Positions 1 to 64,000 of a stretch of DNA of 64,000 nucleotides are shown piece after piece. The stretch covers positions 62,001 through 126,000 of the forward strand of contig NZ_CP013632.1 of NCBI RefSeq assembly GCF_001664485.1, given 5' to 3'. The stretch's first letter is position 1, and each line of letters opens with the position of its first letter. The notes under the pieces were generated by a model. It was not told the origin of the DNA. It did not search any database and worked only from the letters and a program-made list of their open reading frames with translations. The DNA comes from Rhizobium sp. N324 (lineage in GTDB: Bacteria > Pseudomonadota > Alphaproteobacteria > Rhizobiales > Rhizobiaceae). The position numbers and the translations under genes were made by a program.

Positions 1-438
1 CTGGCCGCGTTCGATATTGCTGCGGCGGAAGATGTTCATGGCGCACCCAAGCGGTTCGCCCGGAAACGGTTTGCCGTCCAATTCTCGGGGCAGTGCCGCA
101 ACCATCGAGGCATCGGCGATGTCGTGCGTGGCGTAGGCATGGTAGGAAAGAGCCGCGACGCGGTCCCCGACCTGCAGGCCGGCAACGTCGCTGCCCATAT
201 GATCTATGACGCCCCAGCCTTCATGGCCCAGTCCGCCGGCCTCCGTCGGGAAGGTCATCCATTCGGGTCCTGCCCATGGGGTGAGGTTCGATGCGCAGAC
301 GCCGCAGCCTTCCAAGCTGATCCTGACTTGGCTGGGACCGGGTTTCGGCAGGGCGCGCGTCTCGACCGCGAGTTGCCCCGGGCCCGTTACGATCGCAGCG
401 CGCATGAGATCGGCCGTCGGCCTTGCCGCAATGTCCAT
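1..438 (-). CDS. Zinc-dependent medium-chain alcohol dehydrogenase, N-terminal part (runs off left edge)
   Basis: The first 146 residues of an MDR-superfamily oxidoreductase are present; the rest lies beyond the window. The N-terminal GroES-like fold shows the catalytic-zinc region GCGVCASN at about residues 48-55 and the GHEGWG motif at about 73-78, both typical of zinc alcohol dehydrogenases. The start was chosen because GGAGGAG sits just upstream of this ATG. The gene is divergent from the glycan operon at 617 and has its own stress-type promoter at 466-490. The substrate cannot be told from this fragment. Such enzymes oxidise alcohols or polyols with NAD(P), so a role in sugar-alcohol metabolism beside the glycan genes is possible but is inference. 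Confidence 0.8.
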   Translation of the reverse strand, partial: MDIAARPTADLMRAAIVTGPGQLAVETRALPKPGPSQVRISLEGCGVCASNLTPWAGPEWMTFPTEAGGLGHEGWGVIDHMGSDVAGLQVGDRVAALSYHAYATHDIADASMVAALPRELDGKPFPGEPLGCAMNIFRRSNIERGQ

Positions 439-465
439 CAGATCTCCTCCAGGTGGCATCATTCG

Positions 466-490
466 AACTGCGGCCCGTTCGAAGAGTTCC
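466..490 (-). promoter_or_regulatory. EcfG-type promoter for the alcohol dehydrogenase
   Basis: On the minus strand GGAAC is followed after exactly 16 bases by AGTT, matching the alphaproteobacterial general-stress consensus GGAAC-N16/17-CGTT except for the first base of the -10 element. The -10 element lies 28 bases upstream of the dehydrogenase start. It forms a divergent pair with the site at 546-570. Confidence 0.65.
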
Positions 491-545
491 GGGGGAAGTC
501 AAAGAAGTCATAGATGATGAAGTCAATAAAGATGTCATTGATGAA

Positions 546-570
546 GGAACTTTTCCATGAACGCTCGGTT
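546..570 (+). promoter_or_regulatory. EcfG-type promoter for the glycan operon
   Basis: GGAAC-N16-GGTT, ending 46 bases upstream of the first epimerase gene. Spacing and -35 match the EcfG/RpoE2 consensus exactly; the -10 is GGTT, a variant seen at five other sites in this window. It should drive the operon from 617 to 10945. Confidence 0.65.
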
Positions 571-616
571 CGGCCGCTATCTCTGAAGCAAATTGTTCAA
601 CCGGACGGACCCAATA

Positions 617-1720
617 ATGATGATTTTGATAACAGGGGGGTGCGGCTTTATCGGCCGCCATGTCGCTGAAGAACTTCTCAAAAACGGCTATAAGGTGCGT
701 GTTTTCGATGCGCTCATTGATCAGGTTCACGCCGATGCGGAGGTAAGCGTGCCCGACGGTGCGCAGGTCGTCCGAGGCAATGTCATGGACAAGGACGCGG
801 TCCGCTCGGCGCTTACCGACGTCGACGGCGTCATTCATCTTGCCGCCGAGGTGGGTGTTGGGCAATCGATGTACGAGATAGCCCGCTACGTCGGCAGCAA
901 TGACCTCGGGACGGCTGTGCTGTTGGAGGCAATGATCGGCCAGCCGGTTCAGAAAATCGTCGTCGCCTCCTCGATGAGCGTCTATGGCGAAGGGCTCTAT
1001 TTGACTGAAGATGGTCAGCGGAACGGCTCTGTCAGGCGCCGCGCCCATCGTCTGAAGCAAGGCAGGTGGGACCCAGTTGGACCGCACGAGGAGCAACTCA
1101 TGCCGATCGCCACCGACGAGGAAAAACCCGTTGACCTCGCCTCCATATACGCTCTGACAAAATACGCTCAGGAAAAGCAGGTCCTGATCTTCGGTGAAGC
1201 CTACGCCAAGGACGCCGTCGCGTTGCGGCTCTTCAATGTCTTCGGCGCCGGGCAGGCGCTCTCCAACCCCTATACTGGCGTGCTTGCAAATTTCGCCTCC
1301 AGACTTGCCAACGGGCAGCCGCCGATGATCTTCGAGGATGGCAGGCAACGGCGCGACTTCGTCCATGTGCGGGATGTGGCGACGGCTTTCCGCCTGGCGT
1401 TGGAAAAGCCGGCGGCAGCCGGTCACGTGATCAACATCGGCAGCGGCCAGGCCTATTCGATCGCCGATGTCGCGGCGCTTCTCGCCGACGCCATGGGCGT
1501 GCCCGATATCAGCCCCGACATCATGAACAAGGCTCGCTCCGGCGACATCCGAAATTGTTTTGCCGATATTTCGAAAGCCCGCGAACTGCTTGGTTTCGAA
1601 CCGAGATACCGACTTGAGAATGCGCTTGGTCCGTTCGCCGCCTGGGTCCGTCAAACCGGCGCGGTCGACCGCGGCGCCGAGATGAAGCGTCAACTGGAAG
1701 AGCGGGGGCTGGTTTCATGA
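617..1720 (+). CDS. NAD-dependent sugar epimerase/dehydratase (extended SDR)
   Basis: A 367-residue extended short-chain dehydrogenase. The Rossmann motif GGCGFIG is at the N-terminus, the catalytic serine in VASSMSVYGEG, and the YxxxK pair in YALTKYAQ, as in UDP-glucose 4-epimerases and related nucleotide-sugar enzymes. RRDFVHVRDVA is the usual substrate-binding strand. The ATG at 617 puts the Rossmann strand right at the N-terminus; a TTG eight codons upstream is less likely. It is the first gene of the operon, and its stop overlaps the next start (ATGA). The exact sugar nucleotide is unknown. It probably acts in the cytoplasm, making a precursor for the downstream glycosyltransferases. Confidence 0.85.
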   Translation: MMILITGGCGFIGRHVAEELLKNGYKVRVFDALIDQVHADAEVSVPDGAQVVRGNVMDKDAVRSALTDVDGVIHLAAEVGVGQSMYEIARYVGSNDLGTAVLLEAMIGQPVQKIVVASSMSVYGEGLYLTEDGQRNGSVRRRAHRLKQGRWDPVGPHEEQLMPIATDEEKPVDLASIYALTKYAQEKQVLIFGEAYAKDAVALRLFNVFGAGQALSNPYTGVLANFASRLANGQPPMIFEDGRQRRDFVHVRDVATAFRLALEKPAAAGHVINIGSGQAYSIADVAALLADAMGVPDISPDIMNKARSGDIRNCFADISKARELLGFEPRYRLENALGPFAAWVRQTGAVDRGAEMKRQLEERGLVS

Positions 1721-3759
1721 AGAAAATCGGCTCTGGACGGCCTACCAAGCAGGAGACGAGGCAGTTCGGCTTCGTCGAGTGGTTCCGACCGGGGGAGCGC
1801 GAGCGGACAGAAGCCGTGCTGCCGGATATTCTGGCAAGCGGCGCCAGTCATCTGCGAACACACCTCTCCTGGGCCGAATACTTGGCACCCGGCGGCCAGC
1901 AATGGTTCGATTGGCTGATCCCGCGCGTTGGAGCGCAAATCGATCTTCTACCTTGCATCCATTACACACCGCCTTCGCTCTCGCGAACGGGCAGGTCGTC
2001 AGGCGCCCCGGTCGACCTCAAATCCTATGCCGATTTCGTCGACCATATCCTGACGCGCTACGGCCGCTATTTCCGTCACATCGAGCTCTGGAACGAGCCG
2101 AACAACCTGCTCGATTGGGATTGGCGTCAAGACAGCGATTTCCTGCTTTTTTGCGAGATGGTCGGAGGCGCAGCCTACTGGGCCAAGCAGAGAGGCTATA
2201 AGCCGGTCCTTGGCGGCCCGTGCCCCTTTGATCCCTATTGGCTCAATCTCATGGGCGTGCGCGGTGTGCTTGGGGTCGTCGATGCCGTCGGTTTCCACGG
2301 CTTTCCCGGAACCTGGGACAGTGAAGAAGCCACCTGGGGCGGCTGGGACATGCATCTGGGCGAGATGCGCGGGATAATCGACCGATACAATGGCGATGCC
2401 GAGATATGGATTACCGAAGCGGGCTACTCCACCTGGCGCAACGACGAGATCGAACAGGCGCGGCGCTTCATCAAGGCGCTCAACGTGCCGGCCGACCGGA
2501 TGTATTGGTATTCCTGGTGCGATGTGCCGCCGGACGTCCCTGTTCAGGAAGGCTTATGGTTCGACCCGCGGCACTATCATCTTGGAGCGGTTACCCATGA
2601 CAACAAGCCGAAGCTTTTGGCTCGTCTTCTGATGGAAGGCGGCGTCAGCAAGCTGGCGGAGGTTGCCGCCCTTGCAGCGCCGCACATCGCCTCCGACGCT
2701 ACACCTGTGGTCGTGACCGGCGGCAGCGGCTTCGTCGGCTCCAATCTCGCCGACAGCCTGCTTGGCGATGGTGAGGACGTCATCATTCTCGATAATCTCG
2801 GGCGCGCGGGCGTCGATCAAAACCTCTCCTGGCTGATCGACAGACACGGCGCGCGGGTGCATCCGGTCCTTGCCGACGTCCGGGACCTGATGGGGATCGA
2901 AGCCGCCTTCAAGGACGCGAAAGCTGTCTTCCACTATGCCGCCCAAACAGCTGTGACCACCAGCATTGGTGATCCGCTTGCGGATTTCGAAACAAATGCG
3001 CGCGGCACCCTCAACGTATTGGAAGCGGTGCGCAAGGCAGGTAGACAGGCGCCCGTCATCTTCGCGAGCACCAACAAGGTCTATGGCGCGCTCGACGATC
3101 TCGGGATGGTCGAGGGCGACGACCGATATGTTCCCGAAAACGAGACCATAAGGACAAGGGGGATTGCCGAGGATCGGCCGCTCGATTTCTGCACGCCCTA
3201 TGGCTGCTCGAAAGGTGTCGCCGATCAGTATGTCCTCGACTACGCCAAGTCCTACGGCATTCCGGCTGCAGTGCTCAGGATGAGCTGCATCTATGGGCCG
3301 CGCCAGTTCGGGACCGAGGATCAGGGCTGGGTCGCTCATTTCCTGATCCGGGCGCTCGCAGGTGAAGCCATTTCCGTCTACGGCAGCGGCAAGCAGGTGC
3401 GCGACGTTCTTCACGTGGAGGATGCCGTGGCTGCCTACCGGACGCTGCTGGCCAATATCGACCGTGTCTGCGGGAACGCTTTCAACCTCGGCGGCGGGCC
3501 GAAAAACGCCGTCAGCGTACTTTCGGTGCTGCGCGAAATCGAGGAGGTGACCGGGCGCCCGGTCGAGACCAGTTTCGGCCCCTGGCGGGCCGGCGACCAG
3601 TTCTACTTCGTTGCCGATACCGAAAAGCTCGAAAGGGAGACCGGATGGGCCGCCGGCGTCGGATGGCGCGATGGGCTGCGGCATCTGGCCGAATGGCTGA
3701 TTGCCAATCGTTTCGGCGGTCAGCAGATCCGCAGGGAAAAGCGCAAGGTAATGGCATGA
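1717..3759 (+). CDS. Fusion: glycosidase-like TIM barrel + CDP-paratose-2-epimerase-like SDR
   Basis: A 680-residue two-domain protein. Residues about 1-325 look like a clan-A glycoside hydrolase barrel: ELWNEPNN carries the putative acid/base glutamate and WITEAGYST the putative nucleophile. Residues about 330-675 are an extended SDR with GGSGFVGSN, the signature STNKVYGA and catalytic YGCSK, closest by eye to CDP-paratose/tyvelose 2-epimerases (RfbE). There is no stop or frame break between the halves and no signal peptide, so the hydrolase-like domain should be cytoplasmic. It overlaps both neighbours by ATGA. A cytoplasmic glycosidase joined to a nucleotide-sugar epimerase is an odd pairing; whether the barrel is active or a binding module is not known. 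Confidence 0.8.
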   Translation: MKKIGSGRPTKQETRQFGFVEWFRPGERERTEAVLPDILASGASHLRTHLSWAEYLAPGGQQWFDWLIPRVGAQIDLLPCIHYTPPSLSRTGRSSGAPVDLKSYADFVDHILTRYGRYFRHIELWNEPNNLLDWDWRQDSDFLLFCEMVGGAAYWAKQRGYKPVLGGPCPFDPYWLNLMGVRGVLGVVDAVGFHGFPGTWDSEEATWGGWDMHLGEMRGIIDRYNGDAEIWITEAGYSTWRNDEIEQARRFIKALNVPADRMYWYSWCDVPPDVPVQEGLWFDPRHYHLGAVTHDNKPKLLARLLMEGGVSKLAEVAALAAPHIASDATPVVVTGGSGFVGSNLADSLLGDGEDVIILDNLGRAGVDQNLSWLIDRHGARVHPVLADVRDLMGIEAAFKDAKAVFHYAAQTAVTTSIGDPLADFETNARGTLNVLEAVRKAGRQAPVIFASTNKVYGALDDLGMVEGDDRYVPENETIRTRGIAEDRPLDFCTPYGCSKGVADQYVLDYAKSYGIPAAVLRMSCIYGPRQFGTEDQGWVAHFLIRALAGEAISVYGSGKQVRDVLHVEDAVAAYRTLLANIDRVCGNAFNLGGGPKNAVSVLSVLREIEEVTGRPVETSFGPWRAGDQFYFVADTEKLERETGWAAGVGWRDGLRHLAEWLIANRFGGQQIRREKRKVMA

Positions 3760-4868
3760 CCACACAAAATCGACGCCCGGGGCACCGCCGCGTGCTGATG
3801 ACGGTCGACGCCGTCGGCGGGGTCTGGTCCTATGCCATGGACTTGGCCGCAGGATTGAAGCCCCGCCATGTCGAGGTTGTCTTCGCAGGACTTGGGCCCC
3901 GACCCACGGCGGAAAAGATTGCCGAGGCAAACAGGCTTGGTACGCTTGTCTGGCTGGAGGCGCCGCTCGACTGGATGGCCGGGTATGAAGCGGCGGTTGC
4001 CGAGGTGCCCCGTCTGATCGCTGATCTCGCTCGCCGAAAAAAGGTAGATTTTCTTCATCTCAATTTGCCGTCGCAGGCGGCGGGCATCGAAACGGACCTG
4101 CCGGTGATCGTGGTCTGTCATTCCTGTGTCGTGACCTGGTTTGCGGCCGTGCGTGCCGCCAAGGTGCCGCGCGACTGGCAATGGCAATATCGGCTGAACC
4201 AGGCCGGTTTTGCACGTGCAGACGCGGTGATCGCACCAAGCGGCAGCCATTCTGCGGCGATGGCGGCGGCCTATGGACCGATCGCCAACCTCAGCGTCGT
4301 CTACAATTCGGCTGCGCTCAAGCCTTCCAGCGAGACCAAACAGAATTTTGTCCTGGCAGCCGGCCGCTGGTGGGACGAGGGAAAGAACGGCGCCGTGCTC
4401 GATGCGGCGGCGGGCCTGACGCGCTGGCCGCTGAAGGTGGCCGGCGCAAATCGTGGCCCTGACGGGCAATACCTGCCGTTTCGCAATGCCGACCATCTGG
4501 GCGAGCTCTCGCGCGAACGGATGATGGTTCTGGCGCGGCAGGCGGCCATTGTGGTTTCGCCGTCGGTTTACGAGCCTTTCGGGCTGGCGGCTTTGGAAGC
4601 GGCAAGGGCGGGCGCGGCCTTGGTGCTCTCCGATATTCCGACCTATCGCGAGATCTGGAACGACGCCGCGCTGTTTGTCGATCCGCATCAGCCCAAAGCG
4701 TTCGCCCATGCCTTCAACCGCCTCGCCGATGACCCGCAGCAACGGGTTGCGCTTGGCCTGAAGGCGCAGGAGCGATCGGCGAGGTTCAGCCTCGAGGGAC
4801 AGGCGCAAGCGATGTACGCGATTTATTCCGGCAGGCTTGGCCACGCCTTTTCGACAGCAGCGGAGTGA
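3756..4868 (+). CDS. Glycosyltransferase family 4 (GT-B fold)
   Basis: A 370-residue retaining GT-B glycosyltransferase. The C-terminal donor-binding signature is clear: VSPSVYEPFGLAALEAARAG contains the EPFGLAALE stretch typical of GT4, followed by SDIPTYREIW. The N-terminal half has a VDAVGGVWSYAMDLAAGL stretch, an early glycine-rich acceptor loop. The start at 3756 overlaps the preceding stop (ATGA); an upstream in-frame start would overlap 111 bases of the fusion gene and is rejected. It is soluble with no membrane segment and likely adds a sugar at the inner membrane face. Donor and acceptor are unknown. Confidence 0.85.
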   Translation: MTTQNRRPGHRRVLMTVDAVGGVWSYAMDLAAGLKPRHVEVVFAGLGPRPTAEKIAEANRLGTLVWLEAPLDWMAGYEAAVAEVPRLIADLARRKKVDFLHLNLPSQAAGIETDLPVIVVCHSCVVTWFAAVRAAKVPRDWQWQYRLNQAGFARADAVIAPSGSHSAAMAAAYGPIANLSVVYNSAALKPSSETKQNFVLAAGRWWDEGKNGAVLDAAAGLTRWPLKVAGANRGPDGQYLPFRNADHLGELSRERMMVLARQAAIVVSPSVYEPFGLAALEAARAGAALVLSDIPTYREIWNDAALFVDPHQPKAFAHAFNRLADDPQQRVALGLKAQERSARFSLEGQAQAMYAIYSGRLGHAFSTAAE

Positions 4869-4870
4869 TC

Positions 4871-6001
4871 ATGAAGTTCGTTTTCTATACTCATTCGCTG
4901 ATTTCCGACTGGAACCACGGCAACGCGCATTTTCTTCGGGGAGTGATGCGCGATCTGCAACGGCGCGGCCATGAAACGCTGGCATTGGAACCGGAGGATT
5001 CCTGGAGCCGTGCCAACCTTGTCAGCGATCAGGGGTCTGCGGTCATCGCAAAATTTCACGAGACTTTTCCGCAGCACCGCGCGCAGATCTATGGCAAGGA
5101 TTTCGATCATGAAGCCGCGCTTGGCGATGCTTATGTCGTCATCGTCCACGAGTGGACGCAACCCGATCTGGTCGAGCGTCTCGGTCGCATCCGGCGCCAT
5201 GGCGGCACTTTCACGCTGCTCTTTCACGACACGCATCATCGGGCAGTCTCGGCCGAAGGCGATATCGCCGGACTGACGCTGAGCGATTACGACGGTGTGC
5301 TGGCTTTCGGCGAGACGTTGCGGGAGCGCTATCTGCGCGCTGGCTGGGGCAGGTCCGTGTTCACCTGGCATGAAGCCGCCGACGATGCTCTGTTTCGACC
5401 TATGCCGGAGGTTCTAAGAACCGGAGACCTCATCTGGATCGGCAACTGGGGCGATGGTGAGCGGTCGGCCGAAATCGCCGAGTTTCTGGTCCACCCTGCC
5501 AAGTCGCTCGCCCTGAACGCGACGGTACGGGGCGTGCGCTATCCCGATCATGCGCTCGACGCCCTTCAGAGTGCCGGTATCGCCTACGGCGGATGGATTG
5601 CCAATGCCGACGTTCCCGTCGCCTTCGCCCGCCACAAGGTCACGGTGCACATTCCGCGCCGGCCTTACATCGAGCATCTGCCGGGCATTCCGACGATCCG
5701 CGTTTTCGAAGCGCTCTCATGCGGAATTCCTTTGATATCGGCGCCTTGGGACGACGCCGAGAACCTTTTCAAACCGGGCACGGATTTTCTTCTCGTTCGC
5801 GACGGCGAGGACATGAGGAAAAATCTGCGTGACGTGCTCGCCGACCCCGGCTGGGCCGCAAGTCTTGCTGCATCAGGCCTGGTGGCCATCAAGGCGCGCC
5901 ACACCTGCCGGCATCGCGTCGACGAGCTTTTTGAAGTCCTGGCGTGCTGCGGCACGAACCGGGTCACCACCAATCTCCAATCGCCGGAGGCTGCGGAATG
6001 A
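4871..6001 (+). CDS. CgeB-like glycosyltransferase, copy 1
   Basis: A 376-residue protein of the CgeB/Glyco_trans_1_2 type. It opens with MKFVFYTHSLISDWNHGNAH, matching the openings of the next two genes, and its C-terminal part has IPTIRVFEALSCGIPLISAPW, the donor-site region that contains the family's conserved glutamate. The ATG at 4871 has GGAG six bases upstream; a GTG at 4865 is the alternative. The gene overlaps the next by ATGA. It is the first of three tandem paralogues, likely arisen by duplication, that may add successive residues to one acceptor. The family is named after a Bacillus spore-coat protein; enzymatic activity here is inference. Confidence 0.8.
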   Translation: MKFVFYTHSLISDWNHGNAHFLRGVMRDLQRRGHETLALEPEDSWSRANLVSDQGSAVIAKFHETFPQHRAQIYGKDFDHEAALGDAYVVIVHEWTQPDLVERLGRIRRHGGTFTLLFHDTHHRAVSAEGDIAGLTLSDYDGVLAFGETLRERYLRAGWGRSVFTWHEAADDALFRPMPEVLRTGDLIWIGNWGDGERSAEIAEFLVHPAKSLALNATVRGVRYPDHALDALQSAGIAYGGWIANADVPVAFARHKVTVHIPRRPYIEHLPGIPTIRVFEALSCGIPLISAPWDDAENLFKPGTDFLLVRDGEDMRKNLRDVLADPGWAASLAASGLVAIKARHTCRHRVDELFEVLACCGTNRVTTNLQSPEAAE

Positions 6002-7089
6002 AAATCGCTTTTTACGGTTCGAGCCTGGTCTCCGCCTATTGGAATGGTGCAGCCACCTATTATCGGGGCCTGCTGCGGGCGATGGCGGCCAAAGGATATG
6101 ACATCACCTTCTACGAACCCGATGTCTATGATCGGCAAAAGAACCGCGACATGGATCCGCCGGACTGGTGCAAGGTCGTGGTCTACGAAGGCACGATCGG
6201 CGCCCTGAAGGCCGTCAGCGGTGCTGCGGCTGAGGCCGATATCGTCGTCAAGGCTAGCGGCGTCGGTTTCGAAGATGATCTGCTTCTCGAGGAGGTGCTT
6301 GCCCATGCGCAGCCGCATGCCCTGAAAATCTTCTGGGACGTCGATGCGCCTGCTACGCTTGCCGAACTCAGAGCCAATCCCGATCATCGGCTGCGCCGGG
6401 CGCTCGATCGGATCGATCTGGTGCTTACCTATGGCGGCGGCGATCCGGTGGTGAACATATACCGCTCCGTCGGAGCGGCGGACTGCGTGCCGATCTATAA
6501 TGCGCTCGATCCGCAAACGCATCATCCGGTGCCGGAGGACCATCGTTTCTCGGCCGATCTGGCTTTCCTCGGCAATCGCCTGCCGGACCGCGAGGCGCGG
6601 GTTGAGTACTTCTTCCTGGAGCCCGCCTCACGTCTGCCGGAGCGGGCGTTCCTGCTCGGCGGTTCCGGCTGGCAGGACAAGCCGATGTCGCCCAACATCC
6701 ACTATCTTGGCCATGTGTCGACGCGCGATCACAACGCCTTCAACGTGACCCCGATGGCGGTTCTCAATATATCGCGCGCGAGCATGGCGGAGAACGGCTT
6801 CTCGCCGGCGACCCGCGTCTTCGAAGCAGCCGGCGCCGGCGCCTGCCTCATTACCGACGCCTGGGAGGGCATCGAACTCTTCCTGAACCCCGACGAGGAA
6901 ATCCTGGTCGCGCGCGACGGGCAGGACGTGGCGGATTTGGTTGCCGGTTTGTCGCGCCGATCAGCTCGAAAGATCGGCGAGCGTGCGCGTCAGCGCGTGT
7001 TGGCCGAGCACACCTACGCCAATCGCGCCGAAACCCTGGACAAGATTTTGCGCGCTCGTCTTGGCGCGCGGATGGAGGCAGCCGAATGA
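5998..7089 (+). CDS. CgeB-like glycosyltransferase, copy 2
   Basis: A 363-residue paralogue of its two neighbours. It begins MKIAFYGSSLVSAYWNGAAT and ends with the donor-binding segment FSPATRVFEAAGAGACLITD, then WEGIELFLNPDEEILVA, a pattern typical of CgeB-like transferases. The start at 5998 overlaps the previous stop by four bases; an in-frame upstream start would run into copy 1. No membrane segment or signal peptide is visible. Donor and acceptor are unknown. Confidence 0.8.
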   Translation: MKIAFYGSSLVSAYWNGAATYYRGLLRAMAAKGYDITFYEPDVYDRQKNRDMDPPDWCKVVVYEGTIGALKAVSGAAAEADIVVKASGVGFEDDLLLEEVLAHAQPHALKIFWDVDAPATLAELRANPDHRLRRALDRIDLVLTYGGGDPVVNIYRSVGAADCVPIYNALDPQTHHPVPEDHRFSADLAFLGNRLPDREARVEYFFLEPASRLPERAFLLGGSGWQDKPMSPNIHYLGHVSTRDHNAFNVTPMAVLNISRASMAENGFSPATRVFEAAGAGACLITDAWEGIELFLNPDEEILVARDGQDVADLVAGLSRRSARKIGERARQRVLAEHTYANRAETLDKILRARLGARMEAAE

Positions 7090-8186
7090 TGCGACCGCTC
7101 GACATCGTCTTCCTCGGCCTTTCACTGTCCTCTTCCTGGGGAAACGGCCACGCCACGACCTATCGTGCCCTCGTCAAGGGGCTGCGACAGGACGGTCACC
7201 GGGTTCTGTTCCTGGAACGGGACGTTCCCTGGTACGCCAGCCAGCGGGATCTTGCCTCACCGGATTTCTGCGAACTCGCTTATTACGCCGACATCGACGC
7301 CATGCTCGAACTCTATCGACACAGGCTGCGCCATGCCGATGCGGTGATCGTCGGGTCCTACGTGCCCGAGGGTGTGGCGCTGATCGACCGGCTCGGCAGC
7401 CTGGCGCCAAAAAGCCTGTGCTTTTACGACATCGACACGCCTGTCACGCTTGCAAAGATCGACCGCGGCGACGAGGAATATCTAGCGCTGCGGCAGATCC
7501 CACTCTTTGACGTCTACTTCTCCTTTTCCGGAGGAGAGGTGCTGACCCGACTTGAGATGCGGTACGGTGCGCGGAAGGCTGTCGCACTTTACTGCTCGGT
7601 CGACGAAGGCCGCTATGCCAATACTGGCGAGCCATATTGCTGGGATCTCGGCTATCTCGGAACCTACAGCCCCGATCGGCAGCCGACTTTGGAACGCCTT
7701 CTTCTGGAGCCGGCGCGTCGATTGCCATCGATGCGCTTCGTCGTCGCGGGACCGCAATATCCCGCCGAGATCAACTGGCCGAGCAATGTGGAGAGGATCG
7801 AGCACCTGGCGCCCGCCGATCATTCCAGTTTTTACAGTCGCCAACGGTTCACCTTGAATGTGACCCGCAGCGACATGATCGCCTCGGGCTGGTCGCCGAG
7901 CGTGCGCCTGTTTGAAGCGGCCGCCTGCAAAACGCCGCTTATCAGCGACTTCTGGCGCGGTCTTGACGAATTGCTGCCCAATGGCGAGGCTTTGATCATT
8001 GCAAAGGGGCCAGCCGATGTCGTGGCGGTGCTGAGGGATCTCGCGGACGCCGACCGTAAAGCCATTGCTGCTGCCGCCAGACGGCGGGTCTTAGGTGGCC
8101 ATACTGGCGCCGCCCGCGGCGCCGAACTCGTCCGAGCCCTGTCGGAGCTGCCGGTAAACCGAGCTTGCGAGCGTATCTCAGCGTGA
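7086..8186 (+). CDS. CgeB-like glycosyltransferase, copy 3
   Basis: A 366-residue protein, third in the tandem set. It starts MMRPLDIVFLGLSLSSSWGN, followed by GHATTYRALVKGL, closely echoing copy 2, and has the C-terminal segment WSPSVRLFEAAACKTPLISD with WRGLDELLPNGEALIIA. It overlaps copy 2 by ATGA and lies 12 bases before the next epimerase gene, so it is surely co-transcribed. The three copies have diverged well beyond recent duplication, suggesting distinct linkages. Confidence 0.8.
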   Translation: MMRPLDIVFLGLSLSSSWGNGHATTYRALVKGLRQDGHRVLFLERDVPWYASQRDLASPDFCELAYYADIDAMLELYRHRLRHADAVIVGSYVPEGVALIDRLGSLAPKSLCFYDIDTPVTLAKIDRGDEEYLALRQIPLFDVYFSFSGGEVLTRLEMRYGARKAVALYCSVDEGRYANTGEPYCWDLGYLGTYSPDRQPTLERLLLEPARRLPSMRFVVAGPQYPAEINWPSNVERIEHLAPADHSSFYSRQRFTLNVTRSDMIASGWSPSVRLFEAAACKTPLISDFWRGLDELLPNGEALIIAKGPADVVAVLRDLADADRKAIAAAARRRVLGGHTGAARGAELVRALSELPVNRACERISA

Positions 8187-8198
8187 AGGAGAGTATCG

Positions 8199-9245
8199 AT
8201 GCTGCATGTCAATCGTCGCGGAAATCGCAAGACTGTTCTGGTGGCAGGAGGAGCCGGCTTCGTCGGTTCGCACCTCTGTGATGCGCTCCTTGGCCGCGGC
8301 GTTTTCGTCATTTGCGTCGACAGTTATATTACCGGCTCGCCGGATAATGTTCGTCCGCTGACAAACCATCCGCGCTTTCGGCTTATCGAGAAGGATATTT
8401 GCCAGTTCCTGGAAATCGACGAGCCGCTGGACCAGATCTACAATCTCGCCTGCGCAGCATCGCCGCCACAATATCAGGCCGATCCTGTCCACACGATGAT
8501 GACCTGTGTCGCAGGGACAGGAAATCTGCTTGCGCTTGCCGAGCGTCACGCAGCTTCCTTTCTCCAGGCGTCCACGAGCGAGGTCTATGGCGATCCGGTC
8601 GAGCATCCCCAACGTGAGGATTACCGTGGCAATGTCAGTTGCACCGGACCACGCGCCTGCTATGACGAAGGAAAGCGTGCTGCCGAAGCGCTCTGCTTCG
8701 ACATGTTGCGGGCCGGCCGCGTCGATGCGCGGGTTCCCCGCATTTTCAATACCTATGGCCCTCGAATGCAGGCCAATGACGGCCGTATCGTCTCCAACCT
8801 GATCGTGCAGGCGCTGTCAGGCAAACCCCTCACCATCTACGGAAGCGGCTTGCAGACGCGATCCTTCTGCTATGTCACCGACCTGGTCGGCGGCCTGATG
8901 GCGTTGATGGACAAAAGACCCAACCCCGGCGTGCCGGTCAATCTCGGCAATCCCGGCGAGTTCACTATCAACGAGCTCGCCCAGATGATCCGCGCTATGG
9001 TGCCGACCCGCACGGAGATCGTTTACGAGCCGTTGCCCACAGACGATCCCCAGCGCCGCCGTCCGGACATCGGGCGGGCGGTGGAGCTTCTCGATTGGCG
9101 GCCGACCGTGCCGCTTGCAGAAGGGCTGAGCTATACGGTCGAATGGTTTACCAACAGTCTCGCAACGCGCCCGCGGCGGCAGGCAACAACGTCTGGCCGT
9201 CTTCGGAGGCCGGATTCGTCGCAAGCCGCCCCCGCGCAAGGCTGA
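8199..9245 (+). CDS. UDP-glucuronate decarboxylase-like NAD-dependent epimerase
   Basis: A 348-residue extended SDR. GGAGFVGSHLCDALL is the NAD-binding loop, ASTSEVYGDP holds the catalytic serine/threonine, and YDEGKRAAE is the YxxxK motif in the form typical of UDP-xylose synthases and related decarboxylases. RVPRIFNTYGPRMQANDGRI and YGSGLQTRSFCYVTDLVGG are further hallmarks of that subfamily. AAGGAGAG lies just before the ATG. The last 30 or so residues are basic and low in complexity. If it is a UXS, the operon product would contain xylose or a derivative; this is inference. Confidence 0.8.
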   Translation: MLHVNRRGNRKTVLVAGGAGFVGSHLCDALLGRGVFVICVDSYITGSPDNVRPLTNHPRFRLIEKDICQFLEIDEPLDQIYNLACAASPPQYQADPVHTMMTCVAGTGNLLALAERHAASFLQASTSEVYGDPVEHPQREDYRGNVSCTGPRACYDEGKRAAEALCFDMLRAGRVDARVPRIFNTYGPRMQANDGRIVSNLIVQALSGKPLTIYGSGLQTRSFCYVTDLVGGLMALMDKRPNPGVPVNLGNPGEFTINELAQMIRAMVPTRTEIVYEPLPTDDPQRRRPDIGRAVELLDWRPTVPLAEGLSYTVEWFTNSLATRPRRQATTSGRLRRPDSSQAAPAQG

Positions 9246-9265
9246 TTGGAGAACGGAGGCAAACG

Positions 9266-10000
9266 ATGATGAACCTGGCTCTGAAGCGCCGCGTGACAGA
9301 ACTTGGCCCCTGGTTTCAAAACATGAGGTTCGGAGAAGTCGAAACTGCGCCGGATCATTTCCTCGGCGACTATCCCGCATTCAAATGGGAGCGCTTCAAA
9401 CATGTCGTGCCGGAAGATTTGGACGGGCGCAGCGTGCTCGATATCGGCTGCAATGCCGGCTTTTATGCGCTCGAGATGAAGCGCCGCAATGCCGGGCGGG
9501 TGCTCGGCATCGACACCGATTCACGCTACCTTGAGCAGGCTCGTTTTGCTGCCGCTCATTTCGACCTTGACGTTGAATTCAGGCAAATGTCGGTTTACGA
9601 GGTGGCGAAGCTCGCAGAGACCTTCGAGCTGGTGCTCTTCATGGGAGTGCTTTACCATCTGCGCCATCCGTTGCTGGCGCTCGATCTGCTCCACGAACAT
9701 GTGGTTAACGATTTGATGCTGTTCCAGTGCCTGCAGCGCGGGGACGAGCGCAATGCTCTCCCGGACGAGAATTATGATTTCTCGGAATGGGCGGTATTCG
9801 ACCAGCCTGACTTTCCAAAATTGTTCTTCATCGAACAGCGTTATGCCGGTGATCCGACAAATTGGTTCATTCCCAACAAGGCGGCCGCCGAGGCGATGTT
9901 GCGCAGCGCCGGCTTTTCGGTGGAGGCCAATCCGGAGCGAGAAGTCTATCTTTGCCGCCGAGGCCGGCGGCCCTATATGGTCGAGCCGCCGCCGGCGTGA
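9266..10000 (+). CDS. SAM-dependent methyltransferase, CmoB-like
   Basis: A 244-residue class I methyltransferase. The SAM-binding motif VLDIGCNAGFYALEMKRR is at about residues 54-71, and the acidic end of strand 2 is GIDTDSRYLEQA. FMGVLYHLRHPLLALD resembles the CmoB family that modifies tRNA wobble uridines, but placement in a glycan operon argues for a sugar or glycolipid substrate. CGGAGGC precedes the ATG at 9266; an open frame extending upstream overlaps the epimerase and is rejected. A second ATG follows immediately and could be used. Confidence 0.8.
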   Translation: MMNLALKRRVTELGPWFQNMRFGEVETAPDHFLGDYPAFKWERFKHVVPEDLDGRSVLDIGCNAGFYALEMKRRNAGRVLGIDTDSRYLEQARFAAAHFDLDVEFRQMSVYEVAKLAETFELVLFMGVLYHLRHPLLALDLLHEHVVNDLMLFQCLQRGDERNALPDENYDFSEWAVFDQPDFPKLFFIEQRYAGDPTNWFIPNKAAAEAMLRSAGFSVEANPEREVYLCRRGRRPYMVEPPPA

Positions 10001-10030
10001 GGCGACGGACCAACAATCTGCGGGTTCGAG

Positions 10031-10945
10031 ATGCTGAAAGGTGCCCGGCTATTTCTGATTGCCATCGCTGCGATCCTCATCGTCGTCTCCACGACTTGGC
10101 TGCTGACCAAGCCGCACCAACCTTTTTCTGCTGACGATCCGAGGCTGACACCAGGAAACGCCGAGCGCGGCCGGCTGGTGTTTGCAGCAGGCGGCTGCGC
10201 CTCGTGTCACGCGTCTCCCGGTCAGCCGGATCGCTTGAAACTGGGGGGCGATCTGGCGCTGGCCTCGCCCTACGGGACCTTCCGGATCCCTAATATATCG
10301 CCTGACCCCCTGGCGGGCATAGGATCGTGGTCGGTCGCGGATCTGGCCAATGCCCTGGTGGCCGGCGTATCGCCGTCAGGGCAGCATTATTATCCGGTCT
10401 TTCCCTACCCGAGCTATACCGCAATGAGGCTCGACGACATCCGGGATCTCTACGCCTTCCTGCATACGCTCGAGCCGATTGCCGATCGACCGCAACCGCA
10501 TGACTTAGCCCTGGCGTTCCGCATCCGGCGGTTCGTGGGCTTCTGGAAGTTTCTGTTCTTCCACGAGCGCCGATCCGAGGGCCTGCTGAACGGTGATCCC
10601 GTGCACGATCGCGGCGCTTATCTCGTGGAGGTGCTCGGCCATTGCGCCGAATGCCATTCGTCGCGCAACATCTTCGGCGCGATAAAACCGAAAACACGGT
10701 TTGCCGGCGGAGTGAGTTCGGAAGGCGTCGGTTTCAACCCGAACATCACGCCGGAGGGCATCGGCTCATGGTCTGACAACGATATCGTCGATATGCTCGA
10801 AAGCGGCAAGACGCCGGATCACGGCTATGTCGGCTGGTCCATGGCAGACGTCGTTAGAAATACATCGGAACTTTCTGATGCCGACCGGGTCGCCATTACC
10901 CGATACCTGAAATCGCTGCCGCCGCGCCCCACGCCCCATCCTTAG
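10031..10945 (+). CDS. Membrane-anchored diheme cytochrome c
   Basis: A 304-residue protein with an N-terminal membrane segment at about residues 7-25, which exports and anchors it on the periplasmic side. There are two heme c attachment motifs, CASCH near residue 57 and CAECH near 203. Each is followed by an IPNISPDP- or NPNITPEG-type loop, as in cytochrome subunits of quinohemoprotein alcohol dehydrogenases. It lies 30 bases after the methyltransferase and looks co-transcribed, yet it is functionally odd in a glycan operon. It could accept electrons from a periplasmic dehydrogenase encoded elsewhere and pass them to an oxidase. Confidence 0.85.
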   Translation: MLKGARLFLIAIAAILIVVSTTWLLTKPHQPFSADDPRLTPGNAERGRLVFAAGGCASCHASPGQPDRLKLGGDLALASPYGTFRIPNISPDPLAGIGSWSVADLANALVAGVSPSGQHYYPVFPYPSYTAMRLDDIRDLYAFLHTLEPIADRPQPHDLALAFRIRRFVGFWKFLFFHERRSEGLLNGDPVHDRGAYLVEVLGHCAECHSSRNIFGAIKPKTRFAGGVSSEGVGFNPNITPEGIGSWSDNDIVDMLESGKTPDHGYVGWSMADVVRNTSELSDADRVAITRYLKSLPPRPTPHP

Positions 10946-10962
10946 CGACAGATTTGCTGTCG
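10946..10962 (+). terminator. Hairpin after the glycan operon
   Basis: CGACAG and CTGTCG form a perfect six-base stem around ATTTG, directly after the cytochrome stop codon. There is no T-tract, so termination strength is uncertain. Confidence 0.4.
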
Positions 10963-11042
10963 GAAAGGCGCTTCCCAATCGTGGTCTCTCCCACGGGCGT
11001 CACCACCGACCGCAATTTCGTGATGATGGATTGCGGCGAGAT

Positions 11043-11067
11043 GGAACAGGTCGCGACCCCAGACGTT
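11043..11067 (+). promoter_or_regulatory. EcfG-type promoter for the receiver-Crp gene
   Basis: GGAAC-N16-CGTT: a perfect match to the EcfG/RpoE2 consensus in both elements and spacing. The -10 ends 37 bases before the ATG of the receiver-Crp fusion. This is the only site in the window with the consensus CGTT. Confidence 0.75.
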
Positions 11068-11104
11068 TCGTCTCGAATAACCATCACGTCAGGAGGTAGG
11101 CGGC

Positions 11105-12253
11105 ATGAATTCGGCTTGCAATGAGCCGGCCAGGGTCGCGCTCGTGGTCGAGGACGATTACGTCCTTGCCAGCGACCTCGCGTCCAAGCTGTCAGACGCC
11201 GGAATGAAGATCGTTGGGCCGGCACCAAACGTACAGCGTGCACTGGACTACATCCAGGATTCCGCCCAGATCGACGTTGCAGTCCTGGACATCAATCTCG
11301 GTGGCACGATGGTGTTTCCTGTTGCCGATGCGCTATCCAAGCGCAATATCCCCTTCTTTTTTGCAACCGGCTACAGCCGGGATGTCGTTCCTCCCCGTTT
11401 TGCCGATCGGATCTTCGTCGAAAAACCGCTGGAAATGAGCGAAGTTTATGACGCCCTTTCCGACTGTCGAAACCGGGAAATGTCATCGGGCGAGCAAAAA
11501 AACCTTGTCCTGTCGGCGCTTTCTCCGCGTGAAATTGAATTGCTCACGCCGCATCTGACGCCGGTTCGGCTTGTTCAAGGCGAGATTCTGGAAAAGCAGT
11601 TTTGCGAGACTTCAGCGGTTCGCTTCATCGAAAGCGGAGTTGTATCGCTGGTCGCCGTCTCCCTTGAGGGCTCACAGGTAGAGGCCGGCCTGATCGGGCG
11701 TGAAGGCATAACCGGTACGGGATTGCTCGAAGGCGATTGGCTCACGCCTTATAATCTTATCGTGCAGATCGAGGGGTCTGCTCAACGCATCGACGTCGAC
11801 AGCTTCCTCCGTGTCACGCGCAAGGCGCCGCAATTGCGCTCTCTTTCATCATCATTTGCCAGATCGCTCGGAATCCAGATCGGCTATACCGCCTTGGCCA
11901 ATGGCCGATATTCCATCGAGCAGAGACTGGCACGCTGGCTGCTGATGCTCAGTGATCGCGTTGACAGCCAAGTCCTTAATCTTACGCATCAATATATGTC
12001 TTTCATCCTCGGCGTCCGTCGTTCCGGCGTGACAGGTGCCCTCCACATTCTGGAAGGTGAAAAGCTTATCAGGTCCATACGAGGAAAGGTGATTATCGTC
12101 GATCGCGACGGTCTCGTCCTCAAGGCTCACGGGTCCTATGGGATTCCCGAGGGGGAATACGAACGCTTGATGGGCTTTTCATTGAGGAGCCCGGAGAACG
12201 TCGCAACGAATACGGCCCATCACAACGCGACTTTTGCGGTCTGCCCATCCTAA
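11105..12253 (+). CDS. Response-regulator receiver fused to Crp/Fnr-type regulator
   Basis: A 382-residue fusion. Residues about 10-125 are a receiver with the acidic pair in VVEDDYV, the phospho-acceptor aspartate in VLDINLGG, FFFATGYS in place of the usual switch region, and the conserved lysine in VEKPLE. Residues about 135-250 fit a cyclic-nucleotide-binding-like beta barrel, and 270-345 a Crp-type winged helix (HQYMSFILGVRRSGVTGAL). FATGY marks the FATGUY receiver group that works with HWE/HisKA_2 kinases. AGGAGG lies upstream of the ATG. Phosphorylation would be expected to tune DNA binding; targets are unknown. It may form one transcription unit with the two receivers that follow. Confidence 0.85.
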   Translation: MNSACNEPARVALVVEDDYVLASDLASKLSDAGMKIVGPAPNVQRALDYIQDSAQIDVAVLDINLGGTMVFPVADALSKRNIPFFFATGYSRDVVPPRFADRIFVEKPLEMSEVYDALSDCRNREMSSGEQKNLVLSALSPREIELLTPHLTPVRLVQGEILEKQFCETSAVRFIESGVVSLVAVSLEGSQVEAGLIGREGITGTGLLEGDWLTPYNLIVQIEGSAQRIDVDSFLRVTRKAPQLRSLSSSFARSLGIQIGYTALANGRYSIEQRLARWLLMLSDRVDSQVLNLTHQYMSFILGVRRSGVTGALHILEGEKLIRSIRGKVIIVDRDGLVLKAHGSYGIPEGEYERLMGFSLRSPENVATNTAHHNATFAVCPS

Positions 12254-12389
12254 GGGCGAAGATGAAGTCCATGGTCTCCACCCACGGTCAGCAGCTCCCA
12301 CCTCCGTAAAGACCCGCAGACATTTAATCCGGTCGAACGGCGCAACTTTTGCCTTCAGCAATAGTTCGACAGCCAAAGGAGCCCAGATC

Positions 12390-12797
12390 ATGCAGAACTC
12401 GCTTTCCCTCGCAGGGCGCTTCTACCTTGTCGTCGAAGACGAGTATCTCGCGGCGTCGAGCATGATGACGGCGCTTGAGGACGAGGGCGCCGAAGTCGCC
12501 GGACCCGTCTCGAATGTTGCAGGTGCCTTGGAGCTTGTCGGCAAGCGGGCCTTCGATCTTGACGGGGCTATACTTGATATCAATCTACGCGGAGTGATGG
12601 CTTACCCGGTCGCCGAGAAGCTTGCAGAATATAGGATACCATTCGTATTTGTTACCGGTTACGAGTGTGGTTCCTTGCCGGAGCATTTCAAGGCGATGCC
12701 TTGCCTCAACAAGCCATGCAATGAAAAAGAACTACTGGTGGTGCTTGCCGGCCTGCCAGCACGCCAGAAGCGGCCTGGAGTGCATCCGGTGACTTGA
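12390..12797 (+). CDS. Single-domain response regulator (FATGUY type)
   Basis: A 135-residue stand-alone receiver: VVEDEY for the acidic pair, ILDINLRG for the phosphorylated aspartate, FVFVTGYE for the FATGUY segment, and LNKPCNE for the lysine. AAAGGAG precedes the ATG; an upstream in-frame extension overlaps the receiver-Crp gene and is rejected. With no output domain it probably acts by competing for phosphoryl groups or by protein contact, as described for other such receivers in alphaproteobacterial stress signalling. Confidence 0.85.
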   Translation: MQNSLSLAGRFYLVVEDEYLAASSMMTALEDEGAEVAGPVSNVAGALELVGKRAFDLDGAILDINLRGVMAYPVAEKLAEYRIPFVFVTGYECGSLPEHFKAMPCLNKPCNEKELLVVLAGLPARQKRPGVHPVT

Positions 12798-12830
12798 TGC
12801 AGAACTCCCGCCTCGTTGCAAAGGTGCCCG

Positions 12831-13226
12831 GTGGAAAAAAATAATCTAGCGAAACTCTTTTCGGGAAAACGCGTCCTGATCGTCGAAGACGAATATTTCC
12901 TTGCCGACGAGACCCGACGAAAGCTGGAAGACTTGGGCGCGGTGGTCATCGGGCCGACGTCGAACGTCAGCCGGGCCCTCGATCTTATCAACAGGGAACA
13001 TATCGATGCGGCGATCCTCGACGTCTATCTCGGTGACGAGCTGGTATTTGCCGTCGCAGATGAACTGGAGGCGCGAGACATCAACTTCGTCTTTGCCACC
13101 GGCTATGACCCCGCCCATATCCCGGTGAAGTACAAGGGTTTTGCGCTTTGCGAAAAGCCAGCCGAACTCGAGCAGATCGCCGTCGCGCTTTTCCATCCAG
13201 CCGGCGGCTCCGAACGGCTGAACTGA
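12831..13226 (+). CDS. Single-domain response regulator (FATGUY type)
   Basis: A 131-residue receiver with IVEDEYFLADE, ILDVYLGDE (phospho-acceptor), FVFATGYD and CEKPAE. The start is taken as the GTG with AAGGTG upstream; an earlier TTG would add five residues. It lies 33 bases after the preceding receiver and differs from it clearly, so the two are not a fresh duplication. Confidence 0.8.
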   Translation: MEKNNLAKLFSGKRVLIVEDEYFLADETRRKLEDLGAVVIGPTSNVSRALDLINREHIDAAILDVYLGDELVFAVADELEARDINFVFATGYDPAHIPVKYKGFALCEKPAELEQIAVALFHPAGGSERLN

Positions 13227-13352
13227 TCGTTAGCCGCGGAGCGGCCTTGGTAGGAAGGCCGTTGGCCGATCTGCCGACGGTTCGACGGCGCTGGAGAGTT
13301 TGGCCGCTCGTGCCGCAGTCAATAAAGAAACGAGGCTGACCGTGCTCACTGC

Positions 13353-13378
13353 GGAACTATCAGGCCCCGCCATTTGTT
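13353..13378 (+). promoter_or_regulatory. Possible EcfG-type promoter for cheB and the hybrid kinase
   Basis: GGAAC-N17-TGTT, one base wider than the other sites and with T for C in the -10. It ends 27 bases before the cheB start. Both spacings are accepted in EcfG promoters, but the match is weaker than most here. Confidence 0.4.
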
Positions 13379-13405
13379 GAGCATGATCATGAAAGGTCAA
13401 ATGTC

Positions 13406-14425
13406 ATGTCAACTGCGACCAAGGACATCATTGCGATCGGCGGATCGGCGGGAAGTGGTGCCGTCCTCAGGACGCTGGTCGCTGATTTACCCGCCGACCT
13501 ACCGGCAAGCATCTTCGTCAGCACCCATATTCCTGCAAACCACCCCGGCTTTTTGCCAGAGATGCTGGCGGCCAGATGCAAGCTTCCGGTGACGCAGGCG
13601 GTGGATGGCCAGCCGATCGAGCGAGGCCGTGTCTATCTCGCGGCCCCCGATCGCCATCTGCTGCTGATGGGCGAAACCATCATGTTCGGCGCCGGCCCTC
13701 GGGAAAACATGGTGCGGCCCTCGATCGATCCGATGTTCCGTTCCGCTGCCCTGTCTTTCGGTCCACGGGTCGTGGGGCTCGTTCTGACCGGTATGCTCAA
13801 CGACGGCGCCGCAGGCCTTCATGCGATCAAATCCAACGGCGGCACGACCGTCGTGCAGCACCCTCTCGATGCGGAGGCGGATCAGATGCCGCTGGCGGCA
13901 CTTGAGGCGGTGGAGGTCGATCATGTCGCCCCGGCCGCCGAACTCGGCAGGCTTCTGACCGGGATCGCGGGAAGCGACGCGGGGCCGGAACTTGATGTGC
14001 CGACCGACGAGTTGCGGCTCGAAGTTGAAATCGCCGCAGGGTCGCGAACCGGCAGTGCCGAACTTCGCACGATTGCATCGCCGACCGCCATTACCTGCCC
14101 GGATTGTCATGGGGTGCTTTCGGAGGTTCGGGGGTCCCGCCCTCTGCGATTTCGCTGCCAGATCGGCCACGCCTATACTGCTGACGCGCTGGCGGCGCAT
14201 ATCGATGAGCTTGACGAGGCGATCAGGATTGCCATGCGGGTGATGGAGGAGCGCGTGACCCTCGTGGAGCGCATGGCGCGTGACGCGCGTGAGACCGGTC
14301 GCACTGCTGTTGCCGAACTCTATGAGGCGAGAGCCATAGAGTATAAGCGCTATTCCGCAACGCTGCGCGACGCCGCCTTGACGTCGCTGCGACACGGTCG
14401 CGCGTCACGTTTCCAAGACGTCTGA
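13406..14425 (+). CDS. cheB: CheB-type methylesterase, no receiver domain, with C-terminal zinc-ribbon-like tail
   Basis: A 339-residue protein whose residues about 6-190 form a CheB catalytic domain. All three catalytic positions are visible: serine in IGGSAGSG, histidine in VSTHIPAN and aspartate in TGMLNDGAAG. The N-terminal receiver of chemotaxis CheB is absent. A C-terminal segment has CPDC and a later cysteine in RCQIGHAY, resembling a zinc ribbon. No chemoreceptor or flagellar gene is near; the next gene is a CheB/CheR/kinase hybrid, so it probably belongs to a stress-signalling module rather than chemotaxis. Confidence 0.8.
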   Translation: MSTATKDIIAIGGSAGSGAVLRTLVADLPADLPASIFVSTHIPANHPGFLPEMLAARCKLPVTQAVDGQPIERGRVYLAAPDRHLLLMGETIMFGAGPRENMVRPSIDPMFRSAALSFGPRVVGLVLTGMLNDGAAGLHAIKSNGGTTVVQHPLDAEADQMPLAALEAVEVDHVAPAAELGRLLTGIAGSDAGPELDVPTDELRLEVEIAAGSRTGSAELRTIASPTAITCPDCHGVLSEVRGSRPLRFRCQIGHAYTADALAAHIDELDEAIRIAMRVMEERVTLVERMARDARETGRTAVAELYEARAIEYKRYSATLRDAALTSLRHGRASRFQDV

Positions 14426-14486
14426 TAAAGGTGTATCTTTATGCCGTGCCGAACGTTTAAAGTCGGTGCAACAGAGGCATGGATCG

Positions 14487-17400
14487 ATGATGGCGTACGA
14501 CGAGCAGGATAACATGGAACTATCGGCGGGCGCGCTCGAACGGGATCAGCACGAACAGCCGCTCGTGATCGTCGGCATTGCAGTTTCGACCCAGTCGCTC
14601 CGCTCGCTCGAACAGATATTCTCGGAAATCGGTGTGGATCTGGGCGCATCCTACCTTGTGGCGGTCTATCAGCAGGAGGGTCTCAGTGCCGCGGCCGTCT
14701 TGGAAATGCTCGGCCGACAGGAGCGACTGGCGGTGTCGTTGGCGGTGGATGGAGAGCGCATCCTTGCCAACCACATCTACGTCGGCGGCTCCGACGATAT
14801 GATGACGTTGGAAGACGGCCAAATTCGCATTCGGCCGGCCTCCGAACCCGTCGGCCATCGTGGCACGATCGACACGATGTTGATTTCGCTGGCAGAACAT
14901 GCCCATGAGCGCGCCGTTGCGGTGGTCCTTGCGGGGCTGGACAGTGACGGTACGGCTGGCGTCGCTGCAACCAAGAAGTTCGGCGGCCTTTCGATCGTGG
15001 AGATCGGCGAAAGCGAAAATGGACCTCTCGAGGAAGGCAGGGGGGCAGCGGCGATTGCGGATCTGCGTCTGCAGGCGCAGAGCATTGCAACGCAGATCGC
15101 GCTTTATGCGAGCAATGTTATCGAGGAGGAAGAGGCGGGACTGGACGAGGAGGCGTCCGGCGCGATCGAGGCGCAGATCACGCAGATCGCCACAGTGCTG
15201 CGCAATGTCACCAGCCATGATTTCCATGGATACAAGCGCGGGACATTCACGCGCCGCATCCAGCGACGCATGCAGGTGCTGCAGATCAGCAACATCGAAA
15301 CCTACATCGAGCGGTTGCGCGCCAGCCGTGACGAGGTTCAGAACCTCTTTCAGGACCTGCTGATCGGCGTCACGCAGTTTTTTAGAGATCCAGGCGAATT
15401 CGACGCGCTTGAGCGCGAGATCCCGAGACTGTTCGAGGGCAAGGAGCCGACCGACCAGCTGCGCGTCTGGGTGCTCGGTTGCGCGACCGGCGAGGAAGCC
15501 TATTCGATCGCAATGCTGCTGCGCGAGCATATGGCGACCATGGACTATCCGCCCGATGTGCAGATATTTGCAACCGATCTCGATGCCCGTGCTTTGGGTA
15601 TTGCGCGCGCGGGCCGTTACTCGGCTGCGATCACCTCACAGGTCCAGCCCGAGCGGCTCGCTCGCTGGTTCGTGCGTGAAGGCGACACCTATTGCGTCGT
15701 CAAGGAATTGCGGGAGATGTGCATCTTCTCACCGCACAACATCGTCAAGGATGCGCCGTTTTCCCGCATCGACATCCTGTCGTGCAGAAACCTGCTGATT
15801 TACCTCGACGGCGAGCTGCAAAACAGGGTTATCCCGATCTTCCACTTTGCCCTCAGGCCAAACGGTCTCCTGTTTCTTGGCTCGTCGGAGAACGTCACCC
15901 GCCACGCCAAGCTTTTTACGCCCGTCGACCGTAAAAACCGCCTGTTTCGACGGTTGGAAACGGCGACCCGCATCATTCCGGACTTCCCGCTCAGCCCGCG
16001 CCCGCGCAGCCCCGACCATCCGCTCTCGACACCAGCTCCCATGCTGCAGACCGGCCGGCTGTCGGCAACCATCAGCCGGCAGGCGGAGGTCGTCGCCGAG
16101 CGCTTCGCGCCCGCCTATGTGGTCGTCGATTCCCACTATGACGTGCTGCATTTCTCTGGACGCACCGGTCGCTACCTCGAGCCGGCATCGGGAACGGCGA
16201 CGCTCAATCTCTTAAGCCTTGCTCACCGCGATCTCAGGCTCGACATGCGGTCTGCCTTGCAGCGTGCTACCACCGAGGCCGTCAAGGTTGAAGTTCCCAG
16301 AGTGCTGCTGCGCCAGGATGATCGCACCTACGCCGTTAATATTATCGTCGAACCGCTCGGCAGCGGCGACGTCACCTCGCTGATCGTGCTGTTTCAAGAC
16401 GCGGGGCAGGTGGCCGAGGGAACGGCGCCTGACGGGGGACGGCTGACAAGCGAAGAGCATGTGCAGCGGCTGGAGACTGATCTTCGGGTGACGCGTGACC
16501 GGCTTCAGGCGACGATCGAAGAATTGGAATCGACCAACGAGGAACTCAAATCCTCCAACGAAGAATATCAGTCGATCAACGAAGAGCTGCAGTCGGCCAA
16601 CGAGGAGATGGAAACCTCGAAGGAAGAACTGCAGTCGGTCAACGAGGAATTGCAGACCGTCAATGGTGAGCTCGCCCATCGTGTGACCGAACTCGATCGC
16701 ACCAATTCGGACTTGAAAAACCTCCTCGAGGCAACGCAGATTGCCACCGTTTTTCTCGACAACGACCTGCGCGTCAGGAGTTTTACGCCGGCGGCAACGG
16801 AAATCTTCCATCTGCTCGACACCGACGTCGGCCGCCCGCTCGACCATGTCGTATCGCGCGTCACCTATCCGGAATTGCTGGACGATGTTCGTCTCGTCCT
16901 CCGAACGCTGGTGCCCGTCGACCGAAAAGTCAGCGACCCTGCCAACGATCGGCATTACGCTGCCCGCGCGCTGCCCTATCGCAGCGTCGACAATTATATC
17001 AGCGGTGCTGTCGTTACCTTCACAGACCTGACCGCCACCTATGAGGCGGAAGTGGCGCTTCGACGCAGCGAGGAACGCCTGCAGCGCGTCCTGGAGACGG
17101 ATGCCGTTGGCGTCATCTTTCTCAAGTCGGACGGCGTCATCTTTGACGCCAACGACGTGTTCTTGAAGATGTCCGGCTACAGCCGCTCACAAATGGAGCG
17201 CTCCGAGTTGCACTGGCGCCGGCTGACCCCGGATGAGCACCTTGCCGAGACCGAAGCACAGATGGAAGCCGTCAAAGAGACCGGCAAGATCGGGCCATAT
17301 GAGAAGGAATACTTCCTGGCTGACGGAACGCGTCGCTGGATGTTGTTTGCCGGACGCGATCTCGGCGACGGCACGATCGCCGAGTTCTGCATCGACATCT

Positions 17401-18464
17401 CGGCACGAAAACAGGCCCAGGCAGCGTTGCGGCAGGGGGAGGAGCAGTTCCGGCTGTTTGGCGAAGCCTCTTCCGACGTGTTGTGGATCCGTGACGCGGA
17501 GACGCTGCAATGGGTCTATCTGACGCCGGCTTTCGAGGCCATCTATGGCGTCGATCGCGAGCAGGCCATGACCGGCAACAATTTCCGCAGCTGGTCCGAA
17601 CTCATCATCCCCGAAGACCGCGAACAGGCGCTTTCCGAAATCCGCAGGGTGCGGGATGGTGAACGTGTGGAGTTCGAGTACCGCATCAGGCGCGCCTCGG
17701 ACCACGAGATCCGCTGGTTGCGCAGTGCCGACTTCCCGCTCCTCGGAGAGGACGGCAATGTCAAGCAGATCGGCGGCATCGGCCGCGACATCACCGATGA
17801 AAAAGCCTCGGCCGACCGAACCAAAGTCCTCGTCGGCGAGCTTCAGCATCGCACCCGCAACCTCATGGCTGTCGTGCGGTCGATGGCCGACAAGACAATG
17901 CGTTCGAGCACCGATCTGGCGGATTTCCACGAGAGATTTCGCGACCGCCTTGATGTGCTGGCGCGGGTGCAGGGCTTCTTGTCACGTCTGCAGGAGGGCG
18001 ACCGTATCACCTTCGACCAGCTCATCCGCTCGGAACTGGCCGCTCACGGCGTGCCGGAAGGGGAGACGAACCGCATTACCTTGCAGGGTCCCGAAGGCGT
18101 CAGGCTTCGCTCGACCACCGTTCAGACGATGGCATTGGCGATGCACGAGCTTGGCACCAATGCCGCCAAGTACGGAGCGCTCAGCCAGCCCCAGGCGCAT
18201 TTGGCGATCAACTGGCGGGTCGAACAGCCAGACGGAAACGGCAAGCCCTGGCTGCATGTCGACTGGCGGGAGAGCCGCGTGAAGATGCCACCGGCCAATT
18301 CCGGGCCGCAAGGGGGCGGCCAGGGACGCGAACTGATCGAACGCGCGCTACCCTATCAGCTCGATGCAAAGACGTCCTACACAATTGGCGATGACGGGAT
18401 CCATTGCATGATCGCAATCCCGGTGTCTCTCAGCAATCTGAGCGAGGATGACGCTTATGGCTGA
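14487..18464 (+). CDS. Hybrid CheB-CheR-PAS-HWE histidine kinase
   Basis: A 1325-residue multi-domain sensor. Approximate order: degenerate CheB domain 15-200; CheR methyltransferase 234-494 (VLGCATGEEAYSIAMLLRE, FATDLD, CRNLLIYLD); PAS-like region 533-640; a long coiled coil 656-751 with repeated NEEL/NEEM units; PAS domains at about 751-852, 861-975 and 984-1104; and an HWE kinase 1117-1317 with the phospho-acceptor in LQHRTRN and WxE in DWRES. In the CheB part the catalytic histidine position reads YQQEG, so methylesterase activity is doubtful. The ATG at 14487 follows AGAGG. The receiver gene overlaps its 3' end and is the likely phosphorylation partner. Confidence 0.85.
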   Translation: MMAYDEQDNMELSAGALERDQHEQPLVIVGIAVSTQSLRSLEQIFSEIGVDLGASYLVAVYQQEGLSAAAVLEMLGRQERLAVSLAVDGERILANHIYVGGSDDMMTLEDGQIRIRPASEPVGHRGTIDTMLISLAEHAHERAVAVVLAGLDSDGTAGVAATKKFGGLSIVEIGESENGPLEEGRGAAAIADLRLQAQSIATQIALYASNVIEEEEAGLDEEASGAIEAQITQIATVLRNVTSHDFHGYKRGTFTRRIQRRMQVLQISNIETYIERLRASRDEVQNLFQDLLIGVTQFFRDPGEFDALEREIPRLFEGKEPTDQLRVWVLGCATGEEAYSIAMLLREHMATMDYPPDVQIFATDLDARALGIARAGRYSAAITSQVQPERLARWFVREGDTYCVVKELREMCIFSPHNIVKDAPFSRIDILSCRNLLIYLDGELQNRVIPIFHFALRPNGLLFLGSSENVTRHAKLFTPVDRKNRLFRRLETATRIIPDFPLSPRPRSPDHPLSTPAPMLQTGRLSATISRQAEVVAERFAPAYVVVDSHYDVLHFSGRTGRYLEPASGTATLNLLSLAHRDLRLDMRSALQRATTEAVKVEVPRVLLRQDDRTYAVNIIVEPLGSGDVTSLIVLFQDAGQVAEGTAPDGGRLTSEEHVQRLETDLRVTRDRLQATIEELESTNEELKSSNEEYQSINEELQSANEEMETSKEELQSVNEELQTVNGELAHRVTELDRTNSDLKNLLEATQIATVFLDNDLRVRSFTPAATEIFHLLDTDVGRPLDHVVSRVTYPELLDDVRLVLRTLVPVDRKVSDPANDRHYAARALPYRSVDNYISGAVVTFTDLTATYEAEVALRRSEERLQRVLETDAVGVIFLKSDGVIFDANDVFLKMSGYSRSQMERSELHWRRLTPDEHLAETEAQMEAVKETGKIGPYEKEYFLADGTRRWMLFAGRDLGDGTIAEFCIDISARKQAQAALRQGEEQFRLFGEASSDVLWIRDAETLQWVYLTPAFEAIYGVDREQAMTGNNFRSWSELIIPEDREQALSEIRRVRDGERVEFEYRIRRASDHEIRWLRSADFPLLGEDGNVKQIGGIGRDITDEKASADRTKVLVGELQHRTRNLMAVVRSMADKTMRSSTDLADFHERFRDRLDVLARVQGFLSRLQEGDRITFDQLIRSELAAHGVPEGETNRITLQGPEGVRLRSTTVQTMALAMHELGTNAAKYGALSQPQAHLAINWRVEQPDGNGKPWLHVDWRESRVKMPPANSGPQGGGQGRELIERALPYQLDAKTSYTIGDDGIHCMIAIPVSLSNLSEDDAYG

Positions 18465-18840
18465 TGGGGTGCTGCGCGGTTGCTATGTGCTGGTCGTCGA
18501 GGACGAGTTCATGCTCGCGGAGGATCTGTCCCTGGAACTGGCTGATGCCGGAGCCGTGGTGATCGGCCCGGCACAAACACTGGAGCGTGCGGTGGAGCTG
18601 CTGGCGAGGCCGGATGCGCTTGACGCAGCCGTGCTGGACGTCAACCTGCAGGGTAAGCCGGTATACCCGCTTGCCGATGCGCTCTTTGAGCGCAAGGTTC
18701 CGTTCGTCTTTACGACAGGCTATGACGCGTCTATCTTGCCGGCGAGGTTCCGGTCAGTCGATTGCTGTTCCAAACCCATTGATATGGGGCGACTGTTGGA
18801 AGCCTTGCAAACCGCTATCGTCACCGCACGAGCGCTCTGA
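18457..18840 (+). CDS. Single-domain response regulator paired with the hybrid kinase
   Basis: A 127-residue receiver with VVEDEFMLAED, VLDVNLQGK (phospho-acceptor), FVFTTGYD and CSKPIDM. The start overlaps the kinase stop by eight bases, implying translational coupling; an ATG three codons earlier is possible. The FATGUY-like TTGYD motif matches the other receivers here. It is the probable direct target of the HWE kinase just upstream. Confidence 0.85.
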   Translation: MADGVLRGCYVLVVEDEFMLAEDLSLELADAGAVVIGPAQTLERAVELLARPDALDAAVLDVNLQGKPVYPLADALFERKVPFVFTTGYDASILPARFRSVDCCSKPIDMGRLLEALQTAIVTARAL

Positions 18841-18866
18841 GCCGGCGCGCTATCAATCATTGCATC

Positions 18867-19130
18867 CTATGAGGCCGGAGTCGTCCGGCTGATGCTCGTC
18901 TCCCGCTCTCCTCGCAACGCAAGCAGTTCGGCTTTGAGCCTGTCCAGGTGAGCAAGATGCATGACCTGTGACTCTTCGAAATTCACCAGAAGCCGTATCG
19001 CTTCCGTCGCATCGACGCCGCGATCGGTCATTTCGGCCACGATCTCCCGCTGCCTGGCAATGTGTTGTCCGCCCAGGGCAACATGCTCTCGTGCCTGCTC
19101 CAAATGTTTTTCTACCATTGCCCTTTCCAT
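18867..19130 (-). CDS. Small helical protein, unknown function
   Basis: An 87-residue protein, mostly alpha-helical by composition (MERAMVEKHLEQAREHVALG at the start), with no signal peptide or membrane segment. AAGAAGGAG lies eight bases before the ATG, strong support that it is translated. It is convergent with the receiver gene; a six-base GC-rich hairpin (GCCGGA/TCCGGC) overlaps its last codons and may end transcription for both. It could be the last gene of the oxidase operon, 135 bases downstream of the terminal cytochrome. The family is not recognised with certainty. Confidence 0.65.
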   Translation of the reverse strand: MERAMVEKHLEQAREHVALGGQHIARQREIVAEMTDRGVDATEAIRLLVNFEESQVMHLAHLDRLKAELLALRGERETSISRTTPAS

Positions 19131-19265
19131 GCTTGAGCTCCTTCTTCCTACGACATCATGCGCCCAATCTCGCCCTTAAGAAACGATAATCCGCTGATCC
19201 CAATGTCGGGGCGCTGACGGAAAAGCTGCCGGCTGCCAAACGCAGAATGGCAACGTTGGTGTGCG

Positions 19266-19688
19266 CTAGCGCGCGTAGAGATAGGCGGCCAGGTCGCGCG
19301 CCTCCTGTTCGGATATTCCGGTGGGTGGCATGGCGGTCTTCGGAGAATGGGTCTGCGGGGCGACGATCCAGTCAACGAGGTTGTCGGCCGAATTGTTGAG
19401 CACACCGGCGATATAAACCCGCTCGCGCAGCCCATTAAGATCGCCGCCGACCTTGCCGTCGGCGCCCTCGATGCCAGGGATCGTATGACATCCGGTGCAT
19501 CCGTATCGGCGAAAGATCATCGGCGCGCGGGCCGGATCGCCCTTCGTCATGGCGACAGCGCTGGCTCGTCTTTCGGATCGCTCACGATAGTCGTTGGTCA
19601 ACGCCAATGCCGCAGTCAGGCTCAAGACACACGCGCCTACGATGATGACCGAACGAAGGGAATTACTGGGCGATGATGTGCGTTCCAC
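19266..19688 (-). CDS. Small membrane-anchored cytochrome c
   Basis: A 140-residue monoheme cytochrome. One transmembrane anchor (about residues 12-30) precedes CTGCH near residue 64, and the methionine ligand is probably in AMPPTG near the C-terminus. The GTG start lies inside the end of the ctaG gene, 26 bases of overlap, so translation is probably coupled. It is a likely electron donor to the oxidase encoded upstream. Confidence 0.8.
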   Translation of the reverse strand: MERTSSPSNSLRSVIIVGACVLSLTAALALTNDYRERSERRASAVAMTKGDPARAPMIFRRYGCTGCHTIPGIEGADGKVGGDLNGLRERVYIAGVLNNSADNLVDWIVAPQTHSPKTAMPPTGISEQEARDLAAYLYAR

Positions 19689-20565
19689 CTGCGCCTCGCT
19701 TTCCAGAGCCCTTGATCCAAAGGGCGACTAATGCCAGCGCCACACCAGCGTAGATGACCCCCGCCGGAACCCACATCACCAGGCCTGCCATTTGCTGGTC
19801 TTCAAGCGGCGAAATCCCCCATTCCGATGCCCCGTGTGTCTGCAGGCTATAGAGCACCTGTGGCGAAAGCGCGATGAGCGCGCCAAGGACGCTCATGTGC
19901 AGCATGGTCAGGAAGAGATGCCAGGCGGCGAGCCCCTTGTGGGTCTTCCAGATGACGGACCACCAGAACAGGACGGCGGTCGTGAAAAAGCAAAGATGCT
20001 GCAGCCGGTGAAGAGGGACGCTCTCGACGGCGGTGTCGAAGAGCATAGGCGCGTGCCATGCCCAGATCGCCACCCCATGGACGACGGTCGCCACCGTGCC
20101 GCTGCTGAGGAAGGTCCATGTCCGCCGTAGTGCGTTTGTGGCAAGCACCTGAGCTGCCCTGCGCCTGATCATCCTTGGAAGTCCCCAGAGCAACATCGCT
20201 GCCGGGCGCGCTAGAACGACGAGCGGCGCGGAAACGGCCATGACCAGTTCGTGCTCGATCATGTGGACGGTAAACAGCTGTTCGCCCAGCCAATGCAGCG
20301 GCGAGACAAGTGCACCGGCAAGCACGAGCCAGCCGCTCCAGAAGGTAAAAGCCCGATGCGCGAAGGCACGGCGGCCAGCGGACGATCGGGGCCGGAAGCG
20401 AAGGCTGCCGCAGGCAAAAAGGGCAGCGCCAAGAACAAGTGGGGCAAGTATCCAGGGATCGGCCGTCCATGCAAGTGTACTCGCGTGGGAATGGCCTTCA
20501 TGCGCGAGTGCCGGCTGGCTTTCCGCAATGGCAGCAAGAAAAATGAATGCGCTTGCTGTTCTCAT
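19663..20565 (-). CDS. ctaG: CtaG/caa3-type cytochrome oxidase assembly protein
   Basis: A 300-residue polytopic membrane protein of the Caa3_CtaG family. It begins with a signal-like segment ending near ALAHEGHSHAS, then about seven hydrophobic helices with conserved histidines in WLGEQLFTVHMIEHELVMAV and AWHAPMLFD. In this family the protein helps insert copper or heme into caa3 oxidases. The start overlaps the coxC stop by ATGA; a frame running 21 codons further upstream lies within coxC and is rejected. Confidence 0.8.
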   Translation of the reverse strand: MRTASAFIFLAAIAESQPALAHEGHSHASTLAWTADPWILAPLVLGAALFACGSLRFRPRSSAGRRAFAHRAFTFWSGWLVLAGALVSPLHWLGEQLFTVHMIEHELVMAVSAPLVVLARPAAMLLWGLPRMIRRRAAQVLATNALRRTWTFLSSGTVATVVHGVAIWAWHAPMLFDTAVESVPLHRLQHLCFFTTAVLFWWSVIWKTHKGLAAWHLFLTMLHMSVLGALIALSPQVLYSLQTHGASEWGISPLEDQQMAGLVMWVPAGVIYAGVALALVALWIKGSGKRGAGGTHIIAQ

Positions 20566-21164
20566 AGCCGCGGCACCCAATAGATGCATCCGTAAATGGG
20601 AAGCCAGGTCAGGACGACAAAGTTCCAATAGAGCGCGTTGTCCTCCACGTCGCCGTAGCGCCGCGTATTGTCAGCGTGTTTTGAGAACATCAGGCAGGCG
20701 AGAACGACGGTATCGACGAGGTCGGTGACGATGTGGGTCGTGTGCAGGCCAAGCATGGTCCAGACGATCGATCCATAAGCATCGTCGTCCCAGCTGACAT
20801 GAAGGGCAGGAAATTCGAAGGCGCGAGGGATAAGGGGAAGAAGGCCGAGAATGGCCATGACGATCAGTCCTGCCCGCACCTTGCGAAGGTCTTTCCGCTT
20901 CGCCCACCGCGACACCAGAATGTTCGGCACAACACTGGCGACAAGCAGCAGGGTCAGGATCGTCCCGGCGGTAAGATCCGGAGGTGGGGCTTCGATCGGC
21001 CACCGTGGCGCCAGGCTCATCAGATAGAAATAGATGGCAATCGAAAGCGCAAATCCCGTGCCTTCGATCAGCATGAAGGCGCTGGTGCCCCAGAAGGTCA
21101 GGCTCGCACTGCCCATGCCATGGAGGGGAAGATGCGACAGATCGAGCGCCATGCGTTCTTTCAT
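20562..21164 (-). CDS. coxC: Cytochrome c oxidase subunit III-like protein, short
   Basis: A 200-residue subunit III with about five membrane helices; TMLGLHTTHIVTDLVDTVVL contains the conserved histidine region of the family, and NALYWNFVVLTWLPIYGCIY the conserved C-terminal W-x-F-V/VW region. It is shorter than the seven-helix form, as in caa3 and alternative CoxMNOP-type oxidases. It overlaps coxA and ctaG by ATGA on both sides. Confidence 0.8.
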   Translation of the reverse strand: MKERMALDLSHLPLHGMGSASLTFWGTSAFMLIEGTGFALSIAIYFYLMSLAPRWPIEAPPPDLTAGTILTLLLVASVVPNILVSRWAKRKDLRKVRAGLIVMAILGLLPLIPRAFEFPALHVSWDDDAYGSIVWTMLGLHTTHIVTDLVDTVVLACLMFSKHADNTRRYGDVEDNALYWNFVVLTWLPIYGCIYWVPRL

Positions 21165-23074
21165 GACTCGTCCTCCGGCGTTTGCTTCGGCCAGAACCAT
21201 CCGGTCAGCGTAATCGCCACGGGGATAGCACCCCAGATGACTGCCCATGGGCTGAAGATCGAGGCAATCAGCATGATGCTCGTGGCAATGGCTGCCAGAA
21301 AAGGCCAGATGGAGTCGGCGGGCGAGGCCTCCCGGGCTTCAGGATCCGCCGCTGCGACGCTGCTGACGATCAGTTCGCGCCGGTCGAGCCGCAATCCGGT
21401 TGCGACCGGCAGCGTCTCGCCCGAAGTCCAGAGCGGCTCGCGGGATTCGACCACCGGAATATGCCGGAAATTATAAGGGGGCGGGGGCGAAGGCATCGCC
21501 CATTCCAATGTCGAGGCGTTCCAGGGATTGGAGCCGGCCTCCGGGCCATGGCGGACACTGCGCAGGACGTCGATGAAGAAGATCAGAAAGCCGGCGGCGA
21601 GGATGACGGCACTGAGGCTGACGAAGAGGTTCAATCCCGCCCAGGGCAATTCTGGCGGATAGGTGTAGACGCGCCGCGGCATGCCTTGCAGGCCGAGAAT
21701 GTGCATCGGGAAGAAGGTGAGGTGGAAGCCGGTGAAGATCAGCCCGAAGGCCCACCGGCCGAGCGTCTCGCTCATCATCCGGCCGGTCATCTTGGGGAAC
21801 CAATAGTATATCGCACCGATGAGCGGGAAGACGGAACCGCCGATCAGCACATAGTGAAAATGCGCCACGACGAAATACGTGTCATGGACCTGCGTATCGA
21901 AGGGCACCGATGCCACCATCACCCCGGTCAACCCGCCGATGACGAAGGTGATGAGAAAACCGATGATGAAGAGCATCGGTGTCTTGAAGATGGGGCGGCC
22001 GTCCCACAGTGTTGCGAGCCAACAGAAAATCTGGGTGCCTGCCGGAATGGCGATTGCCATGCTCGATGCGGTGAAGAAACTGCTGCCGACGCGTGGCAGG
22101 CCGGCAACGAACATGTGGTGTACCCAGAGACCGAAGGCGAGAACGCCTGTCGCGATCATCGCCAGCACCAGCGGCAAATAGCCGAAGGTCGGGCGCTGCG
22201 TGAAGGTGGAGATCATCGCCGAGACCATGCCGACGGCGGGCAGAAAGATGATATAGACCTCGGGGTGGCCGAAAAACCAGAACAGATGCTGCCAGAGGAG
22301 AGCGTCGCCGCCTTCGGCCGGATTGAAAAATTGTGTGCCGACCAGCCGGTCGAGAATGAGCGACGAACTGGCGAGCATGATTGCCGGCATGGCCATGATG
22401 ACCAGAAATGCTGTGACCAGCATCGACCAGACGAAGATCGGGATCCGGTCGAGCGACATGCCAGGCGCGCGCAGTTTGAAGACGGTCACGACGATTTCGA
22501 CGGCAACGGCAAGGGCTGAGACCTCCGTAAAGGTGATCATCTGGGCCCAGATGTCTGCCCGCTTGCCAGGGCCATATTGCGGCCCGGCCAGGGGCACGTA
22601 AGCGAACCATCCGACATCGGGGGCGGTGTCGAGGGCGAGCGAAATCCACAAAAGCAGCCCGCCGGCGAGAAAGATCCAGTACGAGAAGGCATTCAGCCTG
22701 GGAAAGGCGATGTTGCGGGTGCCGACCATCAGAGGAACCAGATAGACGGCCATCGCCTCCATCACCGGCACGGCAAACAGGAACATCATGTTGCTTCCGT
22801 GCACGGTGAAGATCTGGTTGTAACGGTCTGCGCTGATGAAGCGGGCCTCGGGGAAGGCGAGCTGCAGGCGCATTGCCAGCGCCAGAACGCCGCCGAGCAT
22901 CAAAAAGACGAAGGCGGTGGCGATATAGCGCCGCCCGATGATCTTGTGGTCGACGGTGGAGAGAGCGCCCAGCACGCCTGTCGGCGTCGACCAGGTGCGC
23001 CGGAGGGCGGCTTCGGCCTTTTCGTCGCCGGCTGCCAGATCGGCAGGGGAGGGAATTTTGCCGAACCACCTCAT
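21161..23074 (-). CDS. coxA: Cytochrome c oxidase subunit I, caa3-like, with altered proton-channel residues
   Basis: A 637-residue heme-copper oxidase core. Metal ligands are intact: H92 for low-spin heme, H270 and Y274 in HPEVY, H319/H320 for copper B, H405/H407 for the hemes. E272 of the D-channel is kept, but by alignment with Paracoccus the channel-entry aspartate (PDMAFPR, D124) is N121 (RNIAFPR), N113 is V110, and the K-channel lysine K354 is Q348 (AGTQIF), with T351 now alanine. The enzyme should still reduce oxygen; its proton uptake is in question. Start overlaps coxB by ATGA; an upstream 78-residue extension within coxB is rejected. Confidence 0.9.
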   Translation of the reverse strand: MRWFGKIPSPADLAAGDEKAEAALRRTWSTPTGVLGALSTVDHKIIGRRYIATAFVFLMLGGVLALAMRLQLAFPEARFISADRYNQIFTVHGSNMMFLFAVPVMEAMAVYLVPLMVGTRNIAFPRLNAFSYWIFLAGGLLLWISLALDTAPDVGWFAYVPLAGPQYGPGKRADIWAQMITFTEVSALAVAVEIVVTVFKLRAPGMSLDRIPIFVWSMLVTAFLVIMAMPAIMLASSSLILDRLVGTQFFNPAEGGDALLWQHLFWFFGHPEVYIIFLPAVGMVSAMISTFTQRPTFGYLPLVLAMIATGVLAFGLWVHHMFVAGLPRVGSSFFTASSMAIAIPAGTQIFCWLATLWDGRPIFKTPMLFIIGFLITFVIGGLTGVMVASVPFDTQVHDTYFVVAHFHYVLIGGSVFPLIGAIYYWFPKMTGRMMSETLGRWAFGLIFTGFHLTFFPMHILGLQGMPRRVYTYPPELPWAGLNLFVSLSAVILAAGFLIFFIDVLRSVRHGPEAGSNPWNASTLEWAMPSPPPPYNFRHIPVVESREPLWTSGETLPVATGLRLDRRELIVSSVAAADPEAREASPADSIWPFLAAIATSIMLIASIFSPWAVIWGAIPVAITLTGWFWPKQTPEDES

Positions 23075-24054
23075 CGCAGGGCCTTCATATAGGCGCTCAA
23101 TTGGCGCAGCTCTTCGCTGGAGACCGGGACCAGCGGCATGTTGTTTCCCGGCTTCAGCGTTTGCGGATCGGCAATCCACGCGGCAACTGATCCCCGCGTA
23201 TTGTCCAGCAGTCCGGCGGCGATCATGCTCCGGCTGCCGACATGAGTGAGGTCGGGGCCTGTGGTGCCCGAAGCCTCGGTGCCGCGGATCGTGTGGCAGG
23301 CGGCGCAAGGCTTGCTCATGAAGACGAGCTTTCCCGCTGCGGCTTCACTATCTGCGGGAAGAACTGCCGCTCCCCTTTGCGCTTCCAGCCACCGGGCATG
23401 GTCATCGGGCTCCTCGGCAATAACAAGCAACGCCATATGGCTGTGCTGAAGGCCGCAGAATTCTGCGCACTGACCGCGGTAGACCCCGGCTTTGCTTGCA
23501 TGGAGCGTCAGGGCATTTTCGCGTCCGGGAACCAGATCCTGCTTTCCCGTGAGGTTCGGCACCCAAAAGGAATGGATGACGTCGCTTGCCTCCAGGCGCA
23601 GGCGAACGTCTGTCCCGACCGGTATATGCAGCTCGTTGGCGGTCTGAAATGTCCTTGCCGGATCGGGATCGAGGTAAGTGAACTGCCACCACCATTGCTG
23701 GCCCCGGACGAGGATCGTCGGGGGATCGGCCTTCCCACGATCGAGACCGGGCGTTGCGTAGAAGCTGGCAGCGGTCAGGAAGGTGATGACGACGAAAGTT
23801 GCAACGACTGCGCCGGCGACGACCCTGCCCATGGAACGCTCGGTCTGCGGACGCGGCCTGTCTGGGGCGCCAGGGCTTCGGACCAAAGCCCAGGCCATGA
23901 CGCCCATGACGAGCACGAAGACGATGCCGCAGACGGCGACAAACAGAATTATGAGGTTCTCGAGCGCCAAGGCGGACGGCCCATCGGCATCCAGCGCCGA
24001 TTGGGTGCCCGCACAGCCGGAGAGAAAGAGCACGCATGCCGGAGCAATTTTCAA
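23071..24054 (-). CDS. coxB: Cytochrome c oxidase subunit II with fused cytochrome c domain
   Basis: A 327-residue caa3-type subunit II. A lipoprotein-like signal (LFLSGCAG) and two membrane helices are followed by the copper A domain: GQQWWWQF, the histidine in DVIHSFWVP, and the cluster CAEFCGLQHSHM with both cysteines, histidine and methionine. The C-terminal 90 residues are a cytochrome c with CAACH. It accepts electrons from the neighbouring cytochromes and delivers them to subunit I. It overlaps both neighbours by four bases. Confidence 0.9.
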   Translation of the reverse strand: MKIAPACVLFLSGCAGTQSALDADGPSALALENLIILFVAVCGIVFVLVMGVMAWALVRSPGAPDRPRPQTERSMGRVVAGAVVATFVVITFLTAASFYATPGLDRGKADPPTILVRGQQWWWQFTYLDPDPARTFQTANELHIPVGTDVRLRLEASDVIHSFWVPNLTGKQDLVPGRENALTLHASKAGVYRGQCAEFCGLQHSHMALLVIAEEPDDHARWLEAQRGAAVLPADSEAAAGKLVFMSKPCAACHTIRGTEASGTTGPDLTHVGSRSMIAAGLLDNTRGSVAAWIADPQTLKPGNNMPLVPVSSEELRQLSAYMKALR

Positions 24055-24644
24055 GGCTGGACACCTCGATCAGCGCGGACACCAGCCGGTCCTTCCTCGA
24101 AAAGACCCGCGGCCGGAGCGCGGTTCTCGGACGGTCTCGTATGCTTGTCGTCGTTCCGGCTCGGCGCGGTATAGGGTGCGGAATAGGCACCGATCGTCCT
24201 GACGTAGCCGGCAAGCTGCCAGATCTGGTCGCTCGTCATTTTATTCCCGTAGGATGGCATGCCCTGGGGCCGGCCGTCGCGAATGGAGGCCACGACCGAC
24301 ACCATTTCGGAACCGTAGAACCACCACCCGTCGAGAAAGGAGGGGCCGGTTCCACCGCGTCCATCTCCATGGCAACTAGAGCAGCCGAACCAGGAATAAA
24401 GACGCTTGCCCTGGCTCAAATCAAAGGCCGTCGCCTCATAGGGTTTGCCGAGCGCGAAATAGACATCGGGCGGCGTGCCGCCGATGCGGTCGGGCATCAG
24501 CTTGAACTGATCGAGAGCGGTGGTGACCGGCGGATCGGCCCGGTACTGGCGGGGGTGTCTCGCCCAACCGATCGCCGCGCCGATAAGCAGCATGCAGAGG
24601 AGAGTTCCTGCCGCAATCCAATGGAAACGTCTGCTCTCGCTCAT
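24051..24644 (-). CDS. Membrane-anchored cytochrome c
   Basis: A 197-residue monoheme cytochrome. A membrane segment at about residues 9-26 leads to a periplasmic domain with CSSCH near residue 89 and a probable methionine ligand in GMPSYG. It lies 16 bases after the YdeP-like oxidoreductase and overlaps coxB by four bases, placing it as a bridge between the molybdoenzyme and the oxidase. The C-terminal 35 residues are hydrophilic and low in complexity. Confidence 0.8.
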   Translation of the reverse strand: MSESRRFHWIAAGTLLCMLLIGAAIGWARHPRQYRADPPVTTALDQFKLMPDRIGGTPPDVYFALGKPYEATAFDLSQGKRLYSWFGCSSCHGDGRGGTGPSFLDGWWFYGSEMVSVVASIRDGRPQGMPSYGNKMTSDQIWQLAGYVRTIGAYSAPYTAPSRNDDKHTRPSENRAPAAGLFEEGPAGVRADRGVQP

Positions 24645-24660
24645 CGCCGCAGCTCTTGGA

Positions 24661-27063
24661 TCAAGATGGCGAAGGGGCGTCGGAGAGGCTGAGGCTCACC
24701 GGCAACAGCTTGTAGGATGGGGTCTTGGCTTTCGCATCGTGGTGGGCCAGCGGAAAAAGCGGATTGGCCTCCGGGTAATAGGCCGCGCAGCATCCCGCTG
24801 GCACATCGTGCCGGGCGACCCTGAAGCCGGTGACACGGCGCACCGTGGCGTAATCGATAGCCGTGGTCAGGTCGACGACGTCACCGTCCTTAAAACCCAG
24901 CCGCTGGATGTCGTCTTCGTTCATGAAGACGACCTTCCTGGTGCCATCGACACCGCGGTAACGATCGCCATAGCCGTAGATCGTCGTGTTGAACTGGTCG
25001 TTCGAGCGCAACGTCGCGAGATTGAGGACGCTGCCGGCCGCGGGGTTGATGTCGAGCTCCGGAAAGAGCCGTGACGGCGTTATGAAATTGGCTTTCTTGT
25101 TTGCCGTTGCGAATTTGCGCTGCCGGGCCGGGACCGGCCGCGGAAAGCCGCCCGGCTGGAACATCCGTTTGTTGAAGTCTCTGAAGGTTTCGGGATAGGT
25201 CGCCTCGATCGCGTCGCGGATCTTCGAATAATCCCCCACCCATTCGTCCCAGGGGACCTGGCCCTTCGAAAGCGTCGCCTTGGCGATGCCGGCGATGATC
25301 GCAGGCTCCGAAAGGAGTTCCTTGCTGGCGGGCTTAGCCCTTCCGCGCGATCCGTGGAAATGCGCCACCGAGCTTTCGATGGAGACGGCTTGCGCACCGC
25401 TTGCTTGTTCATCGATCTCCAGCCGGCCGAGACAGGGCAGGAGATAGGCGATCTCGCCATGAATGACATGACTGCGGTTGAGCTTGGTGGCGATCTGGAC
25501 GCTCAGGCGCAGCTTTCGCCAGCCGTCTTCCATAGCTTCCGTTTCGGGAACGGCGCGCAGAAAATTACCGCCCAGGCTGACGAAGGCCTTCGCTTCGCCC
25601 TGCATGATCGCCTTGCAGGTATCGACGGTCGAGCGGCCTTCCCAGGTCGGCGGCTCGAACTGGTAGAGTTCCGAAAGCTTGCCGAGCGGCGCCAGACCCG
25701 GCTTTTCGGTTATTCCGACCGTGCGCTGCCCCTGAACATTCGAATGCCCGCGCACAGCACAGATATTGGCGCCGGGTTTGCCGATATTGCCGCGCAAAAG
25801 AGCCAGATTGACAACCATCTGAACGTTTTGAACACCCATTACATGCTGGGTGAGCCCCATGCCGTAAACCATCAGCACGGCTTCGGCCTTGGCATAAGTG
25901 TTTGCCGCCTGGGTCATCTGTTCGCGGGTCAGACCAGACACCCGCTCCAGCTCCGCCCAGTCATGTCCGCGTGCTGCATTGGCAAATTCTTCGAAGCCCG
26001 ACGTGTGGATCTGGATGAAATCATGGTCGAGCACATGTCTCCGGTCGGCTGCCGCCATGGATGCGGCAAAGGCGACCGCTGCAGCATTCGAGGGATCTTT
26101 TGGCACGGCGTCGGCGCCCGCGACCTTGCTCGTTCCCGATGCCTTCAGCGCGTCGTCGGCTTCGATCAGCGCCTTGCACACGCCGAAGAGCGCTGCAATG
26201 TCGCCTCCGTTCCTCACCTGGTAATATTCCGAGGAGATCGGGGTCGAGCGGCCGGTCAGCATCTGCCCCGGCATTTGCGGGTTGATGAAATGTTCGAGGC
26301 CGGGTTCGCGCAGCGGATTGAACGTGACGATTTTCACGCCTCGGTCGACGGCATCCTGCAGGTCGTGGAGCATCCTCGGCGAGGAGGTGTTGACGTTCTG
26401 GGCCATGTAGAAAATGCAGTCGCAGTTTTCGAAATCGGAAAGGATTGCCGTGCCGACGGAGGAGCCGATACTTTCGGGAAGCGCGACCGAGGAGCTTTCG
26501 TGACACATGTTGGAGGAGTCGGGCAGGTTGTTGCTGCCGAAGATGCGGGCAAGCAGCTGGTACATGTAGGCAGTTTCGAGCGAGGCCCGTCCGGAGGTGT
26601 AAAAATCGACCTGCTGCGGAGCGATGGACCGCAGCTCTCGGCCGATTTCTTCGAAGGCCTCGGCCCAGCCGACGGGTTCGTATTTGTCGGTTGCGCTGTT
26701 CCAGCGCATCGGGTGGGTCAGGCGGCCCTGCTCCTCAAGATCGTGATCGCTCCATCCTTCCAGCTCATGCAAGGTATGGGCGGCGAAAAAGGCGCGGTCG
26801 GCACGCCGGCTGGTGACCTCCCAGGCGGTTGCCTTCGCGCCGTTCTCGCAAAACTCCATGGGATGAGGCTTGGCAGGCTTGGCCCAGGCGCAGCTGACGC
26901 ACATATAGCCGTCGGCCTTGTTTTGATGGGCAAGCAGCGACGGTCCGGATCGCGGCACGTGCTCGCGCAGAAGGATCTCGCCGGTGGATCTGGCCGCTCC
27001 CCATCCGCCCGCTGTATGACTGCCTTTGCCGATCTTGGGGTGTTTCTTCGATCTCGCTGACAT
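24661..27063 (-). CDS. FdhF/YdeP-family molybdopterin oxidoreductase
   Basis: An 800-residue member of the bis-MGD oxidoreductases related to E. coli YdeP and formate dehydrogenase H. CVSCAW near residue 54 and the cysteine in EFCENG resemble the reduced iron-sulfur site of YdeP proteins. SSNMCHESSS supplies the likely molybdenum ligand; there is no selenocysteine. No Tat signal is visible, so it is probably cytoplasmic. GAGAGG precedes the ATG at 27063; a 17-residue upstream extension is less likely. It heads an operon with cytochromes and a terminal oxidase and has its own EcfG-type promoter. Its substrate is unknown; YdeP itself is linked to acid resistance. Confidence 0.85.
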   Translation of the reverse strand: MSARSKKHPKIGKGSHTAGGWGAARSTGEILLREHVPRSGPSLLAHQNKADGYMCVSCAWAKPAKPHPMEFCENGAKATAWEVTSRRADRAFFAAHTLHELEGWSDHDLEEQGRLTHPMRWNSATDKYEPVGWAEAFEEIGRELRSIAPQQVDFYTSGRASLETAYMYQLLARIFGSNNLPDSSNMCHESSSVALPESIGSSVGTAILSDFENCDCIFYMAQNVNTSSPRMLHDLQDAVDRGVKIVTFNPLREPGLEHFINPQMPGQMLTGRSTPISSEYYQVRNGGDIAALFGVCKALIEADDALKASGTSKVAGADAVPKDPSNAAAVAFAASMAAADRRHVLDHDFIQIHTSGFEEFANAARGHDWAELERVSGLTREQMTQAANTYAKAEAVLMVYGMGLTQHVMGVQNVQMVVNLALLRGNIGKPGANICAVRGHSNVQGQRTVGITEKPGLAPLGKLSELYQFEPPTWEGRSTVDTCKAIMQGEAKAFVSLGGNFLRAVPETEAMEDGWRKLRLSVQIATKLNRSHVIHGEIAYLLPCLGRLEIDEQASGAQAVSIESSVAHFHGSRGRAKPASKELLSEPAIIAGIAKATLSKGQVPWDEWVGDYSKIRDAIEATYPETFRDFNKRMFQPGGFPRPVPARQRKFATANKKANFITPSRLFPELDINPAAGSVLNLATLRSNDQFNTTIYGYGDRYRGVDGTRKVVFMNEDDIQRLGFKDGDVVDLTTAIDYATVRRVTGFRVARHDVPAGCCAAYYPEANPLFPLAHHDAKAKTPSYKLLPVSLSLSDAPSPS

Positions 27064-27118
27064 ATTCGCCTCTCGACAATTTCTGCGCAGGAATTTTGAC
27101 CGACATTCCGTCACGTCG

Positions 27119-27143
27119 AACTCCGCCGCAGACCAACGGTTCC
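27119..27143 (-). promoter_or_regulatory. EcfG-type promoter for the ydeP-cytochrome oxidase operon
   Basis: On the minus strand GGAAC-N16-AGTT, with the -10 lying 55 bases upstream of the ydeP-like start and inside the gap after the ECF sigma gene. It would give the oxidase operon a stress-specific start independent of the sigma gene. Confidence 0.65.
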
Positions 27144-27285
27144 CTGCGGCGATCGAGCGTTGTGCGCCGGGCCATTTCGGGTTGGGAGACGATGTGTGCC
27201 GGCGTTGGATTTGCTTCGTTGAAGATGTCGGGAAACGCCGCGCGCCAGCCGGCGGTCACCTTCGATTGGCCATAGGAGAGGACGT

Positions 27286-27810
27286 TCAGTCGAAGCTGTT
27301 TCCGAGCATCGACAGCAATGACCCGCGGGCCCGATTAACGCGGCTTTTCAAGGTGCCGAGCCGGCAGCCGCACAGTTTTGCGGCATCCTCGTAGCTCGTT
27401 CCGGTCGCCACCAGTAGCAGCGCCCGTCGCCTGTCGTCTGGAAGTTGCGTCAGGGCTTGTTCCAGCTCGCGCTCGCGCAGTGCCCATTCCTGGCTCGGTG
27501 CAATTGCAATCTGTTCCATCGCCGCGTCCATAGCGGTCGGCTCGCGCTTCTGGCGACGGTAATTGGTGCAAAACGTATTTCGCATGATGGTGAACAGCCA
27601 GGATTTCAACGACGTGCCGGGCTGATAGAGATGGAGCGAGTTCAATGCCTTCAGCAGGGTTTCCTGCACAAGGTCATCGATGTCGTCTTCGCCGCGCAGG
27701 AACCGCCGGGCAAAGGCGCGCAATGCCGGCGTGAACTGGACGATCTCCGACTGGATGGCGGACGGTGTTTTGCAGCTTGACGCAGAGCTTGTCGGAAATG
27801 AGGACTTCAT
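27286..27810 (-). CDS. ECF sigma factor, EcfG (ECF15)-like
   Basis: A 174-residue ECF sigma factor. Region 2 has FARRFLRGEDDIDDLVQETL and PGTSLKSWLFTIMRN; region 4 has LPDDRRRALLLVATGTSYED followed by the CGCRLGTLKSRVNRAR helix-turn-helix. These stretches closely resemble EcfG/RpoE2 general-stress sigma factors. GGAGGG lies seven bases before the ATG at 27810; a 111-residue upstream extension has no sigma homology and is rejected. Neither NepR (anti-sigma) nor PhyR is in the window, so this may be a second EcfG controlled from elsewhere. Many of its probable target promoters lie within 27 kb on either side. Confidence 0.85.
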   Translation of the reverse strand: MKSSFPTSSASSCKTPSAIQSEIVQFTPALRAFARRFLRGEDDIDDLVQETLLKALNSLHLYQPGTSLKSWLFTIMRNTFCTNYRRQKREPTAMDAAMEQIAIAPSQEWALRERELEQALTQLPDDRRRALLLVATGTSYEDAAKLCGCRLGTLKSRVNRARGSLLSMLGNSFD

Positions 27811-28188
27811 TTGTCCCTCCTTTGATGAGAGGGAAAGCTGCGTTGGAGCTCTTCGTTGCTGTACGATAGCGGACCAAAGTCTGATCCGCCCGACGATGAC
27901 GGTATTGTATGAAATGGGCGGCGCCATAACCGGTCGAATAGCTGGGGCCAGCAATCCTCGTTGACCGGACCGAAGCGTGATTGCTCGGCGGGGCGGCTGT
28001 CGACGGCGTCCCTTTAGGATGGCTCTATGGGTCGGAAAGGGATGAGCTGGAATGTGAACCGCAAGGGACGCGTGCCCGAACACACCAATGAAAGCGAACG
28101 ACGTCGCGCGACGGCAAGGTTTCGTCACAATATGGAGCTGCAAGATTGTCGTATTTCAGGCAAGCCGTGTCTCCCCGCCACTCGTGCT
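27811..28188. other. Gene-free gap upstream of the ECF sigma gene
   Basis: About 380 bases with only short, implausible open frames on either strand. It must contain the sigma gene promoter; no GGAAC-N16-NGTT site is present, so the sigma gene does not appear to be driven by its own class of promoter. Confidence 0.5.
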
Positions 28189-28428
28189 TTACACTTCTAC
28201 CTCGCCGTACAGTTGACCGCACATCGTCAGTGAAAGGCGCATTGCTGCCACGCGCTCTTCGGCATCTTGAACCGAATAGGCCCATATTTCGCTCGCCCAG
28301 CTCTTTGCGCCCATCTCGTACTGCAGGGCAAACCGGTAGAGCTTGCGATTGTCGCCGTCCGTGGTTACGAAAGCCGGATCGGGAGCGTTGCGATCGTGTC
28401 TCACTCTGGGGAACATCAGGACATTCAC
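28189..28428 (-). CDS. Small protein, unknown function
   Basis: A 79-residue soluble protein (begins with a GTG codon; second half EIWAYSVQDAEERVAAMRLS). AAGGAG sits seven bases upstream of the GTG, which decides the start. There is no signal peptide or motif that allows a function to be named. It lies alone between the sigma gene and the membrane-stress operon and has no EcfG-type site upstream. Confidence 0.55.
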   Translation of the reverse strand: MNVLMFPRVRHDRNAPDPAFVTTDGDNRKLYRFALQYEMGAKSWASEIWAYSVQDAEERVAAMRLSLTMCGQLYGEVEV

Positions 28429-28548
28429 GACATGCTCCTTCGCTGGATCTTATCAGGCGGCACCTGGCATGAGACGCCGCACCGAGGCTTAACCGAGCCG
28501 TTCTTGTCTCGGGCAAAGAGGGTCTGCTTGCCCGCGGCTTAGGCCTCG

Positions 28549-29556
28549 TCAGCCCGGTGTCGTGTTCTCGCTGCTTGCTCGCCCACCTCTCAGGGCATCT
28601 ACTTCGCTCGAAACGCGGTCCTTAATCTCATCATGGGCTTCCGACGCCACCTCGACGGCGCGTTCATAGACGTCCGACGCAACGGCTTTTCCGCGATCGA
28701 CAAGCTCGGCGGTCTCAGCGCCCAGCGCTTCCTTGGCAGCATCTGAGGCTTCCCCGGCGAACTCATCTTCCGTGTCCGTGCTCGGTAGTGCCGCGCCGAT
28801 AGCAGCGCCCACAGCAAAGGCGAGCGCTCCCCCGACCAATGGCTGATCGCGAAACTGTGTGAGGATCATGGTGTTGAGCTTGGCGGTCTGATCTTGGAGA
28901 TCTGTCGCGGCAGAGGCGGTTCGGCCGGTCAACGAGCTGGCGGCACCGGCTGCGCTATCGGCAAGGCCTTGCGCGGTCGTCTTCGCCTGCTCCCATTTTT
29001 CTGCAGCCCAGCCGGATGCTGCGTCGAACATCGCCCCCGTCTCATCGAGGATTTGATTGACCTGTTTGCCGCTGGCATCGACAAAACCGCGATAGGTCTT
29101 GCCTGTCTCGTCCACAAAATGGCCGGCGCGGCGACCCGTCTCGTCCGTCAGCGCTTTCAGCTTCTGGCCGGATCCATCGCCGAAATGACTGTACCGCACA
29201 CCGCCGATCGAAGCCGGCGGTCCAAGGCGGCGCACCGGCCCTTGCACGGGATAGAGGGCATATTCGGGCTCCGTCGAAGCAGAAGCGGTCGTCGACGAAG
29301 GGGCGCCTTTGGCCATAAGCCAGGCCAGACTGACGCCCATCAGTGCCACAGGAAGTGGATTTTCTTTAAGAGCGCGTCCAAGGTTCCCGACGAACGCGCT
29401 GCCCTCACTATTCCTTGCGTAGGCAAGAACCTCGTCCACCAGTTGGCCGGGCGACATTCGCTCCTGGATCGCGTCTATTCGATTTCCAAGCCGCTGCCGA
29501 TCTTGCTCAATTTCTCGCTGGAGTTCGGCCGATGTTTTATCTGTTGACGTTTCCAT
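28549..29556 (-). CDS. DUF3618 membrane-associated protein
   Basis: A 335-residue protein. The N-terminal stretch (ELQREIEQDRQRLGNRIDAI, then QERMSPGQLVDEVL) is the DUF3618 signature. A hydrophobic segment (NPLPVALMGVSLAWLMA) and a second near PLVGGALAFAVGAAIGAAL flank a helical, repeat-rich middle with several DETG units. It probably sits in the inner membrane as a structural or envelope-stress protein. It is last in a three-gene operon and overlaps its neighbour by one base. Confidence 0.75.
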   Translation of the reverse strand: METSTDKTSAELQREIEQDRQRLGNRIDAIQERMSPGQLVDEVLAYARNSEGSAFVGNLGRALKENPLPVALMGVSLAWLMAKGAPSSTTASASTEPEYALYPVQGPVRRLGPPASIGGVRYSHFGDGSGQKLKALTDETGRRAGHFVDETGKTYRGFVDASGKQVNQILDETGAMFDAASGWAAEKWEQAKTTAQGLADSAAGAASSLTGRTASAATDLQDQTAKLNTMILTQFRDQPLVGGALAFAVGAAIGAALPSTDTEDEFAGEASDAAKEALGAETAELVDRGKAVASDVYERAVEVASEAHDEIKDRVSSEVDALRGGRASSENTTPG

Positions 29557-29972
29557 CAGAGTTTATCCTTCACGGTTTGCACGTCACGGCCAAGCGAAGT
29601 CGTGGTTCGTTCGAGCGTCAGGTTGTTGCGTCGGAAGACGGCGAGACCGCGCGCGATCATGATCCAGGCAATGACGCCGATCACCGCGCCGACGATGATG
29701 GACGCGAGCGCATTGGCCGTCGGTTCGGCAAAGCCTTGGGCGACGAGCACCGCCGCCACACCGCTGACAATCGCGCTTAAGAGAACACCGACCGCCCCAA
29801 TTGCCATGACCAGTCCGATAAGGAGAATTTCGATACCGCTCAAAGCATTCGACAGCTTTTCCGAGGCTTCGGTTTTGGCCAGATCGATTTCCTTGCGCAG
29901 AAGACCGGTGACGTCACGCAAGAGTCCGCCGATCAATTCGGACAGAGGCGTGTTTTCCGCGGGCTTAGCCAT
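29556..29972 (-). CDS. Phage holin-like (DUF1469/Holin-X) membrane protein
   Basis: A 138-residue protein with two long hydrophobic helices (about residues 48-75 and 82-108) after an amphipathic N-terminus (LIGGLLRDVTGLLRKEIDLA) typical of the family. Despite the name these proteins are usually chromosomal and found beside DUF3618 genes in rhizobia. GGAGGG precedes the ATG at 29972. It overlaps the preceding gene by eight bases. Confidence 0.75.
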   Translation of the reverse strand: MAKPAENTPLSELIGGLLRDVTGLLRKEIDLAKTEASEKLSNALSGIEILLIGLVMAIGAVGVLLSAIVSGVAAVLVAQGFAEPTANALASIIVGAVIGVIAWIMIARGLAVFRRNNLTLERTTTSLGRDVQTVKDKL

Positions 29973-30486
29973 TTGAAATGCCCTCCCTTCCAGAAACCGA
30001 CCTCGCCGCTTCCGATGACCCGGTTGGTCGGGCTTGATCACTCCGTTTCGAAGATGCGACCAAAAAGCGACTTGCGGTCAAACCGGCAAGCGCTGCGATT
30101 CCGAGAAAAGCCATTGGCTGCCTGCGCCCAAAACTCTCGGCCAGATTGGCGATCTCGCCGAGGTCCTTGCCCTCTATCCTTTTGGCAACATTTGCGATGC
30201 TTTGGCCGATTTCGCGAGCGTAGCGGCCGACCTGACGCTGATCAGAGCCCTCCAGTTCTGCCCCCACCTTCTCCAGAGCCTTTGCTATGCCGCTCACCTG
30301 ATGGGCGGCAAAGTGCGCCTGCTCGGAAACCACCTCGTCGACCTTCTCGATGACGGCGCCGGATCCCTCCTTGATCATCTCCTTCGTCGAGTTGACATCT
30401 TCGGTGAGTTTGTTTTTCAGGCCGGTTGCCGGTGAGGTCGCAGACGGACTGCGTTCTCCTGCCGGAACGGAAAATTCGTCTGTCAT
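29965..30486 (-). CDS. Helical stress-operon protein, unknown function
   Basis: A 173-residue protein with a helical middle (KEMIKEGSGAVIEKVDEVVS) and a single hydrophobic segment near the C-terminus (PMAFLGIAALAGLTASRFLV). It is the first gene of the membrane-stress operon. The ATG at 30486 follows GGAG by six bases; an ATG four codons upstream is the alternative. It has its own EcfG-type promoter 35 bases upstream. Its role is probably envelope or osmotic stress, inferred only from promoter and neighbours. Confidence 0.7.
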   Translation of the reverse strand: MTDEFSVPAGERSPSATSPATGLKNKLTEDVNSTKEMIKEGSGAVIEKVDEVVSEQAHFAAHQVSGIAKALEKVGAELEGSDQRQVGRYAREIGQSIANVAKRIEGKDLGEIANLAESFGRRQPMAFLGIAALAGLTASRFLVASSKRSDQARPTGSSEAARSVSGREGISNG

Positions 30487-30521
30487 CGACGGCTCCATGG
30501 CGTTGATCCTTGTGGGCGCCC

Positions 30522-30546
30522 AACCGCGATCTTTTACCTTTGTTCC
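30522..30546 (-). promoter_or_regulatory. EcfG-type promoter for the membrane-stress operon
   Basis: Minus strand GGAAC-N16-GGTT with the -10 35 bases upstream of the first start codon. It should control the three overlapping genes down to the DUF3618 protein. Confidence 0.65.
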
Positions 30547-30854
30547 CGCAGACGGACCGTCAGCCTCCACAAAAACCCGTGGGGTCGCGATCCTGGAAGG
30601 AACGCGGGTCTGCTTCAGGCATCAGCACACATTCCTGGCCCTGACGAGCAGGGCTTTCGTCCAGAGACCTCGCCGTCAATGTCCACTCAACGCACCATTC
30701 TGCGCGGGCCTGTGGGGAGGACGCGGCTGACGGTCGGTGCATTTGAGATTTTGCGCGCCGGCCGCCGTCAGATGAATATCGGGCGCCGCGCTGCCACTTG
30801 CGAAAGATTTACAAAGCATCGGCAGACGATATCGCCGCGATTGGAACCACCCGC

Positions 30855-31880
30855 TCACCCCTGGTCACGATTGGAGCCGGAATAGCTTTGAGCCTGGAGC
30901 TTCTCAAGCGCCGCATCGAGCCTGATGGTAAAGCCCGTTGCAGCGTAATCGAGAAAGACATCTCCGAACGCGGCGAGGCTCGATTTCACAAGCCGGGAGC
31001 CAAAGCCCTTCTTTATTGGTGTCTCCACGACAGGCCCGCCGCGCTCTTCCCAAAGCAGGGTAAAGCGATCGTCGCCTGCGTTTCGGCGCACCGACCACTC
31101 GATCTCGACAAACCCCGTATCCACCGATAGAGCCCCGTATTTCGTCGCATTCGTCACGAGCTCGTGCAGCACGAGGGAGAAGGCAAGGGCCGCCTGCGGG
31201 GTGAGATTAACGGAAGGGCCGCTTGCTCTGACGCGGTTTGGCTTAACTGCAAGATTGATCGCCGTCGCCTCGACGATCGTCTCCATGGCCGCCGACCGCC
31301 AGTTTTTCTGCAGCAAAATATCATGCGCGTTTGCATAGGCATTGATGCGTGCCGAGATCGACTGCTCCGCCTCCTCGATGCTGCTCGCGCTTCGAAAGGA
31401 TTGATTGGTGATCGCCTGGACGACGGCCAAAGTATTCTTGATGCGATGAGAGAGTTCGTGCATCATGACGCGCTGACGCTCCTCGTTTTCCCGCTGCTCG
31501 GTGCGATCTCTGAGGATCTTCAGGAAGCCTTCGAGCTCGCCATCATCCGACCGCAATGCCATCATCTGGCCAGACGCCCAAAATAACGAGCCGTCCTTTC
31601 GAACGTGCCAGCGCTCGTCATCTCCGTGTCCCTGCGCCAGGGCGGCGGTCATTTCCTGTCGAGGAACGCCCGCCTCCCGGTCTTCCTCCGTGAAAATCGC
31701 GGCCACGGGGCGGCCGATAATTTCAGTCTCGTCCCACCCGAGGATCCGGCGTGCACCTTCATTCCAGGTGGTCACGAGACCATCGAGATCCACAGCAATA
31801 ATCGCATATTCAATGGCGCTCTGGAGGAGGGCTTCAAGGAAGCGCTCACGAGCGCGACTGGGATTGGAAAAGCGGTTCAT
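30855..31880 (-). CDS. PAS-HWE histidine kinase
   Basis: A 341-residue soluble sensor kinase. A PAS domain (about residues 12-130: AIIAVDLDGLVTTWNEGARR, ILGWDETEIIGRP, HVRKDGSLFWASG) resembles light- or redox-sensing PAS modules. The HWE kinase domain (145-335) has the phospho-acceptor in LSHRIKN, the N-box in LHELVTNATKYGAL, and WEE in TLLWEERGGP. There is no membrane segment. An open frame continues 108 codons upstream but lacks homology; the ATG at 31880 has only a weak ribosome site. No receiver is adjacent, making it an orphan kinase. HWE kinases feed the general stress response in this class. Confidence 0.8.
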   Translation of the reverse strand: MNRFSNPSRARERFLEALLQSAIEYAIIAVDLDGLVTTWNEGARRILGWDETEIIGRPVAAIFTEEDREAGVPRQEMTAALAQGHGDDERWHVRKDGSLFWASGQMMALRSDDGELEGFLKILRDRTEQRENEERQRVMMHELSHRIKNTLAVVQAITNQSFRSASSIEEAEQSISARINAYANAHDILLQKNWRSAAMETIVEATAINLAVKPNRVRASGPSVNLTPQAALAFSLVLHELVTNATKYGALSVDTGFVEIEWSVRRNAGDDRFTLLWEERGGPVVETPIKKGFGSRLVKSSLAAFGDVFLDYAATGFTIRLDAALEKLQAQSYSGSNRDQG

Positions 31881-32215
31881 GATCGTGTTTCGCGCCTCAT
31901 TCTCCAGGTCACGAGCGAGTGGCTTTTTCGATCCTATACCGGACACTGCCGCATTGCCATCGGAGCCCCAGCTAACTCCATCCCTACCGGCAAGCGCACT
32001 CGTCACAGGTTTCGGAAAAAGGTATCCTTCTTCTCGCCGTGGCGGAGCGGCGGCGAATTGTGAAGCATTGGCTAAAGACAATTTGAATAGGCAGGCCGCA
32101 CAGAGGCGGTTGGAGAGGGAGGGGACCAAAACTTGCCTCTGCGCGGCCCGAACCCCTGCGAAGGGGTGGATCGCGAAGAGTGCAGCGCATGCGCTTTCCA
32201 GCAATCCAAGCGCCT
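31881..32215 (-). other. Long leader between the EcfG-type site and the PAS-HWE kinase
   Basis: About 335 bases separate the start codon from the stress promoter. The kinase frame stays open through it, starting near 32204, so either the protein is longer than given or the mRNA has a long untranslated leader. The extension is rich in Ala, Arg and Ser and resembles no domain. Confidence 0.4.
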
Positions 32216-32240
32216 AACCACCGTCCGCGACGGCGGTTCC
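32216..32240 (-). promoter_or_regulatory. EcfG-type promoter upstream of the PAS-HWE kinase
   Basis: Minus strand GGAAC-N16-GGTT. It points at the kinase gene but is about 335 bases from the preferred start and only 12 from the first ATG of the open frame. Confidence 0.5.
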
Positions 32241-32737
32241 CGTAAGTTCGCAGGAATCCAAGATCAGCAGCTGAGGCGGACCGCACGACGACTGCGATAG
32301 GGGTCGCAGCATACAGGAGACTGATTGTCGTACGGTCCTTTTGCCTAACAAGGCCGCGGCGTCTGGGTTCCCAGCGGCGGACAGGGGGCGAGCGTGTCCG
32401 CGTCGAGACAGGAGGTTCCCTCTACGCGATCCAGGGCAACAACTCGTCCGAAGTAAATTCGGCTACGACCATCAAACTGTGAAATGTATCTTTCCCACCC
32501 TAGGGCTCCTTTTGGATTTCCCTGTCATAACCAATCCCACGGTGGCCGATGGCGTTAGCGTGGCGCAGATCACCAGTTCGGCAATCACGGAAGCAGCTGC
32601 TTTTCTAATGATGATGCCTTTCAGCTGCTTGCTGTGGGAGAGGCAGCTGTCCGCCCATCACTCGCTAAATTCCGTCTCAACGCTAAATAATATTTCGCGT
32701 GCGGATGACGCTAGCTGCTGCTCGTCACGCATTGTTG
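32241..32737. other. Gene-free divergent intergenic region
   Basis: About 500 bases between two divergent kinase genes. Open frames here are short, have no ribosome site and no recognisable domain. It must hold regulatory sequence for one or both kinases. Confidence 0.45.
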
Positions 32738-32762
32738 GGAACTGATCGTCTTCCTGGATGTT
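32738..32762 (+). promoter_or_regulatory. Possible EcfG-type promoter for the GAF-PAS-HWE kinase
   Basis: GGAAC-N16-TGTT pointing at the kinase. The -10 ends only 13 bases before the ATG, which would start transcription at or after the ribosome site, so either this is chance or translation starts without a leader. Confidence 0.35.
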
Positions 32763-32775
32763 CGGGGGAATTCAA

Positions 32776-34689
32776 ATGACAGGCCCGAGGAAGCAAGTGC
32801 TGGATCATGGGCAGTTAATCAAGCGTCAGAAAGTCCTCGCCGACTTCGGGGAGTTTGCGCTTCGCTCCGACGATCTGGATGCGGTCCTGAGCGAGGCCTG
32901 TCGTCTGGTCAGCGACGCTGTCGAAACGCGCCGCTCCAAGGTGTTGGAAATTCAGGAGGGTGGTCAAAGGCTGCGCGTGCGAGCCGCAGTTGGATGGCAG
33001 CCTGACATTGTCGGTCTCGAGCTGGACATGGAGGACCATTCCTCCGAGACCTATTCAATCCGGACCGGCGAGCCCGTAATCACTCAGGACATCACAAAGG
33101 AAGAGCGGTTCAAAACGCCCGATTTCATGCGAGCGGCCGGTGTCGCCGCGCTCGCCAACGTCCCGATCTTCTTACCGGGCAACCGTACTTTCGGTCTGCT
33201 TCAGGTCGACGACGTCGAGCCGAGGGATTTCGGTGAGGAAGACACACAATTCCTCAGAACCTACGCCACGATCCTTGGTCCGGTGATCGACAGGCTCCAC
33301 AAGATGCAGGCCCTTCAATCGACGGCGGAACGTTTCGCACTGGTCGTCGAGAATGCCCGCGACTACGCGATTTTCGTCGCGGACTCGCAGGATCGGATCG
33401 TCGACTGGCATAAGGGTGCTGAGAAAGTCTTCGGGTGGACGGCAGAGGAGGCCGCCGGAATGTCTTGCAGCGAACTCTTCACTGCCGAAGATCGGGCGCA
33501 GGGCGAGGATCGCAAGGAGATCGAGACGGCCAGACGCGAAGGTTCGGCTCCCGACGTGCGATGGCACGTGCGCAAGGACGGCTCGCAGGTTTTCGTCGAC
33601 GGCTCGACCGTGTGCCTTCGAAACCCCGACGGTTCGGTAAGAGGGTTCCTCAAGATCGGCCAGGATGTTACCGAAAAACATCGAACCGAACAGCGGCTTT
33701 TGGAGAGCGAAGCCTTGCAGCGATCGCTCATAGCGGGTGTTCCGCAACTGGTCTGGCGGGCCCGATCCGCTGGCCTTCGCATCTGGTCAAGCCCGCAGTG
33801 GGAACGGTTCACAGGACAGCGTGATGAAGACAGCGTCGGGATGGGTTGGCTGAACGCCATCCATCCGGAAGACCGTGACATGGTGACTGCGGCCTGGCGG
33901 GAGGCGGAAGCCAAGGGTGGGCTCGAATGCGAATATCGTATCCGTCGCGCTTCAGACCGGGAATATATCTGGCACCACAGCCGCTCGCTTCCAGGAAGCG
34001 GCTTAGGGCTCGAATGGCTCGGGACCTGCACTGATGTACAGCAGCTGAAGGAACTGCAGAGCAGCCAGGAGGTGATGCTGGCGGAGCTCCAGCATCGCAC
34101 CCGCAACATCGTCGCGGTCATACGGTCGCTGTCGCTAAAGACCATCGAAGCAAGCTTGACCTTGGAAGACTTCGCAGAGGCTTTTGGGCACAGGCTGGCC
34201 GCAGTTGCTAGAGTCCAGAGCCTTCTCTCCCAGCTGGGCGAACATGAACGGATTACGTTCGATGATCTGCTTGACGCCGAGTTGGCCGCGCATGTTACCG
34301 ACAGGGAAAAGATAATGCTGGACGGGCCTTCGGGGATCCGTTTGCGATCGCGAGCGATCCAGACATTCGCTCTGGCTCTCCACGAACTGGCGACCAACGC
34401 TGTCAAATACGGAGCGCTGGCATCTCCACAAGGCGGTCTTACGATCCGATGGCGTCTAGAAAATGAATCTGACGGCGGATCGCCGGCCTTGCTCCTGGAG
34501 TGGGTGGAAACTGGCGTTGACAACATGCCGGCCGCAGACGCGCCGGCCAAGGGTTCTGGCTATGGGCGGGAGCTCATCGAGCGCGCACTCCCCTATCAAC
34601 TCAAAGCCAAGACCACCTATGAAATGGGCGCCGGCGGCATCCGCTGCACTATCCTGGCTCCGATCGCTCTCGGTGCGTGGAAGGAATAA
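32776..34689 (+). CDS. GAF-PAS-PAS-HWE histidine kinase
   Basis: A 637-residue soluble sensor. Approximate domains: GAF 15-180 (VLADFGEFALRSDDLDAVLS, PIFLPGNRTFGLLQVDD), PAS 185-300 (RFALVVENARDYAIFVADSQ), PAS 308-426 and an HWE kinase 433-635 with LQHRTRN, N-box LHELATNAVKYGAL and EWVETG. The first PAS resembles that of the PAS-HWE kinase at 30855-31880. GGGGGA precedes the ATG at 32776; an ATG six codons upstream is the alternative. A receiver starts five bases after the stop, forming a kinase-receiver pair like the one at 14487-18840. Confidence 0.85.
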   Translation: MTGPRKQVLDHGQLIKRQKVLADFGEFALRSDDLDAVLSEACRLVSDAVETRRSKVLEIQEGGQRLRVRAAVGWQPDIVGLELDMEDHSSETYSIRTGEPVITQDITKEERFKTPDFMRAAGVAALANVPIFLPGNRTFGLLQVDDVEPRDFGEEDTQFLRTYATILGPVIDRLHKMQALQSTAERFALVVENARDYAIFVADSQDRIVDWHKGAEKVFGWTAEEAAGMSCSELFTAEDRAQGEDRKEIETARREGSAPDVRWHVRKDGSQVFVDGSTVCLRNPDGSVRGFLKIGQDVTEKHRTEQRLLESEALQRSLIAGVPQLVWRARSAGLRIWSSPQWERFTGQRDEDSVGMGWLNAIHPEDRDMVTAAWREAEAKGGLECEYRIRRASDREYIWHHSRSLPGSGLGLEWLGTCTDVQQLKELQSSQEVMLAELQHRTRNIVAVIRSLSLKTIEASLTLEDFAEAFGHRLAAVARVQSLLSQLGEHERITFDDLLDAELAAHVTDREKIMLDGPSGIRLRSRAIQTFALALHELATNAVKYGALASPQGGLTIRWRLENESDGGSPALLLEWVETGVDNMPAADAPAKGSGYGRELIERALPYQLKAKTTYEMGAGGIRCTILAPIALGAWKE

Positions 34690-34694
34690 GACAG

Positions 34695-35084
34695 ATGACG
34701 GTCGAAACCCTTGCTGGCCTAGCCATTCTTGTTGTTGAGGACGATTATTTCATCGCCGACGAACTGGCGCGCTCTCTTGCCCGTGCCGGTGCGCAGGTCG
34801 TCGGGCCGGTTGGCTCCCTGAATGACGCGCTTGCTCTTCTCGACGATACAGATCATCTGGATTTCGCCATACTCGACCTGAACCTCGATGGAGTGTCCGC
34901 TATTCCGATCGCAGACAAGCTGGCTGCTGGGAACTTACCCTTCGCATTCGTCACCGGATACGGCACCGGCGGAATCCCCTCTCGATTCAAGACCGTTGAA
35001 CGTCTCGACAAGCCCGTGGAGATAGCGCGGGTGGTCAGTTTGATAAAAAAGGCAGCGGCATCTTCGACGTCGGCGCCCGAGTAA
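34695..35084 (+). CDS. Single-domain response regulator paired with GAF-PAS-HWE kinase
   Basis: A 129-residue receiver with VVEDDYFIADE, ILDLNLDGV (phospho-acceptor), FAFVTGYG and LDKPVEI. AAGGAATAAG precedes the ATG at 34695; a GTG six codons upstream overlaps the kinase. It is the fifth receiver in the window with the FATGUY-type segment and is likely phosphorylated by the kinase directly upstream. Confidence 0.85.
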   Translation: MTVETLAGLAILVVEDDYFIADELARSLARAGAQVVGPVGSLNDALALLDDTDHLDFAILDLNLDGVSAIPIADKLAAGNLPFAFVTGYGTGGIPSRFKTVERLDKPVEIARVVSLIKKAAASSTSAPE

Positions 35085-35206
35085 ACGATGAAAGGGACGC
35101 CCGTCGTGTCCAGCACATCGAGCCTTCGATATTTGGCACCGTCTTCGCTTGGAAATTTCATACCCGAGGCCTCAACAAAGGTCGCTCGAAAGCTGTCGCT
35201 AGTCGA

Positions 35207-35236
35207 GCACAGGCCCGTCAATTGACGGGCCTGTGC
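35207..35236. terminator. Perfect 30-base palindrome, probable bidirectional terminator
   Basis: GCACAGGCCCGTCAA is followed immediately by its exact reverse complement. It lies between the convergent receiver and Ser/Gly-rich genes, where a shared terminator is expected. It lacks a T-tract and could instead be a protein-binding site. Confidence 0.5.
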
Positions 35237-35280
35237 CTGTCCGCGACGCGGCCTGCAACTGCCGGCCAAGCCGGATGGCT

Positions 35281-35640
35281 TCAGCAAGCCTTGGCCGCCC
35301 CTGATTGTGTGGAACTATTGGGGGTCGGATTGCCGCTGCCACTTCCCGCCGCGCGCTGGCAGTCGTTCGGGTCGCCGCCGGAGGCGCCGGAATTGCTGCT
35401 GCTATCGGAGGGGTTGCCGGCGTCAGCTCCAGCCCCGGTAGAACTGCTGCCAACGGCGCTGCCATCCATGTTGCCACCGCCCGTCGCGTTGGTGCCTGAG
35501 GCGCCGCTGTTGGTACCGGAGGCACCGCTGCTCGATGATGTGCTGCCGCTGGAGCTGCCTGAGCTTCCCGAGGATTGGGCCATGGCAGATGTGGCAAGAG
35601 CAAGAGCAAGTGCGGAGGTCGCAAGGATCTTCAAGATCAT
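35281..35640 (-). CDS. Secreted Ser/Gly-rich low-complexity protein
   Basis: A 119-residue protein. A clear signal peptide (ILKILATSALALALATSAMA) is cleaved after AMA, leaving a mature chain made almost wholly of Ser, Gly, Asn, Ala and Thr, with two cysteines near the C-terminus. AAAGGTG precedes the ATG at 35640. Proteins like this are common in rhizobia and have no known function; an extracytoplasmic protective or surface role is a guess. It has its own EcfG-type promoter, with an IS630 copy immediately upstream of it. Confidence 0.7.
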   Translation of the reverse strand: MILKILATSALALALATSAMAQSSGSSGSSSGSTSSSSGASGTNSGASGTNATGGGNMDGSAVGSSSTGAGADAGNPSDSSSNSGASGGDPNDCQRAAGSGSGNPTPNSSTQSGAAKAC

Positions 35641-35682
35641 GAGTTTCACCTTTATGGGTTGGATCATCTTTGCAGGAGCCCA

Positions 35683-35707
35683 AACCTCAGGCATCAACCA
35701 GAGTTCC
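35683..35707 (-). promoter_or_regulatory. EcfG-type promoter for the Ser/Gly-rich protein
   Basis: Minus strand GGAAC-N16-GGTT, 42 bases upstream of the ATG. The -35 element ends right at the TA target of the IS630 insertion, so the core promoter survives but everything upstream of it was displaced. Confidence 0.65.
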
Positions 35708-35709
35708 TA

Positions 35710-36759
35710 GAGTCTGTCAGCGCTAATCGGAATCGTGCGGAGATTCCCTTGCCTTTGATTTTGTGATTCAAGGTCATTGCTGGTGTGGAGGCCGGCAATG
35801 ATGGTGCGACCTCTTTCTCTGGATTTGCGAACGCGCATTGCGACAGCGTTGAGTGATGGCATGACGGTTCGCGCCGCAGCGGAGCGGTTCGGCATATCGG
35901 CTGCGACAGCGGTACGGATCGGACAGCTCGATCGTTCAGGTAAAGGCCTGATGCCGGCGAAGATCGGCGGCTATGTCAAACCGACACTGAGGGGTGCGGC
36001 CGCCGATGCCGTGCGTCAGCGGCTACAAGTCAAGTCCGACTGGACGGTGCGCGCACTGTCGGCGGACCTGAAGGCTGCGGGGATCAACGTGTCTCACGAC
36101 ACCGTCTGGCGCTTTCTGCGCAGCGAAGGCAAGACCTTCAAAAAAAACGATGGTGGCAAGCGAGCAAGACCGCCCGAAGGTGGTCCGGTTCCGGATGCGA
36201 TGGAAGACCCATCAGCACCGGCTTGATCCGGACCGTCTCGTCTTCATCGACGAGACTTGGGTCAAGACCAACATGACGCGCACCTGCGGCTGGTGTCAGC
36301 GGGGAGAGCCCCTCATTGCAAAAGTCCCTCATGGTCATTGGAAGACACTGACCTTCCTGGCCGGCTTACGCCGCGATAGCATCGTTGCCCCCTTCGTCCC
36401 CGATGGTCCCATCAATGGCATCGCTTTTACCGCATGGGTTCGCCAATGTCTGGTCCCGACACTCAAAGCCGGTGACATCGTCATCCTCGACAATCTGGGA
36501 AGCCACAAGGGAAAGCCGGCCCGCGATGCGATCCGAGACGTCGGTGCACATCTCTTTTTCCTGCCGCCCTACAGCCCCGACCTCAATCCCATCGAGATGA
36601 TGTTCGCAAAGCTCAAGACACTCGTCAGAAAGGCAGACGAACGAACCGTTGAAACTACATGGAGACGCATTGGAGAACTCTTGAAGGCGTTCAGTCCCCA
36701 GGAGTGCTCCAACTACCTCAGACATGCAGGGTATGGTTCAGAATAACCCTGACAGACTC
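35710..36759 (+). mobile_element. IS630-family insertion sequence, complete
   Basis: A 1050-base element. The ends are inverted repeats beginning GAGTCTGTCAG on the left and the reverse complement CTGACAGACTC on the right, with further imperfect matching inward. Both ends are flanked by TA (35708-35709 and 36760-36761), the target duplicated by IS630 elements. It encodes one transposase in two overlapping frames. Confidence 0.9.
35798..36746 (+). CDS. IS630 transposase, two frames joined by a +1 shift at A8
   Basis: The N-terminal frame encodes the helix-turn-helix part (TVRAAAERFGISAATAVRIG) and the DNA-binding region to about 36226. The catalytic part is in another frame from about 36150 with FIDETWVKTN, ILDNLGSHKG and PYSPDLNPIEMMFAKLK, the three DDE positions. 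The frames meet at a run of eight A's near 36139-36146; reading it as seven joins the two into one IS630 protein. This is either programmed slippage or an inactivating insertion. GGAGG precedes the ATG. Confidence 0.8.
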
Positions 36760-36953
36760 TAGCGTCCGTGTCCCGTCGCGGCCGTGTCCGCCACCGTACA
36801 AAAGAAATAGAAGGGCGACTTCAGGCCCCACTCACTCGTCATGGATACAAGGGGTGGACCGTGCCCGACCTCCCACAAAGGTTGACGGGCATTCAGGATG
36901 GAATGATGTGTGGGAGGTCAGGCGCCGTAAACAAAGTGGTCCGCTTTGCTCAA

Positions 36954-37466
36954 TCAGACCTTTGCCGTTTGTCCGCTTTCCTTCAAGGACGCAAACCGCA
37001 ATGTTACATCCCGCAGGTTCTCGTCCAGCCACTGTGCCATTGCCTGCTCCTCTTTCAGGTTTGTCTGCAGAACCGCGGTTACTTCGCGGTATCCACCGAG
37101 CTCCGAAAGGACGAGCATCGACTTGTATGCGGCGATTTCGAAGTGTTCGAAGGCAAAGTTTGCAAAGGAGTTCTTGAGGATCTCGTCTGCAGCAATCGTG
37201 TGTCCCATCGCCGCCACACTTCCGGCGACCGACAGTGCCATGTCCTTCAATGTCGAATGGTCTGTATCGAAGCTATCGAGAAGGTCTTCAAGACGCGCGA
37301 TCTGGCTTTCCGTCTCGGCGATGTGCTGTTCAAGTCGACGCGCGACTTCTGGATAGTTTTCGATACGGGAGACTTGCGGCTTCATGATCGAGAGCGCCTG
37401 GTTTTCCATTGCATGGGCGTTCTTCAGGCCGGTGATGATCAAGGATGTGTGCTGGGCGTCCGCCAT
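36954..37466 (-). CDS. DUF892 ferritin-like protein (YciE/YciF type)
   Basis: A 170-residue four-helix protein of the DUF892 family. The helices carry EQHIAETESQIARLEDLLDS and FAFEHFEIAAYKSMLVLSEL, whose glutamates and histidines could hold a di-iron site, and the chain is of the usual length. GGAGGAG lies before the ATG. The family is linked to stress and stationary phase; an EcfG-type promoter upstream agrees. Confidence 0.8.
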   Translation of the reverse strand: MADAQHTSLIITGLKNAHAMENQALSIMKPQVSRIENYPEVARRLEQHIAETESQIARLEDLLDSFDTDHSTLKDMALSVAGSVAAMGHTIAADEILKNSFANFAFEHFEIAAYKSMLVLSELGGYREVTAVLQTNLKEEQAMAQWLDENLRDVTLRFASLKESGQTAKV

Positions 37467-37496
37467 GGGATCTCCTCCGTTGATGACGGCCCAATG

Positions 37497-37521
37497 AACC
37501 GCCGCCGCTTAAAAATGTTCC
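37497..37521 (-). promoter_or_regulatory. EcfG-type promoter for the DUF892 gene
   Basis: Minus strand GGAAC-N16-GGTT with the -10 30 bases upstream of the ATG. Spacing, sequence and distance match the other sites closely. Confidence 0.7.
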
Positions 37522-37897
37522 CGACTGCCGTGTTCGAAAACAGGTGACGCTGCTTATCCACCCATCTTCCGCAGTTCGCGTGCAGCCTGAACACGAAGAC
37601 GCTCGCAGGGAAGAGTTGCTTGGCAGTGGCGCAACTGCGACAAAGTGAGAGCTATGGGTCGAAGCGACTGCTGGCCTAACTGGACCCCCGCCAGCTGGCC
37701 GCCATCATCATCAAGCTATACCAGCCGGGCGACCGTGAGCTTCATCATTTGAGGCCGCTCGTAGGCGCAGCGCGGACGGACGTAAAGGTGAACCCATCGC
37801 CGTAAAAGGTCGAGAAGTGAGGTATCCGCATGGGAGGCGAGCCTTGGCGTCGATCGTGCACCCCAAAACCTGGGATCGCCCGCCCAAGATCGCGGCG
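37522..37897. other. Gene-free gap between two divergent stress promoters
   Basis: About 375 bases without a plausible gene on either strand, lying between the promoters of the DUF892 gene and the 67-residue gene. Confidence 0.45.
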
Positions 37898-37922
37898 GGA
37901 ACAATGGCGTGTCATACCGGTT
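37898..37922 (+). promoter_or_regulatory. EcfG-type promoter for the 67-residue protein
   Basis: GGAAC-N16-GGTT, ending 24 bases before the ATG. Its position ahead of a very short gene supports that gene being real. Confidence 0.7.
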
Positions 37923-37946
37923 AGGTTCGCAGAAAAGGATAAGGCC

Positions 37947-38150
37947 ATGCCCAGAATCCTAAATTCGCGCCAGATCATTGTCTCGTCTGATCGTCTTCAC
38001 GACTGCGAGGACTTTCTCGAAAACGAATTTCACCAGATAATTGATCATGCTCTGAGTGTTGGTTGGTCTCTCGATGAGGTGGCGGTTGCGCTCAATCGCC
38101 TCGTCGCCGAGGAGATCGCTATTCCAGCGCGAGCAGTCACCCTGCATTGA
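37947..38150 (+). CDS. 67-residue protein, unknown function
   Basis: A short soluble protein with a helical core (LENEFHQIIDHALSVGWSLD, then EVAVALNRLVAEE). AAAAGGATAAGG precedes the ATG at 37947. It has a well-formed EcfG-type promoter and stands alone. No family is recognised; it could be a stress-response effector or regulator. Confidence 0.6.
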   Translation: MPRILNSRQIIVSSDRLHDCEDFLENEFHQIIDHALSVGWSLDEVAVALNRLVAEEIAIPARAVTLH

Positions 38151-38459
38151 AATCGACGTACTGCTAGGAGAGGCTGCGCCGTAAAAACGCCTACCTTATA
38201 GCTGCTTCAGTAGCCGACCTCTTTGGCTAGCGCGTGGGTTCGGACGGGGAAGGATGCGACCAGCGGCCCCGATCTGATGATCGATGACCCGCAACAATTC
38301 CGTTGGCGAGGTAACTGGAATTCGCTCCGCCCCGCTCTATCACAGTCTTTTCGTCCAGTTACGCCTGTTTGTGATGGTGGCCGCATAGTCTCATCACCAA
38401 CGAAATTGCCGCCGGTTGGCGCCTGCGTGCGTACCTGGTGTCCTTTTGACGCCGGGATC
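38151..38459. other. Convergent gap between the 67-residue gene and ku
   Basis: About 310 bases with no credible gene and no strong hairpin. Both neighbours end here. Confidence 0.4.
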
Positions 38460-39269
38460 TCATCCAGCTTTCCGACCTTTGAGGTCGGCTTGGATGCTCT
38501 TTTTCAGCGCGTCCATGATGTTGACGACATTCGATGCGGGCGCCGGCGCTGCTTTCCCCTTTGCCGTCTTCTTCGGCTTCAGAAGCTTCTTCTTCTCCTC
38601 GATCAGCTTCAGCAAACTGGTCTGGATCGGATCGCTGACCATATTCGTCGACCAGCGGGCTGACTTCTGCTTGATCAGTTTCTGGACGAGAGGAACGAGA
38701 TCGGGATCGGCTTCGGCCTCGATGTCGTCGAAATAATTCTCCTCCGGACGGATCTCGTCGCCGAACCGCAGCGACCATAGAACAATGCCCTCATCGCGAG
38801 GTTCGAGGATGACGGCGCGCTCGCGGCGGCCCATGACGAGTTTTGAAACGCCGACGACCTTGTCCGCCTTCATCGCGTCCCTGATGACGGCGAAAGCCTC
38901 GTTCCCGACAGCGTCGTCAGGCATGAGGTAGTGAGGCTTTTCCAAGTAGATCCAGTCGATACTATCGGCCGGGACGAACTTCTCGATGTCAATTGTCTTC
39001 ACCGTGTCGAGCGCCACCCGATCCAGATCGTCGTCGCTCAGGAGCACGTAGTCGTTTTCGCCGCGTGCGTAGCCCTTTACCTCGTTGTCTTCTTTCACGG
39101 GCTTGCCCGTGACGGAATCGACGTACTGTGAAAAGACACGGTTTCCGGTGTCGCGGTTGAGGGTGTGGAAGCGAACCTTCTCGCTTTCGCTGGTCGCTGG
39201 AGACATCGCAACAGGGCATGTGACCAACGACAGTTTCAAGTAGCCTTTCCAGTAGTAGCGCGGTGCCAT
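38460..39269 (-). CDS. ku: Ku protein, non-homologous end joining (second gene of pair)
   Basis: A 269-residue bacterial Ku. It starts MAPRYYWKGYLKLSLVTCPV, the usual opening of the family, and has a central IEKFVPADSIDWIYLEKPHY, then YLMPDDAVG, and a lysine-rich C-terminal tail (KKKLLKPKKTAKGKA). Ku forms dimers that bind DNA ends and recruit LigD. No ligD is in the window. It lies 12 bases after the other ku gene and is surely co-transcribed. Confidence 0.9.
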   Translation of the reverse strand: MAPRYYWKGYLKLSLVTCPVAMSPATSESEKVRFHTLNRDTGNRVFSQYVDSVTGKPVKEDNEVKGYARGENDYVLLSDDDLDRVALDTVKTIDIEKFVPADSIDWIYLEKPHYLMPDDAVGNEAFAVIRDAMKADKVVGVSKLVMGRRERAVILEPRDEGIVLWSLRFGDEIRPEENYFDDIEAEADPDLVPLVQKLIKQKSARWSTNMVSDPIQTSLLKLIEEKKKLLKPKKTAKGKAAPAPASNVVNIMDALKKSIQADLKGRKAG

Positions 39270-39281
39270 GACGCGGTCTCC

Positions 39282-40187
39282 TCAGCTTGCCTTGCGACGC
39301 GCGGCCGCTCCGGAAGCAGGGGCTTTTGAAGCTGCTCCGCGTACGGCGCGTTGGCGACCCGTGCCCTGATTGGCATTGGCGGCGGTGCGCTTGGGCTTGT
39401 TTGCGGCATTCAACACGCCCGCGCTTTCGCGCAGCGCGGCGAGAAGATCGTTCGGCTTCGACACTTCGATCTTCTTCGGCTTGGGAAGCGCCTTGCCTTC
39501 CATTTTGGCCTTGACCAGGTCGGCGAGGGCGGCTTCGTAGCGATCGTCGAAAGTCGCAGGGTCGAATGTACCTCTCTTCGTACCAATGATGTGTTTGGCA
39601 AGATCGAGCATCTCTCCCTCTATCTTCATTTTGGGTATGTCCTCAAAGGCCGTTTTCGCCGAGCGGACCTCGTAGTCGTAGTTCATGGTGGTCGCGATAA
39701 GGCCTTTGCCATGTGCCCGAATGAGCACGGTTCGCATTCGCCGGAACAGAACCGTGCGCGCTATGGCGACGACATTGGATTTCCTCATGCCGTCCCGGAG
39801 CGCCGCGTATGCGTCGCTGCCCATCCTGTCAGGGGTCAGGTAATAGGGCTTGTCGAAGTAGACGTCGTTCACATCCGAGCAGGGTATGAAGGCTTCGATT
39901 TCGAGGGTTTTGTTGCTCTCGGGGATCGTGGCAGCGACCTCTTCGGGATCGATGATGATGTACTGGCCGTCCTCAATCTCGAAGCCCTTTGTCTGCTGCT
40001 CCTTCGGAACTGGATCTTCTGTCTCGCTGTCGATGAAGATGCGGTTTACCCGGTTGCCGGATGCCCTATTGATCGTATTGAAGGTAATGCGCTCTGCCGT
40101 GCTTGCCGCGGTATAAAGCGCTACTCCGCAGCTGACCTCACCGAACTTTATGAAGCCTTTCCACTGCGCGCGGTGCCCTGTTGCCAT
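39282..40187 (-). CDS. ku: Ku protein, non-homologous end joining (first gene of pair)
   Basis: A 301-residue Ku paralogue: MATGHRAQWKGFIKFGEVSC at the start, IEAFIPCSDVNDVYFDKPYY in the core, and a long basic, Ala-rich tail. GGAGAAG lies before the ATG at 40187; a frame extending 27 codons upstream would cover the inverted repeat and is rejected. The two Ku proteins differ greatly, so they may form a heterodimer, as suggested for paired Ku genes in rhizobia. Stress induction of end joining through RpoE2 has been reported in Sinorhizobium meliloti. Confidence 0.9.
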   Translation of the reverse strand: MATGHRAQWKGFIKFGEVSCGVALYTAASTAERITFNTINRASGNRVNRIFIDSETEDPVPKEQQTKGFEIEDGQYIIIDPEEVAATIPESNKTLEIEAFIPCSDVNDVYFDKPYYLTPDRMGSDAYAALRDGMRKSNVVAIARTVLFRRMRTVLIRAHGKGLIATTMNYDYEVRSAKTAFEDIPKMKIEGEMLDLAKHIIGTKRGTFDPATFDDRYEAALADLVKAKMEGKALPKPKKIEVSKPNDLLAALRESAGVLNAANKPKRTAANANQGTGRQRAVRGAASKAPASGAAARRKAS

Positions 40188-40219
40188 GACGCTTCTCCGA
40201 ATCACTTCGTCGCGACTCA

Positions 40220-40244
40220 AAGACGTCTCAAGGTGATTCGTTCC
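40220..40244 (-). promoter_or_regulatory. Weak EcfG-type promoter for the ku pair
   Basis: Minus strand GGAAC-N16-TCTT; the -35 is perfect and the distance to the start (32 bases) is like the others, but only the final TT of the -10 matches. Confidence 0.35.
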
Positions 40245-40260
40245 GACTCGAAACGAATCA
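40234..40260. repeat. Inverted repeat upstream of ku
   Basis: TGATTCGTT and AACGAATCA form perfect nine-base arms around a nine-base centre that contains most of the -35 element of the weak promoter. It is a plausible operator for a dimeric regulator. Confidence 0.5.
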
Positions 40261-40611
40261 TTTTTCAACAGGTTATCGAAATGCGTTCAGAGATTGATTC
40301 CGGATCGAATCTTGTCTCGGGGGTTGAGAAGAAGCGAAGCCGTCGGCTTTATGCGGAGCGTCCACCCGAGGTGTGAGCAATGAACGGCTATGCCGACATA
40401 GTCTGCATCTTAAGCGTCGAAACCCAATCCGTGGCATGGTCCGGCAAACTTGCCGCGAAGGACGTCGCTCAGGCGTCGGCGGTATGGAGGCGGCCGCTTG
40501 GTTCCCCTCCCATCGCGCTCCCATGTCCATTGATACTGCATCGTCAGCTTCTCTTCGTCGACCCTGCGTAGGGCGTCCGGTCGTCACTTCAAGCGCAGCA
40601 TGATGAGCACG
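40261..40611. other. Gene-free gap between ku and DUF3606
   Basis: About 350 bases. Several short open frames overlap here but none has a ribosome site or recognisable domain. Confidence 0.4.
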
Positions 40612-40636
40612 GGAACTACTGGAATCGTCGCGAGTT
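40612..40636 (+). promoter_or_regulatory. EcfG-type promoter for the DUF3606 gene
   Basis: GGAAC-N16-AGTT ending 35 bases before the ATG. It could also serve the 77-residue gene downstream. Confidence 0.6.
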
Positions 40637-40671
40637 TCTCTCCTTGCGAAGATTCACCGAGGAAAAATCCA

Positions 40672-40854
40672 ATGGCAAAGAACCAGACATCCCGAGGCCG
40701 CACACAGGATCGCGCGCGCGTTGCTGGCGGGCAAGATCACGAAGTGAAATACGAAGCAAAAAAGGAAGGTGTTTCCACGGATACGGTAAAGTAAGCGGTC
40801 AAGAGCGCTGGCAACTCCCGGAAGAAAGTTGAAGGCGAAATCAGCCGTCACTGA
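40672..40854 (+). pseudogene. DUF3606 protein gene with an internal stop
   Basis: The reading frame starts MAKNQTSRGRTQDRARVAGG and runs to a TAA at 40792-40794 after 40 residues. The same frame continues for 19 codons past the stop (AVKSAGNSRKKVEGEISRH), which is the normal C-terminal half of a DUF3606 protein. The TAA probably replaced a lysine codon. GAGGAAAAATCC precedes the ATG. Read-through or use of the short form cannot be excluded. Confidence 0.65.
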
Positions 40855-40934
40855 GCCCTCGCCATCAGCGCTGAAAAGTCTTGGCGATCCTTCGAGTTGC
40901 ACTTCCGTGGGCGCGTTCTCTTCTAAGGTGTCCC

Positions 40935-41168
40935 ATGGCGAACAATAGAGCCGACCATCGCATTATGTCGCAGGCTGTCCGGGAATGGTACCGATATTAC
41001 GGGGTCGAATGGGACGATCAAGCGTCGTCGTTTCTATGCGACGCAGCTATCGAGCTTTATGATCAAGGCTGTCGCTCGGTGGAGGAAATGTCGACGACGT
41101 TGATCGGAACCTATGTGGGGTTGGCCGCCACTCGCATCAATGCGCCTTCTTCCGACTCGCTCCACTGA
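40935..41168 (+). CDS. 77-residue protein, unknown function
   Basis: A soluble, acidic protein beginning MANNRADHRIMSQAVREWYR and with a helical middle (AAIELYDQGCRSVEEMSTTL). TAAGGTG precedes the ATG. It has no EcfG-type site of its own; it may be transcribed with DUF3606. No family is recognised. Confidence 0.55.
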   Translation: MANNRADHRIMSQAVREWYRYYGVEWDDQASSFLCDAAIELYDQGCRSVEEMSTTLIGTYVGLAATRINAPSSDSLH

Positions 41169-41179
41169 TGCGTCTCCTA

Positions 41180-41210
41180 CAGTCGTCACCAGCCAATCCG
41201 GTGACGGCTG
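41180..41210 (+). terminator. Hairpin after the 77-residue gene
   Basis: CAGTCGTCACC pairs with GGTGACGGCTG (10 of 11 Watson-Crick pairs plus one wobble) around a nine-base loop, starting 12 bases after the stop codon and followed by TT. This fits an intrinsic terminator. Confidence 0.55.
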
Positions 41211-41580
41211 TTCCGTGTCGGCGGGGAAGCACGGCTGCTATTGATGTGGCAAACGGGGCCCGGTGAACTTCAATTGCGAAAGGCGCGCGAGGCTCTTTTT
41301 GACTTCATTTCTACGTCCGGGCGTCGGCGGAATTTTTCAACGAAACCGGAGTAACCGGGTATGACGAACCTGCGAGCGAAAGAGCGAGAATGCAGGATCC
41401 GAGGGCGTTATAGGCCGCGTCTTGCTAGCAGGCGGATCACCCGTTTCGAAGGCGCGGAGACCCGGGGTCGGGTTGTCGTCGTCGCTGTCGCGCAGGTGAG
41501 AAGGCCCGGCCGGCAGTTCAGAGATCGGCGCAAGAATCGACGCGACAGAATGGTCAGGCCGGGCGGAAAGATGTCGGCAG
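41211..41580. other. Gene-free convergent gap
   Basis: About 370 bases with only spurious short open frames; no function seen. Confidence 0.4.
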
Positions 41581-41901
41581 TTAGTCGGCAGCCGTGTGGG
41601 CCTCCCGGAAACTCTCGATCTGTTCCGGCTCCTTCTCGTCAAGATGCGTGATTTGGTTCCTGGCGTCGCCATGAGCATGAAGAAGTTCATCCAGCTTGGC
41701 ATGGATTGCCTGCGTATCCCGGTGTTCGGCGCGCTGGATGAATAAGGTCATGAGCCACGTGGCAAGGGTGGCCAAGCCGTGCCATTCAAGAGTCTGACGA
41801 CTGAATACCAACCAGGAAAGCCCGTAGATAATCACGATTGCGAAGGCATATGGACTGGCAGTCCACGTGCCTAGGTCGGTTAGCCAGGAACGCCAGCGCA
41901 T
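41581..41901 (-). CDS. Low-affinity iron permease-like small membrane protein
   Basis: A 106-residue protein with two membrane segments (SPYAFAIVIIYGLSWLVFS and LATLATWLMTLFIQ) followed by RAEHRDTQAIHAKLDELLHA, the signature of the low-affinity iron permease (Fet4-like) family in bacteria. The C-terminal 35 residues are acidic. The start at 41901 follows GAGGAC; an upstream 49-residue extension is rejected. Whether it transports iron is unproven in bacteria. It has an EcfG-type promoter. Confidence 0.75.
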   Translation of the reverse strand: MRWRSWLTDLGTWTASPYAFAIVIIYGLSWLVFSRQTLEWHGLATLATWLMTLFIQRAEHRDTQAIHAKLDELLHAHGDARNQITHLDEKEPEQIESFREAHTAAD

Positions 41902-41927
41902 CGTTTTGTCCTCATGGTCCTCGAGGA

Positions 41928-41952
41928 AACTCCGAAAACGCCCCGCTGTTCC
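41928..41952 (-). promoter_or_regulatory. EcfG-type promoter for the iron-permease-like gene
   Basis: Minus strand GGAAC-N16-AGTT with the -10 26 bases upstream of the ATG. Confidence 0.65.
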
Positions 41953-42045
41953 CCGCGCCACCCCACAAGCGATGAGAAGGCCGCTGTTACCAGGGCTCGC
42001 GTTGTCGCCCGCAAGACGCGCAGTGCTCGCAGCTCTGCAGCTATA

Positions 42046-42075
42046 CACAAGGGCGCCGCAGGCGGTGCCCTTGTG
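42046..42075 (-). terminator. Hairpin downstream of DUF982
   Basis: CACAAGGGC pairs with GCCCTTGTG, with GCC/GGC pairing further in. It lies between the end of the heat-shock operon and the next promoter, where a terminator is expected; no T-tract follows. Confidence 0.45.
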
Positions 42076-42311
42076 GGTTGCTGACTGCTCCCGTTTCTCT
42101 GCGGAAATGGAAGTGATCCGAGAACTTAAATTTAGACAGACATCCTGCGCACAGGCCTAAAGCCTTAGCGTCAGGCGGAATGCGGAAGAGCTTACAGCTG
42201 CGGCTTTTGGTTAGTCGGTCTTCACTCCATCCCACAAGTTCGAAAGAGGTGCGCCGGACAAGGAAGCATGGCGTTCAATCCGTGCCGAAATTCCCCGTTA
42301 CACCCTGGCAT

Positions 42312-42611
42312 TCATCGCATATGCGGATCACTACCGTGTCTGTTGCGGGCTCCCACAAGGACACCGTGGTCCGGCGCCAGAAGGTCGTGTTTCTCTGCGA
42401 AGGCCACAAATACGCTTCTCGCTGTATCCGGTTCGATCTCGCCATTGATGGCCGTCTTGCAGGCATTCAACGCGACCGCATGTGCTGCGTCATGCTTTCC
42501 AATGGGCCAGTCCAGCAAAAGTCGATAGGCATGCATTACAGAGTGAACTGGCGTCGGAATACCCAGGCCGGTCAAAATGGTGACCGGCGGTTCGAACGCA
42601 TCGGGTTTCAT
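42312..42611 (-). CDS. DUF982 protein
   Basis: A 99-residue protein of a family found almost only in rhizobia. LLDWPIGKHDAAHAVALNAC is the recognisable DUF982 core. GAAAGGAG precedes the ATG closely. It lies 74 bases after hsp20 and is probably co-transcribed with it. Function unknown. Confidence 0.75.
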   Translation of the reverse strand: MKPDAFEPPVTILTGLGIPTPVHSVMHAYRLLLDWPIGKHDAAHAVALNACKTAINGEIEPDTARSVFVAFAEKHDLLAPDHGVLVGARNRHGSDPHMR

Positions 42612-42685
42612 TTTGCGCTCCTTTCAAAAAGCCCGATTGTTGAAAGGGAAGGGGCGCCGATAGCGGAGCCCCTATTTTTAGGACG

Positions 42686-43162
42686 TCAGGCCGCTTTCTG
42701 GCCCTCGATCGGGAGGGCATTTAGCGGCTTCGTTTGGGCCGCGTTCGTTTGGATCTCGATCTTTCGCGGCTTCATTGCTTCGGGGACTTCACGAACAAGG
42801 TCAACCGACAACAGACCGTTTGTCAGATCGGCGCCCGAAACCCGCACATGATCCGCTAATTCGAAACGGTGCTCGAACGGGCGGCCGGCAATGCCGCGAT
42901 GCAGATAGCAGTCGCTCTGCGTTTCCCGCTTGTCGCCGGTGATGATCAGCAGGTTCGATTGGAATGTCAGGTCAAGATCATCCTGCGAGAAACCCGCGAC
43001 AGCGACCGAGATGCGGTAGGTGTCGTCGCCCGTTTTGACGATGTCATAAGGCGGCCAGTCGCTCGACGAGCGGGCGCGCTGTGCGCTTTCAAGAAGATCG
43101 AAGACCCGATCGAACCCGACGCTTGAACGGAAAAGCGGTGCATAATCGTAAGATGTTGCCAT
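42686..43162 (-). CDS. Small heat-shock protein (Hsp20/IbpA family)
   Basis: A 158-residue alpha-crystallin-type chaperone. It begins MATSYDYAPLFRSSVGFDRV, the usual rhizobial IbpA opening, and the crystallin domain holds YRISVAVAGFSQDDLDLTF and HRGIAGRPFEHRFELADHV, with the C-terminal IEI motif of the family in PRKIEIQ. AAGGAGG is eight bases before the ATG at 43162; a second ATG two codons upstream is too close to it. It holds unfolding proteins in the cytoplasm. The leader looks like a ROSE thermometer. Confidence 0.9.
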   Translation of the reverse strand: MATSYDYAPLFRSSVGFDRVFDLLESAQRARSSSDWPPYDIVKTGDDTYRISVAVAGFSQDDLDLTFQSNLLIITGDKRETQSDCYLHRGIAGRPFEHRFELADHVRVSGADLTNGLLSVDLVREVPEAMKPRKIEIQTNAAQTKPLNALPIEGQKAA

Positions 43163-43260
43163 AGCCATATCCTCCTTGAAGCAACATGGGTACGAAGGCG
43201 CCGAGCAAGCGGCACCTCAGCTGTAACTGGCCCTTGCGGCGTCCAGCGGAAATTATCTGG
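43163..43260 (-). promoter_or_regulatory. ROSE-type RNA thermometer in the hsp20 leader
   Basis: In the minus-strand mRNA GTTGCTTC stands directly before AAGGAGGAT, the hairpin that hides the ribosome site in ROSE elements through U(U/C)GCU pairing. Upstream, GGTGCCG and CGGCGCC form a perfect-length seven-base stem (43197-43216, one wobble) around CTTGCT. Rhizobial small heat-shock genes are the classical hosts of ROSE. Confidence 0.7.
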
Positions 43261-43750
43261 TTTTGCAAAAAATCGGTTTCAAGTCGTTGCTTGAAAAAAT
43301 CTGATTGTCGATCGTCAGCGAAGATCGGCTCCAGATAGCGATGACTCCCACCGGGACGGATATTCGCGGTGTGATGAGTTCAAAAATTCGACTGAGAGTG
43401 ATCTCAGGTTCCTTCGGTCGGTGAGCCACGAGTCCGCAGCCTGATTTGCCCGCGAAGGTCCATAAGTCGTACCCGCGCCCGCAGTAACGGCCCGAGCATG
43501 ACTGGTCCCGACTGTCGTCTGTCCAAGATCGCTGGACTGCATGTTATTGTTTTTCCACACGAGTAGCTCTTCCTAATTGAGAAGACTCGCTGACATTGGA
43601 TGGAATTTAACCTGATTTGATTGCTAAAGGCGAGTTGCCCACTGATGTTCTTCAAATATGGGCTGGGATCGTGGTTGCTTCCTGCAAATCCTCCCCTAGG
43701 CTTTCGGTGGATGCGTGGAATTCTTTGGTTCTGTCAATGAAGTGTAGGCG
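43261..43750. other. Gene-free divergent gap upstream of hsp20
   Basis: About 490 bases. Open frames on the minus strand here have no ribosome site or domain. The hsp20 promoter should lie at its left end. Confidence 0.4.
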
Positions 43751-44015
43751 ATGAAAAAAGTTACACCAGAAATGGTTGAGGCGGCCCTTAGAGCAACTGA
43801 CTTCGCGATCAACGCGACATCAAAACGGCTGGATGAAGGCAGCTATTCTTGCGGCATTGAGCGCTTCCAAGAGCGAGCCTTTTGCCTGGACCTCAAAGCA
43901 CGCAAACGAGGACGAGCAGTTCCGGCAATATGCGCGTCCCCGAGAGGATATTTGCCAATCGGACGGCTATGTCGTTCAGCCACTCTACGCAGGCCCTTCA
44001 GATGTTTTCCTTTAG
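43751..44015 (+). pseudogene. Possible frameshifted small rhizobial gene
   Basis: One frame starts MKKVTPEMVEAALRATDFAI, a typical opening of small rhizobial proteins, and makes sense for about 30 codons. The continuation WMKAAILAALSASKSEPFAW and onward to a TAG at 44015 lies in another frame, overlapping near 43828. A one-base indel there would join them into about 87 residues. The family is uncertain and the call tentative. Confidence 0.35.
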
Positions 44016-44079
44016 TTGCTCAACGATCACGACGGCGCGGCGTAGTCGTTCAACGGACTAGTCGTGCCTGTCAGGCCTA

Positions 44080-44923
44080 GGAGCTGTGGACACTTATCTG
44101 AGCCATAGGATTGTTGCGGCCAGAGCGATCATGGCTTTGTAGTTTCGAACGGTTTTCTCATATCGTGTGGCGATGCGTCGAAACTGCTTGAGCTTCGAGA
44201 AGCAGCATTCGACGAGATAGCGCTGAGCATAAAGTTGCTTGTCGAGCGGATACTTCTTGGCACGCGAGGGGTTGTTCGGGATGACCGCTTGCGCGCCCTT
44301 GTCGGCAATGAGTTTGCGTAGCCGGTCGCTGTCGTAGGCCGTATCGGCCATGACGACCTCGGCTGGTAGGTCTTCGATCAGGAGATCGGCTTGCGGTGCA
44401 TCGCCTTTCTGACCGGCGGTCAGAATGAAACGAACGGGACATCCAAGGCCACGCACGGCCATATGGATTTTGGTGCTCAAGCCGCCGCGGGAACGGCCAA
44501 GGGCCTGATCTTCAGCCCCTTTTTTGCGCCGGAGGCGTGCTGGTGGGCGCGAATAATAGTGCTGTCGACGATCAGATATTCGAAGTCGGCATCCTCCGAC
44601 ATCGCCTCAAAGACACGCCACCAGACACCCTTTTGGCTCCAGCGGCTGAAGCGGCGAAACACGCTGTTCCAATCACCGAACACCTCCGGCAGGTCGCGCC
44701 AGGGTGAACCCGTCCGCACGATCCACAAGACCGCTTCCACAAACATGCGATTGTCACGTCCAGACGAACCGCGCGTGCGATCGTCGCCAATGATATGACG
44801 AGACATCCGCTCCCACTGGTCATCTCGAAGAATGAGACGATCTAAAACACCCATGACTGCCTCCAAAAGACAGTCTTGAATCTGATTTGCTCACCTTTGG
44901 GAATCCCAAGAGTCCACGACTCC
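44080..44923 (-). mobile_element. IS5-family insertion sequence (IS427-like), complete
   Basis: An 844-base element with imperfect inverted repeats: GGAGCTGTGGACACTT at one end and the reverse complement GGAGTCGTGGACTCTT at the other (13 of 16). TA flanks both sides (44078-44079, 44924-44925). It encodes a two-frame transposase. Confidence 0.85.
44094..44854 (-). CDS. IS5 transposase, two frames joined by -1 frameshift
   Basis: OrfA begins MGVLDRLILRDDQWERMSRH after GGAGGCAG and contains the first catalytic aspartate region LIVDSTIIRAH. OrfB, one frame back, has AEVVMADTAYDSDRLRKLI and YLVECCFSKLKQFRRIATRY with the remaining catalytic residues. The frames meet at A6G4 (minus strand, about 44514-44523); slipping back one base there gives KKGAEDQALGRSRGGLSTK, the standard IS5 sequence. 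This is the classical programmed -1 shift, so the enzyme is probably functional. Confidence 0.8.
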
Positions 44924-44953
44924 TAGAGGGACGGACCATAATTAACTGTTTTT

Positions 44954-45050
44954 TAACGGTGTGCACTCGGGGACGATCGGCGGATTCGACCTGGTAAGCG
45001 GATTTTTGTTAACTCGAAGAAGTCGCTGTCTTTGATCTGTAACGGTCTGC
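44954..45050 (+). repeat. Two copies of TAACGGT(G/C)TGC near the TniA-side transposon end
   Basis: TAACGGTGTGC at 44954-44964 recurs as TAACGGTCTGC at 45040-45050, 86 bases apart, both just upstream of the TniA-like gene. Tn7/Tn5053-type transposons carry repeated transposase-binding sites at their ends, which this could be. No matching copies were found past the TniB gene. Confidence 0.35.
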
Positions 45051-45114
45051 GGTCACCTTAATCCCCAAAACTGGAATCGGCTTCTCACCTTAGCCAGGAA
45101 CGAAGAGATCTTCG

Positions 45115-46752
45115 ATGGCGGACAGACCAGATAAGCTGACCGTGAGTGACCCGGCTTGGCAGAAGGCCGTTGCACGGGAGGCCGTCATAAGGCCTTTGAT
45201 CTTAGCAACCCGGATATCTCGAGGAGATATCGCTTCGGCCTGCCGACAACTCGGTCTGAAGCGCACGCGGCTCTATGAGCTCGTCGCTAAGTTTCGCAAG
45301 CGACCCGTCACCAGTTCGCTTCTCGACGAAATGCCCGGCCCGGAGAAGGGGAGGCGACTGCTATCGGCCGATCAGGAAGACGTGGTCAGGCTTGCCATCG
45401 AGGCCGTCTATTGCGCTCGCGAACGTCCGACCATCAGCGCAGTTCATGACCACGTTCTCAGAGCCTGCCACCAGCGGGATCTGTACCCTCCGTCCTGGAA
45501 GGCGGTCAAAGCGCGAGTGGATCAGAGCGACCAACGGCGGCTGATGAAGTTGCGGGAGGGTGCGAAGGCGGCCCGACAGCAGTTCGCGCCAGTGGTGGGT
45601 GAATATTCGGCGCAATATGCGCTCCAGGTCGTTCAGATCGACCACACCCTTGTCGATCTGTTCATCGTCGATACAGTCAGCCGGCAACCGCTTCAGCGGC
45701 CGTGGCTGACGCTGGCAATAGATGTCGCGAGCCGGATGGTCGCAGGGTTTTATCTCAGTCTGGAAAACCCGTCGTCGGCATCCGTCGCCCTGGCTGTCCA
45801 ACACGTTGTTTTACCAAAGGACAGTTGGCTCGCGTCGCGCGGAATCGAGGCGGAATGGCCGGTCTTCGGGTTGCCTGACGTCATCCACCTCGACAATGGC
45901 CGCGAGTTTCATGGCAAGGCGCTGGTGCGAGGTGCTGCGGAACACGGCGTAGAGCTTCAGTATCGTCCCGTCGCCCGTCCCCACTTCGGTGGCCATATCG
46001 AACGACTGATCGGAACGATGATGGGCGCTGTGCATCTCCTGCCGGGATCCACATCCAGCGATATCAGCAGCCGCGCGGATTACGACGCACAGAGACACGC
46101 CGTCATGACCCTCGACGAGCTTGAGCAATGGTTGGCCTTGCAGATCGTCGGTCGATATCATGCCAACATCCACCGCGCCTTGCGACTGCCTCCAAATACG
46201 GCCTGGGAAGATGCTGTCGCTGCACGCCCGCTTCCCCGACGGCTACCCTATGACGAACACCGTTTTCTCCTCGACTTTCTGCCATTCGAGGAACGAAACG
46301 TCCGAAGGGACGGTGTGCACTTATTCGGCCTCAAATACTGGGATGACGTCCTCAGTCCGCTGGCAGGCGGGCCATGCAAGATGCGCGTTCGATATGATCC
46401 TCGCGACCTCTCCACGGTTTACGGCGAGGCGCCCGACGGATCTATCTGGCCAATTCGCTTCGCAAATCTCGGCTGGCCACGCATCACGCTCGGAGAGCAT
46501 AGGCAGGCACTGGCTTTATTGAGGCAGCGTGGCGTGCGCTCCGTCGACGCCGACCTGATCTTCAAGACCATCGACGGGCAGAGACGGATCGTCGAAATGT
46601 CGAGCCAGCAGACCCGCAGCGTGCGACGGAACGCTGAAAAGCGCTCCCGGGCGCTGGCGTGGGAGAGGCATTCTACCGTTCCTGCGCGGGACTCTGGGGA
46701 TGACCAACACTTTGTGGAGCTGCCTCCGCTCAACGTCGAGGAGTGGTCGTGA
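45115..46752 (+). CDS. TniA/TnsB-like DDE transposase
   Basis: A 545-residue Mu/Tn552-type transposase. An N-terminal helix-turn-helix region (CRQLGLKRTRLYELVAKFRK) precedes the integrase core with D in VVQIDHTLVDLF, D in VIHLDNGREFHG and E in HFGGHIERLIG, then a Mu-type C-terminal barrel. It looks intact. The TniB-like gene overlaps its end. The usual third gene (TniQ) and a resolvase are not seen, so this is likely a remnant or a minimal element. Confidence 0.85.
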   Translation: MADRPDKLTVSDPAWQKAVAREAVIRPLILATRISRGDIASACRQLGLKRTRLYELVAKFRKRPVTSSLLDEMPGPEKGRRLLSADQEDVVRLAIEAVYCARERPTISAVHDHVLRACHQRDLYPPSWKAVKARVDQSDQRRLMKLREGAKAARQQFAPVVGEYSAQYALQVVQIDHTLVDLFIVDTVSRQPLQRPWLTLAIDVASRMVAGFYLSLENPSSASVALAVQHVVLPKDSWLASRGIEAEWPVFGLPDVIHLDNGREFHGKALVRGAAEHGVELQYRPVARPHFGGHIERLIGTMMGAVHLLPGSTSSDISSRADYDAQRHAVMTLDELEQWLALQIVGRYHANIHRALRLPPNTAWEDAVAARPLPRRLPYDEHRFLLDFLPFEERNVRRDGVHLFGLKYWDDVLSPLAGGPCKMRVRYDPRDLSTVYGEAPDGSIWPIRFANLGWPRITLGEHRQALALLRQRGVRSVDADLIFKTIDGQRRIVEMSSQQTRSVRRNAEKRSRALAWERHSTVPARDSGDDQHFVELPPLNVEEWS

Positions 46753-47483
46753 CGCGATACTCCCACCTGCAACCGGCATACAGGCAATATGCGGATCTCA
46801 CAGCTGATGAACGGATCGCCTGGATCCGCGCCGATCGGTGGCTGGAAACACCAAATGCACATCTGGCGCTTGCGAGGCTCAACGACCTGCTCACGTACCC
46901 GCCGCGAGACCGAATGCCATGCCTGTTGATCTACGGCGACACCGGCATGGGCAAGACCAAGATCATCCGAAAATTCCTTCGCGATCGCGTGCCAACTTTC
47001 GATCGCGGCACTGGCACGACGACCATGCCGGTCGTGGCGATGCAAATGCCAGCCGAACCGATAGAGCGTGACGTCTATGGCGAGCTTCTCAATGCAATGA
47101 ACGCACCTGGACCGATGGGCGACGCGACCTTTCGGCTAAAGGCGACCTGCCGCAACCTGATGCGCAGCATGAGCATTCGTATGCTGATCATCGACGAGAT
47201 CCACGCGATGCTGACCGGCACCTACCGGCAGCAGCGGATTTTCCTCAATGTCATCCGGTTTCTGGCGAATGATCTGAAGGTGCCGCTGATCTGTGCAGGT
47301 ACGGACCTTGCTCGGCAGGCGCTGTTGACGGATCCGCAGCTGGCAGAGCGGTTCGAGACGTTTCATCTGAAGCGGTGGGTCAACGACCAGCATCTTGCCG
47401 TCGAGAATGTCCTGGGCAAGCAAAGTATCAGCCAACGATCCCGTCTTTCCTTGCGGTTCGCCTCTCCAACAGGGAAACAATAG
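46749..47483 (+). CDS. TniB/TnsC-like AAA ATPase, C-terminus altered
   Basis: A 244-residue ATPase with Walker A GDTGMGKT, Walker B MLIIDEIHAML and the family segment FETFHLKRWVND near the end. After that point (about 47385) the sequence stops resembling TniB; normal proteins run some 60 residues longer. The 3' end has probably been replaced by unrelated DNA. The start is the GTG overlapping the TniA stop, with GAGGAG five bases upstream. A transposon target selector in intact form; here probably inactive. Confidence 0.7.
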   Translation: MTRYSHLQPAYRQYADLTADERIAWIRADRWLETPNAHLALARLNDLLTYPPRDRMPCLLIYGDTGMGKTKIIRKFLRDRVPTFDRGTGTTTMPVVAMQMPAEPIERDVYGELLNAMNAPGPMGDATFRLKATCRNLMRSMSIRMLIIDEIHAMLTGTYRQQRIFLNVIRFLANDLKVPLICAGTDLARQALLTDPQLAERFETFHLKRWVNDQHLAVENVLGKQSISQRSRLSLRFASPTGKQ

Positions 47484-47929
47484 CCGTTGTGTGAGCTATC
47501 GCGCTCATGATTGACTATCCGCTCTCTTCAACCAAACGTTTAATTTAAACATTTCGCACGAAGAGCTCTGGTGGGGAAGTCAGCGTAGCGCAATATTTCG
47601 ATGGATCAGAGGGTCGATTGTGGCCCGTCGCCTCACAATAACCAGCTCATCGTTTGTGAAAGTAACCAAGCTGACGTCCTCAGCTTCATCGCGAAAACGG
47701 GTCTCTGAAAGTCTGCGATGGGTTAGAGACCGAGTACAAACATAAGGAGCGGTTAGCGGCATCTATCCTGATATTTGCGTTCAGAACCTGTTGCTCGCCA
47801 AAGTGGCAGCCCTTAGTCGGGCTAATTATCTGAATTGTAAAACAATTCTATTTCCAGCGAGGATGCGAAATAGTGCGGTCGTTAGTTCATATCCCTTCAA
47901 GGTGAGGCAATTTATGGATTCGCCAGTAG
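47484..47929. other. Gene-free region between the transposon remnant and the liv operon
   Basis: About 445 bases, more AT-rich than the surroundings, without a credible gene. It should contain the lost right part of the Tni element or its junction, but no terminal repeat was recognised. Confidence 0.4.
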
Positions 47930-47955
47930 AGGGCGCCGAGGTTAAACGGCACCCT
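47930..47955 (-). terminator. Hairpin after the liv operon
   Basis: On the minus strand AGGGTGCCG pairs with CGGCGCCCT (nine pairs, one wobble) around an eight-base loop, 15 bases past the substrate-binding-protein stop. Confidence 0.6.
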
Positions 47956-47970
47956 TGGGGAAGATCATCG

Positions 47971-49203
47971 CTACTCGTGAGTCGTACCTTCGAAATCCAA
48001 AACGCCACCAATTGGAATGTATTTCTGCCCATCGAACTGATAGAGTTGGAGCGCTTCGACGGGGTAGATGTCGGTGTCCCCCTTGGTCGTTATCTTGATG
48101 TCGTCGGGGAGCAGGGGGTTCTTCCAGCCGTCCATGTTATCGACGACCTTCATCAGTTCCTCGCGGGTCGGCTCCTTGAGCTTTTCAAGAGATTGGACCA
48201 GGGCGTCGCCGATTGCGTATCCGGTCTGGCCAATGGTGTTTGCAAAGACGAAGTTCACCTTGGCTGCCTTGATGGCATCGAGATAGCGGTCGACGCCTTG
48301 GTCACCCGACTTTTCGTCGCTGATGATCGGCTTTAGAAAGTCCGAGGTGATGATGCCCTTGGCATTCTCCAGGCCGACAGACTGAAGGACAGGGTAAGCC
48401 GACGACAAGTTTGTCACGAGGGTCAACGGTTTCCAGCCGCTCTCAGACTGGAAGCGGATCGCCTCGCCACCCTGCCGCGGAGCGGCAATGATGACCAGGG
48501 TGTCGGCACCGGATGCCTTCAGCGTGTTCAGCTGCGTCTCGACCGTGGGGTCCTGGGATGTCACGGGCTGGCGTTCGATCACTTTGATCGAGGAGGCCTC
48601 GATGGCGCGGTCGAACGCTTTCATGAACGTTTGGCCGGTTTCCGTGTTCAGATAGAGAAAGGCCACCTTGGCCTCAGGCTTGGTCGCGTTGAGATATGCA
48701 GCGAAGGCGTCAGCTTCGGTTGAGAATGACGGTACGAAGCCGACTTCCCACTTTGGTGCATTCAGGGAGATAACCCCGGAATACATGAAGACGTTCGGGA
48801 CCTTCTTCTGGGTAATGTAGCGTCCGATCGCGAGGTTGTTCGGAGTAGCGGCGGTGCCGACCAGCGCGAAGACGTCGTCCTTCTCCACCATTTTCCGGAC
48901 ATTCGCCAGGGTGCGCTGAGGGTCAAGACCATCGTCCTCGATAACGAGTTCGATCTTACGCGTCTTGCCGTCGCCCATCTTGACACCACCTTCGGCGTTA
49001 GCCTGCTCGGCACGCGCCCGAATGCCCTCTGCGACGCCGCCAACGACTGCGACCGGGCCAGTGAGTGGTCCTGTCACACCAATTTTGATCGTGTCGTCAG
49101 TGATGCCCGGTGACGGTTCCGCAGCACTGGCGTGGGAAGCCACGAGCAGCGCGACGGCGGCCAGCTGCGTCATGCATCCTTTCGATATAGAAACCAACCT
49201 CAA
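47971..49203 (-). CDS. livK: Branched-chain-type ABC transporter substrate-binding protein
   Basis: A 410-residue periplasmic binding protein of the LivK/HAAT group. The signal peptide ends near ASHASAAEP; the mature part starts IKIGVTGPLTGPVAVVGG, typical of the family. The start is a TTG with GGGAGGAAC well placed upstream; an internal ATG ten codons later would remove the basic signal region. It is the last gene of the liv operon. Members near catabolic genes often bind aromatic acids rather than amino acids, which fits the divergent operon; this is inference. Confidence 0.85.
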   Translation of the reverse strand: MRLVSISKGCMTQLAAVALLVASHASAAEPSPGITDDTIKIGVTGPLTGPVAVVGGVAEGIRARAEQANAEGGVKMGDGKTRKIELVIEDDGLDPQRTLANVRKMVEKDDVFALVGTAATPNNLAIGRYITQKKVPNVFMYSGVISLNAPKWEVGFVPSFSTEADAFAAYLNATKPEAKVAFLYLNTETGQTFMKAFDRAIEASSIKVIERQPVTSQDPTVETQLNTLKASGADTLVIIAAPRQGGEAIRFQSESGWKPLTLVTNLSSAYPVLQSVGLENAKGIITSDFLKPIISDEKSGDQGVDRYLDAIKAAKVNFVFANTIGQTGYAIGDALVQSLEKLKEPTREELMKVVDNMDGWKNPLLPDDIKITTKGDTDIYPVEALQLYQFDGQKYIPIGGVLDFEGTTHE

Positions 49204-49232
49204 TTTCAGTTCCTCCCATATTGGCGGTCAGC

Positions 49233-50192
49233 TCAGCCGGCCGCCCTCCGAAAAATCATCGAAAGCCATTTCTCGATGAAGCCAGTGACCCCATTGCGTG
49301 CGACCATCATGATGAGGATTAGCGCGAGGCCATAAATCAGGTTGCCGAAGCTCAGGTTGATGTCGGATGCCCAGCTCGGAACGAAAACCATGAACAGGCC
49401 ACCGACGAAGGCGCCGACGATGCTGGTGGCGCCGCCGACGATACTTCCGATCACGATGTTGATGGACAGGATCGCGAGGAAAGATTCCGGGCTGATGAAG
49501 CCGCTGACGATGGCAAACACCCCACCGCCCAGTCCCGCGAGCGCCGAGCTGACCGCGAATGCCCACAGTCGAGCACGCGTCAGGTTCACGCCAAGCGCCT
49601 GGGCAATCTGAGGGTTGTCGCGCTGTGCCCTCAGAGCGCGACCGGCGTCGCCCAACAGCATTCGGGAGACGAGCAATGCACCGACGCCGGCACAGACGAG
49701 CGAGATCAGGTAAAGCCAAAGCTCCGGAGCGTCCGCCATGAAATCAGGCGTTTCGGGAGCGTCGACGAGAAGCCCGGATACGCCACCGGTCAGGGTTCCC
49801 ATCTTGAGGAGCAACTGCGGAAATGCCGCCGCGATACCGAAAGTGACGATGGCCAACTGCAGACCCTGAAGCCTGAGCGCCGGAAGGCCGATCACCAGGC
49901 CGACTGCGGCGGCGACTGCAGCCGCGACCGGTAGCGTGGCCAGAGGAGAAATGCCGTAAGTCGCGTTCAGGATGGCGGTAACATAGGCGCCGACACCAAA
50001 CAGCGTTCCTTGGGCAAGGCAAGTCTGCCCGGCATATCCCATCAGAAGGTTCAGGCCGAGGATCGCGATGGCATAGGCGATCGCTATGGCCACTTGCTGG
50101 AGCGCATAGGCCGGCGCGAAGACCGGGATCGATACCGCGACGATTGCGAAGACACCAAGCTTGATCGCGATTGAGAGGGAAAAGTCTCTCAT
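49233..50192 (-). CDS. livM: ABC transporter permease, LivM type
   Basis: A 319-residue membrane protein with about eight to ten helices. LLMGYAGQTCLAQGTLFGVG and ALRAQRDNPQIAQALGVN are the hallmark LivM loops, the latter contacting the ATPases. It overlaps livH by four bases. Confidence 0.85.
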   Translation of the reverse strand: MRDFSLSIAIKLGVFAIVAVSIPVFAPAYALQQVAIAIAYAIAILGLNLLMGYAGQTCLAQGTLFGVGAYVTAILNATYGISPLATLPVAAAVAAAVGLVIGLPALRLQGLQLAIVTFGIAAAFPQLLLKMGTLTGGVSGLLVDAPETPDFMADAPELWLYLISLVCAGVGALLVSRMLLGDAGRALRAQRDNPQIAQALGVNLTRARLWAFAVSSALAGLGGGVFAIVSGFISPESFLAILSINIVIGSIVGGATSIVGAFVGGLFMVFVPSWASDINLSFGNLIYGLALILIMMVARNGVTGFIEKWLSMIFRRAAG

Positions 50193-51070
50193 AGTTTTGT
50201 CACCTTGTAGGAGCCGAACAGGCCGACGGGCTTCACGAGCAGGATGGTCAATGTCAGCGCGATCGGGACCGCGATACGCATGTCGGCTCCGATGAACGGG
50301 AGGTAGCTTGCCCCCAGGCTTTCGGCGACGCCGACGGCGAGGCCGCCGACGATGGCGCCCAGCGGACTATCCCAGCCGCCGAGGGTCGCGGCCGCCAGGC
50401 CATAAAAGAGGATCGGCGTCATCATCGTAGGGCTGAGAAACAAGCGGGGTGCGATCAGAATCGCTGCGAGTGCCCCGATGACAGCGGCGAAGCCCCAGCC
50501 GAGCATCAGCATGCGTTCGACATCGACACCGACGAGAACGCTGCGTGTCCGGTCGAAGGCGGCTGCGCGCATCGACAATCCGAGCTTGGTGAAGCGGAAG
50601 ATAAAGCCCATGGTCAGCGCAATCGCCAGGAGGATCGCCAGCGTCCCGATGGCTGAGGCAAGCACGCGAACGTCGCCGATGCTAACCCCGCCATCCGGGA
50701 AAAGGCTGGGGAAGGAGAGCTGTTCCGCCCCCCAAATCCACATGCAGGCAGCCTGGAACAACACGAGGATGCCAAGCGTGATGACGACGACCGCTTCCAC
50801 AGGCGCGTCCATCATGGGTCGGATGATTAGACGAAATGTCACGATGCCGATGGCGAATGCCGCCGCGAGGCTCACCAGGACGGAGAGCCAGAACGGCACA
50901 CCCCACTGCATCAATTGCCAGGCGCCATAGGCCGAGAATGTCGCCATCTCGCCCTGGCCAAAATTGACGACGTTCGTCGCCCTGAAGATGAGGACGAGCG
51001 CCAGTGCGAGCGCCGCGTAGATAGCACCCGTGGTCAAGCCGCTGACGACGAGCTGGAAGAAGAGGCTCAT
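50189..51070 (-). CDS. livH: ABC transporter permease, LivH type
   Basis: A 293-residue permease. GLTTGAIYAALALALVLIFR at the N-terminus with NVVNFGQGEM, and MRAAAFDRTRSVLVGVDVER as the coupling loop, are typical of LivH. It overlaps livF by one base (TGATG). Confidence 0.85.
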   Translation of the reverse strand: MSLFFQLVVSGLTTGAIYAALALALVLIFRATNVVNFGQGEMATFSAYGAWQLMQWGVPFWLSVLVSLAAAFAIGIVTFRLIIRPMMDAPVEAVVVITLGILVLFQAACMWIWGAEQLSFPSLFPDGGVSIGDVRVLASAIGTLAILLAIALTMGFIFRFTKLGLSMRAAAFDRTRSVLVGVDVERMLMLGWGFAAVIGALAAILIAPRLFLSPTMMTPILFYGLAAATLGGWDSPLGAIVGGLAVGVAESLGASYLPFIGADMRIAVPIALTLTILLVKPVGLFGSYKVTKL

Positions 51071-51783
51071 CAGGCGACTCCCAGATATGATTTCTTGATG
51101 TCTTCGTTGCCGATCAGCTCGCTCGCGGCGCCGTTCGCGACGATCTGGCCAGCCTCGATCACGAAGGCCCTGTCTGCATATTGAAGGGTGATGTCGACGT
51201 TCTGCTCGACCACGAGCAAAGTCATACCGGCCTCCTTGTTCAAGGACTTGAAGATCGCAAGGATCTCCTGCGTGATCGACGGCGCCAATCCGAGAGATGG
51301 TTCATCGCACATCAGCAGTTTCGGCCTGGACATCAGAGCCCGAGCCACGGCGAGCATCTGTTGTTCGCCGCCGCTGAGGTTTCCGGCGAGCTGGTTGCGC
51401 CGTTCCCGCAATCTCGGAAACGTCTCGTACCAACGTTCTTTGTCTTCCCTTACCTGCGAGCGGCTGGTCAGGATCGTGGCGCCGAGCGACAGGTTTTCCT
51501 CCACGGTAAACTCCGTGAATGTGCCGCGACCTTGCGGGATATGCGCAACACCGAGGGCAAGGCGCGTCTGGGCGGAGATCCTATCGAGCGCTTTGCCGGC
51601 AAATGAAACCGAACCCTTGAAGGACAGGAGGCCTGAGACTGCGCGCAGCAGCGTCGTCTTTCCGGCCCCATTTGCGCCGAGCAGGGCGACGAATTCGCCT
51701 TCGCCCACTGAGAACGAACAGTCGAACAGTGCCTGCGTCTTTCCGTAGAAAACGCACAGATCTTTGATATCCAAAAGGGTCAT
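51070..51783 (-). CDS. livF: ABC transporter ATP-binding protein, LivF type
   Basis: A 237-residue ATPase with Walker A GANGAGKTT, signature LSGGEQQMLAVARALMSRPK and Walker B LLMCDEPSLGL. The ATG at 51783 overlaps the livG stop; a 36-codon upstream extension within livG is rejected. Confidence 0.9.
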   Translation of the reverse strand: MTLLDIKDLCVFYGKTQALFDCSFSVGEGEFVALLGANGAGKTTLLRAVSGLLSFKGSVSFAGKALDRISAQTRLALGVAHIPQGRGTFTEFTVEENLSLGATILTSRSQVREDKERWYETFPRLRERRNQLAGNLSGGEQQMLAVARALMSRPKLLMCDEPSLGLAPSITQEILAIFKSLNKEAGMTLLVVEQNVDITLQYADRAFVIEAGQIVANGAASELIGNEDIKKSYLGVA

Positions 51784-52571
51784 GCCGCTTTCCCGAGGTA
51801 AGCGGCGATCACCGCATCGTTTGACTTGATTTCGGCAGGAGTGCCTTCGGCCAGGTTGCGGCCGAGGTGAAAAACGACGATCCGGTCGCAAAGGCTCATC
51901 ACCAAACCCATGTGATGCTCGATGAGAAGGATGGAGAGATTGCGTCTGCGCCTTATCCCGTCGACGAGCGCGCCGAATTCGTGGACCTCGCCATGGGTCA
52001 GTCCGCCGGCGGGTTCATCGAGCAGGAGGATCTTCGGCTCCGCGGCGAGCGCCCGGGCGATTTCCATCCGTTTCTGCAGGGGATAGGGCAGCGAACCGGC
52101 CGCGCGGGGGGCCAGATCCGCCATGCCGACCTCATCGAGCACCGCCATCGCCTTTTCACGCGTGGACCGCTCCAATGCTCTTGCGCGGAGCGGTGCGAAG
52201 ATCGCCTTTGCGAAATTCCCGCCAAACCGATGGTGGGCGCCCAGCATGACGTTCTCGAGAACCGTCATCGATGCGTAGATGCCTAAATTCTGAAACGTCC
52301 GTGCGACGCCCCGTCCAATCATGTCGCGCGTTTCAACGCCTTCGAGCGGCTGGCCGTCGAGCATGATCGATCCGGCTGCGTAGTTCACGAGATGGGTCGC
52401 GGCGTTGAGAAAAGTTGATTTTCCGGCGCCGTTCGGCCCGATGAGGCCACAGATTTCACCCGGCCTTACATAAAGCGACACGTCTGTCAGCGCTTTTACG
52501 CCGCCAAACTGCACGGAAACACCCCGCGCCTGGAGCACCGGGCGCACCTCTTCGATGCTGCTGTCGTTCAC
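51780..52571 (-). CDS. livG: ABC transporter ATP-binding protein, LivG type
   Basis: A 263-residue ATPase with Walker A GPNGAGKST and Walker B ILLLDEPAGGL. The signature region reads LPYPLQKRMEIARAL, in place of the usual LSYGQQRRLEIARAL: the serine-glycine core of the C-loop is replaced, which is unusual. The GTG start has GGAGGGAGGAA upstream. First gene of the operon, divergent from the P450 gene. Confidence 0.85.
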   Translation of the reverse strand: MNDSSIEEVRPVLQARGVSVQFGGVKALTDVSLYVRPGEICGLIGPNGAGKSTFLNAATHLVNYAAGSIMLDGQPLEGVETRDMIGRGVARTFQNLGIYASMTVLENVMLGAHHRFGGNFAKAIFAPLRARALERSTREKAMAVLDEVGMADLAPRAAGSLPYPLQKRMEIARALAAEPKILLLDEPAGGLTHGEVHEFGALVDGIRRRRNLSILLIEHHMGLVMSLCDRIVVFHLGRNLAEGTPAEIKSNDAVIAAYLGKAA

Positions 52572-52794
52572 TTTATTCCTCCCTCCTGAAGCGGCTTCTC
52601 CTCCTGTCCGTCAATTTCTGTTGTTGACAGCCAATCCCGCTTTGGATACCAGTTCGTATCTGAAGACGTTTCGGTATGTCAAGTCTCAATCTCGTTCGAT
52701 TGCTTTCCCGAAACGTCCAGAGATGCGTGCCCCCGGCTGGAGACCGGGGAGAACTGGCGACAACTCCCCAAGCGGGAGTTCTGGGAGGAAATCG

Positions 52795-53985
52795 ATGACG
52801 CGATCACATACCGAACTAACGGGCGAAAACCTCTACCGGGATCCGTATCCCGTCTACGCGCGTTTGCGCTCAGAGCGGCCCGTCGCTTTCTTCGAGGGAA
52901 CGAAGGAATATTTCATCACGCGGTTCGACGATTGTCGAACAGTCGGCGGCAACGACAAGATCTTCGGACCATCCGGATCGGCCGACCGCCCCGAGGCCCG
53001 TGTTATGGGCATGCCAAACGTCCTGACCATGTCCGGCGAAGACCACCAATGCCTTCGTGAGGGCATTGATCAGAACCTTACTCAGGAGCGCGTGCGCTCG
53101 TTTGTCGAGGGTCTGACACGCCCGGTCGTGGAGCGCTATATCGACTCCGTCAAGAAGAATGGAGAAGCGAACCTCACGGCCGAACTCTTCGAGCCGATCT
53201 CGGTGCGGTGTATCGGCGACGTTATCGGCCTGACGGAAACCCCCAACGAGACGCTCGTCGAGTGGTTCCACGCTATGGCGCTCGGCCTGCAGAATGTCAG
53301 CAACGACGCGGCAGTCTGGAAGCGGCTCGACGATGCGCTTGCCGACATCGATAGTCAGATGGGCGATCTTTATCAGACCTGCCTTTCCAAGCCTAACAAC
53401 TCGCTTCTGAGCCACGTCATGTATGGCGGCATGCCGAAGGGCGAGGTCCGCAGCTGGGAAGAAATTTCGCCCACAATGCGCGTCATCATTCTCGGGGGCC
53501 TGCAGGAGCCGGGCCACGCCGCAGCGAACGCCTGCGCAGGCCTTCTGACAAATGCCGCTCAAGCGAAGATGATGGCGGAGCAGCCACAGGAAAACGCCAT
53601 GCGCGCCTTCGATGAGGGCCTCCGCTGGATTGCTCCGATCGGGGTCACACCGCGCGTCGCCCGGGAGGATTTCGAGATCGCGGGAACTGTCATTCCACAA
53701 GGAGCGTCGGTGGCGATCGTCCTGGGTTCTGCCAACCGTGACGAGACCCGCTTCGAAAATGCCGACACGTTCGACATGTTCCGCAAGAAGAAGCAGCACC
53801 TCTCATTCGGCTTCCGCCCGCACTTCTGTTCTGGCCACTTCCTTTCGAGGGCCATGGGCGAGATCGCACTGGCGGAGGTATTCCGGCAATTGCCTGACCT
53901 CCGGCTCGACCCCTCGCACGAGATGAAGGGCAAGGGTTGGCGGTTCCGCGGCATCTCCGATCTGCCCGCGAAGTGGAACGCCTGA
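52795..53985 (+). CDS. Cytochrome P450
   Basis: A 396-residue soluble bacterial P450. The heme-binding loop FGFRPHFCSGHFLSRA places the ligand cysteine near residue 344; ERYIDSV and MRAFDEGLRW (K-helix ExxR) are also seen. The I-helix reads GGLQEPGHAAAN, where the usual acid-threonine pair is replaced by Glu-Pro. GGGAGG precedes the ATG at 52795; an in-frame upstream extension overlaps the livG start region and is rejected. With the ferredoxin reductase and ferredoxin at the end of the operon it makes a full class I system, perhaps for O-demethylation or hydroxylation of an aromatic acid. Confidence 0.85.
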   Translation: MTRSHTELTGENLYRDPYPVYARLRSERPVAFFEGTKEYFITRFDDCRTVGGNDKIFGPSGSADRPEARVMGMPNVLTMSGEDHQCLREGIDQNLTQERVRSFVEGLTRPVVERYIDSVKKNGEANLTAELFEPISVRCIGDVIGLTETPNETLVEWFHAMALGLQNVSNDAAVWKRLDDALADIDSQMGDLYQTCLSKPNNSLLSHVMYGGMPKGEVRSWEEISPTMRVIILGGLQEPGHAAANACAGLLTNAAQAKMMAEQPQENAMRAFDEGLRWIAPIGVTPRVAREDFEIAGTVIPQGASVAIVLGSANRDETRFENADTFDMFRKKKQHLSFGFRPHFCSGHFLSRAMGEIALAEVFRQLPDLRLDPSHEMKGKGWRFRGISDLPAKWNA

Positions 53986-55010
53986 TGTCGCTCATCATCG
54001 ACTGCCACGGCCACTTCACAACGGAGCCACCGGAGCACCACGCCTTCCGGACGGCGCAGGTCGCCTATGCGGAAGGCAAGGCGGCCGAGCAGCCCATTTA
54101 TCCCGGCATTCCGGACAAGCAGCTCCATGACATCATCGAAGAAAACCAGCTGAAGATACAGCGCGAGCGCGGTTCGCATGTGACGCTCCTAAGCCCGCGT
54201 GCCTCCGGCATGGGCCACCACGTTCCAGGCCTGGCAGTGGCCAAGGAGTGGTCGCGTCTGTCGAACGACAATGTCGGCCGCATCGTCGACATGTTTCCTG
54301 ACAATTTCGCCGCCGTCTGCCAGCTTCCGCAGACGATCGACGGCGACCTTTCTGCGGTCATCGACGAGTTGCAGCGCTGCGTCGAGAACGGCTTCGTTGG
54401 TTGTAATCTCAATCCCGATCCCTCGGGCGGACGGTGGAGCGCCCCGCCGATCTACGATCCGTGGTGGGACCCGATATGGGAGGCCATGGTCGCCCTCCAG
54501 CTTCCCGCGATGATTCACGTGTCAAGCTCCTGCGAACGCTGCCTCCACATGACGGGAGCGCACTACATCAACGCCGACACCGCGGTATTCATGCAGCTCA
54601 TCCAGGGAGATCTGTTCGAGCGTTACCCGGAACTCAAGCTGATCATACCGCATGGCGGCGGGGCTGCGCCGTATCATTGGGGCCGTTACCGAGGTCTGTC
54701 GATCATGCTCGAAAAGCCGAGCCTCGACACGCACCTGATGAACAACCTGTTCTTCGACACCTGCGTTTACCATCAGGCAGGCATCGACACTCTGTTCAAG
54801 GTGGTCGATGTCAAGAACGTCCTCTTCGGCTCGGAGTTGCTCGGCGCGGTCAAGGCGATCGATCCCGAGACCGGGCATCCGTTCGACGACACAAAGAGAT
54901 ACATCGACCAGCTCGCCCTCGACGACGACCAGAGACACGCAGTCTTCGAAGGAAACGCGCGGCGCGTCTATCCGCTGTTGGACAAGAGACTACGCAAGCG
55001 CGGCCTTTGA
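53985..55010 (+). CDS. ligJ: 4-oxalomesaconate hydratase-like amidohydrolase (LigJ type)
   Basis: A 341-residue amidohydrolase-superfamily protein. It starts MSLIIDCHGHFTTEPPEHHA, the LigJ-type opening with metal-binding histidines, and has LKLIIPHGGGAAPYHWGRYR and VKNVLFGSELLGAVKAIDPE. LigJ adds water to 4-oxalomesaconate in the 4,5-cleavage pathway of protocatechuate and gallate; the length equals the usual LigJ. Its start overlaps the P450 stop by one base. LigK lies two genes downstream, which strengthens the call. Confidence 0.8.
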   Translation: MSLIIDCHGHFTTEPPEHHAFRTAQVAYAEGKAAEQPIYPGIPDKQLHDIIEENQLKIQRERGSHVTLLSPRASGMGHHVPGLAVAKEWSRLSNDNVGRIVDMFPDNFAAVCQLPQTIDGDLSAVIDELQRCVENGFVGCNLNPDPSGGRWSAPPIYDPWWDPIWEAMVALQLPAMIHVSSSCERCLHMTGAHYINADTAVFMQLIQGDLFERYPELKLIIPHGGGAAPYHWGRYRGLSIMLEKPSLDTHLMNNLFFDTCVYHQAGIDTLFKVVDVKNVLFGSELLGAVKAIDPETGHPFDDTKRYIDQLALDDDQRHAVFEGNARRVYPLLDKRLRKRGL

Positions 55011-55036
55011 AGGCGCAACTACCAGGGAGAAATCAC

Positions 55037-55951
55037 ATGGCTTCGAGCCAACATCTGAGCCTCGCAGGCGGGGCGCAAGGGTTCAACTGGCTACCGATTT
55101 TCGTCGCCGAAGAACTCGGCATCTTCGCCAAGCATGGGCTGTCCATCGAATATAAAAAGATGGGTACTGTCGACAAGGCGACCAGCGCCGTACTCGTGGG
55201 TGAAGCGGACCTTGCCATCACGCCGCCGGAAGGCGCGGTCTCCAACTTCGTCAAGGGCGGCGAATTGCGTGTGATCGCGTCGAACTCGAACCGTCTGCCG
55301 ATGTCGCTCGTCGCCCAGCCTTCGATCAAGTCGATCAAGGACCTCAAGGGCAAGAAGATCGGTACGTCGTCGCTCACCGAAGGCACTGCGATCTACACGC
55401 AGATGCTGCTCGCCAAGGATGGGCTGCATTATCCAGGCGACTATGAATTCGAACTCGCCGGCATCCACACCAAGCGCTGGGAAGCACTCCAGGCAGGGGA
55501 GATCGACTGCGCGCCGCAGCCGGCACCCTGGAATTTCCTGGCCGAGCGGGACGGCTTTAACCTGATCGGCGAGATCAACGACGTCATCCCTGAAATCGTC
55601 TTCGCCGCGGTCATCGGCCGCAAGAGCTGGCTGGACGGCAACCGCGACAAGGTTGTCCGTTTCCTGCGGGCGCTCATCGATGCCTATGCGATCACCAACG
55701 ATCCCAGTCGAGACGATGTCACGCTGCCAATTTTCCAGCGGATCACGACGAAGGAGGATATCGATCTGGCGTCACATGGGCTTCGCTATATGCGCGACAT
55801 GGGTATGTGGCCCAGTGACCTGTCCATCCCACAAGCTGCGATGGATACGACCATCGACCTTATGATCCGCGCGAACCTGCTTGACGAAGCCGCCAGACCT
55901 CTAGGGGGGGACGTATTCGATCGCGGTCTCCTCGAAGCTGCATCCAGCTAA
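55037..55951 (+). CDS. NMT1/SsuA-like binding-protein fold without signal peptide
   Basis: A 304-residue protein of the type II periplasmic-binding fold: LAGGAQGFNWLPIFVAEELG, ADLAITPPEGAVSNFVKGGE and DLKGKKIGTSSLTEGTAIYT are NMT1/SsuA-like. There is no signal peptide, lipobox or transporter partner, so it is probably cytoplasmic. AGGGAG precedes the ATG. Enzymes with this fold include 4,5-dihydroxyphthalate decarboxylase; placement between LigJ- and LigK-type genes makes a decarboxylase or other aromatic-acid enzyme plausible, though not shown. Confidence 0.7.
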   Translation: MASSQHLSLAGGAQGFNWLPIFVAEELGIFAKHGLSIEYKKMGTVDKATSAVLVGEADLAITPPEGAVSNFVKGGELRVIASNSNRLPMSLVAQPSIKSIKDLKGKKIGTSSLTEGTAIYTQMLLAKDGLHYPGDYEFELAGIHTKRWEALQAGEIDCAPQPAPWNFLAERDGFNLIGEINDVIPEIVFAAVIGRKSWLDGNRDKVVRFLRALIDAYAITNDPSRDDVTLPIFQRITTKEDIDLASHGLRYMRDMGMWPSDLSIPQAAMDTTIDLMIRANLLDEAARPLGGDVFDRGLLEAASS

Positions 55952-55996
55952 GCGATCTGTTGAGGAGCGTTCCATGGTCACACCAGGAGATTTTCG

Positions 55997-56665
55997 ATGA
56001 AAGTAATGACAAAGACCCCGCGGACGGACCGCGAAATATGTGAGGCGCTGGGTAAGCTCGGCGTCGCCACGGTTCATGAAGCTCAGGGACGGAAAGGGCT
56101 GCTGGCGCCGCACCTGCGTCCGGTAATCGACGGCGCGCGCATCGGTGGAACGGCACTGACCTGCGAGGTTCCGCCCGGCGACAACTGGATGATCCATGTG
56201 GCGCTGGAAATGGCCCAACCGGGGGACGTCCTGGTTGTCGCACCGACCTCACCATGCATCGACGGCTATTTCGGCGACCTGCTCGCCACCTCCTGCAAGG
56301 CGCGAGGGATTCTCGGCCTGGTGACCGACGCCGGCGTCCGCGACGTAGCCGATCTTCGTGCGATGAAGTTTCCGGTATGGGCCAAGGCCATATCAGCCCA
56401 GGGCACCGTCAAGGAAACGCTGGCGAACGTGCAGGTGCCCGTGGTCTGTGCCGGCGCCTTTATCGAACCGGGTGACGTCATCATCGCCGATGACGACGGG
56501 GTCTGCGTGGTCAAGCGCGATGAGGCAGCTCAGGTGCTCGAAAAGGCCCGCAAGCGACAACAGATGGAAGACGAAAAGCGCGGCCTTTACGAGTCGGGCC
56601 AACTCAGCCTCGACATCAACAACATGCGTCAGCAGCTCGAAGCGAAAGGCCTGATCTATGAATAA
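55997..56665 (+). CDS. ligK: 4-carboxy-4-hydroxy-2-oxoadipate aldolase (LigK type, RraA family)
   Basis: A 222-residue RraA-like aldolase. [40 protein letters not shown] and [20 protein letters not shown], followed by [11 protein letters not shown], hold the metal and pyruvate-binding residues of the class II CHA aldolases. LigK splits 4-carboxy-4-hydroxy-2-oxoadipate into pyruvate and oxaloacetate. CAGGAGA precedes the ATG. It overlaps the cupin gene by eight bases. Confidence 0.85.
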
Positions 56666-57212
56666 GGCGGCTGAAGTGCGCATTCCTCGCCGCATCGTCA
56701 CGGGTATCAGGGACGGCAAGTCGGTGTTTGTCAGCGACGGCCCGACGCCCAACGCCCACGCCTACGATTCTGTGCCGGGACATTTGACGTCGGTTCTTTA
56801 CGCCACCGCCGCCAAACCTGTCCTCCCGCAAGACCAGGCTGAGCAGGCGCCGCCGCAAATATTGATCACGCCTGAGCCGGGAGCGACGAAACTCATGATC
56901 GTCGTCTTCCCGCCGGATTCGGTGTTCGCAACCGTCGATCACGCCTCCGTCTTCGCGGAGCAGACAGTCCACATCCCCGGCCTGATCCACGCTTTCGAAC
57001 CTGACGCGCCCGGCATGCATACCACCGATACGGTCGATTTTGACATTGTGCTCGACGGCGAGATCTGGCTCGAACTCGACGACGGCGCTGAAACCTTGCT
57101 GAAGCAGGGCGATGTCGTGGTCCAGTGCGGAACCCGCCACGCCTGGCGCAACAAGGGCGACAGGCCCGCCACCATGTGCTTCGTCCTCATCGGCGCCGAA
57201 AGAGTGGCGTGA
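56658..57212 (+). CDS. Cupin-domain protein
   Basis: A 184-residue protein with one cupin barrel at about 95-180. Motif 1 reads [20 protein letters not shown], with one histidine where two are usual; motif 2 has [20 protein letters not shown]. The first 90 residues form an extra domain. It may be a metal-dependent dioxygenase, isomerase or a sensor in the aromatic pathway. Translationally coupled to ligK. Confidence 0.7.
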
Positions 57213-57213
57213 G

Positions 57214-58455
57214 ATGAAACCGGGGAACCTCACCCAATCTTTCGACTGCGTGATCGTCGGTGGCGGACACGGCGGCTCGCAGACGGCGGCCGCACTCAGG
57301 CAGTGCGGCTTTACGGGAAGCATCGCGCTGATTGGCGCTGAACCGGAAATTCCTTACGACCGCCCCTCACTTTCGAAGGACTACCTGGCCGGCAAGAAGA
57401 CGTTCGACAGGATGCATCTGCGCCCCCAGGATTTCTGGGGCGCGCGCGATGTGGAATTGTTGCTTGGGCGGCACGTTAGCCGGGTCGATCCCACGGCTCG
57501 CACCGTGATGACCGATCGCGGCGAACATTTTTCCTACGGCCAGCTGGTTTGGGCCGCGGGGGGCGATCCGCGGAAGCTTACCTGTCCCGGCAGCGACCTG
57601 ACAGGCGTTTTCTACATCCGCAGCAAGGCGGATTGCGACGCACTGCTCGATGTTCTTCCCGATGCGCAAAGGATCGTGATCATTGGCGGCGGGTACGTCG
57701 GCTTGGAAGCGGCCGCAGTGTTCCGGGAGATCGGCAAGGACGTGACCTTGGTCGAGGCCCTTGACCGTGTGCTGGCGCGCGTTGCGGGGGAGCCAATATC
57801 ACGTTTTTACGAAAACGAGCATCGGGCGCGCGGCGTCGACATCCGTCTCAACAGCGGCGTCACCTCTTTGGAGGAAACGAACGGCCGCGTGTCGAGCGTT
57901 GCTCTTGCCTCCGGCGAGGCGATTGCAGCCGACATCGTCGTCGTCGGAATTGGCATTATTCCGTCGGACGGGCCTCTTAAGGCGGCCGGAGCTGAAGGTC
58001 CAAACGGTGTGGATGTCGATGCGTTTTGCCGTACGTCCTTGCCCGACATCTACTGCGTCGGCGACTGCGCGCGTCTGCAATACGGTCCGGGCATCCGCAT
58101 TGAATCTGTGCAGAACGCGACTGATCAGGCAACCACGGCTGCCAAAGCCATCTGCGGGGAGTTCAAGCCTTACGATGCGATGCCCTGGTTCTGGTCCAAT
58201 CAGTACGACCTGAAAATGCAGACGGTCGGCCTCAATTACGGCTTCGACAGTGTCGTCACGAGAGGAGATCCCGCCTCCCGAAGCTTCAGTGTCATCTATC
58301 TGAAGAACGGGGCGGTTCTCGCCCTCGACTGCATCAATTCGCCGCGCGATTACGTCCAGGGGCGAAAGCTTGTCGACAGCGCGGCAAGGATCGATCCCGC
58401 CGCTTTGGCGGATACATCGAGACAACTCAAGGAAATCGACCTCGTCACATCGTGA
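57214..58455 (+). CDS. FAD-dependent ferredoxin reductase
   Basis: A 413-residue reductase of the putidaredoxin-reductase type. FAD motif VIVGGGHGGSQTAAALRQCG, NAD motif VIIGGGYVGLEAAAVFREIG and the C-terminal VYCVGDCAR-like IYCVGDCARLQYG are all present. It begins one base after the cupin stop; an upstream extension within that gene is rejected. It should pass electrons from NADH to the ferredoxin encoded next, and so to the P450. Confidence 0.9.
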   Translation: MKPGNLTQSFDCVIVGGGHGGSQTAAALRQCGFTGSIALIGAEPEIPYDRPSLSKDYLAGKKTFDRMHLRPQDFWGARDVELLLGRHVSRVDPTARTVMTDRGEHFSYGQLVWAAGGDPRKLTCPGSDLTGVFYIRSKADCDALLDVLPDAQRIVIIGGGYVGLEAAAVFREIGKDVTLVEALDRVLARVAGEPISRFYENEHRARGVDIRLNSGVTSLEETNGRVSSVALASGEAIAADIVVVGIGIIPSDGPLKAAGAEGPNGVDVDAFCRTSLPDIYCVGDCARLQYGPGIRIESVQNATDQATTAAKAICGEFKPYDAMPWFWSNQYDLKMQTVGLNYGFDSVVTRGDPASRSFSVIYLKNGAVLALDCINSPRDYVQGRKLVDSAARIDPAALADTSRQLKEIDLVTS

Positions 58456-58485
58456 CGCGTCAGGCGCAGAAAAAGTGGAGGGAAA

Positions 58486-58806
58486 ATGGCTACGATATCA
58501 GTACGGACCCGAGACGGAGAGCTTCATAGCTTCGACGGTCGGATAGGCGCCTCGCTCATGGAGAATATCCGGAATGCTGGGTTTGATGAACTTTTGGCGA
58601 TGTGCGGCGGCTGTCTGTCCTGTGCCACCTGTCACGTGTATGTAGAGCAGCTTCCCACGAGCGCAAATTTGCCGGTATCCTCGATCGATGAGACCGAGCT
58701 GCTCGAGGGATCCGACCACCGCCAGGAGAACTCCCGGCTTTCCTGTCAGCTACCGTTCGACGAGACACTCAGTGGCATCGTGATTGGAATTGCGCCCGAA
58801 GACTAG
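58486..58806 (+). CDS. 2Fe-2S ferredoxin, adrenodoxin type
   Basis: A 106-residue plant/vertebrate-type ferredoxin. Cluster ligands C40, C46, C49 (CGGCLSCATCH) and C87 (RLSCQLP) match the C-x5-C-x2-C-xn-C pattern of P450-partner ferredoxins; C43 is extra. GGAGGG precedes the ATG. It is the last gene of the catabolic operon. Confidence 0.9.
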   Translation: MATISVRTRDGELHSFDGRIGASLMENIRNAGFDELLAMCGGCLSCATCHVYVEQLPTSANLPVSSIDETELLEGSDHRQENSRLSCQLPFDETLSGIVIGIAPED

Positions 58807-58830
58807 GGTGTGAGGATGGTGCACGTTAAT

Positions 58831-58869
58831 CTACCGAACATCCTGGGCGGCTGAACGCCGCCCTGGTAG
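58831..58869 (+). terminator. Hairpin after the catabolic operon
   Basis: GGGCGGC and GCCGCCC form a perfect stem around TGAAC; CTACC and GGTAG form an outer stem. It lies 25 bases past the ferredoxin stop and could also stop transcription from the pseudogene on the other strand. Confidence 0.6.
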
Positions 58870-58878
58870 ACCTGACGA

Positions 58879-59308
58879 TCAGGTCTGCTCAAGCTCAAGG
58901 ACATTTCCCCGGGATCGCGTGCGTAGGCGATGAGAACTGGCTTTTCCGCCATCCTGAAGTCCGTGATTTCGCCAATCTGCGCGCCACCCGCTCGAGTGAT
59001 TTCCGACAGCTACTGCCGATATCTGGTGTCTGGAACGACAGGTGACCGAAACCGGGTTCATTCACTCTCGGCTGCTCTCTATCAAACGTGACTTTGTGTT
59101 CGTGTATTTCGAGGAACGGGCTGTCGAGTTCGGGGAACTTGAGCCAGATCGAGTATATTTCTGAGTTGGCAATCCCCTTGCCTCGCGACACTATTTCTTC
59201 TGACAAGACTTTGGGTGCCCGAGGGTGCTTGCACCTCAAGACATTTGCGTAGAAGGATGCGAGCGCTTCGGCGTTTCACGCAACCAAGTTTATGTGAGCC
59301 AGTTTCAT
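58879..59308 (-). pseudogene. VOC (glyoxalase/bleomycin-resistance) family gene, broken
   Basis: The frame starts MKLAHINLVA and meets a TGA at 59276-59278 where an arginine codon is expected, then continues NAEALASFYANVLRCKHPRA and on through LEIHEHKVTFDREQPRVNEP. Toward the end the sense moves to other frames; the normal C-terminus GNVLELEQT is found just before a stop at 58879. So one nonsense change and at least two indels have inactivated it. An intact copy might have served the neighbouring catabolic locus. Confidence 0.75.
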
Positions 59309-59665
59309 GTTGAACACCTCGGCGATGAGGTAAGCATCTCGATCGGCAAAGAACAACAAAAAGGCCTGCCTTGAACCGGTCGCGGTATCGGATGCATGGG
59401 TGAACAATTCCAAGTGAGGAATTCAAAGGTCTGCGGCTTCTTTTGGTGGTCAACTGTAGGTCGCGGCCAGCTGGGGCGCAGGAACCGGCGCAGCAAGGGT
59501 CAGCAAACGCTGCCGCGGACAAAGTTTTGAATCGTCCGAACGCCAATCAAGATAGACTTGGTATCGGCTGCGGCTTGCTGGAGGTCACCGCACCTGAAAT
59601 GATGAATAGCGAGCCGGACGTATGGCCCTCGCATGCGAACCGATGGGATCCGCAGTCTGCTTGGG
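59309..59665. other. Gene-free gap between VOC pseudogene and pntB
   Basis: About 355 bases with no credible gene. It may hold the former promoter of the pseudogene. Confidence 0.4.
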
Positions 59666-59700
59666 GGGAGGCTAGTCGCCAGGTAGACGAGACTCCTCCC
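59666..59700 (-). terminator. Hairpin after pntAB
   Basis: GGGAGG and CCTCCC can pair across 23 bases that include further partial pairing, 15 bases after the pntB stop. No T-tract follows. Confidence 0.4.
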
Positions 59701-59714
59701 TCCTGGAGCGGAGA

Positions 59715-61088
59715 TCAGTTGATTATCGGCAGCAGCTTGTTGATCGAGTCCTTCGCGTCGCCGTAGTACATCCGGGTGTTTTCTTTGTAGAACAGCGGGT
59801 TCTCGATGCCGGAGTAACCGGTGCCCTGGCCGCGCTTGGACACAAAGACCTGCTTGGCCTTCCAAACTTCCAGAACCGGCATGCCTGATATCGGCGAATT
59901 CGGATCTTCCTGTGCTGCGGGATTGACGATGTCGTTGGAGCCGATGACGATGACGACGTCCGTGTTCGAAAAATCCTCGTTGATTTCGTCCATTTCCAGA
60001 ACGATGTCGTAGGGCACCTTTGCTTCGGCCAGAAGCACATTCATGTGGCCGGGCAGGCGGCCAGCGACGGGATGAATGGCGAAGCGTACGTCCTTGCCGG
60101 TCGCACGCAGCTTGCGGGTAAGCTCGGAGACTGCACCCTGCGCCTGCGCAACGGCCATGCCGTAGCCCGGCACGATGATGACCGAGTCCGCATCGTTGAG
60201 CGCCGCGGCAGCGCCTTCGGCATCGATCGCGATTTGTTCGCCTTCGACGGCCATCGCCGGGCCCGTGGCATTGCCGAAACCGCCGAGGATCACGGACAGG
60301 AACTGCCGGTTCATTGCCTTGCACATGATGTAGGAGAGGATTGCGCCGGAGGAGCCGACCAACGCACCGGTGACGATTAGAAGGTCGTTTCCAAGCAGGA
60401 AGCCGGTCGCCGCCGCTGCCCAGCCGGAATAGGAGTTGAGCATGGAAACGACGACAGGCATGTCGGCCCCGCCGATCGCCATGACGAGATGCGCACCGAT
60501 GACGAAGGCGATCAGCGTCATCATATAAAGCGTCCATGAGCCCGCGCCGTTCATGTAGAGCAGCATGAGGCCGAACGAGGCGGCGACCATCGCGATGTTG
60601 AAGACATGACGCCCAGGCAGGATTAGCGCCTTGCCGCCGATGCGGCCTGAAAGCTTCCCATAGGCGATAATCGAACCGGTGAAGGTCACAGCTCCGATGA
60701 AGACTCCGAGGAAGATTTCCACCTCGTGGATGATCTGCTCGGCATGCGCAGTGAATTCATGCGCCGTCATATCGGAATTGAGGCCGATCAAGACGGCGGC
60801 GACGCCGACGAAGGAGTGAAGGGCCGCCACGAGTTGCGGCATGCCGGTCATTTCGACGCGCCGCGCCATGACCGCCCCGACGACGGCGCCGATCACGAGC
60901 ATGACAATGAGTACCGCCGAAAGGCCGACGCCTGGCCCGAAGATCGTCGCAATGACGGCGATCGCCATGCCGACGATACCGTACCACACGGCGCGCTTTG
61001 CGTTTTCCTGGCCCGAAAGACCGCCAAGCGCGAGGATGAAGAGAACCGAGGCTGCGATATAGGCCGCGGTCTGGATACCGATAGACAT
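59715..61088 (-). CDS. pntB: NAD(P) transhydrogenase subunit beta
   Basis: A 457-residue protein: about nine membrane helices to residue 265, then the soluble NADP-binding domain with [20 protein letters not shown] and [20 protein letters not shown]. PntB couples proton entry to hydride transfer from NADH to NADP. GGGAGAA precedes the ATG at 61088; a TTG two codons upstream is the alternative. Confidence 0.9.
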
Positions 61089-61110
61089 TGTCAATTCTCC
61101 CTCGACCCGG

Positions 61111-62685
61111 TCAGGACTTCTGGAACATGTTCAGCATGCGGCGTGTCACCATGAACCCGCCGACGATGTTGATCGTTGCGATCGCCACGGAAATGGCAGC
61201 AAGCGCCGTCACCAGCCAACCGCCCGCGGTGATCTGCAGGACCGCTCCAATGATGATGATGCCGGAGATGGCGTTGGTGATTGCCATGAGCGGCGTATGC
61301 AGCGAGTGCGACACGCCCCAGATCACCTGGAAGCCGACGAAGCAGGCGAGTGCGAAGACGATGAAATGGCCCATGAACACCGGCGGCGCAAAAGCGCCGA
61401 TGAGGAGCATGAGCAGACCACCAATGATGAGAAGCCCGACCTGGTTTCGCGTCGCAGACCTGAAGCCGGCGGCCTCCGCGGCCTTCTTTTCTTCAGGCGT
61501 CAGCTCCTTGGGCTTTTCCTTGGGTTTCTGGGCGGCAATCGCCTGGATCTTTGGCGGCGGCGGCGGATAGGTGATCTCGCCCTTCAAAGCGATCGTCGCA
61601 CCACGGATCACGTCATCCTCCATGTTGTGGACGATGACGCCATCCTTATTTGGGGTCAGGTCCGTCATCATGTGGCGGATGTTGGTCGAATAGAGCGTCG
61701 AAGCCTGTGCGGCCATGCGGCTTGGGAAGTCGGTGTAGCCGATGATGGTGACGCTGTTGTCGGATACGATTTTCTGGTCCGGGACTGTCAGGTCGCAATT
61801 GCCGCCGCGCTCGGCGGCAAGGTCGACGATGACCGAACCCGGCTTCATTGTGGCGACCATGTCGGCAAGCCAGAGCTTCGGCGCGTCGCGGCCCGGGATT
61901 AGCGCCGTCGTGATGACGATGTCGATGTCAGTCGCGATTTCGCGGAACTTCTTCAGTTGCGCTTCGCGGAATTCGGGTGAGGAGGGGGCAGCATAGCCGC
62001 CCGTCGCAGCGCCGTCCTGCTGCTGTTCCTCGAAGTCGAGAAAGACGAATTCCGCGCCCATGGATTCGATCTGCTCCGCCACTTCCGGCCGCACGTCGAA
62101 AGCATAGGTGATGGCGCCGAGCGAAACGCTGGTGCCAACGGCCGCAAGGCCGGCGACGCCTGCGCCGATGACCAGGACCTTGGCCGGCGGGATCTTTCCG
62201 GCAGCCGTCACCTGGCCCGTAAAGAATCGGCCGAAATTATTTCCGGCCTCGATCAGGGCGCGATAACCGGCAATATTGGCCATGGAGGAGAGCGCGTCCA
62301 TCTTCTGGGCGCGCGAGATGCGCGGCACCATATCCATGGCGATCACGTTGGCGCCGGTCGATTTCGCCTGGTCCAGCAGGTCCTTGTTCTGTGCCGGATA
62401 GAAGAACGAGATCAGCGTCTTGCCGCTCGAAAGCCTCGCCACCTCGCTTGACTCCGGCGGGCGGACTTTGGCGATCACGTCGGCGCTTGCAAAGAGCGTT
62501 TCGGCGCTGTCGACAACCGTTACCCCGGCAGCGCGGTAGGCATCGTCGGAGAAGCCCGCGGGTTTGCCGGCGCCAGTTTCGATGGCACATTGATATCCAA
62601 GTTTCTGAAGCTGTGTGGCGCTGTCAGGCGTCATTGCAACGCGCGCCTCTCCTTCCAGCCTCTCTCGAGGCGACCCTATTAGCAC
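61111..62685 (-). CDS. pntA: NAD(P) transhydrogenase subunit alpha, undivided
   Basis: A 524-residue alpha subunit. The NAD domain (1-375) has [20 protein letters not shown] and [20 protein letters not shown]; a proline-rich linker ([20 protein letters not shown]) leads to four membrane helices. Many alphaproteobacteria split this into two genes; here it is one, as in E. coli. The GTG start has GGGAGGG upstream; a TTG five codons earlier is possible. It lies 22 bases before pntB. Confidence 0.9.
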
Positions 62686-62796
62686 GTATCCCTCCCTCAA
62701 AATTAGAAAGTCACTGGTCCGACGCGACGCTGGGTTTCGGTCCGGCCGAGGCTAAACCAATGAAAACCTTCGCCGCATTCCGTTCGGAGATTTGCG

Positions 62797-63924
62797 TCAG
62801 TACACGACCACGCCGCGGATGCTTTCGCCCTTGTGCATCATGTCGAAGCCCTTGTTGATATCGTCGAGCGGCATGGTGTGGGTGATCATCGGGTCGATCT
62901 GGATCTTGCCCTGCATGTACCAGTCGACGATCTTCGGCACGTCGGTGCGGCCGCGGGCGCCGCCGAAGGCGGTGCCCATCCAGTTGCGGCCGGTGACCAG
63001 CTGGAACGGACGCGTCGAGATCTCCTGGCCGGCGCCGGCAACGCCGATGATGATCGATTTGCCCCAGCCGCGATGGGAGGCTTCCAGCGCCTGGCGCATC
63101 ACCTTGGTGTTGCCGGTGCAGTCGAAGGTGTAATCGGCGCCGCCGATCAAGTCGCCATTGCGCTTGGTCATATTGACGAGATGCGGCACGATGTCGTCGC
63201 CGACCTCCTTCGGATTGACGAAATGCGTCATGCCGAACTTCTCGCCCCAGGCCTTGCGGTCATTGTTGATGTCGACGCCGATGATCATGTCGGCGCCGGC
63301 AAGCCGCAGGCCCTGCAGCACGTTGAGGCCGATGCCGCCGAGACCGAAGACGATCGCCGTCGAACCGATCTCCACCTTGGCGGTGTTGATCACCGCGCCG
63401 ATGCCGGTGGTGACCCCGCAGCCGATATAGCAGATCTTGTCGAAGGGGGCGTCGGGATTGACCTTGGCAAGCGCAATCTCCGGCAGCACGGTGAAATTGG
63501 CGAAGGTCGAGCAGCCCATATAGTGATGGATCTTGTCCTTGCCGATCGAAAAGCGCGAGGTACCGTCCGGCATCAGACCCTGGCCCTGGGTCGAGCGGAT
63601 GGCGGTGCAGAGATTGGTCTTGCGCGACAGGCAGGAATAGCATTCGCGGCATTCGGGCGTGTAGAGCGGGATGACGTGGTCGCCCTTCTTGACCGAGGTC
63701 ACACCAGGGCCGACATCGACGACGATGCCGGCACCCTCATGGCCGAGAATGGCCGGAAACAGGCCCTCCGGATCGGCGCCCGACAGGGTGAAATCGTCGG
63801 TGTGGCAGATGCCGGTCGCCTTGACCTCGATCAGGACTTCGCCGGCCTTCGGGCCGTCGAGCTGCACGGTCATCACTTCGAGCGGTTTGCCGGCCTGAAC
63901 GGCTACGGCGGCGCGAACGTCCAT
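62797..63924 (-). CDS. frmA: S-(hydroxymethyl)glutathione dehydrogenase / class III alcohol dehydrogenase
   Basis: A 375-residue zinc MDR enzyme. The catalytic-zinc residues are in GICHTDD and GHEGAG; the structural zinc loop is CRECYSCLSRKTNLC; the NAD motif is FGLGGIGLN. The sequence AIRSTQGQGLMPDGTSRFSI is characteristic of class III enzymes that oxidise the glutathione-formaldehyde adduct and reduce nitrosoglutathione. O-demethylation by the P450 would release formaldehyde, so a link to that locus is possible but not required. Confidence 0.95.
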   Translation of the reverse strand: MDVRAAVAVQAGKPLEVMTVQLDGPKAGEVLIEVKATGICHTDDFTLSGADPEGLFPAILGHEGAGIVVDVGPGVTSVKKGDHVIPLYTPECRECYSCLSRKTNLCTAIRSTQGQGLMPDGTSRFSIGKDKIHHYMGCSTFANFTVLPEIALAKVNPDAPFDKICYIGCGVTTGIGAVINTAKVEIGSTAIVFGLGGIGLNVLQGLRLAGADMIIGVDINNDRKAWGEKFGMTHFVNPKEVGDDIVPHLVNMTKRNGDLIGGADYTFDCTGNTKVMRQALEASHRGWGKSIIIGVAGAGQEISTRPFQLVTGRNWMGTAFGGARGRTDVPKIVDWYMQGKIQIDPMITHTMPLDDINKGFDMMHKGESIRGVVVY

Positions 63925-64000
63925 TTAGAATTTCCTTTCAATGAAAACCAAACCTGCTTCGATGGAGCAGTGATCAATGTCCGATGCCGGAGGAACCAGG

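Follow-up and report, generated by a model that had tools for sequence, protein, structure and literature searches.

The locus and its gene content

The window, a stretch of 64,000 nucleotides, corresponds to positions 62001-126000 of C3, a replicon contig of 407,833 bases in Rhizobium sp. N324. The genome comprises six contigs (6.97 Mb), the five beside C3 measuring 4.64 Mb and 306, 447, 504 and 668 kb. The features of the island that lies in the window are collected in Table 1. Pfam bears out the predicted HWE kinases, and five receivers carry FATGUY-like motifs. The island reaches about 9 kb beyond the left edge of the window, where DUF4142, YetF and PCMT proteins, a permease and dehydrogenases are encoded. 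Its gene content appears compatible with a general stress regulon.

Table 1. Island genes and promoter-like sites, in window coordinates; distances run to the gene named.
Feature	Position	Strand	Remarks
GGAAC-N16-AGTT	466..490	-	27 nt before zinc-type alcohol dehydrogenase gene lying left of window
GGAAC-N16-GGTT	546..570	+	46 nt before epimerase/sugar operon
Run of eight same-strand ORFs	617..10000	+	gene calls; first two epimerase-type (Pfam on those two)
GGAAC-N16-CGTT	11043..11067	+	37 nt before receiver-Crp gene; sole C form of island; p42f likewise CGTT
FATGUY-type receiver fused to Crp-like HTH	11105..12253	+	
Near form GCAAC-N16-AGTT	12342..12366	+	23 nt before following receiver
Two FATGUY-type single-domain receivers	12390-12797, 12831-13226	+	
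CheB gene and CheB-CheR-PAS-HWE kinase gene	13406..18464	+	kinase gene 14487-18464
FATGUY-type receiver	18457..18840	+	
Oxidase run: molybdopterin oxidoreductase, cytochromes c, COX1/2/3, CtaG	19266..27063	-	caa3-type
GGAAC-N16-AGTT	27119..27143	-	55 nt before molybdopterin oxidoreductase ATG
ecfG2, EcfG-like (ECF15-type) sigma factor, 174 aa	27286..27810	-	Pfam, identity, tree
ecfG2 promoter-like element GTCCGCTATCGTACAGCAACGA	27835..27874	-	GCAAC 27859-27855, N16, GCTT 27838-27835; ATG 24 nt on
Three genes: no-family protein, holin-X (PF07332), DUF3618	28549..30498	-	
GGAAC-N16-GGTT	30522..30546	-	23 nt before 29965-30498 gene
PAS-HWE kinase	30855..31880	-	likely start 31880
GGAAC-N16-GGTT	32216..32240	-	335 nt before likely kinase start
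GGAAC-N16-TGTT	32347..32371	-	absent from original prediction
GGAAC-N16-TGTT	32738..32762	+	34 nt before GAF-PAS-HWE kinase
GAF-PAS-HWE kinase	32797..34689	+	
FATGUY-type receiver	34695..35084	+	
GGAAC-N16-GGTT	35683..35707	-	precedes small Ser/Gly-rich, signal-peptide-like ORF
DUF892 (ferritin-like) protein	36954..37466	-	
GGAAC-N16-GGTT	37497..37521	-	30 nt before DUF892
GGAAC-N16-GGTT	37898..37922	+	24 nt before 67-aa ORF (37947-38150)
Two Ku genes	38460..40187	-	
Near form GGAAC-N16-TCTT	40220..40244	-	32 nt before ATG of upstream Ku gene
GGAAC-N16-AGTT	40612..40636	+	35 nt before 40-aa ORF
Low-affinity iron permease-like protein	41581..41901	-	
GGAAC-N16-AGTT	41928..41952	-	26 nt before permease-like gene

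A cluster of promoter-like sites with one spacing

The original prediction listed twelve GGAAC-N16-NGTT sites in the window. All twelve are present at the coordinates given, with the 16-base spacer and the claimed -10 letters (GGTT six times, AGTT four, CGTT and TGTT once each). Two further exact matches had been overlooked, the intergenic TGTT site at 32347(-) and a CGTT site at 53245-53269(-), within a gene. The chance level of about two per window agrees with the genome rate of 2.18 per 64 kb, and the window holds 14 sites against 2.2 expected (Poisson p 8.5e-8). The rest of the genome would predict 1.7 sites for the 53 kb of the whole island (C3:52-105 kb), which has 19. A partial check for equal density elsewhere likewise found none: 36 control stretches of 20 kb contained 0-4 sites apiece, and four other N324 neighbourhoods of sigma-like matches 0-1 per 20 kb. 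Within the island the 16-base spacing gives all 19 sites and each of 16 other spacings 0-4.

By our own rough gene calls, 17 of the 19 island sites are intergenic, compared with 19.3% of the sequence, and the window site at 35683(-), one of the two called coding, is more consistent with the start of a small gene on the minus strand. The twelve listed sites had all been placed in gene-free gaps, mostly 24-56 bases from the adjacent gene. From the -10 to a plausible start codon the distance is about 15-55 nt for 11 of them and 335 nt for 32216(-). Weaker forms had also been proposed before ku and cheB; the former exists, whereas no match with up to one mismatch precedes cheB. In R. etli, cheB has GGAAC-N16-TGTT 28 nt upstream.

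The island sigma belongs to a probable EcfG2 clade

The predicted EcfG-like sigma gene is confirmed by both domains and phylogeny. Sigma70_r2, Sigma70_r4_2 and PhyR_sigma2 all score above cut-off in Pfam, giving an ECF architecture of regions 2 and 4 only that resembles the sigma-like domain of PhyR. The protein shares 45% identity with EcfG1 from the N324 chromosome and 81% with RHE_RS26680 of R. etli p42f, and its closest plasmid relatives are from Rhizobium sp. NZLR1 (88%) and R. acidisoli (86%). A tree was built from 60 rows (24 EcfG1, 22 EcfG2, ten distant and four other N324 ECFs); it has long branches and includes no outside ECF15 references. In it the 22 EcfG2 rows, among them the island sigma and the R. 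etli p42f sigma RHE_RS26680, group together (100/99), as do the 24 EcfG1 rows in a clade of their own (99/96). The ten more distant EcfG-like rows fall nearer EcfG2, less firmly (91/94), and all three groups stand apart from the other four ECFs (92/94). We take RHE_RS26680 to be PF00052/EcfG2 from the accession order on p42f and because its 42.4% identity to R. etli EcfG1 equals the 42% to RpoE4 in print (PMC3188799, PMC3892343). The island sigma is most likely the orthologue of that protein. The part of region 2 that reads the -10 is not the same in EcfG1 and EcfG2 (PGTSLKSW versus MGTNMKAW), nor is the next helix.

As predicted, neither PhyR nor NepR is encoded locally. The sole NepR match over cut-off and the PhyR gene sit on C1, where the canonical nepR-ecfG pair diverges from phyR, and the NepR profile finds no match on C3 even at E up to 1. 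A small ORF (28189-28428), considered as a hidden NepR, matches nothing in Pfam or NCBIfam. The island thus has the traits of the EcfG2 group, namely an extra replicon (C3, 408 kb) with NepR and PhyR not nearby. One NepR per genome was found in 24 of 25 genomes, seven of these with EcfG2.

Several published systems resemble this arrangement. The sigma-EcfG2 of R. etli CFN42 is likewise plasmid-borne (p42f), 81% identical, and has the same promoter island nearby, with gene content shared only in part; no neighbouring NepR or response regulator is reported for it in PMC3892343. The canonical EcfG1/RpoE4-NepR-PhyR switch shares the -35 GGAAC, the 16-base spacing and an EcfG-type sigma, but has C before GTT or ATT and NepR and PhyR adjacent. 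S. meliloti RpoE5, compared by description and outside the tree, is likewise an additional sigma of the ECF15 group and is encoded on an extra replicon (pSymB); a single putative target is reported for it, along with an ORF that may encode a NepR-like partner (PMC6180224). Methylobacterium extorquens and Sphingopyxis granuli carry several EcfG paralogues per genome whose -10 includes GGTT, as in N324.

The island recurs in relatives

We collected 22 EcfG2 regions (871 kb), comprising 40 kb around 20 orthologues (one of 31 kb) together with R. etli and the N324 locus itself. The 16-base spacing occurs 178 times in these regions, compared with 12-31 times for each of 14 other spacings, and at least three sites are present in 21 of the 22, the remaining one having a single site. 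Pooled sites peak at the sigma, with 52 of the 178 lying no more than 2 kb from the region centre and 7-11 per 2-kb bin past 10 kb. The first 90 kb of R. etli p42f contain 17 sites (15 at 45-84 kb); a comparison by hand with the listed genes places 13 of these between genes and four within one. This comparison of sequences establishes that the putative promoters are packed around ecfG2 in N324 and most of the 22 relatives, mostly aimed at gene starts. The EcfG2-dependent katG of R. etli has no site at up to one mismatch; its reading as a direct target is unsupported, and this counts against the site motif being that of EcfG2.

At ten loci in nine genomes that encode more distant EcfG-like paralogues (46-54% identity), at least five sites are found in seven, with a maximum of 22, and the 16-base spacing occurs 93 times when the loci are pooled, compared with 4-27 times for others. 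Local promoter islands may therefore be a wider habit of EcfG paralogues. The first -10 base is mixed at these loci (C 32, T 27, G 20, A 14), and avoidance of C before GTT is clearest for EcfG2.

The base before GTT differs between EcfG2 islands and canonical loci

Observed counts before GTT in the 22 EcfG2 regions are 95 for G (6.6 expected), 37 for A (3.0), 27 for T (4.1) and 19 for C (5.4), enrichments over ten other spacings of about 14-fold, 12-fold, 6.6-fold and 3.5-fold, respectively. Merging like copies leaves 77 groups, of which 35 have G, 19 A, 13 T and 10 C; C is still rarer than at other spacings (p 0.0009). In N324, C occupies this position in 1 of 19 island sites and in 96 of 219 in the remaining genome (p 0.0005). 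By comparison, 23 of 24 canonical loci have CGTT at the phyR promoter and GGAAC-N16-CATT on the divergent nepR-ecfG1 side, the 24th being incomplete; four have a 17-base spacer at the phyR promoter. Around the N324 canonical locus, a distance of 20 kb takes in three exact sites, each of them CGTT, and the published EcfG1 motif is GGAAC-N16-CGTT (PMC3892343).

Among 120 genomes of the genus, the 30 with EcfG2 have a mean of 67.7 GGTT sites (reversed control 48.4) and the 90 without it 56.0 (control 54.3), an excess of 19.3 versus 1.7 (p 1e-5, by a statistic that ignores relatedness). Raw CGTT counts show no difference between the two sets (p 0.97), and the CGTT excess is borderline (p 0.06). 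N324 itself has no overall GGTT excess (60 versus 65 in the reversed control), and some EcfG2-negative genomes show one. An association of the latter excess with distant EcfG paralogues is not significant, these being found in 15 of the 22 EcfG2-negative genomes with the largest excess against 12 expected (p 0.11). CGAAC was rejected as a second -35 form, since its excess is mostly a mirror image of GGAAC sites; removal of 66 mirror matches, counted over all non-G first bases, leaves 49 CGAAC sites against 20.6 expected.

A candidate control element upstream of ecfG2

No GGAAC promoter within one mismatch precedes ecfG2 in positions 27700-28600, and this lack led to the search that yielded a GCAAC-N16-RCTT element. 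The 22 aligned ecfG2 upstream regions share GTCCG-N-WA-Y-CG-Y-AC-N-GCAACGA, with RCTT at a constant distance, and with one letter relaxed the pattern fits 21 of them. Among 84,980 species the exact pattern occurs in 21 stretches. Eighteen are in Rhizobium, all before ecfG2 with RCTT 19-26 nt from its start, and the other three are in unrelated genera with no such sigma. The N324 genome contains one exact copy; at three mismatches there are 8 matches against 7 for the control. GCAAC is among the two commonest -35 forms reported in Sphingopyxis. We read the element as a putative EcfG2 promoter (GCAAC-N16-RCTT) joined to a probable upstream site for a regulator (the GTCCG block).

A proposed regulon island with its own -10 preference

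A stress-gene cluster of about 50 kb on C3, with one kind of promoter around an extra general-stress sigma, suggests that the plasmid carries a further stress programme whose start signal is its own. The main reading, to which we assign a probability of about 0.74, takes the cluster for the regulon island of an EcfG sigma that is non-canonical, encoded on this replicon and orthologous to R. etli sigma-EcfG2, with a shifted -10 preference. The earlier proposal of a satellite general-stress module gains support from the local site density, the sigma clade, the kinases and receivers and the missing local PhyR and NepR, with the sigma as its presumed controller. RNA polymerase with EcfG2 would read the island sites and so switch on a local stress set of the caa3-type oxidase run, Ku, DUF892, the iron permease, sugar genes, HWE kinases and FATGUY receivers. 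Because no dedicated NepR was found, control of EcfG2 would lie chiefly in how much of it is made from the GCAAC-N16-RCTT element, which has the GTCCG block upstream. Signals from the island kinases and receivers would pass to the PhyR switch on the chromosome.

The cluster could in principle be an effect of chance or composition, since the pattern is genome-wide no commoner than its reversed control (238 versus 230 in 6.97 Mb, no excess overall). We give this practically no credence, given that one of 17 spacings is enriched in the island, that this is repeated in relatives, and that clustering has p about 4e-12 after a crude scanning correction. It is also very improbable that the motif is a palindromic operator, GAAC-N17-GTTC, of a dimeric regulator. 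Several sites do match in both orientations when shifted by 2 bases, but C follows GTT in 80 of 178 cases versus 72 of 191 at other spacings, without marked symmetry, and perfect sites aim one way, toward nearby gene starts.

On a more serious competing view, chromosomal EcfG1 is the main reader of the island promoters, which would be ordinary promoters of the general stress response. EcfG2 would then be an amplifier located among stress genes, and the -10 variety a matter of tuned strength. Other alphaproteobacterial EcfGs use GGTT or TGTT: the consensus for several M. extorquens EcfGs is C/GGTT, and both GGTT and TGTT occur among Sphingopyxis stress promoters, so that a non-C base alone is no proof of a private sigma. 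R. etli EcfG1 and EcfG2 have common, overlapping targets, and a published motif search on EcfG2-dependent genes (Jans et al. 2013) returned nothing (PMC3892343); a 2014 paper gives one motif common to both sigmas. Some island sites in the left half, matched by sites on a different R. etli replicon, may also be independent of local EcfG2. Set against this are the site peak at the sigma gene itself in the 22 regions, the C held by both canonical core promoters, its near absence from the island and the GGTT excess that tracks EcfG2 presence. On balance, we find reading mainly by EcfG1 unlikely.

For the proposed EcfG2 regulon island, the observations fit a rule by which EcfG1 would need C at the first -10 base and EcfG2 would not, yet would reject CATT. 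In E. coli reporters, the phyR promoter and ReC64 respond to both R. etli sigmas, the ecfG1 promoter answers EcfG1 only and the ecfG2 promoter EcfG2 only (PMC3892343). The forms CGTT at phyR, CATT at ecfG1 and RCTT at ecfG2 are consistent with these specificities, a link drawn after the fact. CGTT promoters would then be common to both sigmas, and those without C largely private to EcfG2. We put forward tentatively, the odds lying slightly against it, the fuller proposal that EcfG2 has its own promoter code (G, A or T before GTT, and RCTT at its own gene, where EcfG1 needs C before GTT or ATT), that the extra-replicon regulon is shielded in part from EcfG1 and free of control by NepR, and that each non-canonical EcfG paralogue in the genus tends to lie in a local promoter island. 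The M. extorquens and S. granuli paralogues are reported to read similar promoters, in contrast to such a private code.

About half of completed alphaproteobacterial genomes have extra EcfG copies, whose presence was described as lacking a satisfactory explanation (PMC3892343; further sources consulted: PMC4814048, PMC7083833, PMC11387232, PMC4167512 and PMC3616915). R. etli EcfG2 is autoregulated and (p)ppGpp-dependent and guards against oxidative stress (PMC3892343, PMC3188799). The available text of these two papers describes neither an EcfG2 motif nor an island, N324 having a candidate for the one and a site cluster for the other, and a limited literature search found no later printed motif. 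If the fuller proposal is correct, promoter islands around EcfG paralogues would be a portable way to add stress modules to the core response. The main reading would supply a concrete motif, target set and candidate control element for EcfG2, whose published motif search gave nothing, and the one-base hypothesis would account for the reporter results on phyR, ecfG1 and ecfG2.

The left half of the island has features of its own. All eight sites left of C3:63 kb start with GGAACT, and two or three GGTT sites among them are similar to sites of a different R. etli replicon; on these two grounds, the left half may have had a separate origin.

Sites at other loci and on the same replicon

On the nepR-ecfG1 side of the canonical loci, where phyR is divergent from nepR-ecfG1, GGAAC-N16-CATT is found in 23 of 24 cases (L001, L172-L194). 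More distant EcfG-like sigma genes (L154-L155, L166-L171) are surrounded by 12-22 GGAAC-N16-NGTT sites within 40 kb, and the mix of first bases in the -10 NGTT differs there. The replicon that carries the island has another group of sites (L025-L026) outside the window, 73 kb past the island; it is smaller, with five sites of the form GGAAC-N16-[AG]GTT.

Smaller features of the island and its R. etli counterpart

Two small ORFs lie downstream of exact sites, one of them, of 67 aa, starting 24 nt downstream of its site and absent from our own gene calls; the other, of 40 aa, resembles the beginning of a DUF3606-like small stress protein and is possibly truncated. The island also contains a DDE_3 transposase fragment. 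A 22-base element that precedes ecfG2 is conserved throughout Rhizobium and exceeds a -35 box in size. At a distance of 2.5 kb from its ecfG2, R. etli carries on p42f another ECF sigma gene together with an NrsF-family partner.

Coordinates of the features (window positions unless prefixed)
Feature	Position	Strand
22-base element	27853-27874	-
DDE_3 transposase fragment	36150-36746	+
67-aa ORF	37947-38150	+
40-aa ORF	40672-40794	+
Second site group	G000:C3:177084-190822	
ECF sigma and NrsF-family partner, R. etli p42f	L080:17081-18270
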